Part shown: positions 1 to 64,000 of the stretch, piece after piece
Position numbering within the stretch: position 1 is the stretch's first letter
Layout of the letters: the number at the start of each line of letters is the position of its first letter
Source of the DNA: Ureibacillus manganicus DSM 26584
GTDB taxonomy: Bacteria > Bacillota > Bacilli > Bacillales_A > Planococcaceae
Direction: 5' to 3'
NCBI RefSeq assembly: GCF_000772945.1
Contig: NZ_JPVN01000004.1
Coordinates: 124,001 to 188,000 of the forward strand
DNA: 64,000 bases
The notes under the pieces: generated by a model
Told to the model about the DNA's origin: nothing
Databases searched by the model: none
Seen by the model: the letters and a program-made list of their open reading frames with translations, nothing else
Made by a program: the position numbers and the translations under genes

Positions 1-84
1 GCAACTGTCCATATACGCAAATCGTTAGAAGAACGTTCTGAGGTGAATGTAGACGAATTAAAAGAAGAATACCTAATCCACTAA
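1..84 (+). CDS. 3' end of an unidentified protein (partial)
   Basis: The window opens inside a reading frame of 27 codons ending with TAA at 82-84. The residues are mostly charged (RKSLEERSEV near the start, LKEEYLIH at the end). A strong terminator follows 8 bases later, which supports this being a real gene end. I do not recognise the family from so short a tail. Confidence 0.5.
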   Translation, partial: ATVHIRKSLEERSEVNVDELKEEYLIH

Positions 85-91
85 TCATTCC

Positions 92-120
92 CCCACGAGA
101 CTTTTTCTCGTGGGCATTAT
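92..120 (+). terminator. Rho-independent terminator
   Basis: Nine-base-pair perfect stem CCCACGAGA (92-100) / TCTCGTGGG (106-114) with a 5-base T-rich loop, followed by a T-rich tract. It ends the partial gene at the window start. Confidence 0.8.
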
Positions 121-259
121 TATTTACATAAAAAAATCATATTAATGAATCGTCATACTTTTTATAAACCGTAATGTTATTACCTATTTTTGGTATATAA
201 ATAAGCAATTAGGTAAATAATGGATAGTGATTTCTATTTCATTAAAAAGGACGATCATA

Positions 260-589
260 TTGGAAAATAAAAATAAATTTACCATTTTAGCTCTTGGGCT
301 ACTTGTTTCATTGTTAAATATATTTGATGGACTTGCAACAAATTATGGCTACAGTTATAACTTCATCGAAGAGTTAAATCCACTTATGAATCACATATTG
401 ACAATAAGTCCAGAACTGTTTCTGATTTTTAAATTTCTATTTTCTATTTTAATCATTATTTTATCTTTTGCTGTTTATTACAAAAGTAATGAACGATTTC
501 AAAGATCTTTTGTAATGTCATTAGCTGGAATAAGTGTTATATATATCGGAATTTCAATTATGCACATTTATTGGTTGTCTTATGTATAA
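260..589 (+). CDS. DUF5658-like small membrane protein
   Basis: A 109-residue, very hydrophobic protein with about three membrane segments. The motif LNIFDGLATNYG followed by EELNPLM resembles the DUF5658 family of bacterial membrane proteins, whose function is unknown. I choose the TTG at 260 because AAAAAGG lies at a suitable distance upstream; an in-frame GTG at 227 has no good ribosome site. It stands alone, with a hairpin immediately after it. Family assignment is from motif memory and moderately sure. Confidence 0.65.
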   Translation: MENKNKFTILALGLLVSLLNIFDGLATNYGYSYNFIEELNPLMNHILTISPELFLIFKFLFSILIIILSFAVYYKSNERFQRSFVMSLAGISVIYIGISIMHIYWLSYV

Positions 590-592
590 AAT

Positions 593-627
593 TTGAGGGA
601 CTAAGGCAATTATTCTTAGTCCCTCAA
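593..627. terminator. Bidirectional terminator-like hairpin
   Basis: Thirteen-base-pair perfect stem TTGAGGGACTAAG (593-605) / CTTAGTCCCTCAA (615-627). The T-rich side lies on the minus strand, so it probably ends the leftward DUF1540 gene as well as the rightward gene before it. Confidence 0.65.
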
Positions 628-671
628 GAGAATCTCAAAGTGTTCTATCTAGATGCCATAATTATCCGACT

Positions 672-893
672 TCATTCGTGAGTATCTTTTGGTTCAAATG
701 TTTTACAACACGTATCACGAGAACTACTAGCTTCTTCTTTCAATTGATTGAAGTCAAAATCTGAAGCAAACTCTGTCTGACGATTTTGAGAATGGTAATC
801 CATATCTACTTCGATTTTTTCCGCTCCACATAAATTCCCGTCTTTATGGAAAATACAATTCGATACAGAACAGCGTACTTCTACATTTGGCAT
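672..893 (-). CDS. DUF1540 cysteine-rich protein
   Basis: A 73-residue protein with the DUF1540 pattern: VRCSVSNCIFHKDGNLCGA at the N-terminus and a CC pair near the C-terminus. The conserved cysteines suggest metal binding, but no function is established. An AAGGAGG-type ribosome site sits just upstream of the ATG (AAGGAGGATATC on the minus strand). Length is typical of the family. Confidence 0.85.
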   Translation of the reverse strand: MPNVEVRCSVSNCIFHKDGNLCGAEKIEVDMDYHSQNRQTEFASDFDFNQLKEEASSSRDTCCKTFEPKDTHE

Positions 894-1014
894 TAAGATA
901 TCCTCCTTGTATGAGATAATGAAGAATATTATTTTAATTCTTCATTACGTATTGTGTGCATTTGAAGAGTCAATCATAAGACCTTTTCTTTGTCTTTCAT
1001 GGTGTTCCATGGAA

Positions 1015-1046
1015 AACCCTCCAAACCGTAATCGGCATGGAGGGTT
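1015..1046 (-). terminator. Terminator-like hairpin after the DUF378 gene
   Basis: Stem AACCCTCCA (1015-1023) / TGGAGGGTT (1038-1046). On the minus strand a short T-run follows. It lies 8 bases past the stop codon of the DUF378 gene. Confidence 0.6.
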
Positions 1047-1053
1047 CTTTGGT

Positions 1054-1377
1054 TTAAACTATTGTATCATTGTGATCATTCTTATCAGTTCTTCTTTTTT
1101 CTACTTCTGTAAATTCATATTCTTCACCAGCCTCCATTTGAGGTCTTGGTTCAGCATACATAGCAGGTCCATCCATTCGTTCTTCTGCAAATCGTTTTGC
1201 AAGAATTGGTAAAGATAGAAGTCCCGCTAGACCAACAAGTGAATAAATTAAGTTGGATAAAAACGTATCCGTACCAAAAATTGCATCAACTAGATTAAAG
1301 TCAAATAACCCAATAAGTCCCCAGTTAATTGCGCCTATAATTGCTAACGTTAAAGCAATTCTATAAATTGCGTTCAT
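1054..1377 (-). CDS. DUF378 membrane protein
   Basis: A 107-residue protein whose first 65 residues hold two membrane helices and the family hallmark INWGLIGLFDFNLVDAIFG. The rest is a hydrophilic tail rich in Glu and Lys, longer than the usual 60-80-residue DUF378 proteins. Function unknown. A clear AAGGAGG ribosome site (minus strand) precedes the ATG. Family call is sure; nothing indicates a role. Confidence 0.85.
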   Translation of the reverse strand: MNAIYRIALTLAIIGAINWGLIGLFDFNLVDAIFGTDTFLSNLIYSLVGLAGLLSLPILAKRFAEERMDGPAMYAEPRPQMEAGEEYEFTEVEKRRTDKNDHNDTIV

Positions 1378-1575
1378 TTACACACACCTCCTTTATTTTT
1401 ATCTCACAGCTTCGATTTTAATGTGAGAATACCTTATTTTTTTCTAAAGGGTGTTATTTATTCAAAGTAAATTTTTCATTTGAATATACTTGTAATAACA
1501 CCACTATGTAGGACTAGAGGAGATTTGCTCTACTCTAGTCCCCATTTCAATGAATTGAACAGCTGTCAAACACAC

Positions 1576-1812
1576 CTAATTCCAAGCAGTACGTTCACTT
1601 ACTGGAGTTTGTTGTTCATTAGGCTCGAACTCTCTTCTGGCTAATGGAGCAGGTCTTCCAATTTGTCCATTAGGATTGAATTCTTCAGCAAACTCAACGT
1701 TATTATGTTTTAAGTTGCGATTAACTTGAGAAGTTCTTTCTAACTTACAAGAACCCCCAATTTTTGAATTTGCATAATTCATTCCAGAATTGTTCATCTG
1801 TTGATTTGACAT
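1576..1812 (-). CDS. Small hydrophilic protein, possibly spore-associated
   Basis: A 78-residue Asn/Gln-rich protein with no membrane segment. The start is set at MSNQQ because GAGGAGG lies 6-7 bases upstream; an in-frame start five codons earlier would overlap the ribosome site. The stretch NVEFAEEFN faintly recalls gamma-type small acid-soluble spore proteins, which are also Asn/Gln-rich, but it lacks their clear repeats. I do not assign a function. Confidence 0.55.
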   Translation of the reverse strand: MSNQQMNNSGMNYANSKIGGSCKLERTSQVNRNLKHNNVEFAEEFNPNGQIGRPAPLARREFEPNEQQTPVSERTAWN

Positions 1813-1966
1813 TGCCATCCTCCTCATTGTTTGTTTTGAAAAGAGCAGAAATCCATTATGAGATTTCTGAACTTTTCAATGTTAGTTTGTCCAAAATTTG
1901 AGGATTTTTTCGTTTTAATTATTCTGTGCATAATATAATCTGTAATAGTTAAACTATTAATGATAT

Positions 1967-2116
1967 TTACTCATCATCAATTTCACCATCACCAATTTCG
2001 TCTTCTTCTTCAATTTCTTCTATATGTTCGCCTTCCTTTAATTCGTCATCATCTCCACATCCAACTAAAGCTAGCGTAGAAAATGTTAGGAAAAATAAAA
2101 GAAAGAATTTTTTCAT
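1967..2116 (-). CDS. Short acidic lipoprotein (49 aa)
   Basis: A 49-residue reading frame: basic start MKK, a hydrophobic stretch, then the lipobox LVGC with Cys20, followed by an extremely acidic tail (about 18 of 29 residues Asp or Glu). AGGAGG stands 8 bases before the ATG. It should be exported, lipidated and held on the outer face of the membrane. The family is unknown; the Asp/Glu tail might bind cations. Confidence 0.7.
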   Translation of the reverse strand: MKKFFLLFFLTFSTLALVGCGDDDELKEGEHIEEIEEEDEIGDGEIDDE

Positions 2117-2283
2117 GTAACATACCTCCTCTTGAATAGTATTTCCTAAATTTTATTATTAAATTCTAAATAACTGCCTTTCTACAAACTGACCTTAACT
2201 AAAAATGCAAAAGTGATGCTTTTCTTAACACCAGACCTTTGCTATTGTTATCAATAAATTTAACTAGCAAGGAGAATCATGGT

Positions 2284-2820
2284 ATGCAAAAAACACAAAG
2301 CTTATCGAATACTAGAACACAAACTTTTGATGTAATTATTACTGCCTTTTTAATTGCACTCGTTTTTGTTTCCACTGTCTTTATTAACATTAAACTTCCT
2401 TTTGGACACGGAGGATTAGTTCACTTTGGCACTGGGATGCTATTTATTGCTTCCATTCTTTTTGGTCCTAAAAAAGGAGCCATCGCAGGAGCAGCTGGTA
2501 TGGGATTGTTTGATGTAATGGGAGGTTGGATGATTTGGGCACCGATTACCATTGTGGCAAGGGGCTTGCAAGGGTTTATTGTAGGGAAAATTGCTTGGAT
2601 GAATGGTCGAGATGGAAACAGTATTGGCTTTAATATACTTGCTACAATTGCTTCAGTTCCATTTATGCTTGGTGTTTACTACTTAGGTGAAGTAATCCTT
2701 TACGGCAACTGGATTCAACCTCTTTTATCAATTCCTGGTGACCTTATTCAAAATGGAATAGGTATTCTTATTGCTATACCCGCTTGTTTAGTTCTAAAGA
2801 AATTACCGATATTTAAATAA
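2284..2820 (+). CDS. ECF transporter substrate-binding (S) component
   Basis: A 178-residue integral membrane protein with about five or six helices. Motifs FGHGGLVHFGTGMLFIASILFGPKKGAIAGAAGMGLFDVMGG match the S-component family that captures vitamins for energy-coupling factor transporters (PF07155 type). The ATG at 2284 follows AAGGAG by 9 bases; the longer frame from 2239 has no ribosome site. No EcfA/T genes are adjacent, as is usual for S components sharing a common energising module. The substrate cannot be told, and I see no recognisable riboswitch upstream. Confidence 0.8.
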   Translation: MQKTQSLSNTRTQTFDVIITAFLIALVFVSTVFINIKLPFGHGGLVHFGTGMLFIASILFGPKKGAIAGAAGMGLFDVMGGWMIWAPITIVARGLQGFIVGKIAWMNGRDGNSIGFNILATIASVPFMLGVYYLGEVILYGNWIQPLLSIPGDLIQNGIGILIAIPACLVLKKLPIFK

Positions 2821-2835
2821 TTTAATTTTTAAATG

Positions 2836-2866
2836 GAAAAAGCCCTATGCAACAGGGCTTTTTTCC
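2836..2866 (+). terminator. Rho-independent terminator after the S component
   Basis: Stem AAAAAGCCCT / AGGGCTTTTTT around a short loop, followed by T-run; lies 16 bases after the stop codon. Confidence 0.85.
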
Positions 2867-2877
2867 ATATTTACGGA

Positions 2878-2942
2878 TTAAAAAAGCCCCCTACTAGTTA
2901 AGATGAAATTTGTTTTCCATCTTGTATACCTAATAGGGAGCG
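2878..2942 (-). terminator. Terminator of mqo
   Basis: On the minus strand, CTCCCTATTAG pairs with CTAGTAGGGGG, with a nested AAGATGG / TTTCATCTT stem, followed by TTTTTT. It lies 29 bases beyond the mqo stop. Confidence 0.75.
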
Positions 2943-2970
2943 TATTATTAGTTTTTATCTGCGAAGGAGA

Positions 2971-4488
2971 TTACTTCACTTCTTGCAATTCTCTAGCTTC
3001 TTCTTTAACTTCAGTTAAACCTAATACTTCAGCAGTTTCAGCATGAAGTTTTTTGAATAGATCTGGATGTTCTGCTAAAGAAATACCATAAGAAGGAATC
3101 ATATCTTTAATTTTTGATTCCCAACCTTTGTGTTCTTGTGGGAAACATTTTTTAATCACTTCAAGCATAACTTGAACAGCCGTAGAAGCACCTGGAGAAG
3201 CTCCTAGTAATGCTGCAACAGAACCATCTTCAGCAGTGATTACTTCTGTACCGAATTGAAGTGTTCCTTTTCCTGCATCAGTATCTTTAATAACTTGTAC
3301 ACGTTGACCTGCAACGACGATTTCCCAATCATCACTCTTAGCATTCGGGATAAATTCACGTAATTCTTCCATACGTTGTTCTTTTGATAACAATACTTGT
3401 TGAATTAAGTATTTTGTTAATGGCATTTCTTTTGCTCCAGCTGCTAATAATGTTAATAAGTTATTAGGACGAATAGAGGCAAATAAATCCATGTAAGAAC
3501 CTGTTTTTAAGAACTTCGGTGAGAATCCTGCAAATGGACCGAATAATAATGATTTTTTACCATCGATATATCGTGTGTCTAAGTGTGGTACTGACATTGG
3601 TGGAGCACCAACTTTTGCTTTACCGTACACTTTAGCATTGTGTTGCTCTACAATTTCAGGGTTGTTACATACCATAAATAGTCCGCTTACTGGGAAGCCA
3701 CCAATATGTTTTGACTCTGGAATGCCAGTATCTTGTAATAAATGTAAACTAGCACCGCCAGCGCCGATAAAGACAAATTTAGTATGGATATAATGCATTT
3801 TGCAGCCATCAAGGTCATGTACTTTAATTTCCCAACGACCATCGCTTGTTCGTTTAATACCTTCAACTCTATGTTTATAGTTAATCTCAACATTTTGATT
3901 GTTTAAATGACCCATCAACATACGTGTTAATGCACCGAAGTTCACATCTGTACCTGAATCAATTTTTGTTGCTGCAACTGGTTCATTGAACTTGCGGTCT
4001 TGCATCATTAGTGGAAGCCATTCTTTTAATGTTTTTGGATCTTCTGTATATTCCATTCCTTCAAATAATGGACTTTTTGATAGCGCTTCAAAACGTTTCT
4101 TTAAGAAATTCACATCTTTTTCGCCATATACGTAACTCATATGAGGTAGTGGCATGATGAATTCTTCTGGATTTGTAATTAAGTTGTTTTTTACAAGATA
4201 AGACCAGAACTGTCTTGAAACTTGGAATTGTTGGTTAATGTTAATTGCTTTTTTAATATCAACTGAGCCATCTTTTTGTTCAGGTGTATAGTTTAATTCA
4301 CAAAGTGCAGAGTGTCCTGTACCTGCATTGTTCCACTCATTTGAACTTTCTTCACCTGGTTTATCAAGTGATTCATACACTTTAATATCCCACTCTGGTG
4401 CTAATTCTTTTAGAAGTGTTCCTAAAGTAGCACTCATAATTCCCGCACCTATTAAAACAACATCTGTTTTTTCAATTCTGTTACTCAT
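2971..4488 (-). CDS. mqo: Malate:quinone oxidoreductase
   Basis: A 505-residue peripheral-membrane FAD enzyme oxidising malate to oxaloacetate with electrons to the quinone pool. The N-terminal dinucleotide motif [14 protein letters not shown] is followed by the family signature [20 protein letters not shown]; length matches Mqo. The start is placed at the ATG (minus 4488) because AAGGAAGG lies just upstream; the frame extends 17 codons farther without a ribosome site. It is a lone gene with its own terminator. Very sure. Confidence 0.95.
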
Positions 4489-4842
4489 AATAACCTTCCT
4501 TATCTCCCCTATATTTGCAAAAAAGATGTAGGCCTCCACTTAGGTGTAACAAAAGCAGGTGCTCCTCTGAACCACCTTTTCTGTATATCTACTAAAACCA
4601 TATTACAGTATAACACTTTTCTTTATAGAATTAAATCTACTATTATAGTATAGTAAAAAGCTTTTAGAAGTAATAATATGAAATCTTGCTAAATTTGTCA
4701 TTAAAAATAGTAATCTATGCAACTTTACATTACACATTATATCACTTTTAACCTATGAATTAAATCAAACAAAATTACAATACTATCCAGAATTATACAG
4801 AACAATTCCTTCTTTTTCTTGATAATTATTTAATGGTGTCCA
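4489..4842. other. Intergenic stretch, no gene seen
   Basis: AT-rich spacer between the mqo start and the end of the leftward Nudix gene. It should hold the mqo promoter, but I cannot point to convincing -35/-10 boxes. Confidence 0.5.
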
Positions 4843-5460
4843 CTATTTTAGCATCTCTATCAAATGTTTTAGGATTCTCGCAGTTAAGCCCCAGATTGTA
4901 TACTTGCCATAGTCATAAAACCATTCTTCCATTGCTCTTGTTCGAAATTGATAATTCGAACCATTCATAATTTTATCAAATGGAAAATCATCCGATGGAA
5001 TAGCATCAAAGGACACTTTATGCATATAAGGTTCATAATCTAATAACCACTGAATCGGAATTGTAAATACTTCTTCAACTTCCTCTATGTTATAAGATTG
5101 TTTGATTTGACTGTAATCTATGGTTGCAACAAATGGGTAAACGACAAAGGATGATGATGCTACATAAGCGCTCAATTGGCCAATGACATTTACTGTCTTA
5201 GGGTCAATTCCCAATTCCTCGTAAGTTTCACGTAATGCTGCATCCATTGGTGTTGGATCGCTTTTGTCTATTCTTCCTCCTGGGAAACTTATATCTCCAG
5301 GTTGGTTTCTCATAGCAAATGACCTTACTTCAAAAAGAATATGCCACTGTCCTTCTACTTGCACCAACGGAATTAAAACCGCAAAACGAAAAGCCGTATC
5401 CTCTCCTATAAACAATGGCTGCTTTTGCGCAAGTTTGTTCTTCAAGTTATTTGGAAACAT
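4843..5460 (-). CDS. Nudix hydrolase, CoA pyrophosphatase type
   Basis: A 205-residue enzyme with the Nudix box GGRIDKSDPTPMDAALRETYEELGI and, before it, the UPF0035/CoA-pyrophosphatase signature RNQPGDISFPGG. NudL-type enzymes cleave CoA and its derivatives to 4'-phosphopantetheine and ADP. The ATG at minus 5460 has GAGGTG 6 bases upstream; a GTG three codons earlier overlaps it. It stands alone. The CoA specificity is inferred from the signature. Confidence 0.88.
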   Translation of the reverse strand: MFPNNLKNKLAQKQPLFIGEDTAFRFAVLIPLVQVEGQWHILFEVRSFAMRNQPGDISFPGGRIDKSDPTPMDAALRETYEELGIDPKTVNVIGQLSAYVASSSFVVYPFVATIDYSQIKQSYNIEEVEEVFTIPIQWLLDYEPYMHKVSFDAIPSDDFPFDKIMNGSNYQFRTRAMEEWFYDYGKYTIWGLTARILKHLIEMLK

Positions 5461-5599
5461 GAAACTCACCTCACTTATGTATTCTGTATTTCCATCTATC
5501 GTATCACAATGCTAATTGAGAATGGATAGTAGTCTTATAATTACGATTCCATTTATGAACTTATCGTTTGATAAAGAAACCGTAATTGTTTAAGGTTTA

Positions 5600-5634
5600 C
5601 AAAACAAAAAAAAGAGGCAGTGTTAAATTGCCTC
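5600..5634 (-). terminator. Terminator of the cyclophilin gene
   Basis: GAGGCA (5614-5619) pairs with TGCCTC (5629-5634); read leftward the stem is followed by eight Ts. Confidence 0.85.
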
Positions 5635-5658
5635 ATGGAATCATTATTTAAATGAATA

Positions 5659-6330
5659 CTATTGAACTGTCGGATCTGGATAGTTAAAGCCCTTTGTATC
5701 AACTTCAACCTTTTTTATTATTTGGTCTTGTAGCGGTTTATCCATCTGATTTCTTTCAACAGAAACGATTTTATCTACTGTTTCCATCCCTTCAATTACT
5801 CTCCCAAAAGCAGCATATTCCCCATCAAGGCTAGGCGCATTGGCAACCATGATGAAAAATTGTGACCCTGCAGAGTTTGGATCTTGTGTTCTTGCCATTG
5901 AAATGACACCGCGCTCATGTTTTATATTGTTTTCAAATCCATTTGAATTGAATTCCCCATTAATAGAGTAATCAGGTCCGCCTGTCCCATTTCCTTGAGG
6001 ATCTCCACCTTGAATCATAAATCCTGGGATAACACGATGGAAAATAAGCCCATTGTAAAATCCATCTTCCGCTAGAAAAATGAAATTTGCTACTGTATTT
6101 GGAGCTACTTTTGGATCCAATTCAACTACGATTTTTTCGTCGTTATCCATTGTAATCGTAACAATTGGGTTCTCTGTTACTTCCGCTGGATAATTTGTAG
6201 TATCAGCAGATTTACTTTCTGATTTTTCAGTAGGTTCTACTTCATCTGTTGATGTACCGCATGCTGCTAATATACAAACTACTGCTAATAAACTGAAAAT
6301 AAAATAAATACTTTTTTTGTTTGCAGCCAT
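5659..6330 (-). CDS. Cyclophilin-type peptidyl-prolyl isomerase lipoprotein
   Basis: A 223-residue exported foldase. The signal peptide ends in lipobox LAAC (Cys24), so it is lipid-anchored outside the membrane. The cyclophilin domain (about residues 50-215) shows FHRVIPGFMIQGGDP, GSQFFI and LDGEYAAFGRV, which include the catalytic Arg and Phe. Probably assists folding of secreted proteins. Single gene, terminator after it. Confidence 0.92.
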   Translation of the reverse strand: MAANKKSIYFIFSLLAVVCILAACGTSTDEVEPTEKSESKSADTTNYPAEVTENPIVTITMDNDEKIVVELDPKVAPNTVANFIFLAEDGFYNGLIFHRVIPGFMIQGGDPQGNGTGGPDYSINGEFNSNGFENNIKHERGVISMARTQDPNSAGSQFFIMVANAPSLDGEYAAFGRVIEGMETVDKIVSVERNQMDKPLQDQIIKKVEVDTKGFNYPDPTVQ

Positions 6331-6524
6331 TGTTTCAACTCCTTGTTTGAATTCAATTTAAGTTCATAAAAAATATAGCATAAGTGTTAAAAAATAATTA
6401 TTAAAAAGGTATATTGGTTCGTACAATAGGTTCCCTTCCCAATCTCATCAGATTTTATCCCTTCTATTATTTGGTAAAATCGTTTATTCTTAAAATGACT
6501 ATCATATTAAAGGGGATATGTTGT

Positions 6525-6902
6525 ATGGAGGCTACAATGATTCAAAAAGTCGGACAAGTTGGGGTACCTGTTAAAGACTTAGAAAGAGCTCTAGAGTTTT
6601 ATAAAGATAAACTGGGTCTTTCACTATTATTTAATACAGATCGTTTAGCATTCTTTGACTGCGATGGAATTCGGCTCTTACTATCACTTCCAGAAGCTGA
6701 GGAATTCAATCATCCGAGTTCAGTAATTTATTTTCAAGTTGCAAATATTAATGAATCGTATGAACGATTAGAAAGCAAAGAAGTGACTTTTATCGATGAA
6801 CCACATGTTGTTGGAAAGATGGGGCAAACGGAGATTTGGATGGCATTTTTTAAAGATACAGAAGATAATATTCACGCATTAATGAGTGAGGTCCAGGCTT
6901 AA
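6525..6902 (+). CDS. Glyoxalase/VOC-superfamily protein
   Basis: A 125-residue single-domain VOC protein: QVGVPVKDLERALEFYKDKLGL starts the first beta-alpha-beta-beta-beta unit and the second begins near YFQVANINESYERL. Such proteins are metal-dependent lyases, dioxygenases or resistance proteins; the substrate cannot be read. Two starts are possible: ATG 6525 (AAAGGGG upstream) and ATG 6537 (GGAGG upstream). The open frame runs farther left without a ribosome site. Confidence 0.82.
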   Translation: MEATMIQKVGQVGVPVKDLERALEFYKDKLGLSLLFNTDRLAFFDCDGIRLLLSLPEAEEFNHPSSVIYFQVANINESYERLESKEVTFIDEPHVVGKMGQTEIWMAFFKDTEDNIHALMSEVQA

Positions 6903-6926
6903 TAAGACTCTGAACAATCTCCCATA

Positions 6927-6960
6927 CAAAATCCCCTACTTATATAAGTAGAGGATTTTG
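6927..6960. terminator. Bidirectional terminator
   Basis: CAAAATCC-CTAC arms pair with GTAG-GGATTTTG around TTATATAA. It separates the rightward VOC gene from the leftward SDR gene and can serve both. Confidence 0.85.
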
Positions 6961-6989
6961 TAGAAATAACTATTTATTTTCCATAATAA

Positions 6990-7715
6990 CTAAAACGGAT
7001 TCGTAGCAATAAAGCTTGCAGTTTTTATATACACACGTGGATTGAGTTTTAGCTGGTTAACAATAAATTCAGCTATATCTTCTGCTTGCATTATTTTTGA
7101 TTCATTATTTTCTTTAATTAAACTTAAATCCATAGCCAAATCCGTTGCAACGGTGCTTGGTGTTAGAGCAGATACACGGATGTTATTTCGGCGAACTTCT
7201 TGAGCTAATGATTCTGTAAAACCGATCACTCCAAATTTTGATGCACTATAAGCACTTGAAGTAGCTGCTCCATTTAAACCACTAGTTGATGAGATATTAA
7301 TGATGTCCCCACCATTTTTTTCGATTAATTGAGGTAATACGGAGCGTGTTACATAATATGTACCCATTAAATTCACATCAATCATCTTTTTCCATTCTTC
7401 TGGGTCCATCTCTAAAATTGTACCGAATTTTGCAATACCTGCATTGTTAATTAGTATGTCAGTAGTACCTAATGATTTCGTTAAAGACGCAATGGCTGTA
7501 TCTACTTGCTCTTGTGATGATATATCTGCAACTGCAAAAGCAACTTTAACACCTAATCCTTCAATTTCCGAAGCCACTTCTTTTAATGAAGACTCTGTTG
7601 TTGCAAGTAAACCAATATTTACGCCTTCTTTTGCTAAGCGAAGCGCAGTTGCTTTCCCTATTCCTCTTGCTGCACCAGTAATAAATGCAACTTTTCCATT
7701 CAATGATTGTGCCAT
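6990..7715 (-). CDS. Short-chain dehydrogenase/reductase (FabG-like)
   Basis: A 241-residue SDR. It has the cofactor motif TGAARGIG (about residues 13-20), NNAGI, the catalytic Ser in NISSTSG and the YSASK active-site pair. Closest in style to 3-ketoacyl-ACP reductases, but it stands alone, away from fatty-acid genes, so the substrate is open. A GGAG-type ribosome site precedes the ATG on the minus strand. Confidence 0.88.
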
Positions 7716-7823
7716 TTAAACCGCTCCTTCTTACTATTATTAAAATCATCCTAAAACAGTATGATGATTTTCATTCTATTTTATAATTAAGAATGACCTA
7801 ACTAATTGTTATCGAACGTATCC

Positions 7824-8321
7824 TTAATTGGATGCTGCTGAAGCTCCCGCTGCTTGGTCAGCTTTTACACAATCAATAGCAACAACGAGCGCAATGATAA
7901 TAGTCTCCATTTCTTCATTCAATACTTGCACCTTATAACTATCCCCCCATGTAAACCACTCTTTATTTACTTGGGCGACCAATTCACCATGCTGGTACAC
8001 TTGAAACTCCATGTCCCACCAATTACCCTGCACATCAATTCCTGCAGCATCAATTGTATAACGTGCTTTAAAGAAGGAAAATTCCTTTTTAGTCGTTAAT
8101 ACATCTCGTCCATTCGCCTCAACAAAAAATCTCGGTAATAAGCTAAATGTCTTTTTTGTAATAAGGGCAACTTCCTCTTGTTTTGTATTCATAATGGAGA
8201 AAGTTTTTGGTATACGCATAAAACTTCCCTCTACATAATAGACATCATTTTCTTGGTGATCTTTTACGGTAAATTTCCCCCTTAGACTGAACACCTTTTG
8301 TTTAATGTAAAATTGTTTCAT
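7824..8321 (-). CDS. LURP-one-related (YxjI-like) protein
   Basis: A 165-residue protein beginning MKQFYIKQKVFSLRGKFTVKD, with repeated beta-strand patterns and a C-terminal hydrophobic helix (IIALVVAIDCVKAD). This matches the LURP-one/Tubby-like family that includes B. subtilis YxjI; no biochemical role is established. GGAGGGGG stands before the ATG on the minus strand. Confidence 0.82.
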   Translation of the reverse strand: MKQFYIKQKVFSLRGKFTVKDHQENDVYYVEGSFMRIPKTFSIMNTKQEEVALITKKTFSLLPRFFVEANGRDVLTTKKEFSFFKARYTIDAAGIDVQGNWWDMEFQVYQHGELVAQVNKEWFTWGDSYKVQVLNEEMETIIIALVVAIDCVKADQAAGASAASN

Positions 8322-8632
8322 ACTCCCCCTCCTTAATAGTACTTCCTACTATAAGTATACTATTGGTTAATCCTATATGGAAAATAAAAACAAATAAGAT
8401 TGGGTTGCTTGTATGTTTATATTAGAGGGACTTCTGCCTGGAATTGAGCAACTTTTCACGATATGAACAAATTCCAGCACTTATCAAGCTACTTCCATTA
8501 TTCTTTTAATTTTTTCATACTTTATAATTTTATTGACTTATAGATTATTAACTGTTAAAACATTCCTATAATTTAAAATTTGCAAAAGTTTTAATTATTA
8601 AGCAATTGAATATCGAGAGGGTTGGTAAAGAG
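8322..8632. other. Intergenic stretch, no gene seen
   Basis: AT-rich spacer between two divergent genes. I see no RNA gene, strong hairpin or coding fragment in it. Confidence 0.5.
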
Positions 8633-9076
8633 ATGTTACATCTAAAAACAATTACAAAAGACAACTGGATTGAAGCAATTTCACTAAAAGTTAGAGAAGA
8701 CCAACGAAATTTTGTTGCTACTAATGCAGTTTCATTAGCTCAGCTAAATTTCCTGGAAAATTTCCATGCAAAAGGAATCTATTTCGGTGAAGAAATGGTT
8801 GGTTTTGCACTTTATGGGATTGATGAAGATGACCATGAATACTGGATTTACCGTATGATGATTGATGAAAAGCATCAAGGAAAAGGATTTGGGAAAGAAT
8901 CTGTAAAACTAGTAATAGAAGACATTAAGAATATAAAAGAAGAACGTCATCAAACAATCACATTATCATACGAACCAACAAATACTCACGCTAAACTCGT
9001 TTATGAGAAAATGGGCTTTAAAGAAGTCGAAGGATTAATAATTGGGGATGAGCAAGTATCCCGTTATTATTTTTAA
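8633..9076 (+). CDS. GNAT-family N-acetyltransferase
   Basis: A 147-residue acetyltransferase with the acetyl-CoA-binding loop QGKGFGKESVK, the strand RMMIDEKHQ before it and YEKMGFKEV at the C-terminal end. The composition resembles diamine/spermidine acetyltransferases of the PaiA/BltD kind. The start is uncertain: ATG at 8633, or a TTG nine codons earlier. Substrate unknown. Confidence 0.8.
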   Translation: MLHLKTITKDNWIEAISLKVREDQRNFVATNAVSLAQLNFLENFHAKGIYFGEEMVGFALYGIDEDDHEYWIYRMMIDEKHQGKGFGKESVKLVIEDIKNIKEERHQTITLSYEPTNTHAKLVYEKMGFKEVEGLIIGDEQVSRYYF

Positions 9077-9188
9077 ATTCTATTTGATAAAAAAGATAAT
9101 GAGATGATCCTATGAAAATCTTATTAGAAGAAATTTTATTAGATACCATAAAAAATAGAAATTACCTATAAGTACAATGTCCAAAAAA

Positions 9189-9226
9189 ATGTGCTCCAAT
9201 AGTTTATTGGGTAGCACATTCTTTTT
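9189..9226. terminator. Bidirectional terminator
   Basis: AATGTGCT (9189-9196) pairs with AGCACATT (9213-9220), with a nested CCAATA/TATTGG stem and T-runs on both sides. It lies just past the stop of the leftward pseudouridine synthase gene. Confidence 0.85.
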
Positions 9227-9236
9227 TCACAGAGTA

Positions 9237-9953
9237 TTATGAAATTTCTAGAGGGACTTTTTCTTCTTTTCTGTTAGTAACAACCTTCCATAAATCCCAA
9301 GGGTACTTACTAGGTGGTAGTGATTTAACTTCGATTGGTTCTTTCCTAACAGGATGCTCCAAATGGATTCTATGAGCCCAAAGAGCAATTTGTTGTCCAG
9401 GTTTATTAAGGTGTTCTCCATATTTTTGATCGCCGAAAATTGGGTTGCCCATACTGGACAATTGAACGCGAATTTGGTGGGGTCTACCTGTGTGAAGTTT
9501 GACAGAAAGTAAGCTGAATCCTTTTTTCGATTCTAAAACTTCAAAATCGAGAATAGCCTTCTTTGCTTTTGGGTGATTAGGAGCAACAACGGAAACTTTA
9601 TTTTTCCGAACGTCTTTTAGTAAGTAGTGAACTAATTGTCCACTTTTTTTCTTGGGGGTACCATGAACAACAGCAAGGTATTTACGTTCAATAATATTCC
9701 TTCGTATCATATCCGATAATCTAGAAGCGGCTTTTGAAGTTTTAGCAAACACCATGGCACCACCAACTGGACGATCTAAGCGGTGGACAAGACCTAAATA
9801 GACATTACCAGGCTTTTGATATCGATCCTTTATGTCATTTTTTAATATCGTTAACAAATCGAGGTCTCTACTGCTATCTTCTTGAACGGGAATGTTTACT
9901 GGTTTTTCAACCAAAAGCAGATGATTATCCTCAAATAATATTGGTATATTCAT
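9237..9953 (-). CDS. RluA-family pseudouridine synthase
   Basis: A 238-residue RNA-modifying enzyme with motif HRLDRPVGGAMVFAKT; the Asp of HRLD is the catalytic residue. It begins directly at the catalytic domain (NIPILFEDNHLLLVEKP) and lacks an N-terminal S4 domain, as in the shorter RluA-type proteins. RPHQIRVQLSSMG is also conserved. The target uridine in rRNA or tRNA cannot be told. Confidence 0.9.
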   Translation of the reverse strand: MNIPILFEDNHLLLVEKPVNIPVQEDSSRDLDLLTILKNDIKDRYQKPGNVYLGLVHRLDRPVGGAMVFAKTSKAASRLSDMIRRNIIERKYLAVVHGTPKKKSGQLVHYLLKDVRKNKVSVVAPNHPKAKKAILDFEVLESKKGFSLLSVKLHTGRPHQIRVQLSSMGNPIFGDQKYGEHLNKPGQQIALWAHRIHLEHPVRKEPIEVKSLPPSKYPWDLWKVVTNRKEEKVPLEIS

Positions 9954-10210
9954 AGACTTTGGTCTCCTTTAAGGCATAATGCTTCTATCATAACACTTAT
10001 CATTGAAGAAATGGCTAGTACTATTGTTTTCTCATACTCTGTTCACTTTTATGAATCATTAGGCAAAACTATATTAAAAATAGGGATTTTAATGTGGCTT
10101 AAAATCCCGTTCCTTGAGATGGATGGTTTATTAGTACAATACAAGTATGCAAGTTTTTCTTTTTGATTCAGTTTTACAAATGGGCTACTTAAGCTTAATT
10201 AAACTTTCCT

Positions 10211-10756
10211 CTAATTAACTAATCTACTCCAATCAGCCAATGATAGTTTACCAACAACTTCATAACCATTCCCTTTTCCTTTAGGCTTTACAATGACTGT
10301 TCCCGTGTAAGGTATTGAACCTATACCTACGCCATTTGGAAAACTGTGAGCAACAATCACCTTATTTTTACCATCTTCTGGAATCTCCTCTAAAACAGAG
10401 GTAAGTTGTTTTAAAATTTTTTGTCTATCATTACTCGGTAGATTTCCATTCAACCGATTTACCCCAACCAAAATAGGGTTATCTTGAACATTTTCAATGC
10501 CAAATGCCAATTGTGCTGTTTCAATTGTTCTGCAATAAGAACTTGCGATAATAGGGATTTGAATTGGAATTTGTAAATAGCGTAGTATTTCTCCATAATA
10601 TCTAGCTTGACTACGCCCCATATTTGAAAGATTCCTTTGGGTTAAACAATTTTGAAAGTTTAAATTGGGTAAATCGTTCCCCACATTCGCTTCCCCGTGC
10701 CTTACATACAATATAAAACCCCCATTTCTAAGGGAGTTAAGCAATACACTATTCAA
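10211..10756 (-). CDS. Histidine phosphatase superfamily protein
   Basis: A 181-residue protein with YVRHGEANVG (phospho-accepting His), SSYCRTIETA (second Arg) and VAHSFPNGVG (second His), the phosphoglycerate-mutase-like fold. The start is TTG with GGAGGAAA 8 bases upstream. The final GTVIVKPKGKG segment is typical of small periplasmic or cytosolic phosphatases of this superfamily. No signal peptide is seen. Substrate unknown. Confidence 0.82.
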   Translation of the reverse strand: MNSVLLNSLRNGGFILYVRHGEANVGNDLPNLNFQNCLTQRNLSNMGRSQARYYGEILRYLQIPIQIPIIASSYCRTIETAQLAFGIENVQDNPILVGVNRLNGNLPSNDRQKILKQLTSVLEEIPEDGKNKVIVAHSFPNGVGIGSIPYTGTVIVKPKGKGNGYEVVGKLSLADWSRLVN

Positions 10757-11015
10757 GTAGATTTCCTCCTTCCAAGAAAAGAATCTAGCTTACTCATAAT
10801 GTATGTAGCTTTGTTACCATTGGTTATTTATGAGACCAAAATATCAAGACTAAAAATACTCCTGTCTAACCTCTTATACTCATTATAATATTCTCCTTAA
10901 AAATGCTTCAATCCATTTCAGTTCTTGAAGAATTATATTCGACCCATGACTTTTAACTAATTAATCAGTTTTCATTCACATATTGATACAAAAACCGATT
11001 GGAGTTGAATGCTGC

Positions 11016-11471
11016 TTGAGCAAGTTTAACCCAGAAAAACTTTATGTTAAATTTAGAAATGGATATACTGCGATACAACCTGTTGTTCCAAGGCGTTACA
11101 CACTTACCCACTCTGATGAAACTGGAAACCTATTTTTAACGATAGGAAATAAATATGCTTGGGATGAAGTTAATCGCGAGATGAGAGATGAAGTTTTAGG
11201 TGAATGGTGTTCATATGGGGGACACTTATATTACTATGTGTATTTATATATAGATCAAGGAGAATTCGATCAAAATATTTCTGCAAGACGGAATGAAATT
11301 TTTAGACGTGAGTTACCACTTGCACTAAAAGCAATTCGATATGGTGATAGATTACTATTTACTAAATATCCTTATTTAGATAAGGCCAATATCATAGTTA
11401 ACTTTATTTCTTCTTATCCTCAATTTACTAGGCAAGAGAATTGGGGGGCTTTCAGCAGTTTTGTCACATAA
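11016..11471 (+). CDS. Staygreen-domain protein
   Basis: A 151-residue protein of the staygreen family (PF12638), related to plant chlorophyll Mg-dechelatase; bacterial members have dechelatase-like activity in some reports, but their cell role is unclear. Characteristic strings are FNPEKLYVKF, RRYTLTHSDETGNLFLTIG and GGHLYYYVYLYID. I place the start at TTG 11016 (GGAG upstream, MSKFNPEKL); the open frame starts at TTG 10983 without a ribosome site. Confidence 0.78.
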   Translation: MSKFNPEKLYVKFRNGYTAIQPVVPRRYTLTHSDETGNLFLTIGNKYAWDEVNREMRDEVLGEWCSYGGHLYYYVYLYIDQGEFDQNISARRNEIFRRELPLALKAIRYGDRLLFTKYPYLDKANIIVNFISSYPQFTRQENWGAFSSFVT

Positions 11472-11503
11472 CAACTAATTTCTACCCTTATTCGCCCCTC
11501 AGA

Positions 11504-11611
11504 CTAAATCAATTTCTCCTCTTTAGCCTTCAAAACAGCATGAACTCGATCTTGGACTTCTAATTTTGAATAGATAGTAGAAATGTAATTTTTAACTGTG
11601 CCTTTGATGAA
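11504..11611 (-). pseudogene. Remnant of a LuxR/NarL-type response regulator
   Basis: About 33 in-frame codons ending in TAG (minus 11504) read KGTVKNYISTIYSKLEVQD and then RVHAVLKAKEEKLI. This is the end of a LuxR-type helix-turn-helix (recognition helix and dimer helix). No start, receiver domain or upstream helix is left; on the upstream side the frame runs into unrelated sequence. It is a deletion remnant, and no partner kinase remains nearby. Confidence 0.75.
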
Positions 11612-11699
11612 TTTATTGTATACAAAACTTGGAGAAAAAAATTTTATTGTCTATACTATAGATGAACATAATTAGTGTTATAAACTAAAGAACAATAGG

Positions 11700-12671
11700 A
11701 TGGTACTTATGGTTGGAATGGGATATCGGACAATTAAGACTGCAATAGGAGCAGGGTTAGCAATTTGGATTGCCACATTACTCGAATTGGAATTTGCATC
11801 ATTTGCAGCGATCATCGTTATTATGTGTATCGAGAAGACACAGAAAAAAACCTTATATTCTATTCAGAAAAAGTTTTTCGCATCTCTTTTATCATTAATC
11901 CTTGGTTCAATGTTTTTTGAACTGTTAGGGTACAATCCAATTGTTTTAACTTTATTTATTTTACTGTTTGTCCCAATTCTTATAAAAGGACGTATTCAGG
12001 AAGGTTTCGTCACAAGCATAGTTATTGTCCTACATATATATACAGTGAAGGAAGCAAACCTAGAAAACTTATTAAATGAACTCTATATTATTTTCATCGG
12101 TATAGGTATCGCCTTACTCGTGAACAGCATTATGCCGAGTTTTAAGAAAGAAATAGAGAAATATAGAGCTGAAATTGAACAGAAATTTAGCGTTATTCTT
12201 TACGAATTCTCTAGTCTACTAAAGAATAGTGAGCGAGAATGGGACAGAAAAGAAATAGTTGAAGTTTCAAATATACTAAATCAAGCTAAAAATGTTGTAA
12301 TACAAGATGTAGAAAACCATCTATTAAGAAAAGAAAATGAAGATTATTATTACCTTGAAATGCGAGAGAAACAACTAGAAATCTTAAAACAAATGGAAAC
12401 CATCTTGAGTAATGTTTCTTCTTCAGAGTTAAATGTTACACAAAGAGGAATGCTTGCTAATATTTTCTTAAATATAAGCCAACATGTTGATTCAGGAGAT
12501 ACAACCATTGCATTGCGGCATTTAGAGGATTACGAAGAGTCTATACGTGAAACAGAATTACCGAAGTCGAGAGAAGAATTTGAAATTAGAGCTAATCTAT
12601 ATTATTTAAATTTTGCGATTAAGAATTACTTAATTATTAAGAAAAATATTTTTAGTAGAAGTGAACTTTAG
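11700..12671 (+). CDS. Aromatic acid exporter (ArAE/FUSC-like) family protein
   Basis: A 323-residue protein: four to five membrane helices in the first 145 residues (GYRTIKTAIGAGLAIWIATLLELEFASFAAI is the family start), then a 175-residue soluble helical domain. The layout equals the B. subtilis YqjA-type proteins of the aromatic-acid-exporter superfamily, with the ArAE_1_C tail. The ATG at 11709, with AGGATGG upstream, is an alternative start. Substrate unknown. Confidence 0.8.
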   Translation: MVLMVGMGYRTIKTAIGAGLAIWIATLLELEFASFAAIIVIMCIEKTQKKTLYSIQKKFFASLLSLILGSMFFELLGYNPIVLTLFILLFVPILIKGRIQEGFVTSIVIVLHIYTVKEANLENLLNELYIIFIGIGIALLVNSIMPSFKKEIEKYRAEIEQKFSVILYEFSSLLKNSEREWDRKEIVEVSNILNQAKNVVIQDVENHLLRKENEDYYYLEMREKQLEILKQMETILSNVSSSELNVTQRGMLANIFLNISQHVDSGDTTIALRHLEDYEESIRETELPKSREEFEIRANLYYLNFAIKNYLIIKKNIFSRSEL

Positions 12672-12705
12672 CTCTCTTAGCTAGTCGCTTATTGTAAACG
12701 AATAA

Positions 12706-12746
12706 GGGGCAGGTATCTCGGCTTATTAAGCCAAGAACCTGTCCCC
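12706..12746. repeat. Palindromic GGGGACAGGT-type element
   Basis: Outer arms GGGGCAGGT (12706-12714) and ACCTGTCCCC (12737-12746) with a nested GGCTTA/TAAGCC stem. No T-run follows, so it is not a classic terminator. It looks like a dispersed intergenic palindrome, though I see only one copy in this window. Confidence 0.55.
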
Positions 12747-12818
12747 GTGTTCTTTCGCTGGAAAAAACCAGCTTTAAGTTATATGTTAACAAAGCAAAAG
12801 ATCTTACGTTCTCTCAAT

Positions 12819-14171
12819 CTATTCCTTAAATGCTGCACCTAAAATATCTTTTATTTTTAAAAATGCATCATGTTCTTCTCCTGTTGATAGTTCCCCTTCG
12901 ATTCGTTTAGTTTCAATTTCTTTAATAAGAGGAATAATGACATCAATAAAAATATTATTTAATCCCATACCTTTAGTTATAAGGTTATAGCAATTCATTG
13001 CTTCTTCCATATCTCCATCGGTAATTTTACTAATAAGTAGATTCCAGTATATTTCCCTTTTGTCAATATGGTCATCTGCTTCTGAATCTACGACTTGATC
13101 CCACTCAATAAATCGGCTAATCGTTACGGAAAAATTAAGTGGTAGCTGATAAACTTTAGGCTTTCCGATTTCCTCTAATATAGGGAAGTATGGTTGGTTA
13201 GGATGAACAGATTTAATTCTTGCCTTTCTACCATTCGATAAACGAACAATACTATCTGTTGGATAAATATTAATTAACTCCATAAGATGAATAACATACT
13301 TTGTATCGTATTTATTTGCTTTACTTAATAGCAACTCTATCGCTTTAATGGATGAAAATGCCTTCCTATATGAACGTTGTAACGTAAGAGCGGAATACGT
13401 ATCGACAACACCTAATAATCTTACTTCTTCTGAAAGATCATCACCTGTAAGTCCTTCCGGATAGCCAGTTCCATCTAATCGTTCATGATGTGATTTGACT
13501 AAATCTAGATATTCACTTGGAATATTATTTTTCTTCATAAATTCCACACCGTAAAGCGGGTGTTTCTGAATTTCATCAAATTCTACTTTGGATAATGCGC
13601 CATCTTTATGCAAGACCTCATTGCTTATTTCTAATTTACCGATATCATGAATTAAACAACCAATTGCAAAAGAACGAATATCACGGATACCAGACATATC
13701 TGCAAGCAATGATCCTAGTAAAAATACATCGAACGAGTGGAAGTAACTATATGGGTCCTTTTTCTTCAAGTTAAATAAGCCCATCGAAATTTCGCTGTTT
13801 AATAATGATGAGATAAATAAATTCTCAAGCCATGTAATTTGCGCATCACTATTTAAAATTAGTCCATACCTTGTTTCACTCACGACGTATTGTAAACTTT
13901 CATAGAATAACTTTTTTATATCAAAGAGTTCTTTTGAATAAAAAATCTTCTCTTTTTTCTTAGGGATTTGTTCTATTTCTACATCACGCTCTGGATTTTT
14001 TAAATATAAAGTGTTAAGTTTTGTAATTCCCCAATTTTGTAAGCTTTTTAGAAGAACATCGTCAATTTTAGTACCAGCTTTAATAAGTAACGTTTTATTA
14101 AAATAAATATCGCTTTGAATTATTTCTCCCTCTTCTAACTCATCGATAAAAGTGATATCGAGATTCGACAT
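12819..14171 (-). CDS. HD-GYP domain protein
   Basis: A 450-residue cytosolic protein. The N-terminal about 110 residues are unassigned; the HD-GYP domain (about 135-310) has CLIHDIGKLEIS and SHHERLDGTGYPEGL, which are the metal-binding HD and the GYP motif of cyclic-di-GMP phosphodiesterases. The C-terminal about 130 residues are helical. The start at MSNLDITF follows AAAGGAG by 8 bases. It probably degrades c-di-GMP; the signal sensed is unknown. Confidence 0.88.
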   Translation of the reverse strand: MSNLDITFIDELEEGEIIQSDIYFNKTLLIKAGTKIDDVLLKSLQNWGITKLNTLYLKNPERDVEIEQIPKKKEKIFYSKELFDIKKLFYESLQYVVSETRYGLILNSDAQITWLENLFISSLLNSEISMGLFNLKKKDPYSYFHSFDVFLLGSLLADMSGIRDIRSFAIGCLIHDIGKLEISNEVLHKDGALSKVEFDEIQKHPLYGVEFMKKNNIPSEYLDLVKSHHERLDGTGYPEGLTGDDLSEEVRLLGVVDTYSALTLQRSYRKAFSSIKAIELLLSKANKYDTKYVIHLMELINIYPTDSIVRLSNGRKARIKSVHPNQPYFPILEEIGKPKVYQLPLNFSVTISRFIEWDQVVDSEADDHIDKREIYWNLLISKITDGDMEEAMNCYNLITKGMGLNNIFIDVIIPLIKEIETKRIEGELSTGEEHDAFLKIKDILGAAFKE

Positions 14172-14552
14172 TAGTTTCTCCTTTCTAAGCACTAAAATGA
14201 CAAATTCATATAGTCATTTCAAACTAGGTTAATAGATTTATATTATACAATAATTTTCCCTTTTTTGGGACATTACGATTATTTTTGGTAACAAAACCGC
14301 ATGCAAATAGGTATTGTATCTCGCTTTAAAAAACATTGATTATTAATCTAAAGTATCATACTTTAGACCCCTTTAATTATTTTAACTAAGGAAAAGGAAA
14401 TTAAGCACTATAATTATCAGATTTCATACCTATTCCCCCATAGAAATTAGTGTATCTTCAGAAGTTCGGTTCCCAGTTCTAACATCAAAATTATTATATA
14501 ATCCATCCTAATTTAATTTATGTTATTGCCTGTCCAAAGATAATTAAAAAGC

Positions 14553-14578
14553 CCATCATTTTAATTGATGGTTTTTTT
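14553..14578 (+). terminator. Orphan terminator
   Basis: CCATCA / TGATGG stem followed by seven Ts on the plus strand. The nearest upstream gene runs the other way, so no known transcript ends here. Confidence 0.65.
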
Positions 14579-14650
14579 GTTCAAATCATTTAAACAAAAT
14601 ATATTAGTTTTAAAAAATTAATTCTTAAAATCATTTTTTGTTATAGTATG

Positions 14651-14686
14651 TGTAGAACAAATCTGATATACTACATGTAGAACAAA
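14651..14686 (+). promoter_or_regulatory. Direct repeat, possible operator of the YxlE/ABC operon
   Basis: TGTAGAACAAA occurs twice (14651-14661 and 14676-14686), 25 bases apart. This puts it 170 bases before the operon start. Two same-face copies suit a regulator dimer or array, but no regulator gene is adjacent. Confidence 0.4.
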
Positions 14687-14854
14687 CAAGAATGGAGTGT
14701 TTGATTGGTAATCCTAGATTCCTAACCCGCTACTCCATTTATATGTAATTTAAGTAAGAATCCATTTTGCATAAAGTTTATCAATAGTAGATACGCTTTT
14801 TGTTTTGGAGCCAATTTTGAGTAGTAATAAGAAAATTATTAGGAGGCGAAAAAA

Positions 14855-15049
14855 TTGAATTTTGAAATAAACTGGGCCTTGGTTGCTCCTCTCCTTGTCA
14901 TTCAGGCTATCTTAATGATTATTGCATTGTTTGATCTCACTAAAACTGAGAAAACGAATGGACCGAAATGGATGTGGGTACTTATCGTTATTTTTATCAA
15001 TACTCTAGGTCCAATTTTGTATTTTATCATAGGGAAAAAGCATTCATAG
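14855..15049 (+). CDS. YxlE-like PLDc_N small membrane protein
   Basis: A 64-residue protein with two membrane helices and the PLDc_N pattern (LVIQAILMIIALFDLTK, NTLGPILYFIIGKKHS). In B. subtilis the similar YxlE lies in the sigY operon just before the YxlF/YxlG transporter and acts as a negative regulator. Here too it directly precedes an ABC ATPase and permease. TTG start with AGGAGG 8 bases upstream. Confidence 0.8.
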   Translation: MNFEINWALVAPLLVIQAILMIIALFDLTKTEKTNGPKWMWVLIVIFINTLGPILYFIIGKKHS

Positions 15050-15077
15050 ACGATGCTCCTTGAAGGGTGTGAGAAAG

Positions 15078-15983
15078 ATGGAACTGTTGGAAGTAAAATC
15101 CTTAACTAAGTCATTTGGAAAGCATGTGGCCGTTAACGACTTATCCTTTTCAATAGAGGAAGGTCGCTGTGTTGCGCTGCTCGGTGCAAACGGCGCAGGA
15201 AAAACCACAACGCTGGAAATGCTCGCAAGTCTGCAAAAACCAACAAATGGATCGATATCGTTTTTAAGTGTAGAAAAAAGAGATTATCGGGAATATATTG
15301 GCTACCTACCACAATATCCAGTTTTTTTCCCTTGGATGAATGCAATTGAATACCTTGTGTTAATGGGTGAGCTTTCTGGACTGTCTAAGTCTAAGGCGGT
15401 GGCACGTGCTAATGAGTTACTTGAACTTTTAGGAATTGCCGATGCTAAAAAGCGCAAGATTGGTGGGTATTCAGGGGGTATGAAGCAACGTCTTGGAATC
15501 GCACAAGCACTGATTCATGAACCAAAGTTGCTAATGCTGGATGAACCCGTTTCAGCACTTGACCCTGTTGGACGTAGGGAAATCCTTGAACTGATGAAAT
15601 TGTTGAAAGAAACTACGACGATTCTGTTTTCGACCCATATCCTTCATGATGCTGAGGAAGTTTGTGATGATGTCATTATGATTCATAAAGGAGAGCTTGC
15701 CGTAACGGCGTCCCTTTCAGAGCTACGTAGGAAGCATCAAGAAGACGTCATTATTATATCAGCGGATGAAAATTTAGATGCATGGGCTGGGAGCATTGAA
15801 AACTGGAATATCGTTTCCAAGGTTATCTCAACTAATAATAAGATTGAAATTTATGTGAAAAATGTGGCAGAGGCAAGAAATCTACTTCTAGTTGAAATTA
15901 CCGAGAAAAAATTGCCAATTACAAAATTCACTGTAGGGCAAACTAGCCTTGAGGACCTGTTCATGGAGGTGGTGGGAAGATGA
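15078..15983 (+). CDS. ABC transporter ATP-binding protein (YxlF-like)
   Basis: A 301-residue ATPase with Walker A GANGAGKTT, Q-loop LPQYPVFFPW, signature YSGGMKQR, Walker B LLMLDEP and H-loop STHILHD. About 90 extra C-terminal residues are typical of DrrA/CcmA-like exporters. It overlaps the next gene by 4 bases, so the two are co-translated. Start at ATG 15078, GAAGGGTG upstream. Together with the permease it forms an exporter, substrate unknown. Confidence 0.9.
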   Translation: MELLEVKSLTKSFGKHVAVNDLSFSIEEGRCVALLGANGAGKTTTLEMLASLQKPTNGSISFLSVEKRDYREYIGYLPQYPVFFPWMNAIEYLVLMGELSGLSKSKAVARANELLELLGIADAKKRKIGGYSGGMKQRLGIAQALIHEPKLLMLDEPVSALDPVGRREILELMKLLKETTTILFSTHILHDAEEVCDDVIMIHKGELAVTASLSELRRKHQEDVIIISADENLDAWAGSIENWNIVSKVISTNNKIEIYVKNVAEARNLLLVEITEKKLPITKFTVGQTSLEDLFMEVVGR

Positions 15984-16747
15984 AAAAATGGTTCGTTCTT
16001 CATCGAAAAGAATGGCTTGAGATGACCCGAAATTATAAAGTAATCTGGATTCCACTCATTTTTGTGTTGTTCGGACTTATGCAGCCAATAACAAGCTACT
16101 ATATGCCCGAAATCTTGAAAAACGCAAGTAATCTCCCAGAAGGGTCCGTCATCGAAATTCCAATGCCCACAAGCGGGGAAGTTCTAGCACAAACTTTGGG
16201 ACAATTTAATCAGATGGGGATTCTCGTTCTCGTTCTTGCATTTATGGGCATCGTTTCTTCTGAACGAAAAAGCGGGATGTTGAAAGCGATTCTAGTAAAA
16301 CCAGTCAGATTTTCATCTTATATCACCGCTAAATGGATGAGTGCAGTGCTGCTTAGTGTAGGAGCAATATTTCTCGGAATGTTAGCCTCATGGTACTATA
16401 CAGTGCTCTTGATTGGTGACTACCCTTTTATGAATATTGTTAAGGGTACGAGTCTGTACCTTATATGGATAATGTTTTTATTAACATTCACAGTTTTTCT
16501 TAGCACCTTTTTGAAAAGTAGTGGTTTCGTGGCCGCGTTTACACTTTTACTTAGTATTCTTTTGACACTCTTAACATCACTTTTCGAAAAATATATGGAA
16601 TGGAGCCCAGCACAACTTACAAATGCAGCTGCTTCCCTATTTATATCAGGTAAGCTAGAGGGACCACTCATGCTCCCTCTTATAACTACCGTCATTCTTA
16701 CTGCTCTTATCCTATACCTTGCTGCTACCCGTAAATCGAGTCTATAA
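15980..16747 (+). CDS. ABC-2 type permease (YxlG-like)
   Basis: A 255-residue membrane protein with six predicted helices and a large first extracytoplasmic loop after about residue 35. It overlaps the ATPase gene (ATGA-type junction) and completes the exporter. This matches YxlG in position and style. A terminator follows at 16790. Unlike B. subtilis, no sigY-type gene stands directly before the operon. Confidence 0.85.
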   Translation: MKKWFVLHRKEWLEMTRNYKVIWIPLIFVLFGLMQPITSYYMPEILKNASNLPEGSVIEIPMPTSGEVLAQTLGQFNQMGILVLVLAFMGIVSSERKSGMLKAILVKPVRFSSYITAKWMSAVLLSVGAIFLGMLASWYYTVLLIGDYPFMNIVKGTSLYLIWIMFLLTFTVFLSTFLKSSGFVAAFTLLLSILLTLLTSLFEKYMEWSPAQLTNAAASLFISGKLEGPLMLPLITTVILTALILYLAATRKSSL

Positions 16748-16789
16748 CAGCCAGGTAAATTCTACTTAAGTATTAAATAATTATTACTT

Positions 16790-16818
16790 GGTTGCCCTAA
16801 CAATTTTGGGCAACCTTT
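16790..16818 (+). terminator. Terminator of the YxlE/ABC operon
   Basis: GGTTGCCC (16790-16797) pairs with GGGCAACC (16808-16815), followed by TTT. Confidence 0.7.
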
Positions 16819-16867
16819 CGTCTATTATAAAACCGTCACTTATTGATCGGGGTATTTATAAATGCAC

Positions 16868-17383
16868 CTATCTGATAGGATTCTCAAAGTTCCAGTTAGT
16901 ATAAATTACAGCTGCAGTAACTGGATCTGTCGACGTGTCTTCTGTAAAACCACCTATTAGATTGCCTACTCTAAATGTAGGCTCGAATAACTGTTCTTCC
17001 TTATGTGGTGCAGTTGGACCATCAATTCCTAATTCTGTTTCATCTGTAACTACTACTTTCATTCCATTATCCAACGTAAAACTCAGTCCATCATCTCCAA
17101 CTTCAGTAATGACTCCTTCAATATTAACCATTGCACTCGCAGCAGGAGCAGCATTATCTACTACAATTCTATCGGTCAAATCTAGAGCTCCGTCGTTGTT
17201 TATATTTGATAAAACTACCACAGCAATGACAGCGCAAGCTACTAAACTTCCAACCAATAAACTTATCTTTTTCATAAAAATTCTCTTTTCCCCTTTTTCA
17301 TATTTCATCATCTCTTTATGCATTTTGCTTTTAAATTCTTCAGAAGCATGAATCTGTTTCATCACTTTCTTATAAGTACTCAT
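16868..17383 (-). CDS. Putative membrane-anchored anti-sigma factor
   Basis: A 171-residue protein: about 35 cytoplasmic residues, a single membrane helix (ISLLVGSLVACAVIAVVVLS) and an extracytoplasmic domain of about 115 residues. It starts 5 bases after the ECF sigma gene ends, so the pair is an operon. This position and topology are those of anti-sigma factors, but the cytoplasmic part lacks a recognisable zinc (HCC) motif, so the role is inferred from context. Confidence 0.65.
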   Translation of the reverse strand: MSTYKKVMKQIHASEEFKSKMHKEMMKYEKGEKRIFMKKISLLVGSLVACAVIAVVVLSNINNDGALDLTDRIVVDNAAPAASAMVNIEGVITEVGDDGLSFTLDNGMKVVVTDETELGIDGPTAPHKEEQLFEPTFRVGNLIGGFTEDTSTDPVTAAVIYTNWNFENPIR

Positions 17384-17388
17384 GATAC

Positions 17389-17868
17389 TTAACTCCCTTC
17401 TTCTAAAATTACTTTTAGCTTCATTCGAACCCTTCTCAACTTCGACCCTACTGTGTTAACCTTCATGTCTATTAGATTGGCAATTTCTGCAGTCGTGTAG
17501 CCTTCGTAATAATGTAAATAAACAATCAACCTCTCATTTGGATCAAGCTCAAAAATTTCAGGGAGAACGATTTGTTCTTCTTTTGAGAAAAACGTCATTT
17601 CTTCTGTTATCGGTACTGTCTTCTTGACCCTAGAAGATTTAAAGTAATCCTTACATTTATTAAAAGTCACTTTGATAAGCCAAGCCTTTAAATGGGCTTC
17701 ACTATCAAAAGGCTTTTTCTGTCTCATAAGTTTCATATAAACTTCTTGAACAATATCCTCAGCCTCAGACATATTTTTTGTCTGCTGCACAGCGATTCGT
17801 ATTAAGGTGTCGCTATAAGTTTGAACAATCTCATGAACACTTAAGCCTGCAAACATATTCATACCCAA
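17389..17868 (-). CDS. ECF-type RNA polymerase sigma factor
   Basis: A 159-residue sigma-70 family protein of the extracytoplasmic-function group. Region 2 shows EAEDIVQEVYMKLMRQ; region 4 shows LDPNERLIVYLHYYEGYTTAEIANLIDMKVNTVGSKLRRVR, the -35-binding helix-turn-helix. It is followed at once by the membrane protein that is probably its anti-sigma factor. The signal is unknown. It lies on the other side of the YxlEFG-like operon, in the opposite direction. Confidence 0.9.
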   Translation of the reverse strand: MGMNMFAGLSVHEIVQTYSDTLIRIAVQQTKNMSEAEDIVQEVYMKLMRQKKPFDSEAHLKAWLIKVTFNKCKDYFKSSRVKKTVPITEEMTFFSKEEQIVLPEIFELDPNERLIVYLHYYEGYTTAEIANLIDMKVNTVGSKLRRVRMKLKVILEEGS

Positions 17869-18033
17869 CCTCCTTCACTAATTAATACGATTCATTTACG
17901 TTAATTTGTGCATCAGGTAATTTTTTTTCTAACTATGGCAATTTTATTTTTAATCACTTAAAGGTTTAAGCATATTCATATCGAATTCTTAATATCGTAT
18001 AAAGGTATTTTGATACAGAAAGGTTGCGAATAT

Positions 18034-19626
18034 TTGAAAACACTACAAACATTCCTAAATGATTTCAATGATAAAATGCAAGGTTTATACAAAACTACGG
18101 CTGAAACAGCCTGGATGGCCCAAACAACGGGGGACCCTGTATGGGCTGAAAAATTGGGGGAAGCTGAAACAAAATACAATCTGTTTTTCTCCTCAAAAGA
18201 AACATACGAGAAAGCAAAACACTTTCTAGCAACGGAAAACGTAACAGAAATTGAAAAACGCCAGCTTCAACTTTTACTGAACGAAATGGAAAGAAACCAA
18301 CTACCTGAAGATGTGATTGCAGATTTGGCAAAACGCGATTCTGAACTAAATTTATTATTCAACACTTATTCACCTGAAGTTGATGGGAAAAAGTATTCTG
18401 CGAATGACATTCGAGAGGTATTGTTGAATAGTAATGACCTGGAATTACGCAAAAAAGTATGGCTAGCTAGTAAGGAAGTAGGTAAAGTCGTAGAAAAAGG
18501 ATTGCTAGAGCTTGTTAAGAAGCGTAATGAGGCAGCAAAACTACTTGGTTATGATAACTATCACCAAATGGGCTTTGCACTTCAAGAACTTGATCGTGAT
18601 GAGGTATTTGCTCTTTTCAACGAACTGGTTGAACAATCAGATGAAGCTTATCGCACGATGAAAAATGAACTTGATGAACGTTTAGCAACTAAATTCGGGA
18701 TCAATCCAGAGGTTATACGCCCTTGGCATTATGTTGACCCTTTCTTCCAAGAAGCACCGCCATCCGATTCAACTAATCTAGACCATTTTTACGAGGGAAA
18801 AGATGTTCTTCAAATAACAACAGATACGTTTAGCTCATTAGGTATCAAAATAGATGATTTATATGAAAAAAGCGATTTATTCCCAAGAGATAAGAAAAAT
18901 CCAACAGCATTTTGTATGGATGTTGATCGTGAAGGTGACGTTCGTGTCCTTTGTAACTTAATGGAGGATGCGTATTGGATGGAAACAAATTTACACGAAT
19001 TTGGTCATGCAGCTTATTTTAAATATGTAGACGCTAGCCTTCCATTCATACTACGTACGAGTAGTCATACCTTAACAACAGAATCAATCGCAATGTTATT
19101 TGGAAAAATGGGCAAAGACCCTCGTTGGTTAAAGCGCTTCTTACATGTCGATGATGCAACTGTAAATGAGTTTGCTCCTGAATTAAAGAAGTTCCAACAA
19201 TTACAAATGCTTATGGCAGTAAGATGGATTGTTACCTTTGTCTTTTTTGAAAAAGAACTGTACGAAAATCCAGATCAAGACTTAAACGCTTTATGGTGGA
19301 AAACTGTCAATGAAATTCAGCTTGTCACTCCTCCGGATACAACTGATAACCCTGATTGGGCAGCAAAAATCCATTTTACTCTCGCTCCTGTTTACTACCA
19401 AAATTATCTCTTAGGTGAACTAATGGCAGCCCAACTTCTTCGCCATATTGAAACAACGATTTCCCCAGAATTTTTCACAAAAGAAACGGGGGAAATGTTT
19501 ATCAATGAATTTTTTAAACCAGCTGCACGCTATAACTGGAATGAAAAAATCAGTCGTATAACAGGGGAAAAGTTAAACCCTGCCCACTTTGTAGAAGTTT
19601 ATTGTAAAGCTCAGGTAAGACACTAA
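18034..19626 (+). CDS. Zinc metallopeptidase of the M2/M3 (HEXXH) group
   Basis: A 530-residue gluzincin peptidase. The zinc site HEFGHAAYFKYV lies about two-fifths to two-thirds along the chain, with a downstream Glu in TTESIAM as the likely third ligand. The overall pattern (FLNDFNDKMQGLYKTTAETAWMA at the start) resembles the M2 family (ACE-like) more than oligoendopeptidase F. No signal peptide, so it acts on peptides inside the cell. Start TTG 18034 (GAAAGG upstream); the frame opens at TTG 18010. Confidence 0.85.
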   Translation: MKTLQTFLNDFNDKMQGLYKTTAETAWMAQTTGDPVWAEKLGEAETKYNLFFSSKETYEKAKHFLATENVTEIEKRQLQLLLNEMERNQLPEDVIADLAKRDSELNLLFNTYSPEVDGKKYSANDIREVLLNSNDLELRKKVWLASKEVGKVVEKGLLELVKKRNEAAKLLGYDNYHQMGFALQELDRDEVFALFNELVEQSDEAYRTMKNELDERLATKFGINPEVIRPWHYVDPFFQEAPPSDSTNLDHFYEGKDVLQITTDTFSSLGIKIDDLYEKSDLFPRDKKNPTAFCMDVDREGDVRVLCNLMEDAYWMETNLHEFGHAAYFKYVDASLPFILRTSSHTLTTESIAMLFGKMGKDPRWLKRFLHVDDATVNEFAPELKKFQQLQMLMAVRWIVTFVFFEKELYENPDQDLNALWWKTVNEIQLVTPPDTTDNPDWAAKIHFTLAPVYYQNYLLGELMAAQLLRHIETTISPEFFTKETGEMFINEFFKPAARYNWNEKISRITGEKLNPAHFVEVYCKAQVRH

Positions 19627-19628
19627 TG

Positions 19629-19670
19629 AAAAGGATAGCTTGGCCTATATGGTCTAAGCTATCCTTTTCA
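19629..19670 (+). terminator. Terminator of the metallopeptidase gene
   Basis: AAAAGGATAGCTT pairs with AAGCTATCCTTTT around a 14-base loop; T-rich end. Confidence 0.85.
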
Positions 19671-19907
19671 TTATGTTTTTACAATTGATTTAAAATGTAG
19701 GAACGGTTCATGATCCAGCTAGTAACTGAATATTTTTATCCCTAGGCCTTAACAGCTTACGGATAGGCTATTAATTAGTTTATTTTAACCAAATCTCACT
19801 TCAAAAAATTTCTAAGTTAACTTTCCAATTGAAATTAGTTGATTCATACAGCAATCTCATTTAAAAGCTCATAAACTATGTTAACTACAAGAAAAGGACG
19901 TTTTGCT

Positions 19908-21170
19908 GTGGAACAATTAAACCAATATACAATCACTATTCTTGGAAGTATGGGTGGTGTTGCTAAATCATTATTATCGATTTTTAATCATTCTATTAAA
20001 GATATAAAAGATCCAATACATCATGTTTTGACAAATTCAAAGCTTTATTTAATTGATATCAATCAAGGGGAAAAAAGTTATTATAAGCAATTGTTTCCCG
20101 AGTTAACTGATAAATTGACCCTATTGCAATTTGATTTAAGTGACAAAGATAAATTTACTCAACACCTGAAATCAACAAACACTAAAGTTGTTATTGATGT
20201 TTCATGGGCTGATACAGTTGAAATGTTAGAATGTTGTAATCAACTTGGTGTTTATTATATCAATTCTGCATTAGAGAACACAGCGGTTGATGCAGATGAC
20301 AGCTTATATGGGTTTCCACTAACCGAGAGGTATTATCGATTCGAAGATAGTAGAGATAACTTTACTAATACAAAAGCAATTATTGGATCAGGTATGAATC
20401 CTGGTGTAGTTCAATGGATGGCAATTAAACTATTAAAAGAGAATTCCGAAAGCCAACCATTAGCTTGTTACATTTTCGAGCATGATAGTTCCTTTTATAA
20501 AGACAAAAACCTTATAAAGCCTAATACTATTTACACTTCCTGGTCAGTAGAGTGTTTTTTAGATGAAGCAATATTAAGTTACCCAATGTTTGTCCAACAT
20601 CATTTACCGCTTTACTTATATGATGATGTTTACGCTACTGAATATAAAGTAAAATTAGGGAACAAGGAGTTTTATGGATGTCTCATGCCCCATGAAGAAG
20701 TACTAACATTGGGCGAACTATATGATTTTGAAATTGGATTTATATATCGCGTCAATGAATATACAACAGAATTAATTCGAAATAATCTAAGTAATGTGGA
20801 TGACCTTTGGAATTGGAAACAAAAGATTATTGACCCATCTGATGGAGAGGTTGAAGGTGAGGACCTTGTTGGTGTTCTTTTAGTATACAAAGATAAGGAA
20901 ATCTATATGTATAATTCAATGAAATGTAGTGATATATTCCAAAAATATAAAACGAATGCAACCTATTTCCAAGTAGCTTGTGGAATATATGCTGGAACTG
21001 CGAGTTTATTGTTAGATGAGATTGCTTTAGGTGTATATTATGTTGATGAATTATTACTTAATACGCAAACTAATTATGGAAAATATTTAACTCACTATAT
21101 GCAGGATTTCATCTATGGTGAGAATAACAGCTCGGATGGTTTATTACATCAGAGAATGAAAAGAATTTAA
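19908..21170 (+). CDS. Saccharopine dehydrogenase/homospermidine synthase-like protein
   Basis: A 420-residue protein with an N-terminal Rossmann motif (ITILGSMGGVAKSLL), a conserved middle GSGMNPGVVQWMA, and GIYAGTASLLLDEIALG near the C-terminus. These are features of the saccharopine dehydrogenase/homospermidine synthase group, which use NAD(P) on amino-acid or polyamine substrates. Start GTG 19908 with AAAAGG upstream is preferred over ATG 19878. Isolated gene, so the pathway is not given by context. Confidence 0.7.
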   Translation: MEQLNQYTITILGSMGGVAKSLLSIFNHSIKDIKDPIHHVLTNSKLYLIDINQGEKSYYKQLFPELTDKLTLLQFDLSDKDKFTQHLKSTNTKVVIDVSWADTVEMLECCNQLGVYYINSALENTAVDADDSLYGFPLTERYYRFEDSRDNFTNTKAIIGSGMNPGVVQWMAIKLLKENSESQPLACYIFEHDSSFYKDKNLIKPNTIYTSWSVECFLDEAILSYPMFVQHHLPLYLYDDVYATEYKVKLGNKEFYGCLMPHEEVLTLGELYDFEIGFIYRVNEYTTELIRNNLSNVDDLWNWKQKIIDPSDGEVEGEDLVGVLLVYKDKEIYMYNSMKCSDIFQKYKTNATYFQVACGIYAGTASLLLDEIALGVYYVDELLLNTQTNYGKYLTHYMQDFIYGENNSSDGLLHQRMKRI

Positions 21171-21209
21171 ATAACTATTTACCTGAACAAAATTAAATAG
21201 AAAAAAATG

Positions 21210-21250
21210 AAACATGTAGAACAACAACAATTCTACATGTTTCTATTTTT
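21210..21250 (+). terminator. Terminator
   Basis: Perfect 12-bp stem AAACATGTAGAA (21210-21221) / TTCTACATGTTT (21231-21242), then a T-run. Confidence 0.85.
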
Positions 21251-21511
21251 ATAGAGAAGTTGCGAAAGCATCAATTCACGATAGAAGAAAAACTTGATCA
21301 TGCCATTAATAAGATAATGGAATTTGGTTATGTGCCAATCATATTAAATTATTGACAGTGGGACATAAAGCTTTCAGATAAAATCGTGAACGCTCCTTAG
21401 TTACCTTACGAACAATAACATGCTTACTTTTCGTAAGTCGAATTACTTGCAAACTTATTTTAATAATTTAATATAAAAATGGGAGTTCGATACAACTAGG
21501 AGGATTTTATT
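21251..21511. other. Spacer with a possible coding remnant
   Basis: On the plus strand about 21250-21355 can be read as a start-less frame containing EEKLDHAINKIMEFGYVPI before TGA. The composition is protein-like but I do not recognise it. The rest is spacer before the nitroreductase gene. Confidence 0.3.
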
Positions 21512-22078
21512 ATGACAACATTTCAAGCAAAAGATTACCGAACAGCTGAACACGAAATTGCAGACCTATTTTTAAATCGTTGGTCTCCGCGTTCTTATGC
21601 TGACAAACCAGTGGCTGACGATGTATTAAATAGAATATTCGAAGCAGCTCGTTGGGCACCTTCTTCAGGTAACAACCAACCTTGGCGCTTCATCGTTGCT
21701 AAAACAAAAGCTGACCTTGAGAAATTCCATCCAATCTTAATGGAAGGAAACTTAGTATGGGCTAAAAATGCACCAGTATTAGCAATACTAGTTTCTGATA
21801 ATACAAAAGGATCAAATGAATTTGATGCTGGAACAGCATGGGGATTCCTATCATTACAAGCAGCTAAAGAGGGCTTAATCACTCACCCAATGAGCGGTAT
21901 TTACAAAGATGTTGCGAAGGAAGTATTAAATATTCCTGAGAACTTCGATGTACAATTAGCAATCGCGATTGGTTACAAAGGTGAAAAAGAATTGCTTTCT
22001 CCAGAATTACAACAACGCGAAACACCATCAGGTCGCCGCCCATTAGAAGAAATTTTATTTGAAGGTTCTTTCAAATAA
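21512..22078 (+). CDS. Nitroreductase family protein
   Basis: A 188-residue FMN-dependent oxidoreductase. RWSPRSYADKPV and ARWAPSSGNNQPWRFIV form the FMN-phosphate binding region; GTAWGFLSLQAAKEGL and AIGYKG near the C-terminus are also typical. AGGAGG stands before the ATG. Such enzymes reduce nitro compounds or quinones with NAD(P)H. This is the last gene before the island. Confidence 0.92.
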   Translation: MTTFQAKDYRTAEHEIADLFLNRWSPRSYADKPVADDVLNRIFEAARWAPSSGNNQPWRFIVAKTKADLEKFHPILMEGNLVWAKNAPVLAILVSDNTKGSNEFDAGTAWGFLSLQAAKEGLITHPMSGIYKDVAKEVLNIPENFDVQLAIAIGYKGEKELLSPELQQRETPSGRRPLEEILFEGSFK

Positions 22079-22106
22079 TCTCAGGTAAATTAAATATCCT
22101 AAGTTT

Positions 22107-22145
22107 AAACAAGCCGTTCAGCTTTGACTGAACGGCTTGTTTTAA
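22107..22145 (+). terminator. Terminator of the nitroreductase gene
   Basis: Perfect 15-bp stem AAACAAGCCGTTCAG (22107-22121) / CTGAACGGCTTGTTT (22128-22142). The first att-like site begins 10 bases later. Confidence 0.9.
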
Positions 22146-22147
22146 AA

Positions 22148-22195
22148 ACTTCAATTACTTATAGTACGGTTCTCCTCACCATATTAACTGGTATT
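22148..22195 (+). repeat. att-like site 1 (left end of island)
   Basis: Core TTACTTATAGTACGGTTC with the TC centre at 22171-22172. It is a diverged copy of the rlmH 3'-end sequence; read leftward it would encode PYYK-stop. Its right arm is the least like the other sites. This is the leftmost copy I can recognise, so it is the best left boundary of the island. Confidence 0.65.
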
Positions 22196-22242
22196 TTTAT
22201 TTTGTTGATTAATCTTGTTCCAAGTTCACTAATCTATTTTTA

Positions 22243-23775
22243 TTAGTGAAGCTTGCACTGCTGCTGAGCCGACCGTCTCACATCAATCCCGTCGGCCACT
22301 CTCAGGTCTTCTCCGATGATATTTTCTACAATGTTATTCACCATGCTGAGGTTATCTCCTGCATTAATCATAATACCGTTGGCTGCATGTCGAATGACGT
22401 TGCACTCGATATTGATGCCTGTAGGAATGCCTTTACCACGTCCGTCAGTGCCACGGTCTTCACTGAGCTTGATAGACCAGAACCCCTCAGTCCCTCCAGT
22501 GATGTGGTTACCGTGTAACTTCGTGCCCGGAGCATTGCGTAGCTCTATACCTACCTTTGAATTATCCCCTGCCGTGATCCTATTGTTCTCTATGAGTGTG
22601 TCAGGAGTTCCCAGGATAACGAGTACTCCCTGACGGTTACCGATTAGATCGTTAGAGTGCACCCAATTTCCATGTCCTGAGGCATCGTGCTTGTTCTTGG
22701 ACCCACCGGAATTACCCAGCGCTATACCCGCCCGTTGCCCGCCGATGACTTTGTTATCCCGGACCTCGTTAAGGTATTCACCTTCGCCATGTAAGTCAAT
22801 GGCATCGAGATGGCTGCCAACAATGGTGTTCTCTGCTACAAGATTGTTATGTGTGGGGAACTGAAGTAGAATGGCATGTCGCAGATGCCTGCCATCGAAA
22901 GTATTGCCGATTACAACATTGTGCCGGGAATCGTTAGAGGCATCTGGGTCGTGCTGGTCCCTTGAGCCTTCAACAGCGATGCCGTACCCCTGTCCTCCTG
23001 GTCCAACTGCAGTAGCCTCACTTACGTAATTACCAGAGAGAGTCACTTCACGGCTAGCCTTAACGGAGATACCGTGGCGCTCGAATTTTCTGATGCCAAG
23101 GTTCTTTACCAAGATCCGAGAGCTAGCCTTGCCATCTCTGGCTCCTATGTGAATCCCATACATCGGGCCACCACCCGCCTCACCATAGTCAGGGTCCTCG
23201 CCTAGTGGACCCTCATAACGAGAGGTGATTGTAAAGTCAGCGACAATGACGTCGTGAACTCCAGAACCACGGATCACCCGGCTGTCATCCTCGCCATCAA
23301 AAGAGGTCAGTAACACTGTTCTCTCTTGTCCCTCGCCGCGTATATCCACACCACTACGCAACACGATATTTGCTGACTCATCGTCCGGGTCAGTTGTACG
23401 TAAGTCATATGTACCAGCCGGCATTACTACCTCGTCACCAGGTTCAGCTGCATCTAGGGCCGCCCGTATGGCTACTGCATCGTCGTTTGAGTCCGGATCA
23501 GGATCTGCCCCAAAGTCAGTGATATCCAAGGTCCTGCCTGTCGCCGTACCTGGCGTCGGCACCTCAATCTGGATCCCGGACCTATCCACCAACCCCGGGA
23601 CCTGCCAGTCGCCGGGCTTAGACGGAGCAGGTCCTACATTTTCCTTGCTCTCGACCGACCCGTCAGATTCCTCGTTGCATGCGGCCAAGAGGACCACCAG
23701 GCCAAGGACTACCCACCACCAATGCGTCAGACCTCTTAGGCTACTCCGAATGGATTCCTTCATTACACTTCTCAC
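22243..23775 (-). CDS. Right-handed beta-helix lipoprotein (pectate-lyase-like)
   Basis: A 510-residue exported protein. The N-terminus has a membrane segment ending in lipobox LAAC, then a Pro/Ser-rich linker. The domain opens with DITDFGADPDPDSNDDAVAIRAALDAA, the start of pectate-lyase_3-type beta-helices, followed by repeated Asn-rich turns (VIGNTF, VAENTIVG, IENNRI). Probably a polysaccharide lyase or glycan binder on the cell surface; no catalytic residues can be named. DNA is near 50% GC against about 35% around it. It lies 160 bases after the GH3 gene, same strand. Confidence 0.75.
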   Translation of the reverse strand: MRSVMKESIRSSLRGLTHWWWVVLGLVVLLAACNEESDGSVESKENVGPAPSKPGDWQVPGLVDRSGIQIEVPTPGTATGRTLDITDFGADPDPDSNDDAVAIRAALDAAEPGDEVVMPAGTYDLRTTDPDDESANIVLRSGVDIRGEGQERTVLLTSFDGEDDSRVIRGSGVHDVIVADFTITSRYEGPLGEDPDYGEAGGGPMYGIHIGARDGKASSRILVKNLGIRKFERHGISVKASREVTLSGNYVSEATAVGPGGQGYGIAVEGSRDQHDPDASNDSRHNVVIGNTFDGRHLRHAILLQFPTHNNLVAENTIVGSHLDAIDLHGEGEYLNEVRDNKVIGGQRAGIALGNSGGSKNKHDASGHGNWVHSNDLIGNRQGVLVILGTPDTLIENNRITAGDNSKVGIELRNAPGTKLHGNHITGGTEGFWSIKLSEDRGTDGRGKGIPTGINIECNVIRHAANGIMINAGDNLSMVNNIVENIIGEDLRVADGIDVRRSAQQQCKLH

Positions 23776-23936
23776 GTCCTTTCTAAGACTCCTTTCGTTT
23801 CACCGCCCATGTGAGGCGATGAGAAAGGCGATGAGCGCACGCGCTCACCGCCCTTGGGATGTTCCGACAATCCTTACCGGGTCGCCGACTTATCTCATGG
23901 CAAGGGGTCTACCTATTATTGTTCCCCTTGTCATTG

Positions 23937-26402
23937 TTAATATCTTTGGCTGTTGCCATTGTTGTTACCTTTACCTTTATTGTTGCCTTTGTTGTTTTCT
24001 TTGCCGTTGTCCTTGTTAAGTTTGAAGTTCAACGGGATGTCTTTTTCCAATGGTGTGTCTGCTGAGGAACCACCGACATGTACGCGGTATTTCCCGTTAG
24101 CGGTAGACCACTCGCCATCAGCCCAGTTCGCCAAATTGTCCGGTTCTTCCGGAACAAAATAAGAGAATGGGTGGTTAGAGTCAGCATGGTTAATACGTAC
24201 AGTCAAGCGTTCACTCTCACCAGGCTCAAGATCAACCTTCTCAAAATTGACAAGTCGCTTAGTCGGCTGCCCTGCCTCGTTTGGCAATGTCAGGTAGACT
24301 TGTGCTGCTTCTTTACCGGCAACGTCACCCGTGTTCGTAATCGTGAAGGACACGTCAATGCCGGACAATGAGCCTTTACCTTGGACCTTCTTCACCTTTA
24401 GGTCGTCATACGCAAAAGTAGTGTACGACAAACCGTATCCAAATGGGAAGATCGGCTCTACGTCGTTTGCTTCATACCAGCGATAGCCCATCTTTAGACC
24501 CTCAGTGTACTTAGCAATTAGTTGGTCAGAACCATTACCGTATGGACCTGGGCCACCTGGCTTGCCAGTATCTTGACGTGTTCCAGGGTACTGCTTCTCA
24601 GTCGCAAAAGCTGCTTCACGCTCTGTCGCACCCCACGTCATAGGTAGCTTTCCAGAAGGATTTACTTTACCGTATAGCAGGTTGGCAACGGCATTGCCAT
24701 CTTCCATACCTGCGTACCAAGCTTCAAGCACTGCAGGTACCTCATCTAACCACGGCATTAGCACCGTACCAGAAGTCTTCAGGATTACTGCAGTGTTCTC
24801 CGCGTTTGCTTCCAAGACTGCATCAATTAGTGGCTCCTGCTCCACCCAGTCCTCTTTATCTGGGTTAGTGTTAAGGTCAATCGCCGGGAAGCCAAGGGTA
24901 TCACGGTCTACAGTCTCATGTGGGTTGTCACCAACCATTAGCAGTACTACGTCGGACTCAGCGGCTAACTTAGCTGCTGCCTCTGGGTCACGGCCATCGT
25001 TATATGTTACTTCAGTATCATAGCCAAGCTCCTCGATGACATTCTCAAGTCCTTCTTGCGGAGTGACCGTGTAAGGAGCATTTACGTTTTCGTTATTGTC
25101 TCGAACAGATCGCGGAGACATCTTTGCTTCACCAGCGAACCATTCAACGCCGATTAGTGCGATAGTCTCCGGCTCGCCGTCCAATGGTAGGAAATCGTTA
25201 TCGTTCTTCAATAGTACAGCGCCTTCTTCAGCCATTTTCAGTGCGCTAGCACCGTTAGCAATCGGATCGACGATTTCAGGCATGAACTTGTCGTAAGGCT
25301 CATCCATGTGGCCGTACTCGATCATCTTGATGTAACGTGGACGAAGTAGATTGTCGATGTCGTCCTCAGTTACCTCACCCGAGTCAAGGGCATCCTCGAT
25401 TTTTTCCTCAGTGAAGAACTGTGGTGCCCAGTCAAGCTCTACATTCGTTCCCGCCTTTATAGCAGCAACGGTGTCGTGAATTGCGCGACGGTCACTCATA
25501 ACGTAACCTTCAAAGCCCCAGTTGTCTCTCAAGGCGTCTTGTAGTAATTCAGAGCTGTCACAAGCATAAGTGCCGTTAACATCTGGGAATGAACACATTA
25601 CTGACGCTGGATCAGCATCCTTAACAGTCATTTCGAAAGGCAGCATGTATAGCTCGTTCATTGCCTGTGATGGAACTTGGACACCCATTGTCCAACGCTC
25701 AGTCTCCTGCTCATTGCCTGCCAAGTGCTTAAGCTGGGCCTGAACTCCTTGTTCCTGGATACCTTTAACCTGTTCAGTCGCCAATGTACCAGTCAAGTAT
25801 GGGTCCTCACTGAAATATTCATAGTTACGACCACCGTACGGGTGACGAATTAAGTTCATGCCTGGCCCAAGCAACACGTGATGCGCGAAGGCACGAGTCT
25901 CTTCGCCGAGAATTCGGCCTGCCTCATAGTTCAGCTCGCGATCGAAAGTCGCTGCCAGCGCAGGTGTTGATGGAAGTCCTGTTGCTTCTGGGTCATTGCC
26001 ACAAGATCCACCTTTTACGCCCGTACCACCATTAGTCATACGGATTGTTGGGATACCCAATTCCTCAATCCCACGGATCTGACGCCCAGTGTCCTGCCAC
26101 TCACAACCAGGCAAAGTACCCTCTGGCGCGAATTCACCATTCATGTACTTACTTGTACCGCCCCTTTTAATAACAACCGGCTCACCGGTGTCGTTCTCAT
26201 TAAAGCGTGAAATGGCGATTTGCTGGATTTTTTGTTCCATCGTCATCTCGTCGAGAAGCATCTCAGTGCGCTCCTCAGCAGACAGCTTAGTGTTCATCCA
26301 GGGTTTGTTCACTTCCGAATCTCCATTCATCGCATTCGCAGGCTGTACTAACGATGACATGGAGATGGTAGCTGTCAATAAAATTGTACTAATTCTCTTC
26401 AT
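23937..26402 (-). CDS. Secreted glycoside hydrolase family 3 enzyme
   Basis: An 821-residue protein with a signal peptide ending at PANA, the GH3 N-domain with KHLAGNEQETER and the nucleophile Asp in GYVMSDRRA, the GH3 C-domain (VLLKNDNDFLPL, GKVNPSGKLPMTW, FPFGYGLSYTTF) and a fibronectin-III-like end. The tail is an odd Asn/Gly/Lys run (GKENNKGNNKGKG). The residue after the nucleophile is Arg where Trp is usual. Likely a beta-glucosidase or related exo-enzyme acting outside the cell. GC content near half marks it as recently acquired. Confidence 0.9.
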   Translation of the reverse strand: MKRISTILLTATISMSSLVQPANAMNGDSEVNKPWMNTKLSAEERTEMLLDEMTMEQKIQQIAISRFNENDTGEPVVIKRGGTSKYMNGEFAPEGTLPGCEWQDTGRQIRGIEELGIPTIRMTNGGTGVKGGSCGNDPEATGLPSTPALAATFDRELNYEAGRILGEETRAFAHHVLLGPGMNLIRHPYGGRNYEYFSEDPYLTGTLATEQVKGIQEQGVQAQLKHLAGNEQETERWTMGVQVPSQAMNELYMLPFEMTVKDADPASVMCSFPDVNGTYACDSSELLQDALRDNWGFEGYVMSDRRAIHDTVAAIKAGTNVELDWAPQFFTEEKIEDALDSGEVTEDDIDNLLRPRYIKMIEYGHMDEPYDKFMPEIVDPIANGASALKMAEEGAVLLKNDNDFLPLDGEPETIALIGVEWFAGEAKMSPRSVRDNNENVNAPYTVTPQEGLENVIEELGYDTEVTYNDGRDPEAAAKLAAESDVVLLMVGDNPHETVDRDTLGFPAIDLNTNPDKEDWVEQEPLIDAVLEANAENTAVILKTSGTVLMPWLDEVPAVLEAWYAGMEDGNAVANLLYGKVNPSGKLPMTWGATEREAAFATEKQYPGTRQDTGKPGGPGPYGNGSDQLIAKYTEGLKMGYRWYEANDVEPIFPFGYGLSYTTFAYDDLKVKKVQGKGSLSGIDVSFTITNTGDVAGKEAAQVYLTLPNEAGQPTKRLVNFEKVDLEPGESERLTVRINHADSNHPFSYFVPEEPDNLANWADGEWSTANGKYRVHVGGSSADTPLEKDIPLNFKLNKDNGKENNKGNNKGKGNNNGNSQRY

Positions 26403-26758
26403 CTTATTTTCTCCCTTACTATCAATTTACGGTTTTTAGTATAGAGAAAAACTATTACCCTGGTATTACCCTAGTATAACGATTAATTACAGATCAGTAA
26501 CAAAGACCAAGTGATGAGTATTACCCCTAAAGTCATTAAAATTGTATACAATTTCTTTCGCAATCAATGATTAGACATATTAAACAAGTGAATTTCAATT
26601 AGAAATATACTTAATTTTCTTTACATTACTGAAATAGAATAGAAGTACTTTATTATTAATTTCTATAAATTTTTCCATTTATTTTTATTTACACATAAAA
26701 AGACATCTATAGGGAACAGTAATTATGGGTATGACCTTTAATTAAGGAGATGAATTAG
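26403..26758. other. Intergenic stretch with return to low GC
   Basis: Base composition falls back to AT-rich immediately upstream of the GH3 start. It separates the GH3 gene from the broken Ohr gene. No gene or strong hairpin seen. Confidence 0.5.
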
Positions 26759-27190
26759 ATGTCTGAAATTCTTTATAGTTCGACTGTAACAACTTATGGG
26801 GGCGTAGAGGGAAAAGTCCAATCATCAGATGGTGTCATTAATATGGCCACCGCTATACCAGGAACTAATAGAGACGAGGAATTAGAGCAAGTTACAAATC
26901 CTGAACAATAGTTCGCAGCAGCATACGCAACTTGTTTTGATAGTGCTTTACAAATAGTAGCGAATAAAGAAAAATTGAATTTAGAATCACAAGTCACAGC
27001 CAATGTTAAATTGTTAGAAGATGAGAAAGATGGATATAAATTATCCATTAATTTGAAAATTAAAGGCAAAAATATTGATAACAACCAATTAGACAATCTA
27101 ATCAAAAAAGCCAACCAAATTTGGCCATATTCAGAAGAAAAAAGAAAAAATATGGAATTAACTCTCGAAATAGATTCAATAAGCCACTAA
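26759..27190 (+). pseudogene. Ohr/OsmC-family gene with an in-frame stop
   Basis: The ATG follows AAGGAGA. The frame reads MSEILYSSTVTTYGG through VTNPEQ, then TAG at 26909-26911, then FAAAYATCFDSALQ to the end. In intact organic hydroperoxide resistance proteins the stop position is Leu (NPEQLFAA), so TTG to TAG explains it. The peroxidatic Cys (ATCF) remains, but the second Cys of the VCPYS motif is Trp (IWPYS). It is therefore doubly impaired. Lies at the right end of module 1. Confidence 0.85.
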
Positions 27191-27208
27191 ATAAGGATAG
27201 ACTTTCAA

Positions 27209-27240
27209 AAAGAGAACGCAGAATACAGCGTTCTCTTTGG
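27209..27240 (+). terminator. Terminator of the Ohr pseudogene
   Basis: AAAGAGAACGC (27209-27219) pairs with GCGTTCTCTTT (27228-27238). Att-like site 2 begins about 20 bases later. Confidence 0.85.
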
Positions 27241-27252
27241 TGTTTTTAAGAA

Positions 27253-27300
27253 TTTGCACTTACTTATGGTACGGCTCAACGTAATATATTTAAATGCAGT
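27253..27300 (+). repeat. att-like site 2
   Basis: TTACTTATGGTACGGCTC, centre TC at 27276-27277, right arm AACGTAATATATTTAAATG. The distal box (ACTGCATTTA on the opposite strand) sits at the same distance from the centre as in the other sites. Read leftward it encodes PYHK-stop. Confidence 0.75.
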
Positions 27301-27309
27301 TTGTATATT

Positions 27310-28194
27310 TCAAACTTTATGTATCCTTTCTACAAACTTTCCAGCAGCACGGGATAAAGGAACATTTTTCAAGTAACATATACCAATACTCCTTTTTGGA
27401 ATTTCCTCTTCTAGCTTTAACTCGTATAACTCTCCACTTTCTAAATAATCACTTGCAAACTCTTTTACTACACAAGAAATACCTAAATTTATTTTTGTGA
27501 ATTCTAAAACTAAATCATGTGACCCAAGTTCAAACGCAGGCGAAATTTGAAAACCTCTTTTTTTAAAGAAATTTTCTACATATACTCGTGAGTTGGACTT
27601 TCTTTCTAAAAAAATTAATGGCATTTTCATTAAATACTCAAAACTGATCGGTTTATCGATCATTCTTTTAAATTTATCTCCACAGACAAAAATATCATGA
27701 ACCTCCTTACAAGGTATGATTTGAAGGTTCTCGTCATGGATTGGCAAATTACATAGCCCCACATCTGCCTTTCCGGATTTAATAAAATCACAAATTTCTG
27801 ATGTAGTTCCATTTAGAATTTTCAATCTAATTCCGGGGTATCTTGCATGAAACTCTTCCAAATAAGGCAACAAAAAGTAACGAGAGACTGTATCTCCAAC
27901 CGCGATACGTAATTGTCCAGTATTTAATTTATTAACTTCTAATATCTTTTCTTCTGCAACGTCGATCATTCCTAATGCAGAATTAATATATTCATTTAAT
28001 AGTTTTCCTTCATTAGTTAATATTATGCCCTTAGATGTTCGATAAAAAAGTTGTATTTCTAATTCATTTTCAAGCTTCATAATGGCTTGACTGACCGCAG
28101 ATTGTGTCATATATAATTCCTGTGCTGCTTTAGAAAAACTTTTATTACCACTAACTACGTTAAATATACGATATAAATCCAAGTTCCCAATCAT
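27310..28194 (-). CDS. LysR-family transcriptional regulator
   Basis: A 294-residue regulator. The N-terminal winged helix-turn-helix has NKSFSKAAQELYMTQSAVSQAIMKLE; the rest is the effector-binding domain. It is divergent from the CofE-like gene with a 136-base shared promoter region, the classic LysR-target layout, so it probably controls that gene. Both lie in module 2 between att-like sites 2 and 3. Confidence 0.9.
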   Translation of the reverse strand: MIGNLDLYRIFNVVSGNKSFSKAAQELYMTQSAVSQAIMKLENELEIQLFYRTSKGIILTNEGKLLNEYINSALGMIDVAEEKILEVNKLNTGQLRIAVGDTVSRYFLLPYLEEFHARYPGIRLKILNGTTSEICDFIKSGKADVGLCNLPIHDENLQIIPCKEVHDIFVCGDKFKRMIDKPISFEYLMKMPLIFLERKSNSRVYVENFFKKRGFQISPAFELGSHDLVLEFTKINLGISCVVKEFASDYLESGELYELKLEEEIPKRSIGICYLKNVPLSRAAGKFVERIHKV

Positions 28195-28330
28195 ATAAGT
28201 TCTCCTTATATCACATATTATAAATATTAATTTTACTTATATCATCTTTGGAGGGTATAGTAAACTTATAATGTTTAAACAGACTTAAGTATTTCTACAT
28301 AAATTATACTCACTTAGAGGAGAGATTAAA

Positions 28331-29521
28331 TTGACAAGAGCCGTTGGTACAGTAGTCCGCGGACTTCGCGGTCCTATCATCAACAATGGTGATAATATAG
28401 AACAAATCGTAGTTGATACGGTATTAAATGCAGCAAAAACTGAGGGATTTTCAATTGAGGATCGTGATATTGTTACAATCACTGAATCCATTGTTGCTCG
28501 TGCACAAGGAAACTATGCAACTATTGATGATATAGCAACAGACGTTAAAGCAAAATTTGGCGATGAAACTGTTGGTGTTATTTTTCCAATTCTTAGTCGT
28601 AATCGATTTGCAAACTGCTTACGTGGGATTGCTAAAGGATCAAAGCGTATTGTATTAATGTTAAGTTACCCATCTGATGAAGTAGGTAATCACCTAGTAG
28701 ATATCGATGAGCTAGATGTTAAAGGCGTCAATCCTTGGACAGATGTATTGACTGAGACTCAATTCCGTGAATATTTCGGATATAACAAACATACATTCAC
28801 TGGTGTTGATTACATCGATTATTATAAATCTTTAGTTGAAGCTGAAGGCGCAACTTGTGAAGTGATTTTCTCAAACAATCCTAAAACTATTCTTGACTAT
28901 ACAAAGAGCGTTTTAACATGTGATATTCACTCACGTTTTAGAACAAAACGTATTTTAACAAACAACGGTGCTGAAAAAGTATATGGACTTGATAATATTC
29001 TTTCCCAATCAATTAATGGTAGTGGATTTAATGAAGAATATGGTCTACTAGGTTCAAATAAAGCAACGGAAGACAGCGTAAAGTTATTCCCTAACAACTG
29101 TCAACCAATCGTTGATGGGATTCAAGCAAAACTCAAAGAAGTAACAGGTAAAACTGTTGAAGTAATGGTTTATGGAGATGGGGCATTTAAAGATCCAGTA
29201 GGTAAGATATGGGAGCTTGCGGACCCTGTTGTATCTCCTGCTTATACACAAGGACTTGACGGTACTCCAAACGAAGTGAAATTAAAATACTTGGCAGATA
29301 ACAATTTCTCTCATCTTCGTGGAGAAGATCTAAAACAAGCTATTTCTGAATTTATCCAAAACAAAGACGAAGACCTAGTTGGTTCGATGGAATCACAAGG
29401 TACTACGCCACGTAGACTAACTGATCTAATTGGATCATTATCTGATTTAACTTCTGGTAGTGGGGACAAAGGTACACCAATGGTCTATATTCAAGGATAC
29501 TTTGATAACTATACAAAATAA
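28331..29521 (+). CDS. Coenzyme F420-0:L-glutamate ligase (CofE)-like protein
   Basis: A 396-residue protein resembling the F420_ligase domain: an RDIVTITESIVARAQGNY segment early and MVYGDGAFKDPVGKIWELADPVV in the middle, seen in CofE-related proteins. Most Firmicutes lack F420, so the true substrate is probably another compound accepting glutamate or a similar amide bond. TTG start with AGAGGAGAG 7 bases upstream. A LysR gene is divergent to it. The family call is moderately sure, the reaction not. Confidence 0.7.
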   Translation: MTRAVGTVVRGLRGPIINNGDNIEQIVVDTVLNAAKTEGFSIEDRDIVTITESIVARAQGNYATIDDIATDVKAKFGDETVGVIFPILSRNRFANCLRGIAKGSKRIVLMLSYPSDEVGNHLVDIDELDVKGVNPWTDVLTETQFREYFGYNKHTFTGVDYIDYYKSLVEAEGATCEVIFSNNPKTILDYTKSVLTCDIHSRFRTKRILTNNGAEKVYGLDNILSQSINGSGFNEEYGLLGSNKATEDSVKLFPNNCQPIVDGIQAKLKEVTGKTVEVMVYGDGAFKDPVGKIWELADPVVSPAYTQGLDGTPNEVKLKYLADNNFSHLRGEDLKQAISEFIQNKDEDLVGSMESQGTTPRRLTDLIGSLSDLTSGSGDKGTPMVYIQGYFDNYTK

Positions 29522-29645
29522 GATAAAAACTACAGCTGAAAATTTTTTTCTAACAATTGAGGGCGAGTTCAAATCAATCAACTAGACGTTGATATTTTCT
29601 ATATAATAACTTAAGAAATATTTGTTAACCTTGATATAACAACAT

Positions 29646-29695
29646 AAAAACACATTGGAAACAACAAATAAATTCCAATGTGTTTTTTATTTTTA
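29646..29695 (+). terminator. Terminator of the CofE-like gene
   Basis: Perfect 15-bp stem AAAAACACATTGGAA (29646-29660) / TTCCAATGTGTTTTT (29673-29687), with T-rich tail. It ends 15 bases before att-like site 3. Confidence 0.9.
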
Positions 29696-29702
29696 TTGTA
29701 TA

Positions 29703-29750
29703 TCTTCACTTACTTTTGATACGGTATTCGGTAACTCGAGTATGTGAGGT
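29703..29750 (+). repeat. att-like site 3 (AT centre)
   Basis: TTACTTTTGATACGGTATTC, then GGTAACTCGAGTATGTGAGG. The symmetric alignment puts AT, not TC, at the centre (29726-29727). The right-arm distal box TATGTGAGGT is well kept. Read leftward it would encode PYQK-stop. Confidence 0.7.
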
Positions 29751-29818
29751 TTTTATGTTTTCATAAAACGCAGTTTAATCTAAATTAGATGCCTCGTTAT
29801 TTCTTTTGAAATTTTCTT

Positions 29819-30916
29819 TTACAGTAATACCTCAACTTTTTTTGTAGCCTTTAGAAGCTTATCCGCTAATTGAAGCATTAACCTAATCCCTTTTTGACCA
29901 TATCCAAATTGGTTTAAGGTTCCAATAATATAGGCATCCGTAGCCGGGTGATAAAACATAAATGAACCCGTAGATCCAGCATTTCCCCAAGAGTTGTATT
30001 TTGCCGGCATTAACAAAGGAATCGTTTTTATATTCATCAATCCATACCCATAATCTATTCCTAAAAAGAATTTACCACAGTCATTTTTCATTTTTTCAAT
30101 AGTTTCTTTCTTTAGCATTTTACCATTTACTAGTGCTTTCATAAACGTTAACAAGTCACCGGTAGTAGATACGATACCGCCTCCAGCATACAAAATGCCC
30201 AAGCTCTCGCTATTCGTCATGTCTGTTTGACGAATATAAAACTTCGCTACCTCATATGGACTTTTTTCTATTGGTTCAGTACGAGAGAAATGAGAGTGTT
30301 TCATCTCTAGAGGCTCAAAAATATTCTTCCTTAGTACCTCATGGAAAGGTAAACCTGAGATATTTTCAATAATAAATCCCAATAAATGATATCCTGTATC
30401 GGAATAATGGAATCCCCGTCCTGGAGGGAAGTGATTTTTCATGTTCTCCTTCGCCCAATTAATCACTTCAAGTGGAGTCCATATTCGATTTGGTTCATCA
30501 ACAAGCAAATCAGGCATTGACTTTCCTTTAACCGGCTTATCCTCTACGAAATCGTTTAGGCCAGAAGTGTTATTTAATAAATGTCTGATTTTGATTTCAT
30601 TTGAGTAATCCTTCTCTTTGTAAATATGCAGATTTGTTAAAATCTCAGCATCCAAATACTTTGAAATTTTGTCCTCATATGAACAATACCCCTGTTCAAC
30701 TAATTGTCCAAACAAAACGGAAGTAAACAGTTTACTAATACTAGCAATATAAAATGGTTGTTCAGAATGGATAGCCTCTTTTCCAGTAGCCATTTGAAAG
30801 TCAATCCCGTGCTTCTCTGAATGAACACGCAAATATGCATTTTGAATTTTGGCGTCTTTTTCTACCCTTTTTTTGAAAAACTGTTCAATTCCAGTTTGAA
30901 CCTTTGCCTTCTCCAT
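29819..30916 (-). CDS. Beta-lactamase-fold serine hydrolase
   Basis: A 365-residue protein of the class C beta-lactamase/PBP4*-like family: SISKLF (catalytic Ser and Lys), YSDTGYHLLG (second motif) and GNAGSTGSF near the C-terminus in the place of the H/K-x-G motif. No signal peptide, so a cytosolic esterase or peptidase is more likely than a true beta-lactamase. It is the only gene of module 3; just 74 bases separate its start from att-like site 4, so its promoter must be very close to or inside the site. Confidence 0.87.
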   Translation of the reverse strand: MEKAKVQTGIEQFFKKRVEKDAKIQNAYLRVHSEKHGIDFQMATGKEAIHSEQPFYIASISKLFTSVLFGQLVEQGYCSYEDKISKYLDAEILTNLHIYKEKDYSNEIKIRHLLNNTSGLNDFVEDKPVKGKSMPDLLVDEPNRIWTPLEVINWAKENMKNHFPPGRGFHYSDTGYHLLGFIIENISGLPFHEVLRKNIFEPLEMKHSHFSRTEPIEKSPYEVAKFYIRQTDMTNSESLGILYAGGGIVSTTGDLLTFMKALVNGKMLKKETIEKMKNDCGKFFLGIDYGYGLMNIKTIPLLMPAKYNSWGNAGSTGSFMFYHPATDAYIIGTLNQFGYGQKGIRLMLQLADKLLKATKKVEVLL

Positions 30917-30983
30917 GTTCCCATCTCCCCAATTATCTTCTTTTCTTTATCATTTTTACGTAACTTGGCTGCAGTTATGACTA

Positions 30984-31031
30984 ACCGCGTTTACCTATGT
31001 TACGGTTCACCGTAACAAGTCTATGTGAGGA
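30984..31031 (+). repeat. att-like site 4
   Basis: GTTACGGT-TC-ACCGTAAC forms a perfect 8-bp inverted repeat around the TC centre (31007-31008). The distal right-arm box TATGTGAGGA is present. Read leftward, the RlmH-like codons give CCG TAA, a premature stop, so this copy could no longer restore RlmH fully. Confidence 0.8.
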
Positions 31032-31181
31032 GTAACTACTTTTCATAGTTTTTGACCTAACTCTGAAGATAAAGGAAAAAGTAAGAAGGGAACCCTCGAA
31101 ATAGTTACACTAGGCCACTAAATGTGGAAGGCACGAGATATTTTCTTCTGGGTCTATACTTTATCACATGGTGGTCCTTTT

Positions 31182-32468
31182 CTAACGAAAGCTTACTCGG
31201 TTTCTCCCGCCTCTTTTAGAGTTATACAATGCCTTATCAGCTATTATAAAAAATTGTTCCTGTTTGACTTTTGCAATATCACGGCTTATATTTGCAGTTG
31301 TAACACCTACACTAACAGTAACAAATGGACTGACATCTGACTTTGTATGAAGAATTTTCAATTCTTCTACTTTCCTACAAAGCCTTTCTGCCAAAGATAT
31401 AGCTTCGTCTTTATTTGTATTAGGCAAGATAATACAAAACTCTTCTCCGCCTATTCTACATACACGATCATTTTCTCTAACCTCACTAGCAAGTGTATCT
31501 GCTACTTTAATTAGGCACTCATCCCCTTTTCTATGACCGTATGTATCGTTATATTTTTTAAAATAGTCAATATCTATGACTAATAAAGAAAAGACAATAT
31601 TATGTAGGAGATACTCTTGATACACCTTTTTTAAATGGCGGTTAAAAAACCTTCGATTAAAAACCCCTGTTAATGTGTCGGTATAGATTGTCTTTTTTAA
31701 TAATTTCTTTTCTTCCTCTAACTCTAATAACTTCTGCTTATTTTTTGTAATATCTCTAGAGATACATATAATCTCATCTGTTATCTTATCTAAGGATAAA
31801 ACCCTTTTATATTTTGACTCAATCCAAATATACTTCCCATTTTTACATCTAAATCGATAGGTTATTGTTTTAATTTCATCTATCGTATCTGTATGACTAC
31901 TATCATTTAATAACTTGATATTTTCTATGTCTCTATCATGCATGAAATCATACAGAGATCTTCCCACCATCTCTTTAGATGTGTACCCTAATACATGGGA
32001 GTGATTTGGTGAAACGTATGTATATTTTCCATCAAGGGTATGCAATGAAATATAATCAGTCGAGTTTTCAGCAATATGCCTGTACAGCTGTTCATTTCTT
32101 TCCAGTCTAATCTCTGCAAGTTTTCTATCCGTAATATTTACATGTGATACAACTGCACCATTGTTCTGATTTATTTTAATTGGAGTAACTCTTAATACGA
32201 ACCACCGAAGTTCACAATCAGAATGACACGGATATTCATAATTAAAATGATCCTTTGTACCCTTTAATACCTGAATTATTCCTTCTTGAACTTCCTTTGG
32301 GCAAACAGTCAAGTAATTGTTCCCTATCCCCGTCTTATCTAGATCAGCATTGTTTTCAATTGAAAAATTCACCCAAGATCTATTAACAGCCATAATATCC
32401 CCATCTCTATTTAATACGGCAATTTGATCTAAGAGTGAATCCAAAACCTCTAGATCAATAAGTTTCAT
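31182..32468 (-). CDS. PAS-PAS-GGDEF diguanylate cyclase
   Basis: A 428-residue cytosolic signalling protein: two PAS domains (about 5-95 and 110-230) and a GGDEF domain (about 255-425). The active motif is GGEEF, and REND five residues before it is an intact RxxD product-inhibition site. It should make cyclic-di-GMP under control of an unknown PAS signal. The start is at MKLIDLEV (AAAGGA upstream); the frame runs 20 codons farther. Main gene of module 4. Confidence 0.92.
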   Translation of the reverse strand: MKLIDLEVLDSLLDQIAVLNRDGDIMAVNRSWVNFSIENNADLDKTGIGNNYLTVCPKEVQEGIIQVLKGTKDHFNYEYPCHSDCELRWFVLRVTPIKINQNNGAVVSHVNITDRKLAEIRLERNEQLYRHIAENSTDYISLHTLDGKYTYVSPNHSHVLGYTSKEMVGRSLYDFMHDRDIENIKLLNDSSHTDTIDEIKTITYRFRCKNGKYIWIESKYKRVLSLDKITDEIICISRDITKNKQKLLELEEEKKLLKKTIYTDTLTGVFNRRFFNRHLKKVYQEYLLHNIVFSLLVIDIDYFKKYNDTYGHRKGDECLIKVADTLASEVRENDRVCRIGGEEFCIILPNTNKDEAISLAERLCRKVEELKILHTKSDVSPFVTVSVGVTTANISRDIAKVKQEQFFIIADKALYNSKRGGRNRVSFR

Positions 32469-32664
32469 AATATTACATTCCTTTCCCATCCTTGAATGTT
32501 TAGCTATGCTTTGGACGCTTATTTTCATAGGTTTTATTTATATTAATGGCACTATTCTCTTATTATAGTTTACTGCAAAAAAAACCTACGTAATAGAATT
32601 AATAGATTATCGGCTCTTGTCTCTTAGTTAAAACACTGTCTAATAATTTGTAATATATAGATAA

Positions 32665-32763
32665 GATATAAATTGTGATGAATATCAAGGATATCTTCAT
32701 AGTAAGCCACTTACGGTAGAACAATTTAATAGAATGTTAGAAGTAGGCAATTTAACATATTAA
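32665..32763 (+). pseudogene. C-terminal remnant of an EAL-domain protein
   Basis: The frame up to TAA at 32761-32763 reads INCDEYQGYLHSKPLTVEQF then NRMLEVGNLTY. QGYL(F/Y)SKPL is the last conserved motif of EAL phosphodiesterase domains. A stop (TAA at 32662) precedes it and nothing upstream continues the domain. It is a decayed c-di-GMP phosphodiesterase end, convergent-oriented to the PAS-GGDEF gene and in the same module. Confidence 0.75.
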
Positions 32764-32912
32764 AGGTTCAATCCCTAAACTAAATATGAAAATTACTCAT
32801 AATTTCAACCAGAAATAATAATAGACATAGGGTGTACACTAATTAATAATCACACATGTACACGCTATGTACCCAGTTTAATAAACACTTTTTATCAATA
32901 TTATCTTTATAA

Positions 32913-32960
32913 ACCGCGTTTACTTATGATACGGTTCACCGTCCTGTAACTAAATGAGGG
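32913..32960 (+). repeat. att-like site 5
   Basis: TTACTTATGATACGGTTC, centre TC at 32936-32937, right distal box TAAATGAGGG at the standard spacing. Its left flank AAACCGCGTTTAC is shared with site 4. Read leftward it encodes PYHK-stop. Confidence 0.85.
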
Positions 32961-32990
32961 GTTTTATCTACTAACTTTTATAAAATTGAA

Positions 32991-33035
32991 AAAAGAAGTA
33001 CCAAGAATGTTTAGTTGTTCTTTGATACTTCTTTT
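32991..33035 (-). terminator. Terminator of the phosphorylase gene
   Basis: AAAAGAAGTA...CAAGAA pairs with TTCTTTG...TACTTCTTTT; read leftward it ends in a T-run, 24 bases past the stop codon. Confidence 0.85.
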
Positions 33036-33058
33036 ATAACTTATATGACTCTCATTAC

Positions 33059-33781
33059 TTATACTATATCTAAAGCAATTTCCATCATTTTTGTAAATGA
33101 AGTTTGTCTCTCTTCTGGTGTTGTTTGTTCATGTGTAATCATATGGTCACTTACTGTTAAAATGGTTAATGCTTTAACTCCAGCGCTAGCAGCATTTAAA
33201 TATAAACTTGTCGTTTCCATTTCTTCTGCTAATATTCCCATTTTAGCCCACTTTTCTGTTGCCGTTGTTTTATTAGCACTATAGAAAACATCACTAGATA
33301 GTACATTCCCTACAAAAACCTTATAATTCTTTTCATCAGCTACTTTTTTAGCTTTCTCTAATAGTTCATAAGATGCTGTAATTGGCATTTGACCAGGGAG
33401 ATCAAATTGATGTGCAAAATTTGAATTTGTTGCTGCTCCCATAGCAAGTATAATATCGTATAACTTAATATTCGTTTGCATAGCCCCACATGAACCGATA
33501 CGAATTAGATTTTTAACTCCAAAAACATTAATTAGTTCCCATGAATAGATTGCCATGCTTGGTGACCCCATTCCGGTACCCATAACAGAAACTTTTTTCC
33601 CTTTATATTCACCTGTGTATCCCAGCATACCTCTAACTTCATTAAATAGAACAGGGTTTTCTAAATAGTTTTCAGCAATAAACTTTGCACGTAGTGGATC
33701 CCCTGGCAAAAGTATAGTTTCTGCTATTTCTACTCCGTTTGGCTTAATATGTGGTGTTTCTTTTAAATCATTGGTGTTCAT
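33059..33781 (-). CDS. deoD: Purine nucleoside phosphorylase (DeoD type)
   Basis: A 240-residue enzyme that cleaves purine (deoxy)nucleosides with phosphate. Motifs LLPGDPLRAKFIA, GTGMGSPSMAIYSWEL, RIGSCGAM and EEMETTSLY (nucleoside-binding Glu-Met-Glu) identify the hexameric DeoD group. It is the sole gene of module 5 (0.92 kb between att-like sites 5 and 6). Only 58 bases lie between its start and site 6, with AGGAGAAG as ribosome site. Confidence 0.95.
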   Translation of the reverse strand: MNTNDLKETPHIKPNGVEIAETILLPGDPLRAKFIAENYLENPVLFNEVRGMLGYTGEYKGKKVSVMGTGMGSPSMAIYSWELINVFGVKNLIRIGSCGAMQTNIKLYDIILAMGAATNSNFAHQFDLPGQMPITASYELLEKAKKVADEKNYKVFVGNVLSSDVFYSANKTTATEKWAKMGILAEEMETTSLYLNAASAGVKALTILTVSDHMITHEQTTPEERQTSFTKMMEIALDIV

Positions 33782-33832
33782 TTAATCTTCTCCTAATTCT
33801 TTATATTATTGATATTTTCTATAAAATGAAAA

Positions 33833-33880
33833 ACCACACTTACTTATGATACGGTTCACCGTAACAGGGCTAAATGAGGT
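33833..33880 (+). repeat. att-like site 6
   Basis: TTACTTATGATACGGTTC, centre TC at 33856-33857, then ACCGTAACAGGGC and box TAAATGAGGT. The box repeats inverted at the other end of module 6. Read leftward it encodes PYHK-stop. Confidence 0.88.
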
Positions 33881-33897
33881 TTTTTCCCTTGTCCATT

Positions 33898-34227
33898 TTA
33901 GAAAGCCGGCTGAAGGATGATCACCCAATCTCTCTTACTCTTACTCCAACGTTCTTCCGGAAGCAGCTTAAATCCTTCAATGATCGTGTCTTCTTCCACC
34001 TCGATCAATAGACAGCGTTTGCCATTATAATTGACCTGTTTGACATATCTCAAGTCTTGAGGACTGATCGCAATATTCGCTACTTTTGTGCTGATCTTAA
34101 TGGACTTAGACGCGTAACTCGGAACGATATGGCATGCTTTCATTTCATACGTTTTGTCTTCAACCATCTGCTGAAATACCCTTTCCACTTTTTCCGTATT
34201 CACATCTTTTTCGCAGCTCGCCTTCAC
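33898..34227 (-). CDS. Unidentified 109-residue protein, possibly truncated
   Basis: A soluble protein (KACHIVPSYASKSIKIS, DLRYVKQVNYNGKRCLLIEVE) with no family I recognise. Base composition looks somewhat higher in GC than its surroundings. The DNA just upstream carries another protein-like open frame ending in the sequence LDTKENERV before a stop, in a different frame, so this may be the C-terminal part of a longer broken gene. No convincing ribosome site is seen. Confidence 0.4.
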   Translation of the reverse strand: MKASCEKDVNTEKVERVFQQMVEDKTYEMKACHIVPSYASKSIKISTKVANIAISPQDLRYVKQVNYNGKRCLLIEVEEDTIIEGFKLLPEERWSKSKRDWVIILQPAF

Positions 34228-34605
34228 ACACGTTCATTCTCTTTAGTATCCAAAGTAGGAGTATTCTCATCTTCCACCACTATTTTCAGTAAATCGTCAT
34301 CCAACTTAAATTGTTTTCGAATCTCTGCTATATCTTTGTATTCATCTATAATTTTAACTCCCTGGCTAGTAAGATTGTGTTTTGGACAAAAAAAGAGCAT
34401 CCAAGGCTACAGCTTTTGACACTTCTTTATTATAACAATCTTTATGATGAAGAAGGCCTATCTATTATGGATTGGTTTGGTTTCTCTTGGGTCGTTTCAC
34501 CTCTACTTTTTTGTATATTTTATATTAAATTGCTAATAATGTGTATGACAATGGTCCTTTTAAGTACGACTAGAAATTTTTTTCTCAATAATGGAGGTGG
34601 GATGT
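34228..34605. other. Intergenic region before the ger operon
   Basis: The left half may belong to a broken gene shared with the preceding reading frame (minus-strand frame with KIIDEYKDIAEIRKQFKLDD). The right half should hold the ger operon promoter. Nothing else recognised. Confidence 0.35.
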
Positions 34606-36081
34606 TTGTTTTGGAAAAAAAAACAAATTGAAAGTAAGCTTGTTACTCAATCAATAGCTGAATCAGAATTATCGATAGAAGCTCTGAAAAAAAGCCTCAC
34701 TCAAATGGATGATGCAGAATTTGTGGAAATTGACATTTCCGATATTCGAAAAATTCATCTTGTTTACATACGAACTCTCATTGACCAAGAAAATTTAAAT
34801 GAAAGCATTATAAAACCTTTAACTAATTGTTCCAAACCGTCTATTCAAGATTGCATTGTGAATTCCTCAATTATTCCCAATCATATTTTTATAGAGGCAA
34901 AAACAAAGTTGTTTTCAGGGTCCGTTTTGTTATTTGATTCTTCGCAAAACCTTTGGTTAGCTGTGCCATTAAAAAATCCTACTGGACGTGCCATTGAAAC
35001 TTCCGAAACAGAAACCATCCTGTTCGGAGCAAAAGACAGCTTTAGTGAACAAGTAGAACAAAATATTACGCTTATTCGAAGACGACTCCCCATACATGAA
35101 CTGAAAACAGAGAAGTTTACTGTCGGTTCTATGAGTAAGACAAGTGTTGTTTTAATGTACATAGAGGGGCTGACTAATCCAGAATTTGTTTCAACAGTCA
35201 AAGAGAAGATTTCTGAAATTAATTTTGATCTCTTCTTTGACTCCTCTCAAGTTGCGGCATTCCTGGAGGAACATCAAAACAGTATTTTCCCTCAGTTTCA
35301 GCAAACTGACCGGCCTGATGTAGTTGCTTATTCTCTGGGAATAGGAAAGATTACCCTTCTGGTAGACAATACACCATTTGCTCTTGTTGCACCCATTACT
35401 TTTTTCCATTTGTTCCAATCACCCGAGGACTATATTAATCGATGGGTAGTTGCCAGTTTTTTGCGTATCATCCGATATGTCTGTTTTATTCTGTCAGTCG
35501 CATTGATTCCTGTCTATGTGGCATTGACAACTCATCACTATCAAATGATTCCTATACAAACACTTCTGGTGTTGGTCGAATCAAGGAGCAAGCTTCCTTT
35601 TACTCCTTTTTGGGAAGCATTTATCATGTTAATTTTTATTGAAATCATAAAAGAAGCAAGTTTAAGGATGCCTACAAAAACAGGTCAAACACTTGGGGTT
35701 ATTGGTGGTATTGTGATTGGTCAAGCGGCTGTTGAGGCTGGATTCGCTAGCAAGGTATTAATTGTCATGGTTGGAATCTCGACGATAGCTTCCTTTCTTA
35801 TTCCCAACTACCTTATGACAAAAGCAAATTCATTAATTCAATTGATGCTTCTTGTTTTTTCTTCTTTACTTGGGATAATTGGGATTGCACTAGGAAGCAT
35901 TGCTATTTTAGCCCATCTTAATAGCATGTCTTCAATCAAGCAACCCTATCTTTCGCCAGTTTCACCCTTCTTTGGAAAGGATTGGGTTGACTTATTCATT
36001 CGAGGGCCATTAGTCAAAATGTTGGAGCGTCCAGAGCATCTTAAACCTCTAAAACTTAAGAGATATAAAACTAGGAGATGA
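34606..36081 (+). CDS. Spore germination receptor A subunit (GerA family)
   Basis: A 491-residue inner-spore-membrane protein. The N-terminal about 250 residues are soluble (VEIDISDIRKIHLVYI...), then four to five helices; RLPIHELKTEKFTVG and EIIKEASLRMPTKTGQTLGVIGGIVIGQAAVEAG are GerA-family signatures. The TTG at 34606 has GGAGGTGG 5 bases upstream; the ATG at 34591 overlaps that ribosome site. First of three tightly linked ger genes; together they form a nutrient receptor. The ligand is unknown. Confidence 0.93.
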   Translation: MFWKKKQIESKLVTQSIAESELSIEALKKSLTQMDDAEFVEIDISDIRKIHLVYIRTLIDQENLNESIIKPLTNCSKPSIQDCIVNSSIIPNHIFIEAKTKLFSGSVLLFDSSQNLWLAVPLKNPTGRAIETSETETILFGAKDSFSEQVEQNITLIRRRLPIHELKTEKFTVGSMSKTSVVLMYIEGLTNPEFVSTVKEKISEINFDLFFDSSQVAAFLEEHQNSIFPQFQQTDRPDVVAYSLGIGKITLLVDNTPFALVAPITFFHLFQSPEDYINRWVVASFLRIIRYVCFILSVALIPVYVALTTHHYQMIPIQTLLVLVESRSKLPFTPFWEAFIMLIFIEIIKEASLRMPTKTGQTLGVIGGIVIGQAAVEAGFASKVLIVMVGISTIASFLIPNYLMTKANSLIQLMLLVFSSLLGIIGIALGSIAILAHLNSMSSIKQPYLSPVSPFFGKDWVDLFIRGPLVKMLERPEHLKPLKLKRYKTRR

Positions 36082-36085
36082 CTTG

Positions 36086-37222
36086 ATGATGATGGGAACC
36101 CACCAATTATTTAAAAAGAATGAAACCTATAATGGGCTCTATGCCATGTTGTTGGTAAATCGCCTCCAAATGCTATACTTTTTTCTGATTATGCCAAATA
36201 TCTTGATCAATCCATATATGATTTGGGTGCTTATAGCTGTAGGGTTATTATCCCAACTAAACCTTCTTCTTTTATCGAAGTGGCTTTTAACCCGTTTATC
36301 TAGCAATGGTTATAATGGATTTGTCCAATTGTTTGGAAAAAAATTGGTACGATTTCTCTCTTTCATCGGGTTGTTCTTTATTCTACTTAAAATTTCCGTC
36401 ATAACGTTAGGATTCAGCGAAATTGTTCAAACATTTATACTTCCATCAACAGATACAAATTTTCTTGTCTTTTTTATTTTGTTGTTATGTTTTTATGTCG
36501 CAGGTAGGGGCGTTGAACATACCATTCGTTTTGTGTTGATTTCTTTTTTCTGTACATTTTGGATGATCACATTTTTCGTTTTTTTCGTCTTCCCTCCAAT
36601 AGCTCAACTCAGTGATTTGTATCCACTTATTCCAATGGAGTGGAAAGTAGAAAATTGGAAAGCCGTTTTTTTAATTTTGTCTTCCTATTCTGGTCCGGAA
36701 TTTCTGGTATTTTTGGGACCATGGCTTAAAACAAACAATAAAACCTTTCGCTATTTGTCTTACGGAAACGCTCTCACCGTTGTAGAGTATGTATTCCTAT
36801 TTATAGCATCCTTATTTTATTTCGGTTCCAATTTTTTAAGTAAAACTCAATATCCAATTATTAATATGGGCCGTTATTTACAAAACCCAGTGTTTGAACG
36901 AATTGATATAATGATGCTTTCCTTTCTATTATTTAACCTAGTTTTTGCAGTTTCTCTATTTCTATTATTGTTTTATGGAGCATCTAAAATAGCTTTTGGT
37001 AAAATGAGCAAGCCGACCAGTGGTAAAGGTTTGTTATTCAGTGTATTCCTTATTTTTATTGGAATGGTTCTTGTGAATGAATTATTTTGGAAGTCTTGGG
37101 AGAAGCAGAACTTTTTACTTAATCTTCAAATTATAGCTGGAAGCATAAGCTATTTTCTTGTTCCACTTGTTATTGTTTTAGTAATGAAAAAAGAGGGGGT
37201 TAAAAAACATGCTTCTACATAA
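36086..37222 (+). CDS. Spore germination receptor B subunit (GerB, APC-type)
   Basis: A 378-residue protein with about ten membrane helices of the amino-acid-permease-like endospore germination family (PF03845). ATG at 36086 follows AGGAG by 8 bases; a TTG one codon earlier is also possible. It starts 4 bases after the A subunit ends and overlaps the C subunit by 14 bases, so all three are one operon. In known receptors this subunit binds the nutrient germinant. Confidence 0.92.
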   Translation: MMMGTHQLFKKNETYNGLYAMLLVNRLQMLYFFLIMPNILINPYMIWVLIAVGLLSQLNLLLLSKWLLTRLSSNGYNGFVQLFGKKLVRFLSFIGLFFILLKISVITLGFSEIVQTFILPSTDTNFLVFFILLLCFYVAGRGVEHTIRFVLISFFCTFWMITFFVFFVFPPIAQLSDLYPLIPMEWKVENWKAVFLILSSYSGPEFLVFLGPWLKTNNKTFRYLSYGNALTVVEYVFLFIASLFYFGSNFLSKTQYPIINMGRYLQNPVFERIDIMMLSFLLFNLVFAVSLFLLLFYGASKIAFGKMSKPTSGKGLLFSVFLIFIGMVLVNELFWKSWEKQNFLLNLQIIAGSISYFLVPLVIVLVMKKEGVKKHAST

Positions 37223-38312
37223 AAAGCTATGTAAAAGATTGATACTCCTTTTTATGACTTTTTGGTTATCTGGCTGTGCCCCTGTTACCGAAAACAACCT
37301 TATTGAAGAAATTTCTCCCGTTACCTTTTTGTCAATTAGTAAGGGGGATAAAGGGAAATTAAAAGTCAGTACAATTATGCCTCCTCTAAGTAAAGAAAAT
37401 AAGTTTGTTATGTCGCAAGAAGTCAGCTTATTAAAGGAGGGAGTACAGAAGTACAACTTTAACTTCTACCAGGAAATTAAATCCGGACAAATGCGGATGC
37501 TGGTAATTAGTGATGAACTTGGAAAAGACGGGATTATGTCCATTATAAATGTATTATTGACTGATCCGGATATTTCTCCGAGAATCTATTTAGTACTCGT
37601 AAAAGGAAATTTTGATGAATACTTGGAAAGCCAATTGGACAAAGATGAAAACTTTGATTACTCGTTTTACCGAATGCTGAAGCATTATGAGGAAAAAAAT
37701 CAAGGAGAATTAACTGTCGTTAATCTTCATCAATTTAAACATTTGCTCTATACTCCTTATTCAGATCCTTTCTTGCCTGTATTCAAAATAGAAGAGGATG
37801 GGGTCAACTATGAAGGTACAGCCTTGTTTAAAGATGACAAGCTAGTTGAAACTATTTCATCTTTAGATGAGCGTATCTTCCAGCTGATAAACAACGACCA
37901 CTACTTAAAAGTTTTACCGATTCCAGAATTCGAAATTGTACTGGGTCATGTTAGATCTAAAATAATAGTAGATATCGATAGCAGTTATTCTACAATGACC
38001 TATACCGTGAATATAGACACTAGGATTGAGGAATACCGGGGAGAGAAGCAATTATTTGACCCACAGCAGTTAGAAAATATGAAAAAAGATATCGAAACCC
38101 ATCTTGAAAAACAAACATATGAACTAGTTAAAAAGATGCAAGAATTGAAAGTGGATCCATTACAGCTTGGCATACAAACAAAAAGACCATTCTCAAAACC
38201 AATGGAAGAAAAAAAATGGATTGAAATGTTTGAGAAGATGGACATTAAAATAAAATACAATATTAATATCGATCCTTTGACGGATGCAAATTCAAAAAGG
38301 CCAAACCTTTAA
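37209..38312 (+). CDS. Spore germination receptor C subunit (GerC lipoprotein)
   Basis: A 367-residue lipoprotein with the lipobox LSGC at Cys23 and a three-domain soluble GerAC part ending in the typical KMQELKVDPLQLG segment. The ATG lies inside the end of the B-subunit gene. Length and topology are normal for GerAC. It completes an apparently intact ABC germination receptor carried by module 6. Confidence 0.9.
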   Translation: MLLHKKLCKRLILLFMTFWLSGCAPVTENNLIEEISPVTFLSISKGDKGKLKVSTIMPPLSKENKFVMSQEVSLLKEGVQKYNFNFYQEIKSGQMRMLVISDELGKDGIMSIINVLLTDPDISPRIYLVLVKGNFDEYLESQLDKDENFDYSFYRMLKHYEEKNQGELTVVNLHQFKHLLYTPYSDPFLPVFKIEEDGVNYEGTALFKDDKLVETISSLDERIFQLINNDHYLKVLPIPEFEIVLGHVRSKIIVDIDSSYSTMTYTVNIDTRIEEYRGEKQLFDPQQLENMKKDIETHLEKQTYELVKKMQELKVDPLQLGIQTKRPFSKPMEEKKWIEMFEKMDIKIKYNINIDPLTDANSKRPNL

Positions 38313-38342
38313 TTTTTCCTATCGAATAAGCCATAATAGAAA

Positions 38343-38383
38343 CAAAATGCCCTAGAATCTAAAGATTCTAGGGCATTTTGTTT
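38343..38383 (+). terminator. Terminator of the ger operon
   Basis: Stem CAAAATGCCCTAGAATC with GATTCTAGGGCATTTTG around a 4-base loop, followed by Ts. Confidence 0.92.
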
Positions 38384-38416
38384 ACAATCTATTGCTTTGT
38401 GTAATTTCTGTCATAA

Positions 38417-38602
38417 TTATACAAAAACACAAGCTAGCGTCGTGGTCGAAAACTTGGGAATTGACCATGATTTCATCACATCCGCCTGGCTTTCCTCCAA
38501 AACTGTCTGCGGCTTTTCTTTTACCGTTTGTTTGCTACCAATAATCCACTCTATATGTTGTATTAGTATAACAGCAGCTTCTTCTTCATTAAACTCAGCC
38601 AA
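38417..38602 (-). other. Doubtful short reading frame
   Basis: The frame (EEAAVILIQHIEWIIGSKQ and on) has protein-like composition. It extends upstream without a start into the terminator hairpin of the next gene, and the only start is a TTG lacking a well-spaced ribosome site. It could be a gene remnant. I recognise no family. Confidence 0.25.
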
Positions 38603-38655
38603 ATGAATTTCCGAACCTTCCTTTGGTATATTGTTCTTATATTTGGATAGCCAAA

Positions 38656-38685
38656 AGCCTACGGAATTAATTCCGTAGGCTTTCG
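38656..38685 (-). terminator. Terminator of the DJ-1/PfpI gene
   Basis: Perfect palindrome AAAGCCTACGGAATT / AATTCCGTAGGCTTT lying 34 bases past the stop codon. Confidence 0.8.
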
Positions 38686-38718
38686 ATTATATGAAAATTC
38701 AGCGAAGATACTGTAGAA

Positions 38719-39237
38719 TTAGCTTAATGCTTTTACTAAAGCTTCTCCAAACTCTTTAGCGCCATCTGGCCCATCACCAGTAATAATATCATCATGAGCA
38801 ACAACATGTTTTTCAACATATGTTACTTTATTCGCTTTTAATTGGTCTTTTTGTATATCTACTGGATAGCAAGTTGCTTCTCTTCCAGTAAGTAAACCCG
38901 TTTTAGCTACAGTAACCGCACCTGCACAAATTCCTGTTACAAGAACTTTATTAGTATACGCTTGTTTCAAGTAGTCTTGTAATTCTTGATTTTCCCATAG
39001 ATGATCGTTCGTACCAGATCCACCAATAACAGATACAACATCATAGTCAGAAGCAGAAACGTCTGAGAAAATGACCTCAGCAGTTGCTTTACCTTCATAA
39101 TCCCCTATGATTTCACCTGTTTTTGTACTTGCAATTGTCACTTCAATTCCGTTGCTTTCCAATTCCACTTTTGGTTGAAATAATTCGTCTTCATTGAATC
39201 GTTCTGGTGGTATAATTAAAAGTGCTTTTTTACTCAT
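38719..39237 (-). CDS. DJ-1/PfpI family protein
   Basis: A 172-residue protein with the nucleophile elbow VTGICAGAVTVAKTGLL (catalytic Cys in GICAGA) and LIIPPERFNEDE at the start. The family includes glyoxalase III, deglycases and chaperone-like proteins. AGGGGGAAC-type ribosome site before the ATG. It is divergent from the broken HxlR-type regulator gene, which probably once controlled it, a pairing typical for electrophile or aldehyde stress. Confidence 0.87.
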   Translation of the reverse strand: MSKKALLIIPPERFNEDELFQPKVELESNGIEVTIASTKTGEIIGDYEGKATAEVIFSDVSASDYDVVSVIGGSGTNDHLWENQELQDYLKQAYTNKVLVTGICAGAVTVAKTGLLTGREATCYPVDIQKDQLKANKVTYVEKHVVAHDDIITGDGPDGAKEFGEALVKALS

Positions 39238-39385
39238 TTGTAGTTCCCCCTCATTAATAAAAAAGATTCGCCGGTAAGACGACTATTTCATTCTACTTCT
39301 TGTTTTCTTCACTGTGAAGAATGCACTTTTTTGTAAGAAGGTTACCAACAGGTTACAATTGATATAAATAAGGAGGTAAGAATTT

Positions 39386-39724
39386 ATGCCAGATACATTT
39401 AGAGATGAAGTTAAAGAAAAGATCATAAATGGTGATTATAATTGTGAAAAAGAACTTACCTTATCAATTATAAGTGGTAAATGAAAAATTGTTATTTTAT
39501 GGCATTTGGGTGTAGAAGGGCCACACCGATTCAGTGATCTCCAAAGGCTTTTTCCAAAAATATCTCATAAAATATTAACAAATCAATTAAGAGAACTGAT
39601 GGAAGATGGAATAGTTCATCGCGAGGTTTATCCAGAAGTTCCACCGAAAGTGGAATATTCCATGACTGAATTGGGGATGACTTTACTTCCTATCGTTGAA
39701 ATGATGTATGAATGGGGATTATAA
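39386..39724 (+). pseudogene. HxlR-family regulator with an in-frame stop
   Basis: AAGGAGG precedes ATG 39386. The frame reads MPDTFRDEVKEKI through SIISGK, then TGA at 39482-39484, then [19 protein letters not shown] to the normal end. HxlR proteins have GGKWK here, so TGG to TGA removed the conserved Trp. The rest (winged helix, [16 protein letters not shown]) is intact, suggesting a recent loss. A TTG or internal restart could give only a truncated protein. Confidence 0.85.
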
Positions 39725-39750
39725 AAGAAATGGATATCTCTGAATTAAAC

Positions 39751-39850
39751 AATTAAGCATAAGCTTACATTTACAATGTTGCTTTACAAAACCTATTAGA
39801 AAAGTTGCACCTTCACTTAACTGTAAAGAAGGTGCTTCTTATGCTTAATT
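39751..39850. repeat. 100-bp nested palindrome
   Basis: Perfect 13-bp terminal inverted repeats AATTAAGCATAAG (39751-39763) and CTTATGCTTAATT (39838-39850) enclose a second stem GCACCTTC / GAAGGTGC (39807-39814, 39828-39835). It lies just after the HxlR pseudogene. It could be a small inverted-repeat element or a structured transcript end. Confidence 0.6.
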
Positions 39851-40175
39851 GCGGAGTATTTCGATCATTTATGCTGTGGATTGGTTCAACTGAACGGGGT
39901 TGTGTTTTCTTTTATTTACAATAAATTATACATAAAAGAACTAAATGAAAAGGTCTCCATTCCGCTAATGATAAATCAAGGGTCTTATTAGATAATAACC
40001 AAATCATTTCCAAAACTGCATAATCCAAAAGGCTGGCTAAAAGAAATTTCTGTTTTTTAGTTGCTTTTTTGCTTTACTAGCCTGTCAACATCCTTTCACA
40101 GTGCTAGTCAATTTAAAAACTTGATTAAATAAATTAAATGTTTTTCAATGTTTAGATTCTTATATTCCCTCAAAA
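39851..40175. other. Non-coding end of module 6
   Basis: AT-rich sequence between the palindrome and att-like site 7. No gene or remnant recognised. Confidence 0.5.
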
Positions 40176-40229
40176 ACCTCATTTACTTATGATACGGTTC
40201 ACCGTGTCTATTTAAGAGGCAAAAAATGA
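40170..40229 (+). repeat. att-like site 7 (left end of the recombinase module)
   Basis: TTACTTATGATACGGTTC, centre TC at 40199-40200. The left arm carries ACCTCATTTA, the inverted partner of the box in site 6. The right arm ACCGTGTCTATTTA ends in AGAGGCAAAAAATGA, the exact inverted partner of TCATTTTTTGCCTCT at the rlmH end. Read leftward it encodes PYHK-stop. Confidence 0.9.
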
Positions 40230-40328
40230 GACGAGATGTTTGGTTGATGGAGGGGAAAACCCTAAAAGTAATGTAATCACCCATTTAACAAACGTCTTAA
40301 CAGTTAATTTGCTATGAAAATGGTAAAC

Positions 40329-40360
40329 AAAAACGCTCAGTATTTAATATGAGCGTTTTT
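40329..40360. terminator. Bidirectional terminator
   Basis: AAAAACGCTCA (40329-40339) pairs with TGAGCGTTTTT (40350-40360). It ends the leftward gene at 40399. Confidence 0.85.
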
Positions 40361-40379
40361 CGGCATTATTTAATGTGCT

Positions 40380-40402
40380 TCTTCAACTAAAGCCTCCGTT
40401 AG
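40380..40402. repeat. Gene-linked repeat family B, partial copy 1
   Basis: CTTCAACTAAAGCCTCCGTTAG covers the stop codon of the leftward gene. It shares the CTTCAACTAA and CCTCCGTTAG parts with copies at 40755, 41515 and 41899. Confidence 0.6.
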
Positions 40403-40698
40403 CTTAATAAAGAACCTAATAGAAATGGTGAAATGATTAACAATATAGAGATTATAATTAGTGTTGCTGTAACAAACTTTGGAAGTTTCACCATACCTTT
40501 TCCTTTATACCACCCTGAAAATTGCAACTTATTTCTGTACAAAACAAAAATAAGTAATAAAATAGCTATTGCACCAAGCCACGAATAAGATTCAGTTACG
40601 TCATTTAGTGCATAAATATTGCCTATAATTACCCAACCCAATGCAAATAATATTCCTAAAATAAATAATATACGGAGTAATTCTAAGAATGTTTTCAT
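40399..40698 (-). CDS. Small membrane protein, unknown
   Basis: A 99-residue protein with three membrane helices and no recognised family. It is the first of four leftward single-gene units, each followed by a family-B repeat. A GGTGGCGATAATAGGATG context gives a plausible ribosome site. Confidence 0.6.
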   Translation of the reverse strand: MKTFLELLRILFILGILFALGWVIIGNIYALNDVTESYSWLGAIAILLLIFVLYRNKLQFSGWYKGKGMVKLPKFVTATLIIISILLIISPFLLGSLLS

Positions 40699-40754
40699 CC
40701 TATTATCGCCACCTTATATGATTTGTTCTTACTTTTCTTTTTTGACTATTTTTG

Positions 40755-40845
40755 TTCAACAAACCTGCCCCTTTAGTTCAATAACTTCAACAAAAGAGGC
40801 ATTAATCCTTCTTGGATTAACGCCTCCGTTAGTTAAGTAAGTTTA
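40755..40845. repeat. Gene-linked repeat family B, copy 2
   Basis: Contains ACCTGCCCCTTTAGTTCAA, AACTTCAACAAAAGAGGC and a terminator core TTAATCC-TTCTT-GGATTAA, ending CCTCCGTTAGTTAAGTAAG. About 75% like copy 4 at 41899. Confidence 0.7.
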
Positions 40846-40889
40846 TTTATTAGCTTTTTTATCAATTTATAAGAGCTGAAAATCTATGA

Positions 40890-41408
40890 TTAATATTTTG
40901 TAGCTAAACGTTCTTTAACTCTTTCGAACATTTCATGTTGTTCATCATGCATTGCGTTATAGAAATCATGGATATTCTCAACATAATCTTGAAAATCCAG
41001 GGTTATAAAGCGAGTTGCCTTTAATGTCTGCATTAAATCTGCAACTTCTATTTCTGTAAGTGAAGTACCGTTCACATATTTTGTTAGATGTTCTTGTACT
41101 TCAAGCATTCGACTTCTCCATTCATGATGTACAACGTTCCCGCCAAAAAAAATCAGATCAGTTGTGTGCAGTAAATCATCAGAAAGTTTGTCTAAATAAT
41201 CTACGTCCGCATCAGTTAGGGGTTGACTAAAGTTCCATGCAAGTAGTTCCTCAACTGTATCCAGTAGTAAGAAGTTTGCAGAATAGTATTGGCGACCGAT
41301 TTGTGTTTCCAATTGATTTACTTGTTCTTTCGCAGGGTGAACCAACCAAATCACTCCACATAAAACTATTGCAACTAATACACTCACAATATGTTTCAAC
41401 CTAACCAC
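40890..41408 (-). CDS. Membrane-anchored protein, unknown
   Basis: A 172-residue protein: one N-terminal membrane helix (HIVSVLVAIVLCGVIWLV) and a helical, charged domain outside (about residues 25-172, Glu/His rich). No family recognised. GTG start at minus 41408 with GGAGAG 5 bases upstream; a TTG lies 5 codons earlier. Family-B repeat follows its 3' end. Confidence 0.65.
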   Translation of the reverse strand: MVRLKHIVSVLVAIVLCGVIWLVHPAKEQVNQLETQIGRQYYSANFLLLDTVEELLAWNFSQPLTDADVDYLDKLSDDLLHTTDLIFFGGNVVHHEWRSRMLEVQEHLTKYVNGTSLTEIEVADLMQTLKATRFITLDFQDYVENIHDFYNAMHDEQHEMFERVKERLATKY

Positions 41409-41514
41409 ACTATCACTCTCCAAGATTTATTTAATTGTCATTAGTCTAATAATTACTATTAAGACAACATATTACAGCGATTATCACAAAACTTCTGGTA
41501 TTTTATAACAATCT

Positions 41515-41600
41515 CATTGAACTAACCTGCCCCGATAGTTGAATAAGACAAGGGCTGACTTAGCAACCCCATTCTTCAACTAAAGTCCTCGTTAATTGAA
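41515..41600. repeat. Gene-linked repeat family B, copy 3
   Basis: GAACTAACCTGCCCCGATAG, TTGAATAAG, a different central hairpin (GGGCTGACTTAGCAACCCC) and CTTCAACTAAAGTCCTCGTTAA. It overlaps the stop codon of the next leftward gene. Confidence 0.65.
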
Positions 41601-41903
41601 AAACATATATACTGGAAAATATAAAACAATAAAAATAATATACAAATATAATAGCCTTAAATTAAAACGTAGACAGAAGTTCATAAAAGCCTTCGATATC
41701 TTTTCGACAACTAAAGACACAATAAAAACGATCAATAACGTAAAAAAAATTTGCAAAGAAAATTTAGTTAGAAAGTTACTTAATACAGGGACTAATCCGA
41801 GGATGAGTGCATATATAGCAAAGTACAAATAATTTTCATATGGTTTTACATCAATTGTCTTACTTAAGAGTATCCCACCTAAAATCAAATTTCTCTTCTT
41901 CAA
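41592..41903 (-). CDS. Small membrane protein, unknown
   Basis: A 103-residue protein with three membrane helices and a basic loop (KISKAFMNFCLRFNLRLLYLY). No family recognised. The start is doubtful: the TTG at minus 41903 lies inside a family-B repeat. Stop codon overlaps repeat copy 3. Third single-gene unit. Confidence 0.5.
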   Translation of the reverse strand: MKKRNLILGGILLSKTIDVKPYENYLYFAIYALILGLVPVLSNFLTKFSLQIFFTLLIVFIVSLVVEKISKAFMNFCLRFNLRLLYLYIIFIVLYFPVYMFFN

Positions 41904-41987
41904 CTAATCTGCCACTTTAGTTCAGTAACTTCAACAAAAAAGGACTTTAATCCTTCTTGGATTATCGGCTACTATAGTTGAAGTAGC
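41899..41987. repeat. Gene-linked repeat family B, copy 4
   Basis: CTTCAACTAATCTGCCACTT, TAGTTCAGTAACTTCAACAA, the same TTAATCC-TTCTT-GGATTA hairpin as copy 2, then CTATAGTTGAAG. It abuts the stop codon of the Nudix gene. Confidence 0.7.
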
Positions 41988-41989
41988 TA

Positions 41990-42409
41990 TTAACTAAAGA
42001 CATGGTGTAGATAATCTCCATGACCTCGGATAAGTTCAACTTCATCCTTTGATGATATCCAGAAGTAATGGAATGTTAGCCCTTCCTCATCTCCTCCACC
42101 TGTTGGCTGATGATCCCACTTATCTGGAGCATCCGATACAACAATTTTATAAAAAAATCTATTATGAGTAGCACCATCATCATTTTTCCAATTATCTTCT
42201 GCAATTAAATTCTCAACTATAAAATTCTTCAATCCAGTTTCTTCTTCAATTTCTCTAATAACTGCATGATAAGCATCTTCTTGAGCGTTCACTGTACCTT
42301 TAGGTATTTGTATTCCAGCTTCAGGAATCGAATGTTGAAAAACCAATACTTGTGTCTTACCATTCTTTATCCTGGTTACGTAACCGTATGCTTTTTTTAT
42401 TGAACTCAA
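41990..42409 (-). CDS. Nudix hydrolase
   Basis: A 139-residue enzyme with a complete Nudix box, GTVNAQEDAYHAVIREIEEETGL (Gly, Glu, Arg-Glu and Glu-Glu in place). Substrate unknown; short single-domain Nudix proteins often clean modified nucleotides. TTG start with GAGGGTGGG upstream. Fourth unit of the gene-plus-repeat row. Confidence 0.88.
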   Translation of the reverse strand: MSSIKKAYGYVTRIKNGKTQVLVFQHSIPEAGIQIPKGTVNAQEDAYHAVIREIEEETGLKNFIVENLIAEDNWKNDDGATHNRFFYKIVVSDAPDKWDHQPTGGGDEEGLTFHYFWISSKDEVELIRGHGDYLHHVFS

Positions 42410-42430
42410 ACCAATCCCACCCTCACTTTT

Positions 42431-42465
42431 TTAAACTTCTTCAACTCTTCTTCCCCGTTGGTTTA
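42431..42465. repeat. Gene-linked repeat family B, degenerate copy 5
   Basis: CTTCAACTCTTCTTCCCCGT then TGGTTTAATAAG keeps the outer inverted arms in weakened form. It closes the row on the upstream side of the Nudix gene. Confidence 0.4.
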
Positions 42466-42829
42466 ATAAGAATATATTTTAATACCATATTAAAATTTTA
42501 ACGTAATTTCTCCATTTTTTTTACTCCTACTTTATTCAATCGGTCTGTTGCTCACTAATTTGCACCTATTTAGCACTAAAATTAGCAAGACCACATAAAT
42601 TTATGAAGTCTTTCTAAAAGCGGTGTTAAAAGATATGTTAAATTATAGATAATTCATGATGAATTAAAATGAAGCGTGCTTATTTTCCTAATACTTATAA
42701 ATCATTTAACTAATTCACTGCTAATTTGTTCATTAATATTACTTTTCTCATTTTCCTCACCTCAAATGAATACTTTTCTCACAAAATACTAAAATACAAT
42801 ACATCCACAATTACAAAGGAGGTGTATCC
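42466..42829. other. Intergenic stretch, no gene seen
   Basis: AT-rich spacer before the rightward HTH gene; it should contain that gene's promoter. Nothing else recognised. Confidence 0.45.
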
Positions 42830-43324
42830 ATGAATAAAGACAAGTTCCTCACAACAAATAGCAAAAATCGTGTAGCCATCGTAAACGAGTTGCTAAAGAG
42901 GGAAGGTTTTGATTTACAAAGAGTAGCGGATGCTCTTGAAATTAACTATTCTACCTTTACGAAACTGATGCAAGAAGACGATTATGTTTATATTAAACGG
43001 GAAAACCAGTATTATAAATTTGTTCGTGATGAAGGACAGATATCTACTATTTCTAACCAAAGTAATTCCGAAATGGATTATATTAAAAAGAATTTTCCCC
43101 TTTTGAAAAGCATAATAGAAAGATATAAACACAATGACGACTTCATCATTGACAAGCGTATATTCCGATCTACCTCTAAAATCTCCAGTAAAAACTTCCG
43201 TATGCCAGACGACCTCTACCAAAACTTTGTTGCTACTTGTGAAAACGAGTTCCCCCATTTGAAAATCCAAGACATTATTGCCCAACTTCTTCTTGATTTC
43301 ACAGACAAATATTCCAACAAATAA
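42830..43324 (+). CDS. Putative DNA-binding protein (HTH plus RHH-like)
   Basis: A 164-residue protein. Residues 15-45 look like a helix-turn-helix (NRVAIVNELLKREGFDLQRVADALEINYSTFTKLM). The C-terminal part (RMPDDLYQNFVATCENEFP and following) has the ribbon-helix-helix-like look of plasmid regulators and MobC-type accessory proteins. AAAGGAGGTG 7 bases upstream of the ATG. Alone on the plus strand in the recombinase module; probably regulates or assists element mobility. Inference only. Confidence 0.6.
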   Translation: MNKDKFLTTNSKNRVAIVNELLKREGFDLQRVADALEINYSTFTKLMQEDDYVYIKRENQYYKFVRDEGQISTISNQSNSEMDYIKKNFPLLKSIIERYKHNDDFIIDKRIFRSTSKISSKNFRMPDDLYQNFVATCENEFPHLKIQDIIAQLLLDFTDKYSNK

Positions 43325-43436
43325 AAATGCACAAAAGACAAGGCAGTTCCATTATTAAAACTCGATAAGGACTGCCATAATTACATCCCTTCTATAAAAA
43401 AAGACAGCTCTAATCTAATTAGAAACTGCCTTTCCT

Positions 43437-43717
43437 TCATATCTTGTTGTAAGTTCTTGTTGTTAAAAGTTCTTGGACAATCTCTTCACCAAGTATCGTT
43501 ATCCGTTTTAATTTTATATTCTTAACTATCCACTCACTCTTAATTTTAACAAAATTATTTCCATAACCCTTAGTACGTCGAATCTCTACCGTATTTATCC
43601 AATTATCTTATAAATTGTACCATAATCCAGCTCGATACCACAAAATTCTCTTCTAATAACAATATAAAAAGTCATCTGCATCTTCTTGCCGTATTCGGTA
43701 ACTTTCCTCGGTTTCAT
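43437..43717 (-). pseudogene. Possible frameshifted small gene
   Basis: From ATG (minus 43717, GAAGG upstream) the frame reads MKPRKVTEYGKKMQMTFYIV to YKIIG-stop. A second frame overlapping at the break continues with WINTVEIRRTKGYGNNFVKI to TTRTYNKI-stop at 43437. Joined by one shift near 43600 they give about 93 residues. No family recognised; the reading depends on one inferred frameshift. Confidence 0.35.
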
Positions 43718-43757
43718 ATAAACCTTCAATCATCTTCGGATGTTAGTAATATTGCCT

Positions 43758-44669
43758 TTAATCCTTCCTACTTTTAACCCATTGATCTGCTACATATGCT
43801 ATTTCTTTTCTTCCATATGTGTAGGGGCAGAAATACAAAATAAACTTTTCAAATATTTCTGCAATCATATCAAAAGTATCTTCTAAGGAATCCAACGGTT
43901 TAAAGTATACACCAATCTTTCTATGTTCAAATTGTATGTCTGGATGCACCTCATTACGAATTAACTCCCTATGTTTTAAAAATAATCTGTACCTATCAAT
44001 TCTATGTTTTTCGAAATAAAGCTCTACAAATGCACGTGACTTTACATTCTTAGAGGAGCATCTAAATAGCAAACCATTCTGACCTGAGCCGACTGTTAAC
44101 GTTAAATCGTTTAAATTCATTTTTTTGTTGTAGTGAAAGTTTAGATAGAAAGGCATTCTCTTGCGAAGTACAGCTAACATTGCCCTTTTTATATCATCTG
44201 TTCGTGAAAGATCTAATGGTGGCTCCAATGTTAATGCATGGCCAGCGTGTAAAGGATGTATATTTTTGATTGAATAATCGACAGTTAGAAGCTGTCTGAT
44301 TTTTATTAATTGCTTCATATGTTCATACACTTCAAGCTTATACATTTGGTTCAATTTTTCTAACATATCAATAGCTAAGGGATTAATTGAAACTGCAAAA
44401 AAATCTATATAGTGTAATTGTTTGCTCTTTATCCAATCTGTAAGATCCCGAAGTATTACCTCATCAAATGATAATGCCATCCATACAATAACCGCCTCTT
44501 GATTAGCCAGCATCATCTTTTTGATACGCTCCATATAAGTACGGTTCGTATGGTTTTGTTCCAGTGAGATATTATTTAATTCAAATCCTAATATCTCCTG
44601 CCATTGTTGATAAAAATCCTTTAGGTAAATTGTAAAAATCGACTCCTTGTTGCTCCCCTTTTTACTCAT
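43758..44669 (-). CDS. Unidentified 303-residue module-7 protein
   Basis: A soluble protein rich in His, Lys and aromatic residues, without membrane segments or a motif I know (landmarks: IHPLHAGHALTLEPPLDLSR, KIGVYFKPLDSLEDTFDM). It has AGGAGGCAATAGG as ribosome site. It lies between the XRE regulator and the frameshifted ORF, all leftward. The setting suggests an element maintenance or replication role, but nothing in the sequence proves it. Confidence 0.65.
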   Translation of the reverse strand: MSKKGSNKESIFTIYLKDFYQQWQEILGFELNNISLEQNHTNRTYMERIKKMMLANQEAVIVWMALSFDEVILRDLTDWIKSKQLHYIDFFAVSINPLAIDMLEKLNQMYKLEVYEHMKQLIKIRQLLTVDYSIKNIHPLHAGHALTLEPPLDLSRTDDIKRAMLAVLRKRMPFYLNFHYNKKMNLNDLTLTVGSGQNGLLFRCSSKNVKSRAFVELYFEKHRIDRYRLFLKHRELIRNEVHPDIQFEHRKIGVYFKPLDSLEDTFDMIAEIFEKFILYFCPYTYGRKEIAYVADQWVKSRKD

Positions 44670-44728
44670 ATCCTATTGCCTCCTACATTCGCTGTGGTTT
44701 TTTGTCATTTATTTTTTACAAAAGAAAA

Positions 44729-44765
44729 GCACCTACCATCCAGAGACGGTAAGTGCTGTTTTTAA
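44729..44765. terminator. Terminator-like hairpin after the XRE gene
   Basis: AGCACCTACC pairs with GGTAAGTGCT (one mismatch) with T-runs on both strands. It separates the XRE gene from the 303-residue gene. Confidence 0.7.
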
Positions 44766-45004
44766 TGTATATAGTTGAATTTTATAGATAGAATTTGCCA
44801 TTGGAATCAAACCTTTATAATAATACTGTCCTAACTTTATAGCAAAGGGTTCTGTATTGTCAATAATTCATATAACATATATACAATTTATTAATAATCA
44901 ATTTTTTGGCACATATTATGTATTTCTTCTATATGTAATCAAAATAATATTCATAACCTATATATATATATAGGTAGAGAAGGAGAAAATCTCTCCTCCT
45001 AACC

Positions 45005-45439
45005 TTACATTTCTTCTTTAAGCTCTATAATTAATTCGCCAACCCTTTTTAAATCTTCCAGCATTGTATCTGCTACCCATTCGATTGCTAAAACAGTAGT
45101 ACAAATTTTTAGCAGTGAATCTTTCGTATTTGCACTTAGATTTATCCCTTCCCACTCAATTTCATTATTGAAGAAAAGTTCTTCAAGTGAAGCTTCTCTG
45201 CCTGTAGAATCAAACTTTGTGCCGAGGAAAGTGTCAACTCCTGTTCCTAATGCCACCGCAATATCCTCTAAAATATTGATGCTTGGATTTTTTCTGTGAC
45301 CTGATTCGAGACGATTCAAGTACGATGGGGTGACGTTACACAACCTCGCCATTTTTTGAAGTGAATACCCTTTGGATTGCCTTAGATGTTTTAACAGCTT
45401 TCCAAAATCATTGCCAAGTTCTCGTTTTCCTTTAGTCAT
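45005..45439 (-). CDS. XRE-family transcriptional regulator
   Basis: A 144-residue protein: helix-turn-helix at residues 12-65 (LLKHLRQSKGYSLQKMARLCNVTPSYLNRLESGHRKNPS), then an acidic helical tail of about 75 residues, probably for dimerising or sensing. AAAGGAGAGG before the ATG. As the only XRE regulator in the recombinase module it is the natural candidate to control the recombinase operon, perhaps through the inverted repeat at 47215-47247. Confidence 0.85.
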   Translation of the reverse strand: MTKGKRELGNDFGKLLKHLRQSKGYSLQKMARLCNVTPSYLNRLESGHRKNPSINILEDIAVALGTGVDTFLGTKFDSTGREASLEELFFNNEIEWEGINLSANTKDSLLKICTTVLAIEWVADTMLEDLKRVGELIIELKEEM

Positions 45440-45571
45440 TCAAATCCTCTCCTTTTAATCTTTCCATTCAAGGAACCCTGTTTTAATTGATCGAGTTGAT
45501 CTTTATATCATAGTTAGGAAGAGGAATTTGATAACATAAGAAAGGTACTAATAGTAATTATAGGCATAGAA

Positions 45572-45681
45572 AAAGAACCACCCGAAGCCTGGTTAGCGGA
45601 GTGGTTCTAATGGATCTACTTATTGCCGAACCGAACTTCAAGTTCGGTAATGGTACACGATACTCGCAATATCGTGCTTAT
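45572..45681. repeat. Triple-hairpin cluster downstream of the Rep-like gene
   Basis: Three inverted repeats in a row: AGAACCAC / GTGGTTCT (45572-45609), ACCGAACTT / AAGTTCGGT (about 45635-45654) and CACGATA / TATCGTG (about 45658-45678). Stacked hairpins beside a rolling-circle-type initiator gene resemble single-strand origins or transfer origins. Function inferred from position. Confidence 0.5.
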
Positions 45682-45750
45682 CATTATTATAACCATTATT
45701 AACCACATATCAACTGTATTTCTATTCGAATTTAAACATTCTAAATTTAT

Positions 45751-46740
45751 TTACCATAAAAATTTATCAAGAGGATTGCTTAGAGTATTTGGTGCTTTTG
45801 GGTAATTTTTTGGAATGGGGATTGGATTGATGCCAAGTTGACTCAACATTTCCAAGCGGTTTCTAAATGTGGCTTTTGTCATTGATTTCAGCGGGGTATC
45901 AATACTGTGAGAAGATACTTGTTTCAAAAATACAATCAGCTTATCTTTATTGGAATCAGAGAGGGAGGAGTTACGTATACGTTTTCTTGCTTCATCTAAC
46001 TTATTAAATTCTCCAGGATGGTAAATGGGGGACATATATTTGCGGAAATAACCTCGATAGACTTCTTCTTTCATATATTCTTTTAATTTCTTAGGTCGAC
46101 AATTCCCTTTGTCTTGTCGAGCCATATAATTAATATGATCTTGTAGAATTCGTACTTCAAACCTTAGTACGTTTTTTTCATACTCTTGTATCTCTTCTTT
46201 TTTAAATAATCGTTCTTCTTCTTTTGAATAAACTACAGCTTGTACCGATTTTGACGAATGGTAAACAGTCGTTTCATATTTTTGAAAAACACCTTCAGCA
46301 TCAAGCTTACCTATATACTTTTTTTGATACCTATGTGATTTAGTAAGCTTCTGATACAAGTGGAGCAGTATATCTCTGTGGAGTTTTTCCTCTACAACTA
46401 AATCGTATCGGTAATCAATTCTTTGCAGAATATGATGTCTGAAATGCAAAAAATGTTTAAAGAGAATCCAAAGAATATTCGTTATCTCTTGTTCTAACGA
46501 AATATAGTCATCTTCCGTAATGTCAAACTTACCAAGAAGGAGAATTGCATCTATGAACATATATAACTTCCACTGTCCATTGCCTTTATTTGAAATTTGA
46601 AGCGTAACTCCTTTAAACTTACCACCGTAGTAATTAGCAAAGTAGTCATTCAGTTGCGTGTAAATAATATTAAACCTTTTTTGCAAATCCATAACTTCAT
46701 AGTATTCAATAGGAAAATACAGCTTGATTGTATGGATCAT
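45751..46740 (-). CDS. Replication initiator-like protein (phage gene II/X type)
   Basis: A 329-residue basic protein. RIDYRYDLVVEEKLHRDILL, the segment YETTVYHSSKSVQAVVYSKEEER and VLRFEVRILQDHI follow the pattern of filamentous-phage gene II/X and related plasmid replication proteins (Phage_CRI type). Such proteins nick one strand to start rolling-circle replication. The nicking Tyr cannot be assigned with certainty. It is divergent from the recombinase operon and flanked by hairpins and a tandem repeat. Confidence 0.6.
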   Translation of the reverse strand: MIHTIKLYFPIEYYEVMDLQKRFNIIYTQLNDYFANYYGGKFKGVTLQISNKGNGQWKLYMFIDAILLLGKFDITEDDYISLEQEITNILWILFKHFLHFRHHILQRIDYRYDLVVEEKLHRDILLHLYQKLTKSHRYQKKYIGKLDAEGVFQKYETTVYHSSKSVQAVVYSKEEERLFKKEEIQEYEKNVLRFEVRILQDHINYMARQDKGNCRPKKLKEYMKEEVYRGYFRKYMSPIYHPGEFNKLDEARKRIRNSSLSDSNKDKLIVFLKQVSSHSIDTPLKSMTKATFRNRLEMLSQLGINPIPIPKNYPKAPNTLSNPLDKFLW

Positions 46741-46910
46741 TTATACCACCTCCAGATTGACCTTGGGAGGCTGGAAATCTTTATACATCAAAGGTTTATT
46801 GTTATATTTTTGCTCCCAGCCCCATTATATTTATCCTTCCTTGCCCCCAAAATTAGATGGGCTACTGACAATATAGCGAAGAAGTCAAGTTGAAATAAAT
46901 AGGTTTTGTG

Positions 46911-46930
46911 TTCGAGCTGGTTCGAGCTGG
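46911..46930 (+). repeat. 10-bp exact tandem repeat
   Basis: TTCGAGCTGG occurs twice head to tail, 170 bases upstream of the Rep-like gene. It could be an iteron-like binding site. Confidence 0.5.
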
Positions 46931-47038
46931 TTATTCCATTAATTGTTGTAACATTCAATTAACTATTGACATTAGGCAAAATATTTCTTATTATAGTTTA
47001 TAGAAATTTTTATATAACACATATTTTGATAGATTATA

Positions 47039-47158
47039 GACTGTTTTACTTAGATACATGAACAATCCAATAGGTATAGTTGTTTCAAGGGGGATTATGC
47101 CTTCTTGCTTAACTACTTATTGCGATTTTTTGTATATCTAAGTAAAGCAGTCTTTTTT
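47039..47158. ncRNA. Long nested hairpin, possible structured RNA or origin
   Basis: Outer arms begin GACTGTTTTACTTAGATA (47039 on) and end TATCTAAGTAAAGCAGTC (to 47152). Inside, AATAGGTATAGTTG pairs imperfectly with AACTACTTATT and CAAGG with CCTTCTTG; the tip is GGGATTATG. Six Ts follow the right arm. Either a transcript with a terminator end (small RNA or leader) or a cruciform used as origin. It lies between the divergent Rep-like and recombinase operons. Confidence 0.5.
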
Positions 47159-47214
47159 GTTGTTTTATATGCATTCTTGCTTCTTTTCAAATAATATCCC
47201 CCCGATTTTTACAT

Positions 47215-47247
47215 AGGTTAATGACACTTTCCTCACTTCATTAACCT
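47215..47247. promoter_or_regulatory. Inverted repeat, likely operator of the recombinase operon
   Basis: Perfect 10-bp arms AGGTTAATGA (47215-47224) and TCATTAACCT (47238-47247), 13 bases apart, ending 39 bases before the first ORF of the recombinase operon. The spacing suits a dimeric helix-turn-helix regulator such as the XRE protein. Confidence 0.6.
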
Positions 47248-47286
47248 AAATAACCTCAAAATTCCACTACGAAAGGAAGATCCCCA

Positions 47287-47460
47287 ATGAAAGAATCCCC
47301 TACTTTAAGTTTTAATGAAGAAATTGAAGAACAATTATTGATTGGACCTGAGCTGGAAAAATATAATGCTCGAAAGTTTCTTAACTTACTGTCCGATCTG
47401 ATTGTCAAATATGAAACTACTATTTACGACAAATTTAAGGAAAGCAGATTAGGAGCGTGA
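47287..47460 (+). CDS. 57-residue protein leading the recombinase operon
   Basis: A small acidic protein (MKESPTLSFNEEIEEQLLIG start, KFKESRLGA end) with GAAAGGAAG before the ATG. Its stop is 7 bases before the first recombinase start, so the genes are translationally linked. I recognise no family. Its place makes it a candidate directionality factor or recombinase partner, but there is no direct sequence evidence for that. Confidence 0.6.
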   Translation: MKESPTLSFNEEIEEQLLIGPELEKYNARKFLNLLSDLIVKYETTIYDKFKESRLGA

Positions 47461-47467
47461 TTGATTT

Positions 47468-48937
47468 ATGCGTGCTGTTGGTTACGTTCGAGTAAGTACC
47501 GAAAAACAATTAGACAATACTTCTATTGCAAAACAAAAAGAGGAAATTGAAAAATACTGCAAAAATAATGATTTACAACTCGTTCGCATCTTTGATGAAG
47601 GGGCAAAATCGGCTGAATCATTTAAAAATCGACCTGAGTTTAAAGAGTTGTACTCATTTGTTTTTGATAAACAAAATCGAATAGATTACGTTGTCGTTTA
47701 TGATTCTGACCGTATATCCAGGGACAATTTAGAATCCTTATATATTTATAAACGACTAACGCAAGCCGAAAAACATCTTATTTGTATAGCTGACAATATT
47801 GATACAAGAGATCCAAGAGCAAAAATACTTTATCAAATCATGTCATTAGTTGCAGAGTTAGAAAGAGATATGATCATATTCCGAACAAACTCTGGTATGG
47901 AGAAAAGAGCCTCTGAAGGAGAATTTAATGGAGGCGTCATTTATGGATATATATCGAAGAATAAGAAGCTTAAAGTTGTCCCTGAAGAAGCAAAAGTCGT
48001 AAATTATATATTTGAAAAGTATGCAATCGACCAGTGGGGTTATAAAAAGATTGCTTCAAACTTAAACACTTTAGGTGTCACTACAAAGAAAAATAATTTT
48101 TGGTCAATTACTTCCGTAAAAACGATACTAAGCAACCCCATTTATATAGGCAAAATAAAATGGCGTGGTGAACTGAGAGATGGAAAGCATGCCCCTATTG
48201 TTGACCTAAAGTTATGGGAGAAAACACAAGAAGTATTGAAAGTAAGTAGTTATAGACAAGAGAAAGTTCATCCTGGAAGCTTCCCCTTATCAGGCTTACT
48301 AAAATGCCCAGAATGCGGCTCAGCCATGTTACAAGGAAATAGCAGTCCAAAATACAAATACTATCAATGTTCAAGAAACAAAAACAGCGGTAGTAAGGCG
48401 TGTTCCTCAAACCTTGTAAAAAAGGATTATGCTGAAGATTATGTATTCAACCAAGTGTTTATAGCGTTACAAAAATACAACATTATAGAACCTATAACCA
48501 GTATGCTACACGCATACGCTATGAGTGAAATAGAGCCATTGGAAATGAAATTAAAGACGTATGAAGTTGAGTTAGATGAATTAAAAACAAAGAGAAAAGA
48601 ACTTATAAATTGGAAGTTGAAAGATATTATTTCAGAAGCGATTTTGAAGGAGGAAATGGTAGATTTACAAGAGGAAGAGAAAACGATTTTAAGTCGAATT
48701 GAAAATTTACAGCACCTCATTAAACTCAGAGATAAAACCTTTTTAGCTGATATTATTTCAACATCACTACACGATTTAAAAGCCTTTTTCGATATGATCG
48801 AAGATGATGACAAAAAGGAATTGCTTCGTTCTCTCATTGAAGAGATTCATGTAAATCCAGGGAAGACTACTAAGGATAGAACTATAAAAGAAATCATTTA
48901 TAAATTTGATTTAAAATATTTGAATCAACTGAACTAA
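47468..48937 (+). CDS. Large serine recombinase 1 (Ccr-like)
   Basis: A 489-residue site-specific recombinase. Catalytic domain: YVRVSTEKQ with Ser10, DSDRISRDNL (active-site Arg), LVAELERDMI helix E. The recombinase domain follows (about 160-265: GYKKIASNLNTLGV), then a zinc ribbon (LKCPECGSAM ... YYQCSRN ... ACSS) and a coiled coil (about 350-430). Between staphylococcal CcrA and CcrB in length, and placed like them as the first of a pair beside rlmH. Ccr identity is by architecture and location, not by alignment. Confidence 0.9.
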   Translation: MRAVGYVRVSTEKQLDNTSIAKQKEEIEKYCKNNDLQLVRIFDEGAKSAESFKNRPEFKELYSFVFDKQNRIDYVVVYDSDRISRDNLESLYIYKRLTQAEKHLICIADNIDTRDPRAKILYQIMSLVAELERDMIIFRTNSGMEKRASEGEFNGGVIYGYISKNKKLKVVPEEAKVVNYIFEKYAIDQWGYKKIASNLNTLGVTTKKNNFWSITSVKTILSNPIYIGKIKWRGELRDGKHAPIVDLKLWEKTQEVLKVSSYRQEKVHPGSFPLSGLLKCPECGSAMLQGNSSPKYKYYQCSRNKNSGSKACSSNLVKKDYAEDYVFNQVFIALQKYNIIEPITSMLHAYAMSEIEPLEMKLKTYEVELDELKTKRKELINWKLKDIISEAILKEEMVDLQEEEKTILSRIENLQHLIKLRDKTFLADIISTSLHDLKAFFDMIEDDDKKELLRSLIEEIHVNPGKTTKDRTIKEIIYKFDLKYLNQLN

Positions 48938-48966
48938 GAGAAGGGAAACATCCTTTCTCTTGTTTG
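48936..48966 (+). terminator. Weak hairpin between the two recombinase genes
   Basis: AAGAGAAGGG pairs with CCTTTCTCTT around a 6-base loop, followed by a T/G-rich tail. It could lower expression of the second recombinase. Confidence 0.45.
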
Positions 48967-49003
48967 TGTTTCATATTAAAATTACAAGGAAGGGAGGATT
49001 TTT

Positions 49004-50725
49004 ATGCATGAAATAAAACGTGTCGCAATTTACTGTAGGGTTTCTACCGAAGAGCAGGCAACGGAAGGATACAGCATAACTGCCCAATTACAAACATTAC
49101 GTCAATATACTCAATTATATGGTTGGGAGATTGCAGAGGAATATGTAGATGAGGGAATAAGCGGAAAGAACATAAGCGGTCGCCCTGCTATGCAAAAACT
49201 TATTTCAGATGTTGAAAAGGATAAATTTCAAGCTGTTCTTGTTTGGAAGATCTCACGCCTATCAAGAAATATGTTAGATACTCTCACTTTATTAGACAAA
49301 TTCGAAGATTATGGAGTAAAATTCATCTCTTACTCTGAAAACTTTGATACAGGCAGTCCAATTGGTCGTTTAGTTGTTCAGCTAATGGCTTCCATTGCGG
49401 AAATGGAGCGTAACACATTAGCAGAGAATGTTAAATTGGGAATGAAACAGCGAGCATTAGAAGGTTCATGGAATGGAGGCGTTGTATTCGGTTATGACAA
49501 TATTGAAAAAGAACTTGTAATTAATCAAAAAGAGGCAAAGATAGTGCAATTAATCTATCAGTTATATGCTAATGGTAAAGGTTTAAAGGCAATAGCAAAC
49601 CACCTAAACAAAGCAGGATATCGTACTAAACGAAATCGCCTTTTCTCCATCAATGGTATTGCTCAAATCTTAGATAATATTACTTACAACGGTAAAATCA
49701 GTTGGCTAAAGGTAGAAAATTGGGATACAAAACACAGGAGAGGTAAAAACCCTAATCCTATTATTGTCGAAGGACAGCATGAAGCCATTATTTCCGATGA
49801 ATTATGGAGTATGGTTCAAGCAAGGCGGAAAAGCAAGTCATTTAAACAAAGGCAATCCAATGAACCTTTTTTACTTAGCAGTCTTTTGCGTTGCCCTGAT
49901 TGTAGTCAAGGTATGGTTCCTGCAATTACAACACATAAACGAAAGGATGGAACAAAGAAGAAATACCGTTATTATGTGTGCTCTAACTTTCATAACAAAG
50001 GTTCATCAGCATGTAGAGCAAATTCAATAAAAGCTTATGTAGCAGAATACGAAGTAATTAATAAGATTGAGAAGATCCTTTCCAACCAAAAACAGTTATT
50101 CTCTACACTTCAATCTATAAATTCTACTTCGATTGAATCTTTAAACCAACTCAATACTGAATTGAAACAAGTAGAAAATCGCCTTTCTGAAATACAAGAG
50201 CTACAGAATCGTTACTTGGAAGCATTTGAGCGAAAGACCTTACCAATAGCAATCTTGCAAGAACGATTACAGCATGTCTCTAAAGAAAAAGCAGAGTTAG
50301 AACAAAGGCACAATGAAATCACTGGGCAATTAAGCTCGAATGATGCAAAAGTAATCCAACCAGAGCTTATCCAAAAGCTTTTAGACAAATTCCTTTTAGT
50401 CTATAAACAATCATCAAGAGAAAGACAAAAACATTTACTTCAACTCTTGCTTAACAAAATTACAGTAAAGCACCCAATTGGGCAATCACGAATGGTCGAT
50501 CAAGTTGAACTCGACTTTGACTTTTCAGAGGTCAATATTTCTAAGTCCTTCACACTTATCCACATGTTGTATCGAGAAACGGATAATGCAAATGGTTTTC
50601 CACAGCCAATACCCGCTTCCTACAACAAAATACCACCTTATTTACATCATTTTTTGCCTCTATTTATGATACGGTTCTCCCTTGATTATCCTAAAACTCC
50701 GATAGATTTGCTCAACCAAGACTAA
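49004..50725 (+). CDS. Large serine recombinase 2 (Ccr-like), reading through the att site
   Basis: A 573-residue recombinase: [10 protein letters not shown] (Ser14), [25 protein letters not shown], a recombinase domain with [16 protein letters not shown], zinc ribbon ([10 protein letters not shown] ... YYVCSNF ... ACRA) and a coiled coil (about 365-450). AAGGGAGG before ATG. The frame crosses the att centre in codon 558 and ends 66 bases inside rlmH on the opposite strand. In an excised circle of module 7 it would instead stop after codon 562. It is similar in size to CcrB and CcrC. Confidence 0.92.
50647..50684 (+). repeat. att-like site 8 (right end of island, in rlmH)
   Basis: TCATTTTTTGCCTCT then ATTTATGATACGGTTC, centre TC at 50676-50677. 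The right side is rlmH coding sequence (GEPYHK-stop on the minus strand). The left arm is the inverted partner of the right arm of site 7. The position in the last codons of rlmH is the SCC attachment place. Confidence 0.92.
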
Positions 50726-51139
50726 TTTCATCAGCTGGTGTGGAAGGGTCATTTTTCCAAAACTCAGTTTTTCATCCGCGCGCTTCATGACATCCTCATG
50801 TAATCCGAGGGATCCGCCAATAACAAAAGCAATTTTACTTGTCCCATATGTCATAAGAGATTCAATATCAGCAGCCATTTGCTCAGAAGATTTCATTTTA
50901 CCTTCAATGGCTAGCGCAACAACATGCATGCCATCACTGATTTTTGATAGGATTCGTTCGCCTTCTTTTTTCTTTACAATCTCCATTTCAGCTTCACTTA
51001 ACTGCTCTGGTGCCTTTTCGTCTGGAACCTCAACCAAATCGACTTTGGCATAACCTCCTAGTCGCTTGACGTATTCGTCGATTCCCATTTTTAAATACTT
51101 TTCTTTTAACTTCCCTACTGAAATGATTGTGATATTCAC
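50660..51139 (-). CDS. rlmH: 23S rRNA (pseudouridine1915-N3)-methyltransferase
   Basis: A 159-residue SPOUT methyltransferase of the ribosome (B. subtilis YydA, staphylococcal OrfX). Motifs [18 protein letters not shown] (SAM knot) and [20 protein letters not shown] are typical; the C-terminus GEPYHK is intact. GTG start. The last codons lie inside the att site, so the gene is kept whole by the inserted element. It is convergent with recombinase 2 and overlaps its end by 66 bases. Confidence 0.96.
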
Positions 51140-51142
51140 AAC

Positions 51143-51699
51143 TTATCCACCTTTACAATACATAAACACATGTTTATTCACATACTTATATGGTAAGGGG
51201 TACTATTTCCCAAATCACTAGTACCCCGATAAGATCTACTTTTCTTAACTATTTCCCACATTTCACTATTAACTATTCACAGCTTATTAACATTTACATT
51301 TTGTTTACAAACATTTTATCCACAAAGTTGTCCACACTATTCACAATTAGTATCCATATATTGTGTAAAGTTATTTTCTTGATACAATATATGTTGCATC
51401 TTCCTCACAATAAGAACATTTTGTGGATAAGTTATCCTCGCTATTATACTTGTCTAATATCGGAAACTCTCCTGTCTCTGCAACGAACATATCTAGAGCT
51501 TGATTGATATGGGTTTCACAGCTAAACTTCTCCAAATTTAAAACCTCCTTTGAGCACAAAATTTCCACAAAGTTATTCACACTTTGCACTAAATTATCCA
51601 CAAACCATTGTAACAAACTAAAAACGAGTAGGAAAGAGAAGGCTTCTCTTTCACTACCCATTGTGTAAAAGTCTATTCACATTTTATAGTTTATCCACA
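51143..51699. promoter_or_regulatory. Cluster of DnaA boxes
   Basis: Six exact TTATNCACA sites: 51174-51182, 51316-51324, 51422-51430 (minus), 51573-51581, 51594-51602 and 51691-51699. One-mismatch copies lie at 51143, 51273, 51328, 51337 and 51673. All lie around the small yyzF gene. From memory, B. subtilis has an origin-proximal DnaA-box cluster at the same yydA (rlmH) locus that helps limit initiation. Confidence 0.8.
51371..51535 (-). CDS. yyzF: CxxH/CxxC small protein YyzF
   Basis: A 54-residue protein with CETH near the start and CSYC near the end, the CxxH...CxxC pattern of YyzF-type proteins next to rlmH in Bacilli; likely zinc-binding, function unknown. The TTG start has AAAGGAGG 8 bases upstream. 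The longer frame (to 51661) runs through DnaA boxes without a ribosome site and is not used. Confidence 0.85.
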   Translation of the reverse strand: MEKFSCETHINQALDMFVAETGEFPILDKYNSEDNLSTKCSYCEEDATYIVSRK

Positions 51700-51736
51700 A
51701 ATCCAACATATACTGTTTAAATCTTCTTCACAGCGC

Positions 51737-53095
51737 TTATACACTTGTGCCTTCAGTTAATTTTAATTCTAACTCTACCATCTCTCCCTGACGATACACT
51801 TTTATCATTAATGTATCCCCAATTTCTGTTTCGTTGTATAAATGTTGACGTAAATCTATAGAATTCTCTACTTTCTCGCCATCCATTTCAACAATAACAT
51901 CATATTGTTTAACTCCAGCTCGGTCTGCAGGTGAACCTTTCACAACTTCAGAAACAACGACGCCTGTTGTCACTTCTTCAGGTAGTCTTAATGTTTGTTG
52001 TTGATAAAATGCAGGCACTTCCGTTAAATCTAAAAGACCAATTCCCATAGTAGGACGTCTTACTTCTCCGTTTTTCTCTAACTCTTGAATAATGGGGATC
52101 ACTGAGTTGATCGGAATTGCAAAGCCAAGTCCTTCAACAGTTGATTCTGCAATTTTCATCGAGTTAATACCTATTAAATCCCCTGCTATGTTAATTAGTG
52201 CTCCTCCACTATTCCCTGGGTTAATCGCAGCATCTGTTTGTAAGACTTCTGTTTCCCAATCCTGAACACCATCTGCATTTAAGTCCACTGGTACCGCGCG
52301 ATCCTTCCCTGAAACAACTCCAGTTGTAACAGAGCCATAAAAGTCTAAGCCAAGCGGATTTCCTATCGCAATAACTGTTTCACCTTGTTTAAGTACTTCA
52401 GAATCGCCAAATTCAGCAACAGTGTCTACATTTTTACTATCTATAGATATTACAGCTAAATCCGTCCAAATGTCACTACCAACGAGGGTAGCTTCTTCTT
52501 TTGTTCCATCAACTAATGTTACTTCTAACTGTTTTGCTTTTTCTACTACATGGTAGTTTGTAATAATGTACGCCTTATCGTCTTCTATTTTGTAAATCAC
52601 ACCTGAGCCATTACCTGCTTCACGTTCCATTGATCGTTGGTTCCAAAAATCCGTTACTTCTTGGATATTTGTGATCCCTACAACCGCATTTGAAACCTTT
52701 TCAACAGCAGTTGTGATATCAGTCGTAACCTGTGTGGCTGTTTGTTCAATTGGGGTAATCTTCTCTCCATTTGAATTTGCAGAACCATTTGGTAGCTGTC
52801 CTACCATGGAAGGAAGGAGAAGCCACATAATTAGCGCACCAACAATAACGCCTGCTAAACCACTGACAAAATAGCCACCTTTATGTCCCTTTTTTTGGTT
52901 TGCTCGTCTTTTATTTTCTTCTTCTTCTTCTCGCTTCAGTCGCTCTTGAAGTGGAGAGAATTGTGGATTTGAAGAATACTGTAAGTTTTCGTTGAATTGG
53001 TTTGCTGTATTGTTTTGATGATTCGTATTATACGAATCATTTTGTGAATCATTATGAATGTTGTTTTGATTTTCGTTGTCATTATAATTACTCAT
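51737..53095 (-). CDS. htrA: HtrA-type membrane serine protease
   Basis: A 452-residue protein-quality protease: Asn/Gln-rich cytoplasmic tail, one membrane helix (about 85-107), trypsin-like domain with ITNYHVVEKA (His), TDLAVISID (Asp) and INPGNSGGAL (Ser), and a C-terminal PDZ domain (VVVSEVVKGSPADRAGVKQYDVI). The start is at MSNYNDNENQ with AAAGGGTG upstream; the frame extends 34 codons more. Last member of the wal block, as in Bacillus (YycK). Confidence 0.95.
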   Translation of the reverse strand: MSNYNDNENQNNIHNDSQNDSYNTNHQNNTANQFNENLQYSSNPQFSPLQERLKREEEEENKRRANQKKGHKGGYFVSGLAGVIVGALIMWLLLPSMVGQLPNGSANSNGEKITPIEQTATQVTTDITTAVEKVSNAVVGITNIQEVTDFWNQRSMEREAGNGSGVIYKIEDDKAYIITNYHVVEKAKQLEVTLVDGTKEEATLVGSDIWTDLAVISIDSKNVDTVAEFGDSEVLKQGETVIAIGNPLGLDFYGSVTTGVVSGKDRAVPVDLNADGVQDWETEVLQTDAAINPGNSGGALINIAGDLIGINSMKIAESTVEGLGFAIPINSVIPIIQELEKNGEVRRPTMGIGLLDLTEVPAFYQQQTLRLPEEVTTGVVVSEVVKGSPADRAGVKQYDVIVEMDGEKVENSIDLRQHLYNETEIGDTLMIKVYRQGEMVELELKLTEGTSV

Positions 53096-53278
53096 GAAAT
53101 TCACCCTTTCCTTTCTTCTGTCATTATGATACAAATCAAACATTAAAATTACATGAAAATGAATTAAAACCAAAATAAAAAGAACTTTGTTTGGCACAAA
53201 GTTCTTCTAAGTTTAATAAAAATATTTTTTAAATTATAAAGGATATTTGATACATGTAGGAATACTTACTCAATTTAA

Positions 53279-54067
53279 TTACACTGTTACTAACAAAGTA
53301 GGCTCTTCAGCATCTGTGTCGTGTAAGTGTACGTATTCTCCTGTAATAATTCCACATGATTGTAACGTTTGACTGACACTCATCCGCGCTAAGTCTTTCA
53401 TATTATTATCTTTACTTAAATGTGAAAGATAAATTTGTGTTGGCTTTTCAAAAACAACCTCACTCATTGCAATTGCTGCATCTTCGTTAGAAACATGTCC
53501 AACATCACTTAATATACGACGCTTAATAGACCACGGATAGCGTCCCATTTGAAGCATACCGATATCGTGATTACTTTCAAAGACAAAGGAATCTGCTCCA
53601 CGAATAATCCCTTTCATTCGATCACTTACGTATCCCGTATCTGTAATAACAACTAGTTTGCGATCATTTTCATGAAAAGCATAAAACATTGGATCTGCAG
53701 CATCATGGGAAACAGCAAATGATTCGATACTTAACGAACCAAAGGATTGAACAGTCTCCATATTAAAGAGGAACTTTTGATCATCAGGAATATTGCCAAT
53801 TAAACCATCCATTGCATTCCATGTTTTTTCATTTGCATAAATTGGTACTTTATATTTTCGGGCTACTACGCCTAGTCCTTTAATATGATCACTATGTTCA
53901 TGGCTTACAAGGATGCCAGACAGCTTTTTCATATCGCGATCAATTTTAGCAAATAGTTGCTCCATCTTTTTCCCGCTCAATCCTACATCTACTAGAAATG
54001 CGTGTTCATCATTCTCTACATAGATTGCATTTCCAGAACTGCCACTTGCTAAAACACTAAAACGCAT
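53279..54067 (-). CDS. walJ: Metallo-beta-lactamase-fold protein WalJ/YycJ
   Basis: A 262-residue metallo-hydrolase with [12 protein letters not shown] (zinc site), DVGLSGKK at the start and VSNEDAA further on. In the wal operon it links cell-wall control with chromosome replication and repair in other Firmicutes; its substrate is not firmly known. It follows yycI by 11 bases. Confidence 0.95.
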
Positions 54068-54078
54068 AATATAACTCC

Positions 54079-54894
54079 CTATTCTTCGTCTTCTTCTACT
54101 TTTGTTTGGTCTAGTTGTACATCAATCACTTTTCCTTCAACTGCATTAGCAAAATACTCTTCTTCCTGGCCGTCTTTTGTTTTAACACGTATTTCCCATG
54201 TTGGTACAAAGACTTGTGTTTGAGTGGATTTTACTAGTGTTGAATAGCCAAGTTTCACTTGTGTAATATGTGAATCTGGTTTTAACAATTGTTTAGAATA
54301 AAACACTTGGATTATTTGAATTGGTGACCATAGATCTTCTTGTTCTTCAAACTCTTCTAAATCGACCAACAATGTTTGTTCATACTTGTATATTTCATTG
54401 TCATTATTCCAATAGACCTTAACCATTCCATGGTTATTGTAATAGATTGTCCGATTATTAGTACGTTGGAAAAATGTTGTGGTTTGGTTCGTCTCATCTA
54501 CTTCCCATAACGTATAATATGGGTTATCAATAATATAGGTTTGTAGAAAATCAACATAACTCAAAGGATCATTAACATCATTTACTGCGATGGGTTCGTC
54601 AAATGTAACAATAATTTTTGATTCACTTTCAATGGTTACTTCTTGGCCATTAATAAAGTGCAAATCTTCTTCTGTAAAATGTTTAACACTTCCGGACAAG
54701 TACGGTGCCGTTTCAATATTAGGTAATGTTGAATACGTAATATTATCATCTTTCAATCTAGCTTCTATTGTTTTCTCACCTAATACTTCAACCTTTTGCG
54801 CCTCTGTATGTCTATTCAAGTAAAGCGAATATAGGAAAATGTCTAAAATAAGGAAGACGATGATGAAGATTGACTTTGATTTACTCCAATCCAT
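54079..54894 (-). CDS. walI: WalK regulator YycI
   Basis: A 271-residue membrane-anchored protein with one N-terminal helix ([17 protein letters not shown]) and an extracytoplasmic YycI domain. With YycH it holds the WalK kinase in check in B. subtilis. The start is the ATG of MDWSKSKS, 6 bases after AGGAGGGG; another ATG lies 2 codons earlier. Overlaps the end of yycH by 14 bases. Confidence 0.93.
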
Positions 54895-56206
54895 ATTCAT
54901 CCCCTCCTAAAATTTCAGATGTTAGACCAATCCAGTTATCATTTATAATTGCAAACCATCTTGGCTCAAGAGCATATCCACTCTCACTAATTTGAGAGAA
55001 ATAATAGCCTATATATAGTTCATCAATGCTTTCTAGCTTAACGTTTTTAGAACGCTTTATTTTCTCAATCATTTCAATACCTGAAGGAAGCTTTACAATA
55101 TTTTTATCTGATGAAATATTAGAATCTAAAAAGTAATAAGGTCTTCGGTAGCGGAATATTTGATTGTCTCCCCATGTAGTGGAAATTTTCGTAGTAATGC
55201 TACTAAAGACTGGTAACCCCTGTAAGTAAAGTTGATACTCAACGATGTGTCTTGTAGTATTCATATTTTTAAATCGATAGCTTCCAGTGAAGCCACCATG
55301 GTCATTAATAAACTCGAAGCTATCTAGTAAAAGTGTTGCACTTGGTATTTCACCAATACTTTCAGATGCAGGGTACACATAATTTAACACTTTACTATTT
55401 GAATCCACTGTCATTAAAGCCATTCCATCAATATACTTATCCGACGATGTACTATCAATGCTTCTTTGAACGATACTTGGTTCGATAAATAATATATCTT
55501 TAAACGTATTTGGTGAAATTTCGCCAATTGTGTAAGTTAAATTTAATAGTTCTATAGGACTTTCCGGTACATATAATGAGAGTGCATTTCCACGCGCAAT
55601 TTCAAGGTAGTTTCCTAAATTACTTGAAGGCTTAATAATTTTAGAAATGAATTGATAATAATCGACTGCAATATTTGTACTATAAGAAGTTCTCTTTTCA
55701 CTATTCACAAAATAGATTGTAATCCTATTTTCAACGGACAAATTACTCCAATCAATAATTAACCGATTAAAAGAAGCATCAGGTAAATCCGATTGTGTCA
55801 GTAATAAAATTGAATTCATTATTTTAATAGGTACTTCTGCATCGTAGAAAAGTGTAATTCGTTTATCCTCATTGGTTAAACTATTCACTTTCTGTTCAGA
55901 TAAATTTCCTTGTATAAACTTAATTTCGGAAGATTTCCATGCTGCTAAATTTATTAATACTTCATCTATTTTAGAAGAATCAACCGTACCTTGGAACACC
56001 CCTTCATCTTTATAAAGAATACGAAACGGCTTTACCACATCATGGAGGGTCTTTTCTGTTCCAAGGTTAATCTGATTCACTCTAGTATCATTGATAGTTT
56101 GCAAATTTGGCGTGTAGTTCCATATTGAGAAGGTTAGTAACATGCTTAATAGGACTAAGACTGTTAAAACAATTGATTTAAATAGTTCAACAATTTTCAA
56201 TCCCAT
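54881..56206 (-). CDS. walH: WalK regulator YycH
   Basis: A 441-residue protein with one N-terminal membrane helix (SIVLTVLVLLSMLLTFSIWNY) and a large extracytoplasmic part of the YycH family. It overlaps walK by 10 bases and yycI by 14, so the wal genes are one tightly coupled operon. It acts with YycI on WalK in the membrane. Confidence 0.94.
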   Translation of the reverse strand: MGLKIVELFKSIVLTVLVLLSMLLTFSIWNYTPNLQTINDTRVNQINLGTEKTLHDVVKPFRILYKDEGVFQGTVDSSKIDEVLINLAAWKSSEIKFIQGNLSEQKVNSLTNEDKRITLFYDAEVPIKIMNSILLLTQSDLPDASFNRLIIDWSNLSVENRITIYFVNSEKRTSYSTNIAVDYYQFISKIIKPSSNLGNYLEIARGNALSLYVPESPIELLNLTYTIGEISPNTFKDILFIEPSIVQRSIDSTSSDKYIDGMALMTVDSNSKVLNYVYPASESIGEIPSATLLLDSFEFINDHGGFTGSYRFKNMNTTRHIVEYQLYLQGLPVFSSITTKISTTWGDNQIFRYRRPYYFLDSNISSDKNIVKLPSGIEMIEKIKRSKNVKLESIDELYIGYYFSQISESGYALEPRWFAIINDNWIGLTSEILGGDEYGLE

Positions 56207-58035
56207 TCACCCGCCTCGTCTAATTCGAATGGCAATGTGAAGAATACCGTTGTACCAACACCTTCCTCACTTTCTGCCCAAATATGTCCCCCGTGAGCTT
56301 CAATCATTTCTTTTGCAATGGCAAGGCCCAGCCCTGTTCCTCCCATTGCTCGTGATCTTGCACGATCCACTCGGTAGAACCGATCAAAAATTCTTCCAAC
56401 ATTTTCTTTTGGAATACCCATACCATCATCTGAAATCATGATTTTTATTAAGTTTTCTTGAACGGTTACACCAAATCGGATGTTCCCGCCATCAGGTGAG
56501 TATTTCAATGCATTTGAAATAATATTGTCAATCACTTGAGTCAATTTGTCAGCGTCAATTTCTACAAAGTAAGAATTTTCTGGTAAGTATCTCTTAAATT
56601 CTACATTTTGAGATTTTGACATTTCAAATCGATCAATAATTCGATTAAAGAATTTATTAAACTCAACAAATTCCTTATTTAAATTATACTCTCGGGCATC
56701 CATTTTAGATAATTGCAATAAATCATTTACTAGTCTGATCATGCGCTCTGTTTCTGTTTGAGTAACATTTAAAAATGTTGGTGCAATTTGTTCATCACGC
56801 CACGCACCATCAGCTAATGCTTCTAGATAACTTCTCATCGTTGTCAGAGGAGTGCGTAATTCATGAGAGACGTTTGATACGAATTCACGTCTTTCCATTT
56901 CAATCTTTTCTTGTTCGGTAATATCGTGTAGTACCGTAATTAAACCATTCACAAATCCTGTTTCCTTTTGAATTACCGAGAAGTTTGCGCGTAAAATTAG
57001 GCGGTTTTCATGCGTACTAAAATCTAAGTTAACTGAATCCTGTGTATTAATTAAATCTTCAAAGCTATACTCTTTTTCTAATCCAAGCACAGATGCGATT
57101 GGGCGATTCAACGTTGTTTCCCTTGAAATTTTCAGAAAGCTTATTGCAGGGTCATTAATTAGTATGACTTTCCCTTTTCGATCTGTGGCAATTACCCCGT
57201 CAGTCATATTCGTAAGTACAGAAGCAAGTTTTCTTCTTTCAGCTTCTGTTGTTGACTGTGCCTCTTGAAGTCGATTTGTTAAATGATTAAATGCAATGGC
57301 TAATTGCCCGATTTCATCATCCCCATAAACACGAACTTTTCTTGAGAAGTTTCCTCTAGACATCGCTTGTGCTTGTTTTCTCATATCTGAGATTGGTCCA
57401 GTTATCGTTCTAGCAATTAAAATTCCAAGAATTATTGTAATTACAAGTGAAATGGCTGTACCCACAGCAAAAATCCGGTTAATTTCGTTCACTTGGTCAA
57501 AGACATTTTCAATATTAGATTCGATATAGATTGTCCCAAGAATCTCACCATTGGGACCAACAGTATCAAAAATTGGTGCGGCTAATATCCACACTCGTTT
57601 TTGGGTATCAGCATCAAGAACAATTTTATCGATCGCTGTTTGTGCTGCGATTGATTGGTTTACAATTTCGTGATTTCCACGTTGACCAACAATTGATTGG
57701 TTACTAATATCAGAAGTTGCTAGAACTCGATTTCGTTTATCTATGACACGAATTTCATTAATATCTCCTGTGGCAAATTCACGAATAATAACATTTAAGC
57801 TTTGCCCAATGGTTGGCGAAACTTCTAAATCTCTTTCTTTAAGCATTTCTTCACGAATACTATATTGAACTAGGTCAATTCGTTGAAAAATAGAGTCTTG
57901 GAAATTCGCTTTTAAATTTTCTTCTAGTTCCTTTGAAAAATAGAGTCCAATAATTTGTAAAGCAATAATAATTAAAAGTACGTAAATTAATACGAGCTTT
58001 ACATGTATGGATTTGAAAAAGCCTACTTTCTGCAT
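56197..58035 (-). CDS. walK: Sensor histidine kinase WalK
   Basis: A 612-residue kinase controlling cell-wall turnover genes. Two membrane helices (about 13-33 and 183-205) enclose an extracytoplasmic PAS-like sensor. They are followed by HAMP (RTITGPISDMRKQAQAMSRG), a cytoplasmic PAS, HisKA with FVSNVSHELRTPLTTMRSYLEAL (phospho-His) and the ATPase boxes ISNALKYSPDG, DDGMGIP and GGTGLGLAIAKEM. It starts 5 bases after walR ends. Confidence 0.97.
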   Translation of the reverse strand: MQKVGFFKSIHVKLVLIYVLLIIIALQIIGLYFSKELEENLKANFQDSIFQRIDLVQYSIREEMLKERDLEVSPTIGQSLNVIIREFATGDINEIRVIDKRNRVLATSDISNQSIVGQRGNHEIVNQSIAAQTAIDKIVLDADTQKRVWILAAPIFDTVGPNGEILGTIYIESNIENVFDQVNEINRIFAVGTAISLVITIILGILIARTITGPISDMRKQAQAMSRGNFSRKVRVYGDDEIGQLAIAFNHLTNRLQEAQSTTEAERRKLASVLTNMTDGVIATDRKGKVILINDPAISFLKISRETTLNRPIASVLGLEKEYSFEDLINTQDSVNLDFSTHENRLILRANFSVIQKETGFVNGLITVLHDITEQEKIEMERREFVSNVSHELRTPLTTMRSYLEALADGAWRDEQIAPTFLNVTQTETERMIRLVNDLLQLSKMDAREYNLNKEFVEFNKFFNRIIDRFEMSKSQNVEFKRYLPENSYFVEIDADKLTQVIDNIISNALKYSPDGGNIRFGVTVQENLIKIMISDDGMGIPKENVGRIFDRFYRVDRARSRAMGGTGLGLAIAKEMIEAHGGHIWAESEEGVGTTVFFTLPFELDEAGEWD

Positions 58036-58040
58036 CTAAT

Positions 58041-58751
58041 TTACTCCTGCTCAGGATTTCGTAAGTAATACCCTACACCTCGGCGAGTTACAATCCAGTT
58101 TGGATGACTAGGATTATCCTCAATTTTTTCACGTAACCTACGGACAGTTACGTCTACTGTTCGTACGTCACCAAAATAGTCATAGCCCCAGACCGTTTGT
58201 AGTAAGTGTTCACGAGTCATCACTTGGCCTATATGCTTAGCTAAATAATGGATCAATTCAAATTCCCTATGTGTAAGTTCAATTGCATCGCCACGTTTTA
58301 ATACTAAATATGCATCTGGCTGAATAACTAAAGAGCCCACTTCAATTTCATTTGACTCTTCTTTTACATCCTGTGCTGTCGCATTCACTTGAAGGCGTCG
58401 CATGTTTGCTTTTACACGGGCAATTAGTTCACGAGTACTAAATGGTTTTGTGACGTAATCATCTGCTCCCATTTCAAGGCCAAGAACTTTATCAATTTCT
58501 GAACCCTTTGCTGTTAACATAATGATTGGGAAGTCGTACTTTTTACGAATTTCGCGGCACACTTCCATACCATCTCTTTTAGGTAGCATAATATCTAATA
58601 ACATCAAATCTGGTTGTGATTCTTCTACTTTTTGTAAAGCTTCATCACCATCATAGGCACAGATTACTTGATAACCTTCTTTAATTAGGTTGAACTGCAG
58701 AATATCAGCAATCGGCTTTTCGTCATCTACAACTAAAATAGTTTTTGTCAT
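58041..58751 (-). CDS. walR: Response regulator WalR
   Basis: A 236-residue OmpR-family regulator: receiver domain with Asp53 in [21 protein letters not shown] (Lys), and a C-terminal winged helix ending [38 protein letters not shown]. Partner of WalK; essential in most Firmicutes. AAAGGAGAAT ribosome site. First gene of the wal operon, with a 287-base promoter region upstream. Confidence 0.97.
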
Positions 58752-58989
58752 GTTTATTCTCCTTTATCTTCTTTTTATCTATATATTCAAGTTCTTAATA
58801 TTTAATCTCTCATGGCTATTTTTAAAAGTACTTACAATATTATATCAAACAATATAGAATTATTTTCTGGGAAATAATCCTCTAACTAGCGAATCAATTC
58901 CTTATATCTATCTTAACACCACTAAATTACATTTGGGAAATATATCTCTTTGTATATTTCATGAGATCAAAAAAGTTAGCAATAAAATA

Positions 58990-59022
58990 AATAAAAGACA
59001 GTCCTAAGCTAACGAACTGTCT
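58990..59022 (-). terminator. Terminator of the M23 peptidase gene
   Basis: AGACAGT (58996-59002) pairs with ACTGTCT (59016-59022); read leftward a T-rich tract follows. Confidence 0.8.
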
Positions 59023-59038
59023 CTCAACCTAAAAGTTA

Positions 59039-60514
59039 TTAAAAGTATGATAGTGGATTTACCACTGACCCATTTTTGTGAATTTCAAAATGTAAATGTG
59101 TACCTGTAGAGTTGCCTGTTGAACCCATAATTCCGATAACAGAACCTTTTGGTACAATTTGTCCTACTTTCACATTGATTTTTGAAAGATGTGCATAGAT
59201 TGTTTTATAACCATTATTATGATTGATAATAATACGATATCCATAAGAACCATCCCAACCTGCAGCTGTTACTACACCATTATCTGATGCTTTTATATTG
59301 TAGTTAGATGGTCCAGCGATGTCTATACCTCTATGGTATGAACCCCAACGAGAGCCCATACTACTTGAAATATAACCGCCAACAGCTGGCCAAGAAAAAT
59401 CACCTGTTCCGCGTGATGAAATTACTTTCGTTCCAACTCTAACAACTTGTTTAATAGGTTCTTTAAGAACAACTTCTTTTGTCACAGATTTTTCAGTAAC
59501 TTTACCATTTACTGCTGTAATTAAATAAGAAGTTTGCTTTTCCCCATCGGCACCCTGTTGTTTAATGACTGTTTCGCCTTTATACATTGTAGAGTCTTCT
59601 TCTACGATTTTCTCGTAGTTTATGTTTTCATTTAGTAATTTTTCTTGAACAACTTGAACATTGACTAATGGCTTTAACACAGTTACATTTATTTCTTGAC
59701 CAATTTGTAAGAGTGAATTTTCATTTAAATCGGGATTTAGTTCTAACAATTCTGCAGTCCTTAAGTTATGTTTCATAGCAATAGCTCCAAGGACATCACC
59801 CGCTTGAACCGTATATAATTCTTTTTCTAATGTACCAGTTTGTAAATATTGTACAGCCTTTTCAGGTGTTAATATTTTGTTTGGCGCAATTTCTGTTTCA
59901 GTTCCAGTTACAGATTCAATTTTCACATCTAGTATTCTCTCTTGACCAACTTTTAAAGCAGGTAAAGGCTGACCATTTTGTTTGTATGACTCTAATTGTG
60001 TTAGTTGTTCTTCTGTAACAAATTGAAGTTTTAATAATTTAATTGTTTTTTCATAGTCGCTACTATCCTTAAGATAAACGACAGGTTGACCGTTCACACT
60101 TAAAGCAAATGCATCAGCTTTTGCTACTAACTGTTCTTTTAACGTATTTAACACTTCTTGATCATTCGTTTTATATGAAAATACCTGCTCTGGGATGATA
60201 GAAATGCTTGACTGTGCATCCACAGAGTATTCTTTAAATTTTGATTTCGCTTCTTTTTCTTTTTCTTCGATAATATTTTCAACAGCATCTGCATTTGAAA
60301 CAGCACCGATGTAATTTTTCGCTAAATAAATATGATAAATCTTATCTAAGGAACCCTTGTCTTCAGAACCTTTAGCAAAAGCTAAATTAAATGTCACACT
60401 AGATAACAATATAGCCGTGACAGTTGCGGTTTTGATCATGCCCCTATGGTTTTGTAAAAGACTAGTCGTATTTTGCTTTGCAAAGTCTCTTTTTTTGTTC
60501 CACTTCGAACTCAT
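59039..60514 (-). CDS. LysM-G5-M23 cell-wall endopeptidase
   Basis: A 491-residue protein with an N-terminal membrane or signal segment (TATVTAILLSSVTFNLAFA). A LysM domain (about 230-275: YTVQAGDVLGAIAMKHNL) and a G5 domain (about 285-365) precede an M23 peptidase with HRGIDIAG, IYAHLSK and GTHLHFEIHKNG, the full zinc and catalytic set. It binds and cuts peptidoglycan cross-bridges. Start at MSSKWNKK (GAAGGGG upstream). It lies next to walR, and a WalR-box-like repeat stands about 115 bases upstream. Confidence 0.93.
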   Translation of the reverse strand: MSSKWNKKRDFAKQNTTSLLQNHRGMIKTATVTAILLSSVTFNLAFAKGSEDKGSLDKIYHIYLAKNYIGAVSNADAVENIIEEKEKEAKSKFKEYSVDAQSSISIIPEQVFSYKTNDQEVLNTLKEQLVAKADAFALSVNGQPVVYLKDSSDYEKTIKLLKLQFVTEEQLTQLESYKQNGQPLPALKVGQERILDVKIESVTGTETEIAPNKILTPEKAVQYLQTGTLEKELYTVQAGDVLGAIAMKHNLRTAELLELNPDLNENSLLQIGQEINVTVLKPLVNVQVVQEKLLNENINYEKIVEEDSTMYKGETVIKQQGADGEKQTSYLITAVNGKVTEKSVTKEVVLKEPIKQVVRVGTKVISSRGTGDFSWPAVGGYISSSMGSRWGSYHRGIDIAGPSNYNIKASDNGVVTAAGWDGSYGYRIIINHNNGYKTIYAHLSKINVKVGQIVPKGSVIGIMGSTGNSTGTHLHFEIHKNGSVVNPLSYF

Positions 60515-61100
60515 AAATAAGCCCCTTCCAAAGTCCATAAATATATAAAAAGGTTAATTCTACCATGTATATTTTCTCACTACTAAACTGTACCATAATC
60601 CTAAAATGAGTGGTATAGTTTGAGCCTTTTGTAATGTAAATGTATTATTTGCATATTTTTTGTTACAAATATAATGGTTGGAGTAATATGCAACATACTA
60701 TTAAATTTTATTTTTACTTATTATTTTTCATATTTTTGGGTTTTTATACATAATTCTCTCTCTTTTTCTAAAGGATAGTATAAATGATTATAGTAGGACT
60801 TTATATTTAGATAGATTATCAGCAGGAACACGAAGTTGAATAACTTTAACTAAGCTTTATTTAAGGGAAATAAATAAAAGGAGTGTTTTATGTACTGTAA
60901 AGGTTGTTCGAGGCGATTTAAGTTAAGCAAGAGGAAATAAAATCACAGACCTTATTGAAAATGAAAAAGTGCTAGACTCTGTAAAAATTCTACATTAGTC
61001 TGCACCTTTGAATTGCACAGCTCATATTCTTTTAAATTATCATATTCGAAATTTAACTAATGACCTATTATGTCACCCTAATTAATTTTTCAAAAATAAA
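60515..61100. other. Intergenic region with a tiny possible peptide
   Basis: Holds the WalR-box-like site (60630-60646). At 60892-60942 an ATG with AAAGGAG 6 bases upstream opens a 16-residue frame with a CKGC motif, probably chance. No RNA gene seen. Confidence 0.35.
60630..60646 (+). promoter_or_regulatory. WalR-box-like direct repeat
   Basis: TGTAAT-GTAAA-TGTATT matches the WalR consensus (two TGTWAH hexamers 5 apart) with one mismatch in the second half. It is on the opposite strand to the M23 gene, 116 bases upstream of its start. Confidence 0.4.
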
Positions 61101-61934
61101 TTACTTTAAGATATCAGGATCATCCGTAATAATTCCATCAACACCAAGATTATATAGTTTAGATGCTAAAGATTGTTTTTTTATTGTATAAGGAAACATC
61201 GTCATATTATTAAAATGAACACGTTCCACAAGTTCTGCTGTCACCATATTAAAGTTGGGATTAAAATAATCTGCGTAGGTAGCGAATTCTTCTAATTGCC
61301 TGTCAGATACACCTTTCCAATCATTCCTTACTAGTACGCCATGAGGTATATCAGGCAATAATTCTTTTGATAATTTAATAGATTCATGATTAAAAGATTG
61401 AATAATAATTTGATTGCTGTTTGCAGATACAAGATTATGTTCTTTTAAGGCATTAGCAACTTTTACCTCAATGCCTGGGTAAACTTCTGGGAACTTTAAT
61501 TCTATTAAAATACTTATTTTGCCTCCAAATTCCGTTAATACTTCATCCAATGTAGGAATTGTTTCACCAGCAAATTCTTTGCTAAACCAACTTCCAGCAT
61601 CTAAAGATTTTAATTTATCCAAAGTATAGGTATTAAGACTACCGTATCCATTTGTCGTTCGATCTACCGTGAGATCATGTATAACTACCGGTATTCCATC
61701 TTTCGTCATTTGGACATCGAATTCTATATAATCTGCCCCCATCTCAACACTCATTGTAAACGCAGCCATTGTGTTTTCTGGCGCATATGCTGATGCACCA
61801 CGATGGGCAATATTTATCATATTCTCTTGGGCATCCACTATTATAGTTTCCTCAGCAAAGGATAACACTGTTGCAGTTACAGTTCCTATGATAATGATGA
61901 CTGATAAGAAAATGACTGTTACTGTTTTTTTCAT
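61101..61934 (-). CDS. Secreted glycerophosphodiester phosphodiesterase
   Basis: A 277-residue GlpQ/UgpQ-type enzyme: signal peptide (VIFLSVIIIIGTVTATVLSFA), the metal and catalytic motif IAHRGASAYAPENTMAAF, and EFDVQMTKDGIPVVIHD. It hydrolyses glycerophosphodiesters, perhaps from lipids or teichoic acid, outside the membrane. AAAGGAGC ribosome site. Single gene between the M23 peptidase and purA; its role with WalR in wall turnover is plausible but not shown. Confidence 0.92.
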   Translation of the reverse strand: MKKTVTVIFLSVIIIIGTVTATVLSFAEETIIVDAQENMINIAHRGASAYAPENTMAAFTMSVEMGADYIEFDVQMTKDGIPVVIHDLTVDRTTNGYGSLNTYTLDKLKSLDAGSWFSKEFAGETIPTLDEVLTEFGGKISILIELKFPEVYPGIEVKVANALKEHNLVSANSNQIIIQSFNHESIKLSKELLPDIPHGVLVRNDWKGVSDRQLEEFATYADYFNPNFNMVTAELVERVHFNNMTMFPYTIKKQSLASKLYNLGVDGIITDDPDILK

Positions 61935-62217
61935 AAGGGGTTGCTCCTTTTAATGAGTATTTTTCTTTGATATAAATTCATTAATCTTTTGGGGGATTTA
62001 TATATTCTGAAAATTTGTAATACTCAATATAATTCGTTTTAAATTGTAATATTTCCTCTTTAATTTGAAAATTCGACAAAAAAAGTTATGACTTTCTTAC
62101 CAAACTTAAATTATAGGGATTTCTCACTATACTACTAATAGATTCATTTCATCATTAAATTATGATGGTAAATGTCCCTTATTCAGTAACTATTTGGTCA
62201 TTTGAATCAGCTAAATT
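61935..62217. other. Intergenic stretch, no gene seen
   Basis: AT-rich promoter region of the leftward phosphodiesterase gene; nothing recognisable before the tandem repeats begin. Confidence 0.45.
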
Positions 62218-62802
62218 AGCTACTCCAGATTGGGTTAACTACATTTGTTTGTTACTATATCTGCACTTCGCACAGAAATAACGTGTAAAAAAGCTCCTTA
62301 GGATATATATCCTAAGGAGCTAAAATAACCTATTTCCAAATTTCCTGTACCACGTTAGTTTGCACCTGTTCGGCGCAGAACATAGAAAGATAAGATTACT
62401 AATACTTAAGTCATTAGCAATTGATTTACTACTCCCAAATAGGGTTAACTACATTTGTTTGTTGCTGTTGCTGCTCTTTCGCACAGAACTAACGTGGTTA
62501 AAATATAAACTCCCTAAGATGCATATCCTAAGGAGTTAAAATAACCTATTCCCAAATTTCCTGTACCACATTAGTTTGCACCTGTCGCAAGCTTTCGGTG
62601 CAGAACATAGAAAGATAAGATTACTAATACTTAAGTCATTAGCAATTAATTTACTACTCCCAAATAGGGTTAACTACATTTGTTTGTTGCTGTCGCTGCT
62701 CTTTCGCACAGAACTAACGTGGTTAAAATATAAACTCCCTAAGATGCATATCCTAAGGAGTTAAAATAACCTATTCCCAAATTTCCTGTACCACGTTAGT
62801 TT
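62218..62802. repeat. Tandem 216-225-bp repeats containing copies of the purA end
   Basis: The string TAAAATAACCTATT starts at 62321, 62537 and 62762; the last is the native purA end. Each copy includes the last about 10 codons of purA (CAAATTTCCTGTACCAC), a palindromic terminator before it, and a spacer with GGGTTAACTACATTTGTTTG (62232 region, 62442, 62667). The 150-bp inner parts are bounded by ACCACGTTAGTT and its inverse AACTAACGTGGT. Confidence 0.88.
62293..62320. terminator. Perfect 28-bp palindrome (repeat-unit terminator)
   Basis: GCTCCTTAGGATAT / ATATCCTAAGGAGC with T/A-rich flanks. Two slightly weaker copies (CTCCCTAAGATGCA / TATCCTAAGGAG) lie at about 62510-62535 and 62735-62760; the last serves purA. 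Confidence 0.85.
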
Positions 62803-64000
62803 GTTCACGAGCTGGTCCTACAGAGAAAGTCATTAAGTTAATGCCTGTAAGTTCTACAACACGTTCAACATATTTACGTGCATTTTCAGGTAATTCGTCT
62901 AGTGTACGAACACCTGTAATGTCTTCTGACCAACCAGGTAATTCTTCGTAAACTGGTTTACAAGCTTCTAAGACATGTAAACTCGCTGGGTATTCAGTAA
63001 TAATCTCACCATTGTACTCATAAGCTGTGCAAATTTTAACTGTTTCTAAGCCAGAAAGTACGTCGATTGAGTTTAACGCTAAATCTGTAATTCCACTTAC
63101 ACGACGAGAGTGACGAACTACTACAGAGTCAAACCAACCTACACGACGGGGACGACCAGTAGTTGTACCATATTCACGACCTACTTCTCGAATTTGGTGA
63201 CCCACTTCATCGAATAATTCTGTTGGGAATGGTCCATCACCTACACGAGAAGTATAAGCTTTAGATACTCCAACAACACGGGAAACATGGGAAGGACCTA
63301 TTCCAGTACCTGTAGTTACACCACCAGCAACTGGGTTAGATGATGTAACAAATGGATACGTACCATGGTCAACGTCTAACATTACTCCTTGTGCACCTTC
63401 AAATAATACACGTCCACCTTCATCTAGTACGTCATTTAATACTTTCGAGGTATCTGTCACGTATTTTGCAATTTCTTGACCGTAACCATAATATTCTTCA
63501 AAAATATCGTCAAAATTTAAAGCTTCAACTTCATAAAACTTTACAAATAGACGGTTTTTCAACTCTAAATTCTCACGAAGTTTTTGTTCAAATACTTCAC
63601 GATCCAATAAATCTGCAATACGAATTCCCATACGTGCAATTTTATCTTGATAACATGGGCCAATGCCTTTAATTGTTGTACCAATTTTTTTATCTCCACG
63701 AGATTCCTCATCCACTTTATCCTGGTAAATGTGGTATGGAAGGATAACTTGAGCGCGGTTTGAAATTTGTAAGTTTGAAGTATCAATTCCACGTTCCTCT
63801 AAACCTTTTAATTCCTTTACGAGTGACTTTGGATTAATAACCATTCCGTTACCCATAATTGAAGTTTTTTCTTTATAAAAAATACCTGATGGAATTAAAT
63901 GTAGCTTATAAGTTTCTTCACCAATTTTAATTGTATGTCCAGCATTATCCCCACCAGAAAAACGTGCAATTACATCTGCCTTTTTTGATAGGAAGTCTGT
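62771..64000 (-). CDS. purA: Adenylosuccinate synthetase (5' end outside window)
   Basis: The 409 C-terminal residues of about 430. The enzyme joins IMP and aspartate with GTP, first step from IMP to AMP. Seen: [60 protein letters not shown] and RPRRVGWFD. The frame is open through 64000; the P-loop start is missing. Its last codons recur in the tandem repeats downstream. Confidence 0.97.

What the first reader, a model, noticed from the sequence alone, without database searches (positions are those of the whole stretch)
22148..50706. SCC-like composite island of seven att-bounded modules at the rlmH 3' end
Eight directly repeated copies of the last bases of rlmH (variants of TTACTTATGATACGGTTC) have centres at 22171, 27276, 29726, 31007, 32936, 33856, 40199 and 50676. 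They delimit modules of about 5.1, 2.5, 1.3, 1.9, 0.9, 6.3 and 10.5 kb. The module next to rlmH carries two large serine recombinases. Staphylococcal SCC elements integrate at this same place with CcrA/CcrB serine recombinases. The repeats and module edges are seen directly; the SCC relationship is inference. A many-cassette array of this type in a spore-forming chromosome is, as far as I know, not a standard description.
Basis: partly seen in the sequence, partly recalled or inferred. Interest (0 to 1): 0.95.

Follow-up and report, generated by a model that had tools for sequence, protein, structure and literature searches.

The report
Integron-like gene-cassette array beside rlmH
A spore-forming bacterium has seven DNA modules lined up at the end of a housekeeping gene, separated by copies of that gene's last bases; one module, like modules in related species, turns up elsewhere in other surroundings, which suggests a cut-and-paste system that collects genes somewhat as integrons do.

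Summary
Confirmed: eight directly repeated rlmH-end sites (0.04 expected) bound seven modules. The island resembles the staphylococcal cassette chromosome (SCC). SCC-like composites at rlmH outside staphylococci are already in print (PMC10061031, PMC6222049), so the kind is known. I found no description of its organisation: mostly small cassettes without recombinase, sharing a ~52-bp near-palindromic junction centred on GA. The junction occurs in 166 of 261 family genomes, the reversed-pattern control in none. In 67 regions, partly chosen for sites, 218 of 218 sites point one way. Some cassettes recur in other species and genera, with identity falling to background at the crossover (10 of 40 pairs, six cassettes). 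Internal sites still encode the RlmH tail EPYHK* less often the further they lie from rlmH (35/46, 26/34, 15/23, 8/15, 6/16; p=0.0002; second sample p=0.034). New cassettes therefore probably enter at rlmH, as at an integron attI. The window's two recombinases sit in an element whose end repeats differ from the usual cassette type, so they may not have moved modules 2-7. Excision and integration are inferred, not shown.

The parts
50660..51139 (-). rlmH; its 3' end (last codons E-P-Y-H-K-stop) is the integration site
50660..50677 (-). junction site 0 at rlmH, GAACCGTATCATAAATAG; presumed GA crossover at 50677-50676
   Evidence: GA centre as reported for CcrAB in PMC10581047
40199..50675 (.). 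module 1 (10.48 kb): recombinase element with its own terminal inverted repeat AGGCAAAAAATGA / TCATTTTTTGCCT
49004..50725 (+). large serine recombinase, 573 aa; its 3' end runs through the crossover into rlmH antisense
   Evidence: Pfam Resolvase/Recombinase/Zn_ribbon; best NCBIfam CcrB 383 bits; tail analysis
47468..48937 (+). large serine recombinase, 489 aa
   Evidence: CcrB 224 bits
45751..46740 (-). probable rolling-circle replication initiator (Rep)
   Evidence: Pfam Phage_CRI 22.0 bits, cut-off 21.7; PHROG replication protein; two best PDB matches of the predicted fold are RepDE
45005..45439 (-). HTH (Xre-type) regulator
40183..40200 (-). junction site 1
33856..40198 (-). module 2 (6.34 kb) cassette: DJ-1/PfpI gene, GerA/GerB/GerC germinant-receptor operon, DUF4317; same unit in G002 (6.07 kb), and its genes at 87-99% protein identity in G004, G005, G008 where extra DNA or sites lie inside
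33840..33857 (-). junction site 2
32936..33855 (-). module 3 (0.92 kb) single-gene cassette: DeoD-type purine-nucleoside phosphorylase
32920..32937 (-). junction site 3
31007..32935 (-). module 4 (1.93 kb) single-gene cassette: PAS-GGDEF protein
30991..31008 (-). junction site 4 (no longer encodes EPYHK*)
29726..31006 (-). module 5 (1.28 kb) single-gene cassette: serine hydrolase of the beta-lactamase superfamily (PF00144; none of the 25 NCBIfam matches shown reaches its cut-off)
29710..29727 (-). junction site 5 (no longer encodes EPYHK*)
27276..29725 (-). module 6 (2.45 kb): F420-0:glutamate-ligase-family gene and LysR regulator
27260..27277 (-). junction site 6
22171..27275 (-). module 7 (5.11 kb, 47% GC): GH3 glycosidase and beta-helix protein
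22155..22172 (-). junction site 7, distal end of the array; sequence like that beyond it abuts rlmH directly in G001

Best explanation
The island is an ordered array of mobile cassettes at a serine-recombinase attachment site, the 3' end of rlmH. A cassette circle carries a near-palindromic ~52-bp site (AAAACCnCACTTA...TTACGGT-GA-ACCGTATCATAAGTAA-GTGnGGTTTT). A Ccr-like large serine recombinase recombines it at GA with the rlmH end. The cassette inserts next to rlmH and brings a new copy of the last RlmH codons (PYHK-stop), so the gene stays whole, and older cassettes are pushed outward. Most cassettes carry only cargo and are moved in trans, most likely by recombinases of elements that have the same ends ('type I'). 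Module 1 is a separate element with its own end repeats, two recombinases and a rolling-circle-type Rep. Shown from sequence: repeats, orientation, recurring cassettes with sharp edges, an empty-site-like junction, shared end types, order-dependent decay. Inferred: circle intermediates, GA as the crossover here, trans mobilisation, entry at rlmH.
For: Sites: 8 vs 0.04 expected; 166 of 261 family genomes, reversed-pattern control 0 in the rows of all 261; 218 of 218 sites in one orientation over 67 regions, reversed-sequence control 0; 179 sites in 111 named loci, some overlapping; 53 loci with two or more, 0 mixed. Recurring cassettes with edges at the crossover: 10 of 40 pairs, six different cassettes, e.g. 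a 2188-bp cassette with a GAF-histidine kinase 97-99.7% identical in G110, G149 (genus g14), G133 and G138 (genus g13). Module 2 recurs as a unit directly after rlmH in G002. Empty-site-like junction in G001. RlmH coding kept in internal sites: 67 of 110 core changes synonymous vs 27% expected, falling with order (second sample). The two ends of one cassette match each other better than permuted ends (4.34 vs 5.24 mismatches, lowest of 500 permutations 4.70). 114 of 135 passive intervals start with the RTGMGGTTTT end (background 0.9%), as do 6 of 7 type I recombinase elements.
Against: No excised circle, insertion or excision event was observed, and no reads were available. No type I recombinase was found in the window's genome (its other two recombinases score 225 and 148 bits against rec573, type I ones about 390-407), so the array may be immobile now. 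Only 10 of 40 pairs show edges sharp on both sides, by a threshold set afterwards, and 5 of the 10 are one cassette; 3 pairs share flanks too, as common descent would give. The decay test had no power outside the family (4 second-order sites, p=0.69), and distance in bases, unlike order, did not correlate with core mismatches (p=0.49). Module 6 genes lie about 2.3 kb from rlmH without detected flanking sites in G001. The site model was trained on sites with this end type, and I named the element types from their ends, so describes more than it tests. In one search the reversed-pattern control was not empty (13 hits against 82 sites).
Confidence: 0.72

Rival explanations
1. Ordinary SCC-type composite: several complete SCC-like elements inserted one after another at rlmH, then lost their recombinase genes by deletion (pseudo-SCC remnants). 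No dedicated cassette system.
For: Composite and pseudo-SCC elements are described in staphylococci (PMC10581047, passages) and composite SCC-like islands at rlmH elsewhere in Bacillota (PMC10061031, passages). Multiple attR sites occur in 16 of 32 enterococcal ECCs (PMC6222049, passages). 17 of 152 intervals hold a recombinase and distal sites are more decayed.
Against: Recombinase-free units recur as the same compact unit in different genera with the same ends (2188 bp exactly in G110, G133, G138, G149). Remnants left by independent deletions would not share lengths and both ends. 74 of 152 intervals are 2.5 kb or shorter, and site-bounded recombinase-free units lie on plasmids.
Confidence: 0.2
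2. The module 1 recombinase pair moves all seven modules of the window.
For: It is the only Ccr-like pair in the array and every module shares the same rlmH-like core. The core may be all that is needed.
Against: Module 1 ends (AGGCAAAA) differ from the end type that 114 of 135 passive intervals start with; related module-1-type elements in G123, G128 and G143 keep the AGGCAAAA ends.
Confidence: 0.25
3. The repeats are chance or functional rlmH-like sequences between fixed core genes, with no mobility.
For: The module 6 genes are also found near rlmH in G001 without detected flanking sites.
Against: Chance is excluded (with controls). Cassettes change neighbours and hosts with identity edges at the site.
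Confidence: 0.02

Closest known systems
Staphylococcal cassette chromosome (SCC) and composite/pseudo-SCC islands
   Same: Same target (rlmH 3' end), same TATCATAA core, GA centre, direct repeats plus inverted terminal repeats, Ccr-type large serine recombinases; recombinase-free pseudo-SCCs exist (PMC10581047, passages).
   Different: Recombinases well below the NCBIfam Ccr cut-offs; no helicase or polymerase-SSB pair recognised among ten module 1 ORFs but a rolling-circle-type Rep; half the intervals 2.5 kb or shorter, some shared between genera; order-dependent site decay; a second chromosomal site; plasmid-borne cassettes.
Enterococcus cassette chromosome (ECC), PMC6222049 (passages and outline)
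   Same: rlmH target, ~50-bp att sites with dyad symmetry and conserved TATCATAA, variable cargo, more than one attR in 16 of 32.
   Different: ECCs are 21-78 kb with fewer than five att sites per genome, as that paper reports; not described there as arrays of small cassettes.
rlmH islands with polymerase-SSB pairs across Bacillota, PMC10061031 (passages)
   Same: Same target in Bacillales, large serine recombinases, some tandem composites.
   Different: Defined by the replication pair, which was not recognised here; the passages I saw do not describe recombinase-free small cassettes, shared cassettes or ordering.
Integrons and integrase-free attC clusters (recalled, no call)
   Same: Ordered small-cassette array, entry at one end, passive cargo, near-palindromic junctions, arrays in genomes without a recombinase hit.
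   Different: Serine, not tyrosine, recombinase; ~52-bp sites derived from a coding gene end; cassettes restore the target gene; no single dedicated integrase gene beside the array.

Membership tests
SCC (staphylococcal cassette chromosome) | inserted at the 3' end of rlmH, flanked by direct repeats of the gene end | tested here: met
SCC (staphylococcal cassette chromosome) | inverted repeats at element ends | tested here: met
   module 1; matched ends over the intervals examined
SCC (staphylococcal cassette chromosome) | ccrA/ccrB or ccrC by curated family model | tested here: not met
   best model CcrB for both, 224 and 383 bits against cut-off 900
SCC (staphylococcal cassette chromosome) | replication module with helicase and polymerase-SSB (CcPol-MP) genes | tested here: not met
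   Pfam on ten module 1 ORFs shows none; a rolling-circle-type Rep instead. Overlapping and shorter ORFs were not scanned
SCC (staphylococcal cassette chromosome) | precise excision as a circle | not testable with these tools
   no reads; only an empty-site-like junction in another species
Integron | tyrosine integrase IntI beside the array | tested here: not met
   the recombinases found in the array are serine resolvase-family proteins; an IntI search of the genome was not made
Integron | array of small cargo cassettes lacking their own recombinase | tested here: met
   74 of 152 intervals up to 2.5 kb; 17 of 152 with a recombinase related to rec573/rec489 at E 1e-15
Integron | cassettes enter at one end | tested here: inconclusive
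   indirect support only: order-dependent decay; one search had no power; no insertion seen
Integron | single-stranded attC hairpin recombination | not tested
   sites are near-palindromic, but no single-strand mechanism is proposed

The most novel reading that the evidence does not exclude
Bacillales and relatives possess a serine-recombinase counterpart of integrons: the rlmH 3' end (and a second site behind a 345-aa gene in three genomes) acts as the entry site, standard ~52-bp junctions act as the cassette sites, cassettes of one to a few genes circulate on chromosomes and plasmids, arrays record acquisition order, and the recombinase comes in trans from type I elements.
Probability: 0.5. 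Interest if true: 0.88.

Novelty: new variant of a known kind. Interest (0 to 1): 0.72.

Why it matters
If the model holds, a mobile-element type known mainly for carrying methicillin resistance is one branch of a general gene-capture system in Gram-positive bacteria, where integrons are rare (recalled). It would give a readable, roughly time-ordered record of gene acquisition in common soil spore-formers, explain how genes such as germinant receptors, sensor kinases and toxin-antitoxin pairs move singly between genera, and suggest where small SCC-type cargo units come from. The orientation, coding-constraint and order predictions can be tested in any genome collection.

Tried and rejected
Chance repeats were rejected. 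A sample outside the family (40 of the 116 genomes with an rlmH hit, taken mostly in list order where the contig seemed to have room, not at random; five gave less than 20 kb) showed 17 of 40 with at least one internal site, mostly single islands, and one site reversed (45 +, 1 -, rlmH ends included; control 0), so multi-cassette arrays are mainly a family trait; the decay test had no power there. In one search, G164 has two opposite-strand matches (3 mismatches) near its array; they are left out of the counts, as are matches on other contigs or far from rlmH. In one search one extra recombinase query (G093) was cut on the wrong strand (30 stops) and only matched itself; the recombinase at that place is known. 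Intervals with one undetected end (for example in G007, G018, G020) are not in the 152. Cassette gene strand is only weakly biased (38 of 56 in rlmH sense, p=0.01), so read-through expression from rlmH was not pursued. Within-site symmetry was not above that of random site pairs (0.570 vs 0.560). The C44 recombinase of the window's genome is not type I. Sites below the model threshold are unseen. Paper searches: (all 10 allowed); the listings showed no description of rlmH small-cassette arrays. One search listed 15 of 191 papers, and the library holds only part of the literature. PMC10061031, PMC6222049 and PMC10581047 were seen as found passages (and an outline for PMC6222049), not in full.
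Full report
Observation. Eight copies of the rlmH end lie in direct orientation at the stated places (0.04 expected, none of 100 shuffles with 8). rlmH is on the minus strand at 50660-51139, so the array runs leftward from it. Read in rlmH sense the sites are variants of GAACCGTATCATAAGTAA. In the whole genome 8 of 12 matches with up to 3 mismatches are these; the reversed-pattern control gives 8.

Anatomy of the window. Module 1 (40199-50675) holds two large serine recombinases (CcrB is the best curated model for both, below cut-off), a replication protein, an Xre regulator and other genes. The replication protein model (mean pLDDT 72) has the rolling-circle initiator RepDE as its two best PDB matches (E 5e-5, but TM-score only about 0.3), so rolling-circle is likely, not proven. 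Modules 2-7 carry cargo: a germinant-receptor operon with DJ-1 and DUF4317 genes; DeoD phosphorylase; PAS-GGDEF; a beta-lactamase-superfamily serine hydrolase; an F420-ligase-family gene with LysR; GH3 glycosidase with a beta-helix protein. Module 7 is 47% GC against 32-35% for the other six modules.

The junction. Aligned sites share more than the 18-bp core: AAAACCnCACTTA...TTACGGT-GA-ACCGTATCATAAGTAA-GTGnGGTTTT. The centre is GA, the dinucleotide that PMC10581047 (passages) gives as central for CcrAB. One site (G011, position 3901) reads as a palindrome over 26 bp on each side of GA (by eye). With a 32-bp pattern and up to 3 mismatches, 166 of 261 family genomes have matches and the reversed control has none. 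An exact pattern finds 111 stretches in named genomes, among the 80 shown Lysinibacillus, Neobacillus, Peribacillus, Paenibacillus and several Clostridium. In these 111 loci, some overlapping, a profile finds 179 sites; 53 loci have two or more and none is mixed in orientation. In 67 regions (1.56 Mb) it finds 218 sites, all in one orientation, against 0 in the reversed sequences. These regions were partly chosen for having sites; four are away from rlmH, and two of those (G133b, G138b) were turned by me to the common orientation.

Cassettes recur. Between sites lie 152 intervals, median 2.7 kb, 74 of them 2.5 kb or shorter; 17 of 152 contain a recombinase related to the window's at E 1e-15. 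Forty pairs of intervals from different genomes are alike over more than 70% of both. In 10 of 40, from six different cassettes, both inner edges are at least 85% identical and both outer edges at most 70%, against a 56% background; this threshold was set after seeing the data, and 5 of the 10 are one cassette. That one, 2188 bp with a GAF-histidine kinase, is 97-99.7% identical in G110 and G149 (genus g14) and G133 and G138 (genus g13), at different array positions. The window's module 2 recurs as a 6.07-kb unit directly after rlmH in G002 (95.5% identical, inner edges 0.90 and 0.92, outer 0.53 and 0.57) and in part in G081. In G004 and G008 its two ends bound larger intervals (12.5 and 16.2 kb) that start 17-31 kb from rlmH, with extra DNA between the DJ-1 and Ger genes; in G005 its start follows rlmH but further sites and DNA separate the genes. 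Module 2 proteins in these four genomes are 87-99% identical where rlmH is 87-92% identical. In the close relative G001, rlmH is joined directly to sequence that in the window lies beyond the last site (80% over about 120 bp starting at the site), an empty-site-like junction for the whole island, although G001 has other genes, including the module 6 pair, further on.

Ordering. With flanks fixed and the 16 core bases left free, 82 sites were found in 58 of 261 genomes; the reversed pattern gave 13 hits. 58 of 82 encode PYHK-stop, and 67 of 110 changes are synonymous in the rlmH frame against 27% expected with transitions weighted (p=5e-14, sites treated as independent). So internal sites look like former rlmH ends, unless the recombinase itself imposes the same tolerance. 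By order from rlmH, EPYHK* is kept in 35/46, 26/34, 15/23, 8/15 and 6/16 sites (134 sites, 46 genomes, 34 with two or more; within-genome permutation p=0.0002, same for site score, p=0.014 for core mismatches). In 53 further family genomes not chosen by site count (the unexamined members of six genera, 54, of which 53 had an rlmH hit), 31 had internal sites at up to 3 mismatches: 23/31, 8/15, 1/6 (p=0.034). Outside the family the test had no power. The simplest reading is that new cassettes enter next to rlmH and push older ones out.

Which recombinase. I grouped the 17 recombinase-bearing intervals by their ends. Seven (type I, for example in G093, G118, G149) have an internal recombinase, and 6 of 7 start with RTGMGGTTTT; ten, a mixed group that includes module 1, have other ends, and in 7 of these 10 the recombinase match runs through the site. 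Passive intervals carry the type I end in 114 of 135 cases at the start and 112 of 135 at the finish (background 0.9% and 20%; the site model favours this end). Hence the passive modules of the window were more likely moved by a type I enzyme, none of which was found in this genome. Several site-rich genomes (G054, G081, G133, G138) are not among the 33 of 151 with a recombinase match at E 1e-40.

A switching recombinase tail. The GA crossover lies within the 3' end of the 573-aa recombinase gene. Joined as a circle, 5 of 7 such elements give the tail TV(S/T/M)I-stop, one PVSI-stop and one a longer tail; integrated, the tail comes from antisense rlmH or another neighbour and the protein is longer in 7 of 7. 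Whether this matters for activity is unknown.

Beyond rlmH. In G128, G133 and G138 arrays or elements start just behind a 345-aa gene far from rlmH or on another contig. Of 6 plasmid records with a junction match I fetched 3, from Peribacillus and Heyndrickxia: 7 sites, one orientation within each record, bound cassettes, one with a germinant-receptor operon (control 0). Plasmids are therefore a plausible vehicle.

What is known. SCC-like composites at rlmH in Bacillota (PMC10061031, passages) and the enterococcal ECC (PMC6222049, passages and outline) are published. I found no description of small recombinase-free cassette arrays, shared cassettes or ordering. I therefore call it a new variant of a known kind that works like an integron, without being an SCC or an integron by the defining features tested.

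Noticed in passing
window 22243-26402: Module 7 genes (GH3 glycosidase, beta-helix protein) are about 46-53% GC in a window otherwise around 33% GC, suggesting a distant donor.
   Followed up: partly
window 50678-50725: The last 16 codons of the 573-aa recombinase are encoded by rlmH antisense DNA; the predicted circle would give a short tail TVSI-stop instead.
   Followed up: yes
L099 (G128), L300 (G133), L298 (G138): Second array or element site just behind a 345-aa gene (starts MSKVIFFEVQGGSDKGPDGYR in G128) away from rlmH.
   Followed up: partly
L369 (Heyndrickxia oleronia plasmid), 3988-8060: A 4-kb site-bounded germinant-receptor operon on a 24-kb plasmid, the same kind of cargo as module 2 but only 36% identical in GerA.
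   Followed up: partly
G100:C1:3760166-3760546 and G207, G208: Partial second rlmH copies with internal stops, one inside an array near a site, the others elsewhere.
   Followed up: no
G151, several contigs: GAACTTTATCCTAAGTAAATG occurs seven times on both strands, plus once with one change, probably an unrelated repeat or IS.
   Followed up: no
L113 (G001) 2843-5047 in rlmH-sense coordinates: The module 6 gene pair (F420-ligase family and LysR) lies near rlmH without detected flanking sites, 88.5% identical to the cassette form; possibly a chromosomal source of a cassette.
   Followed up: partly
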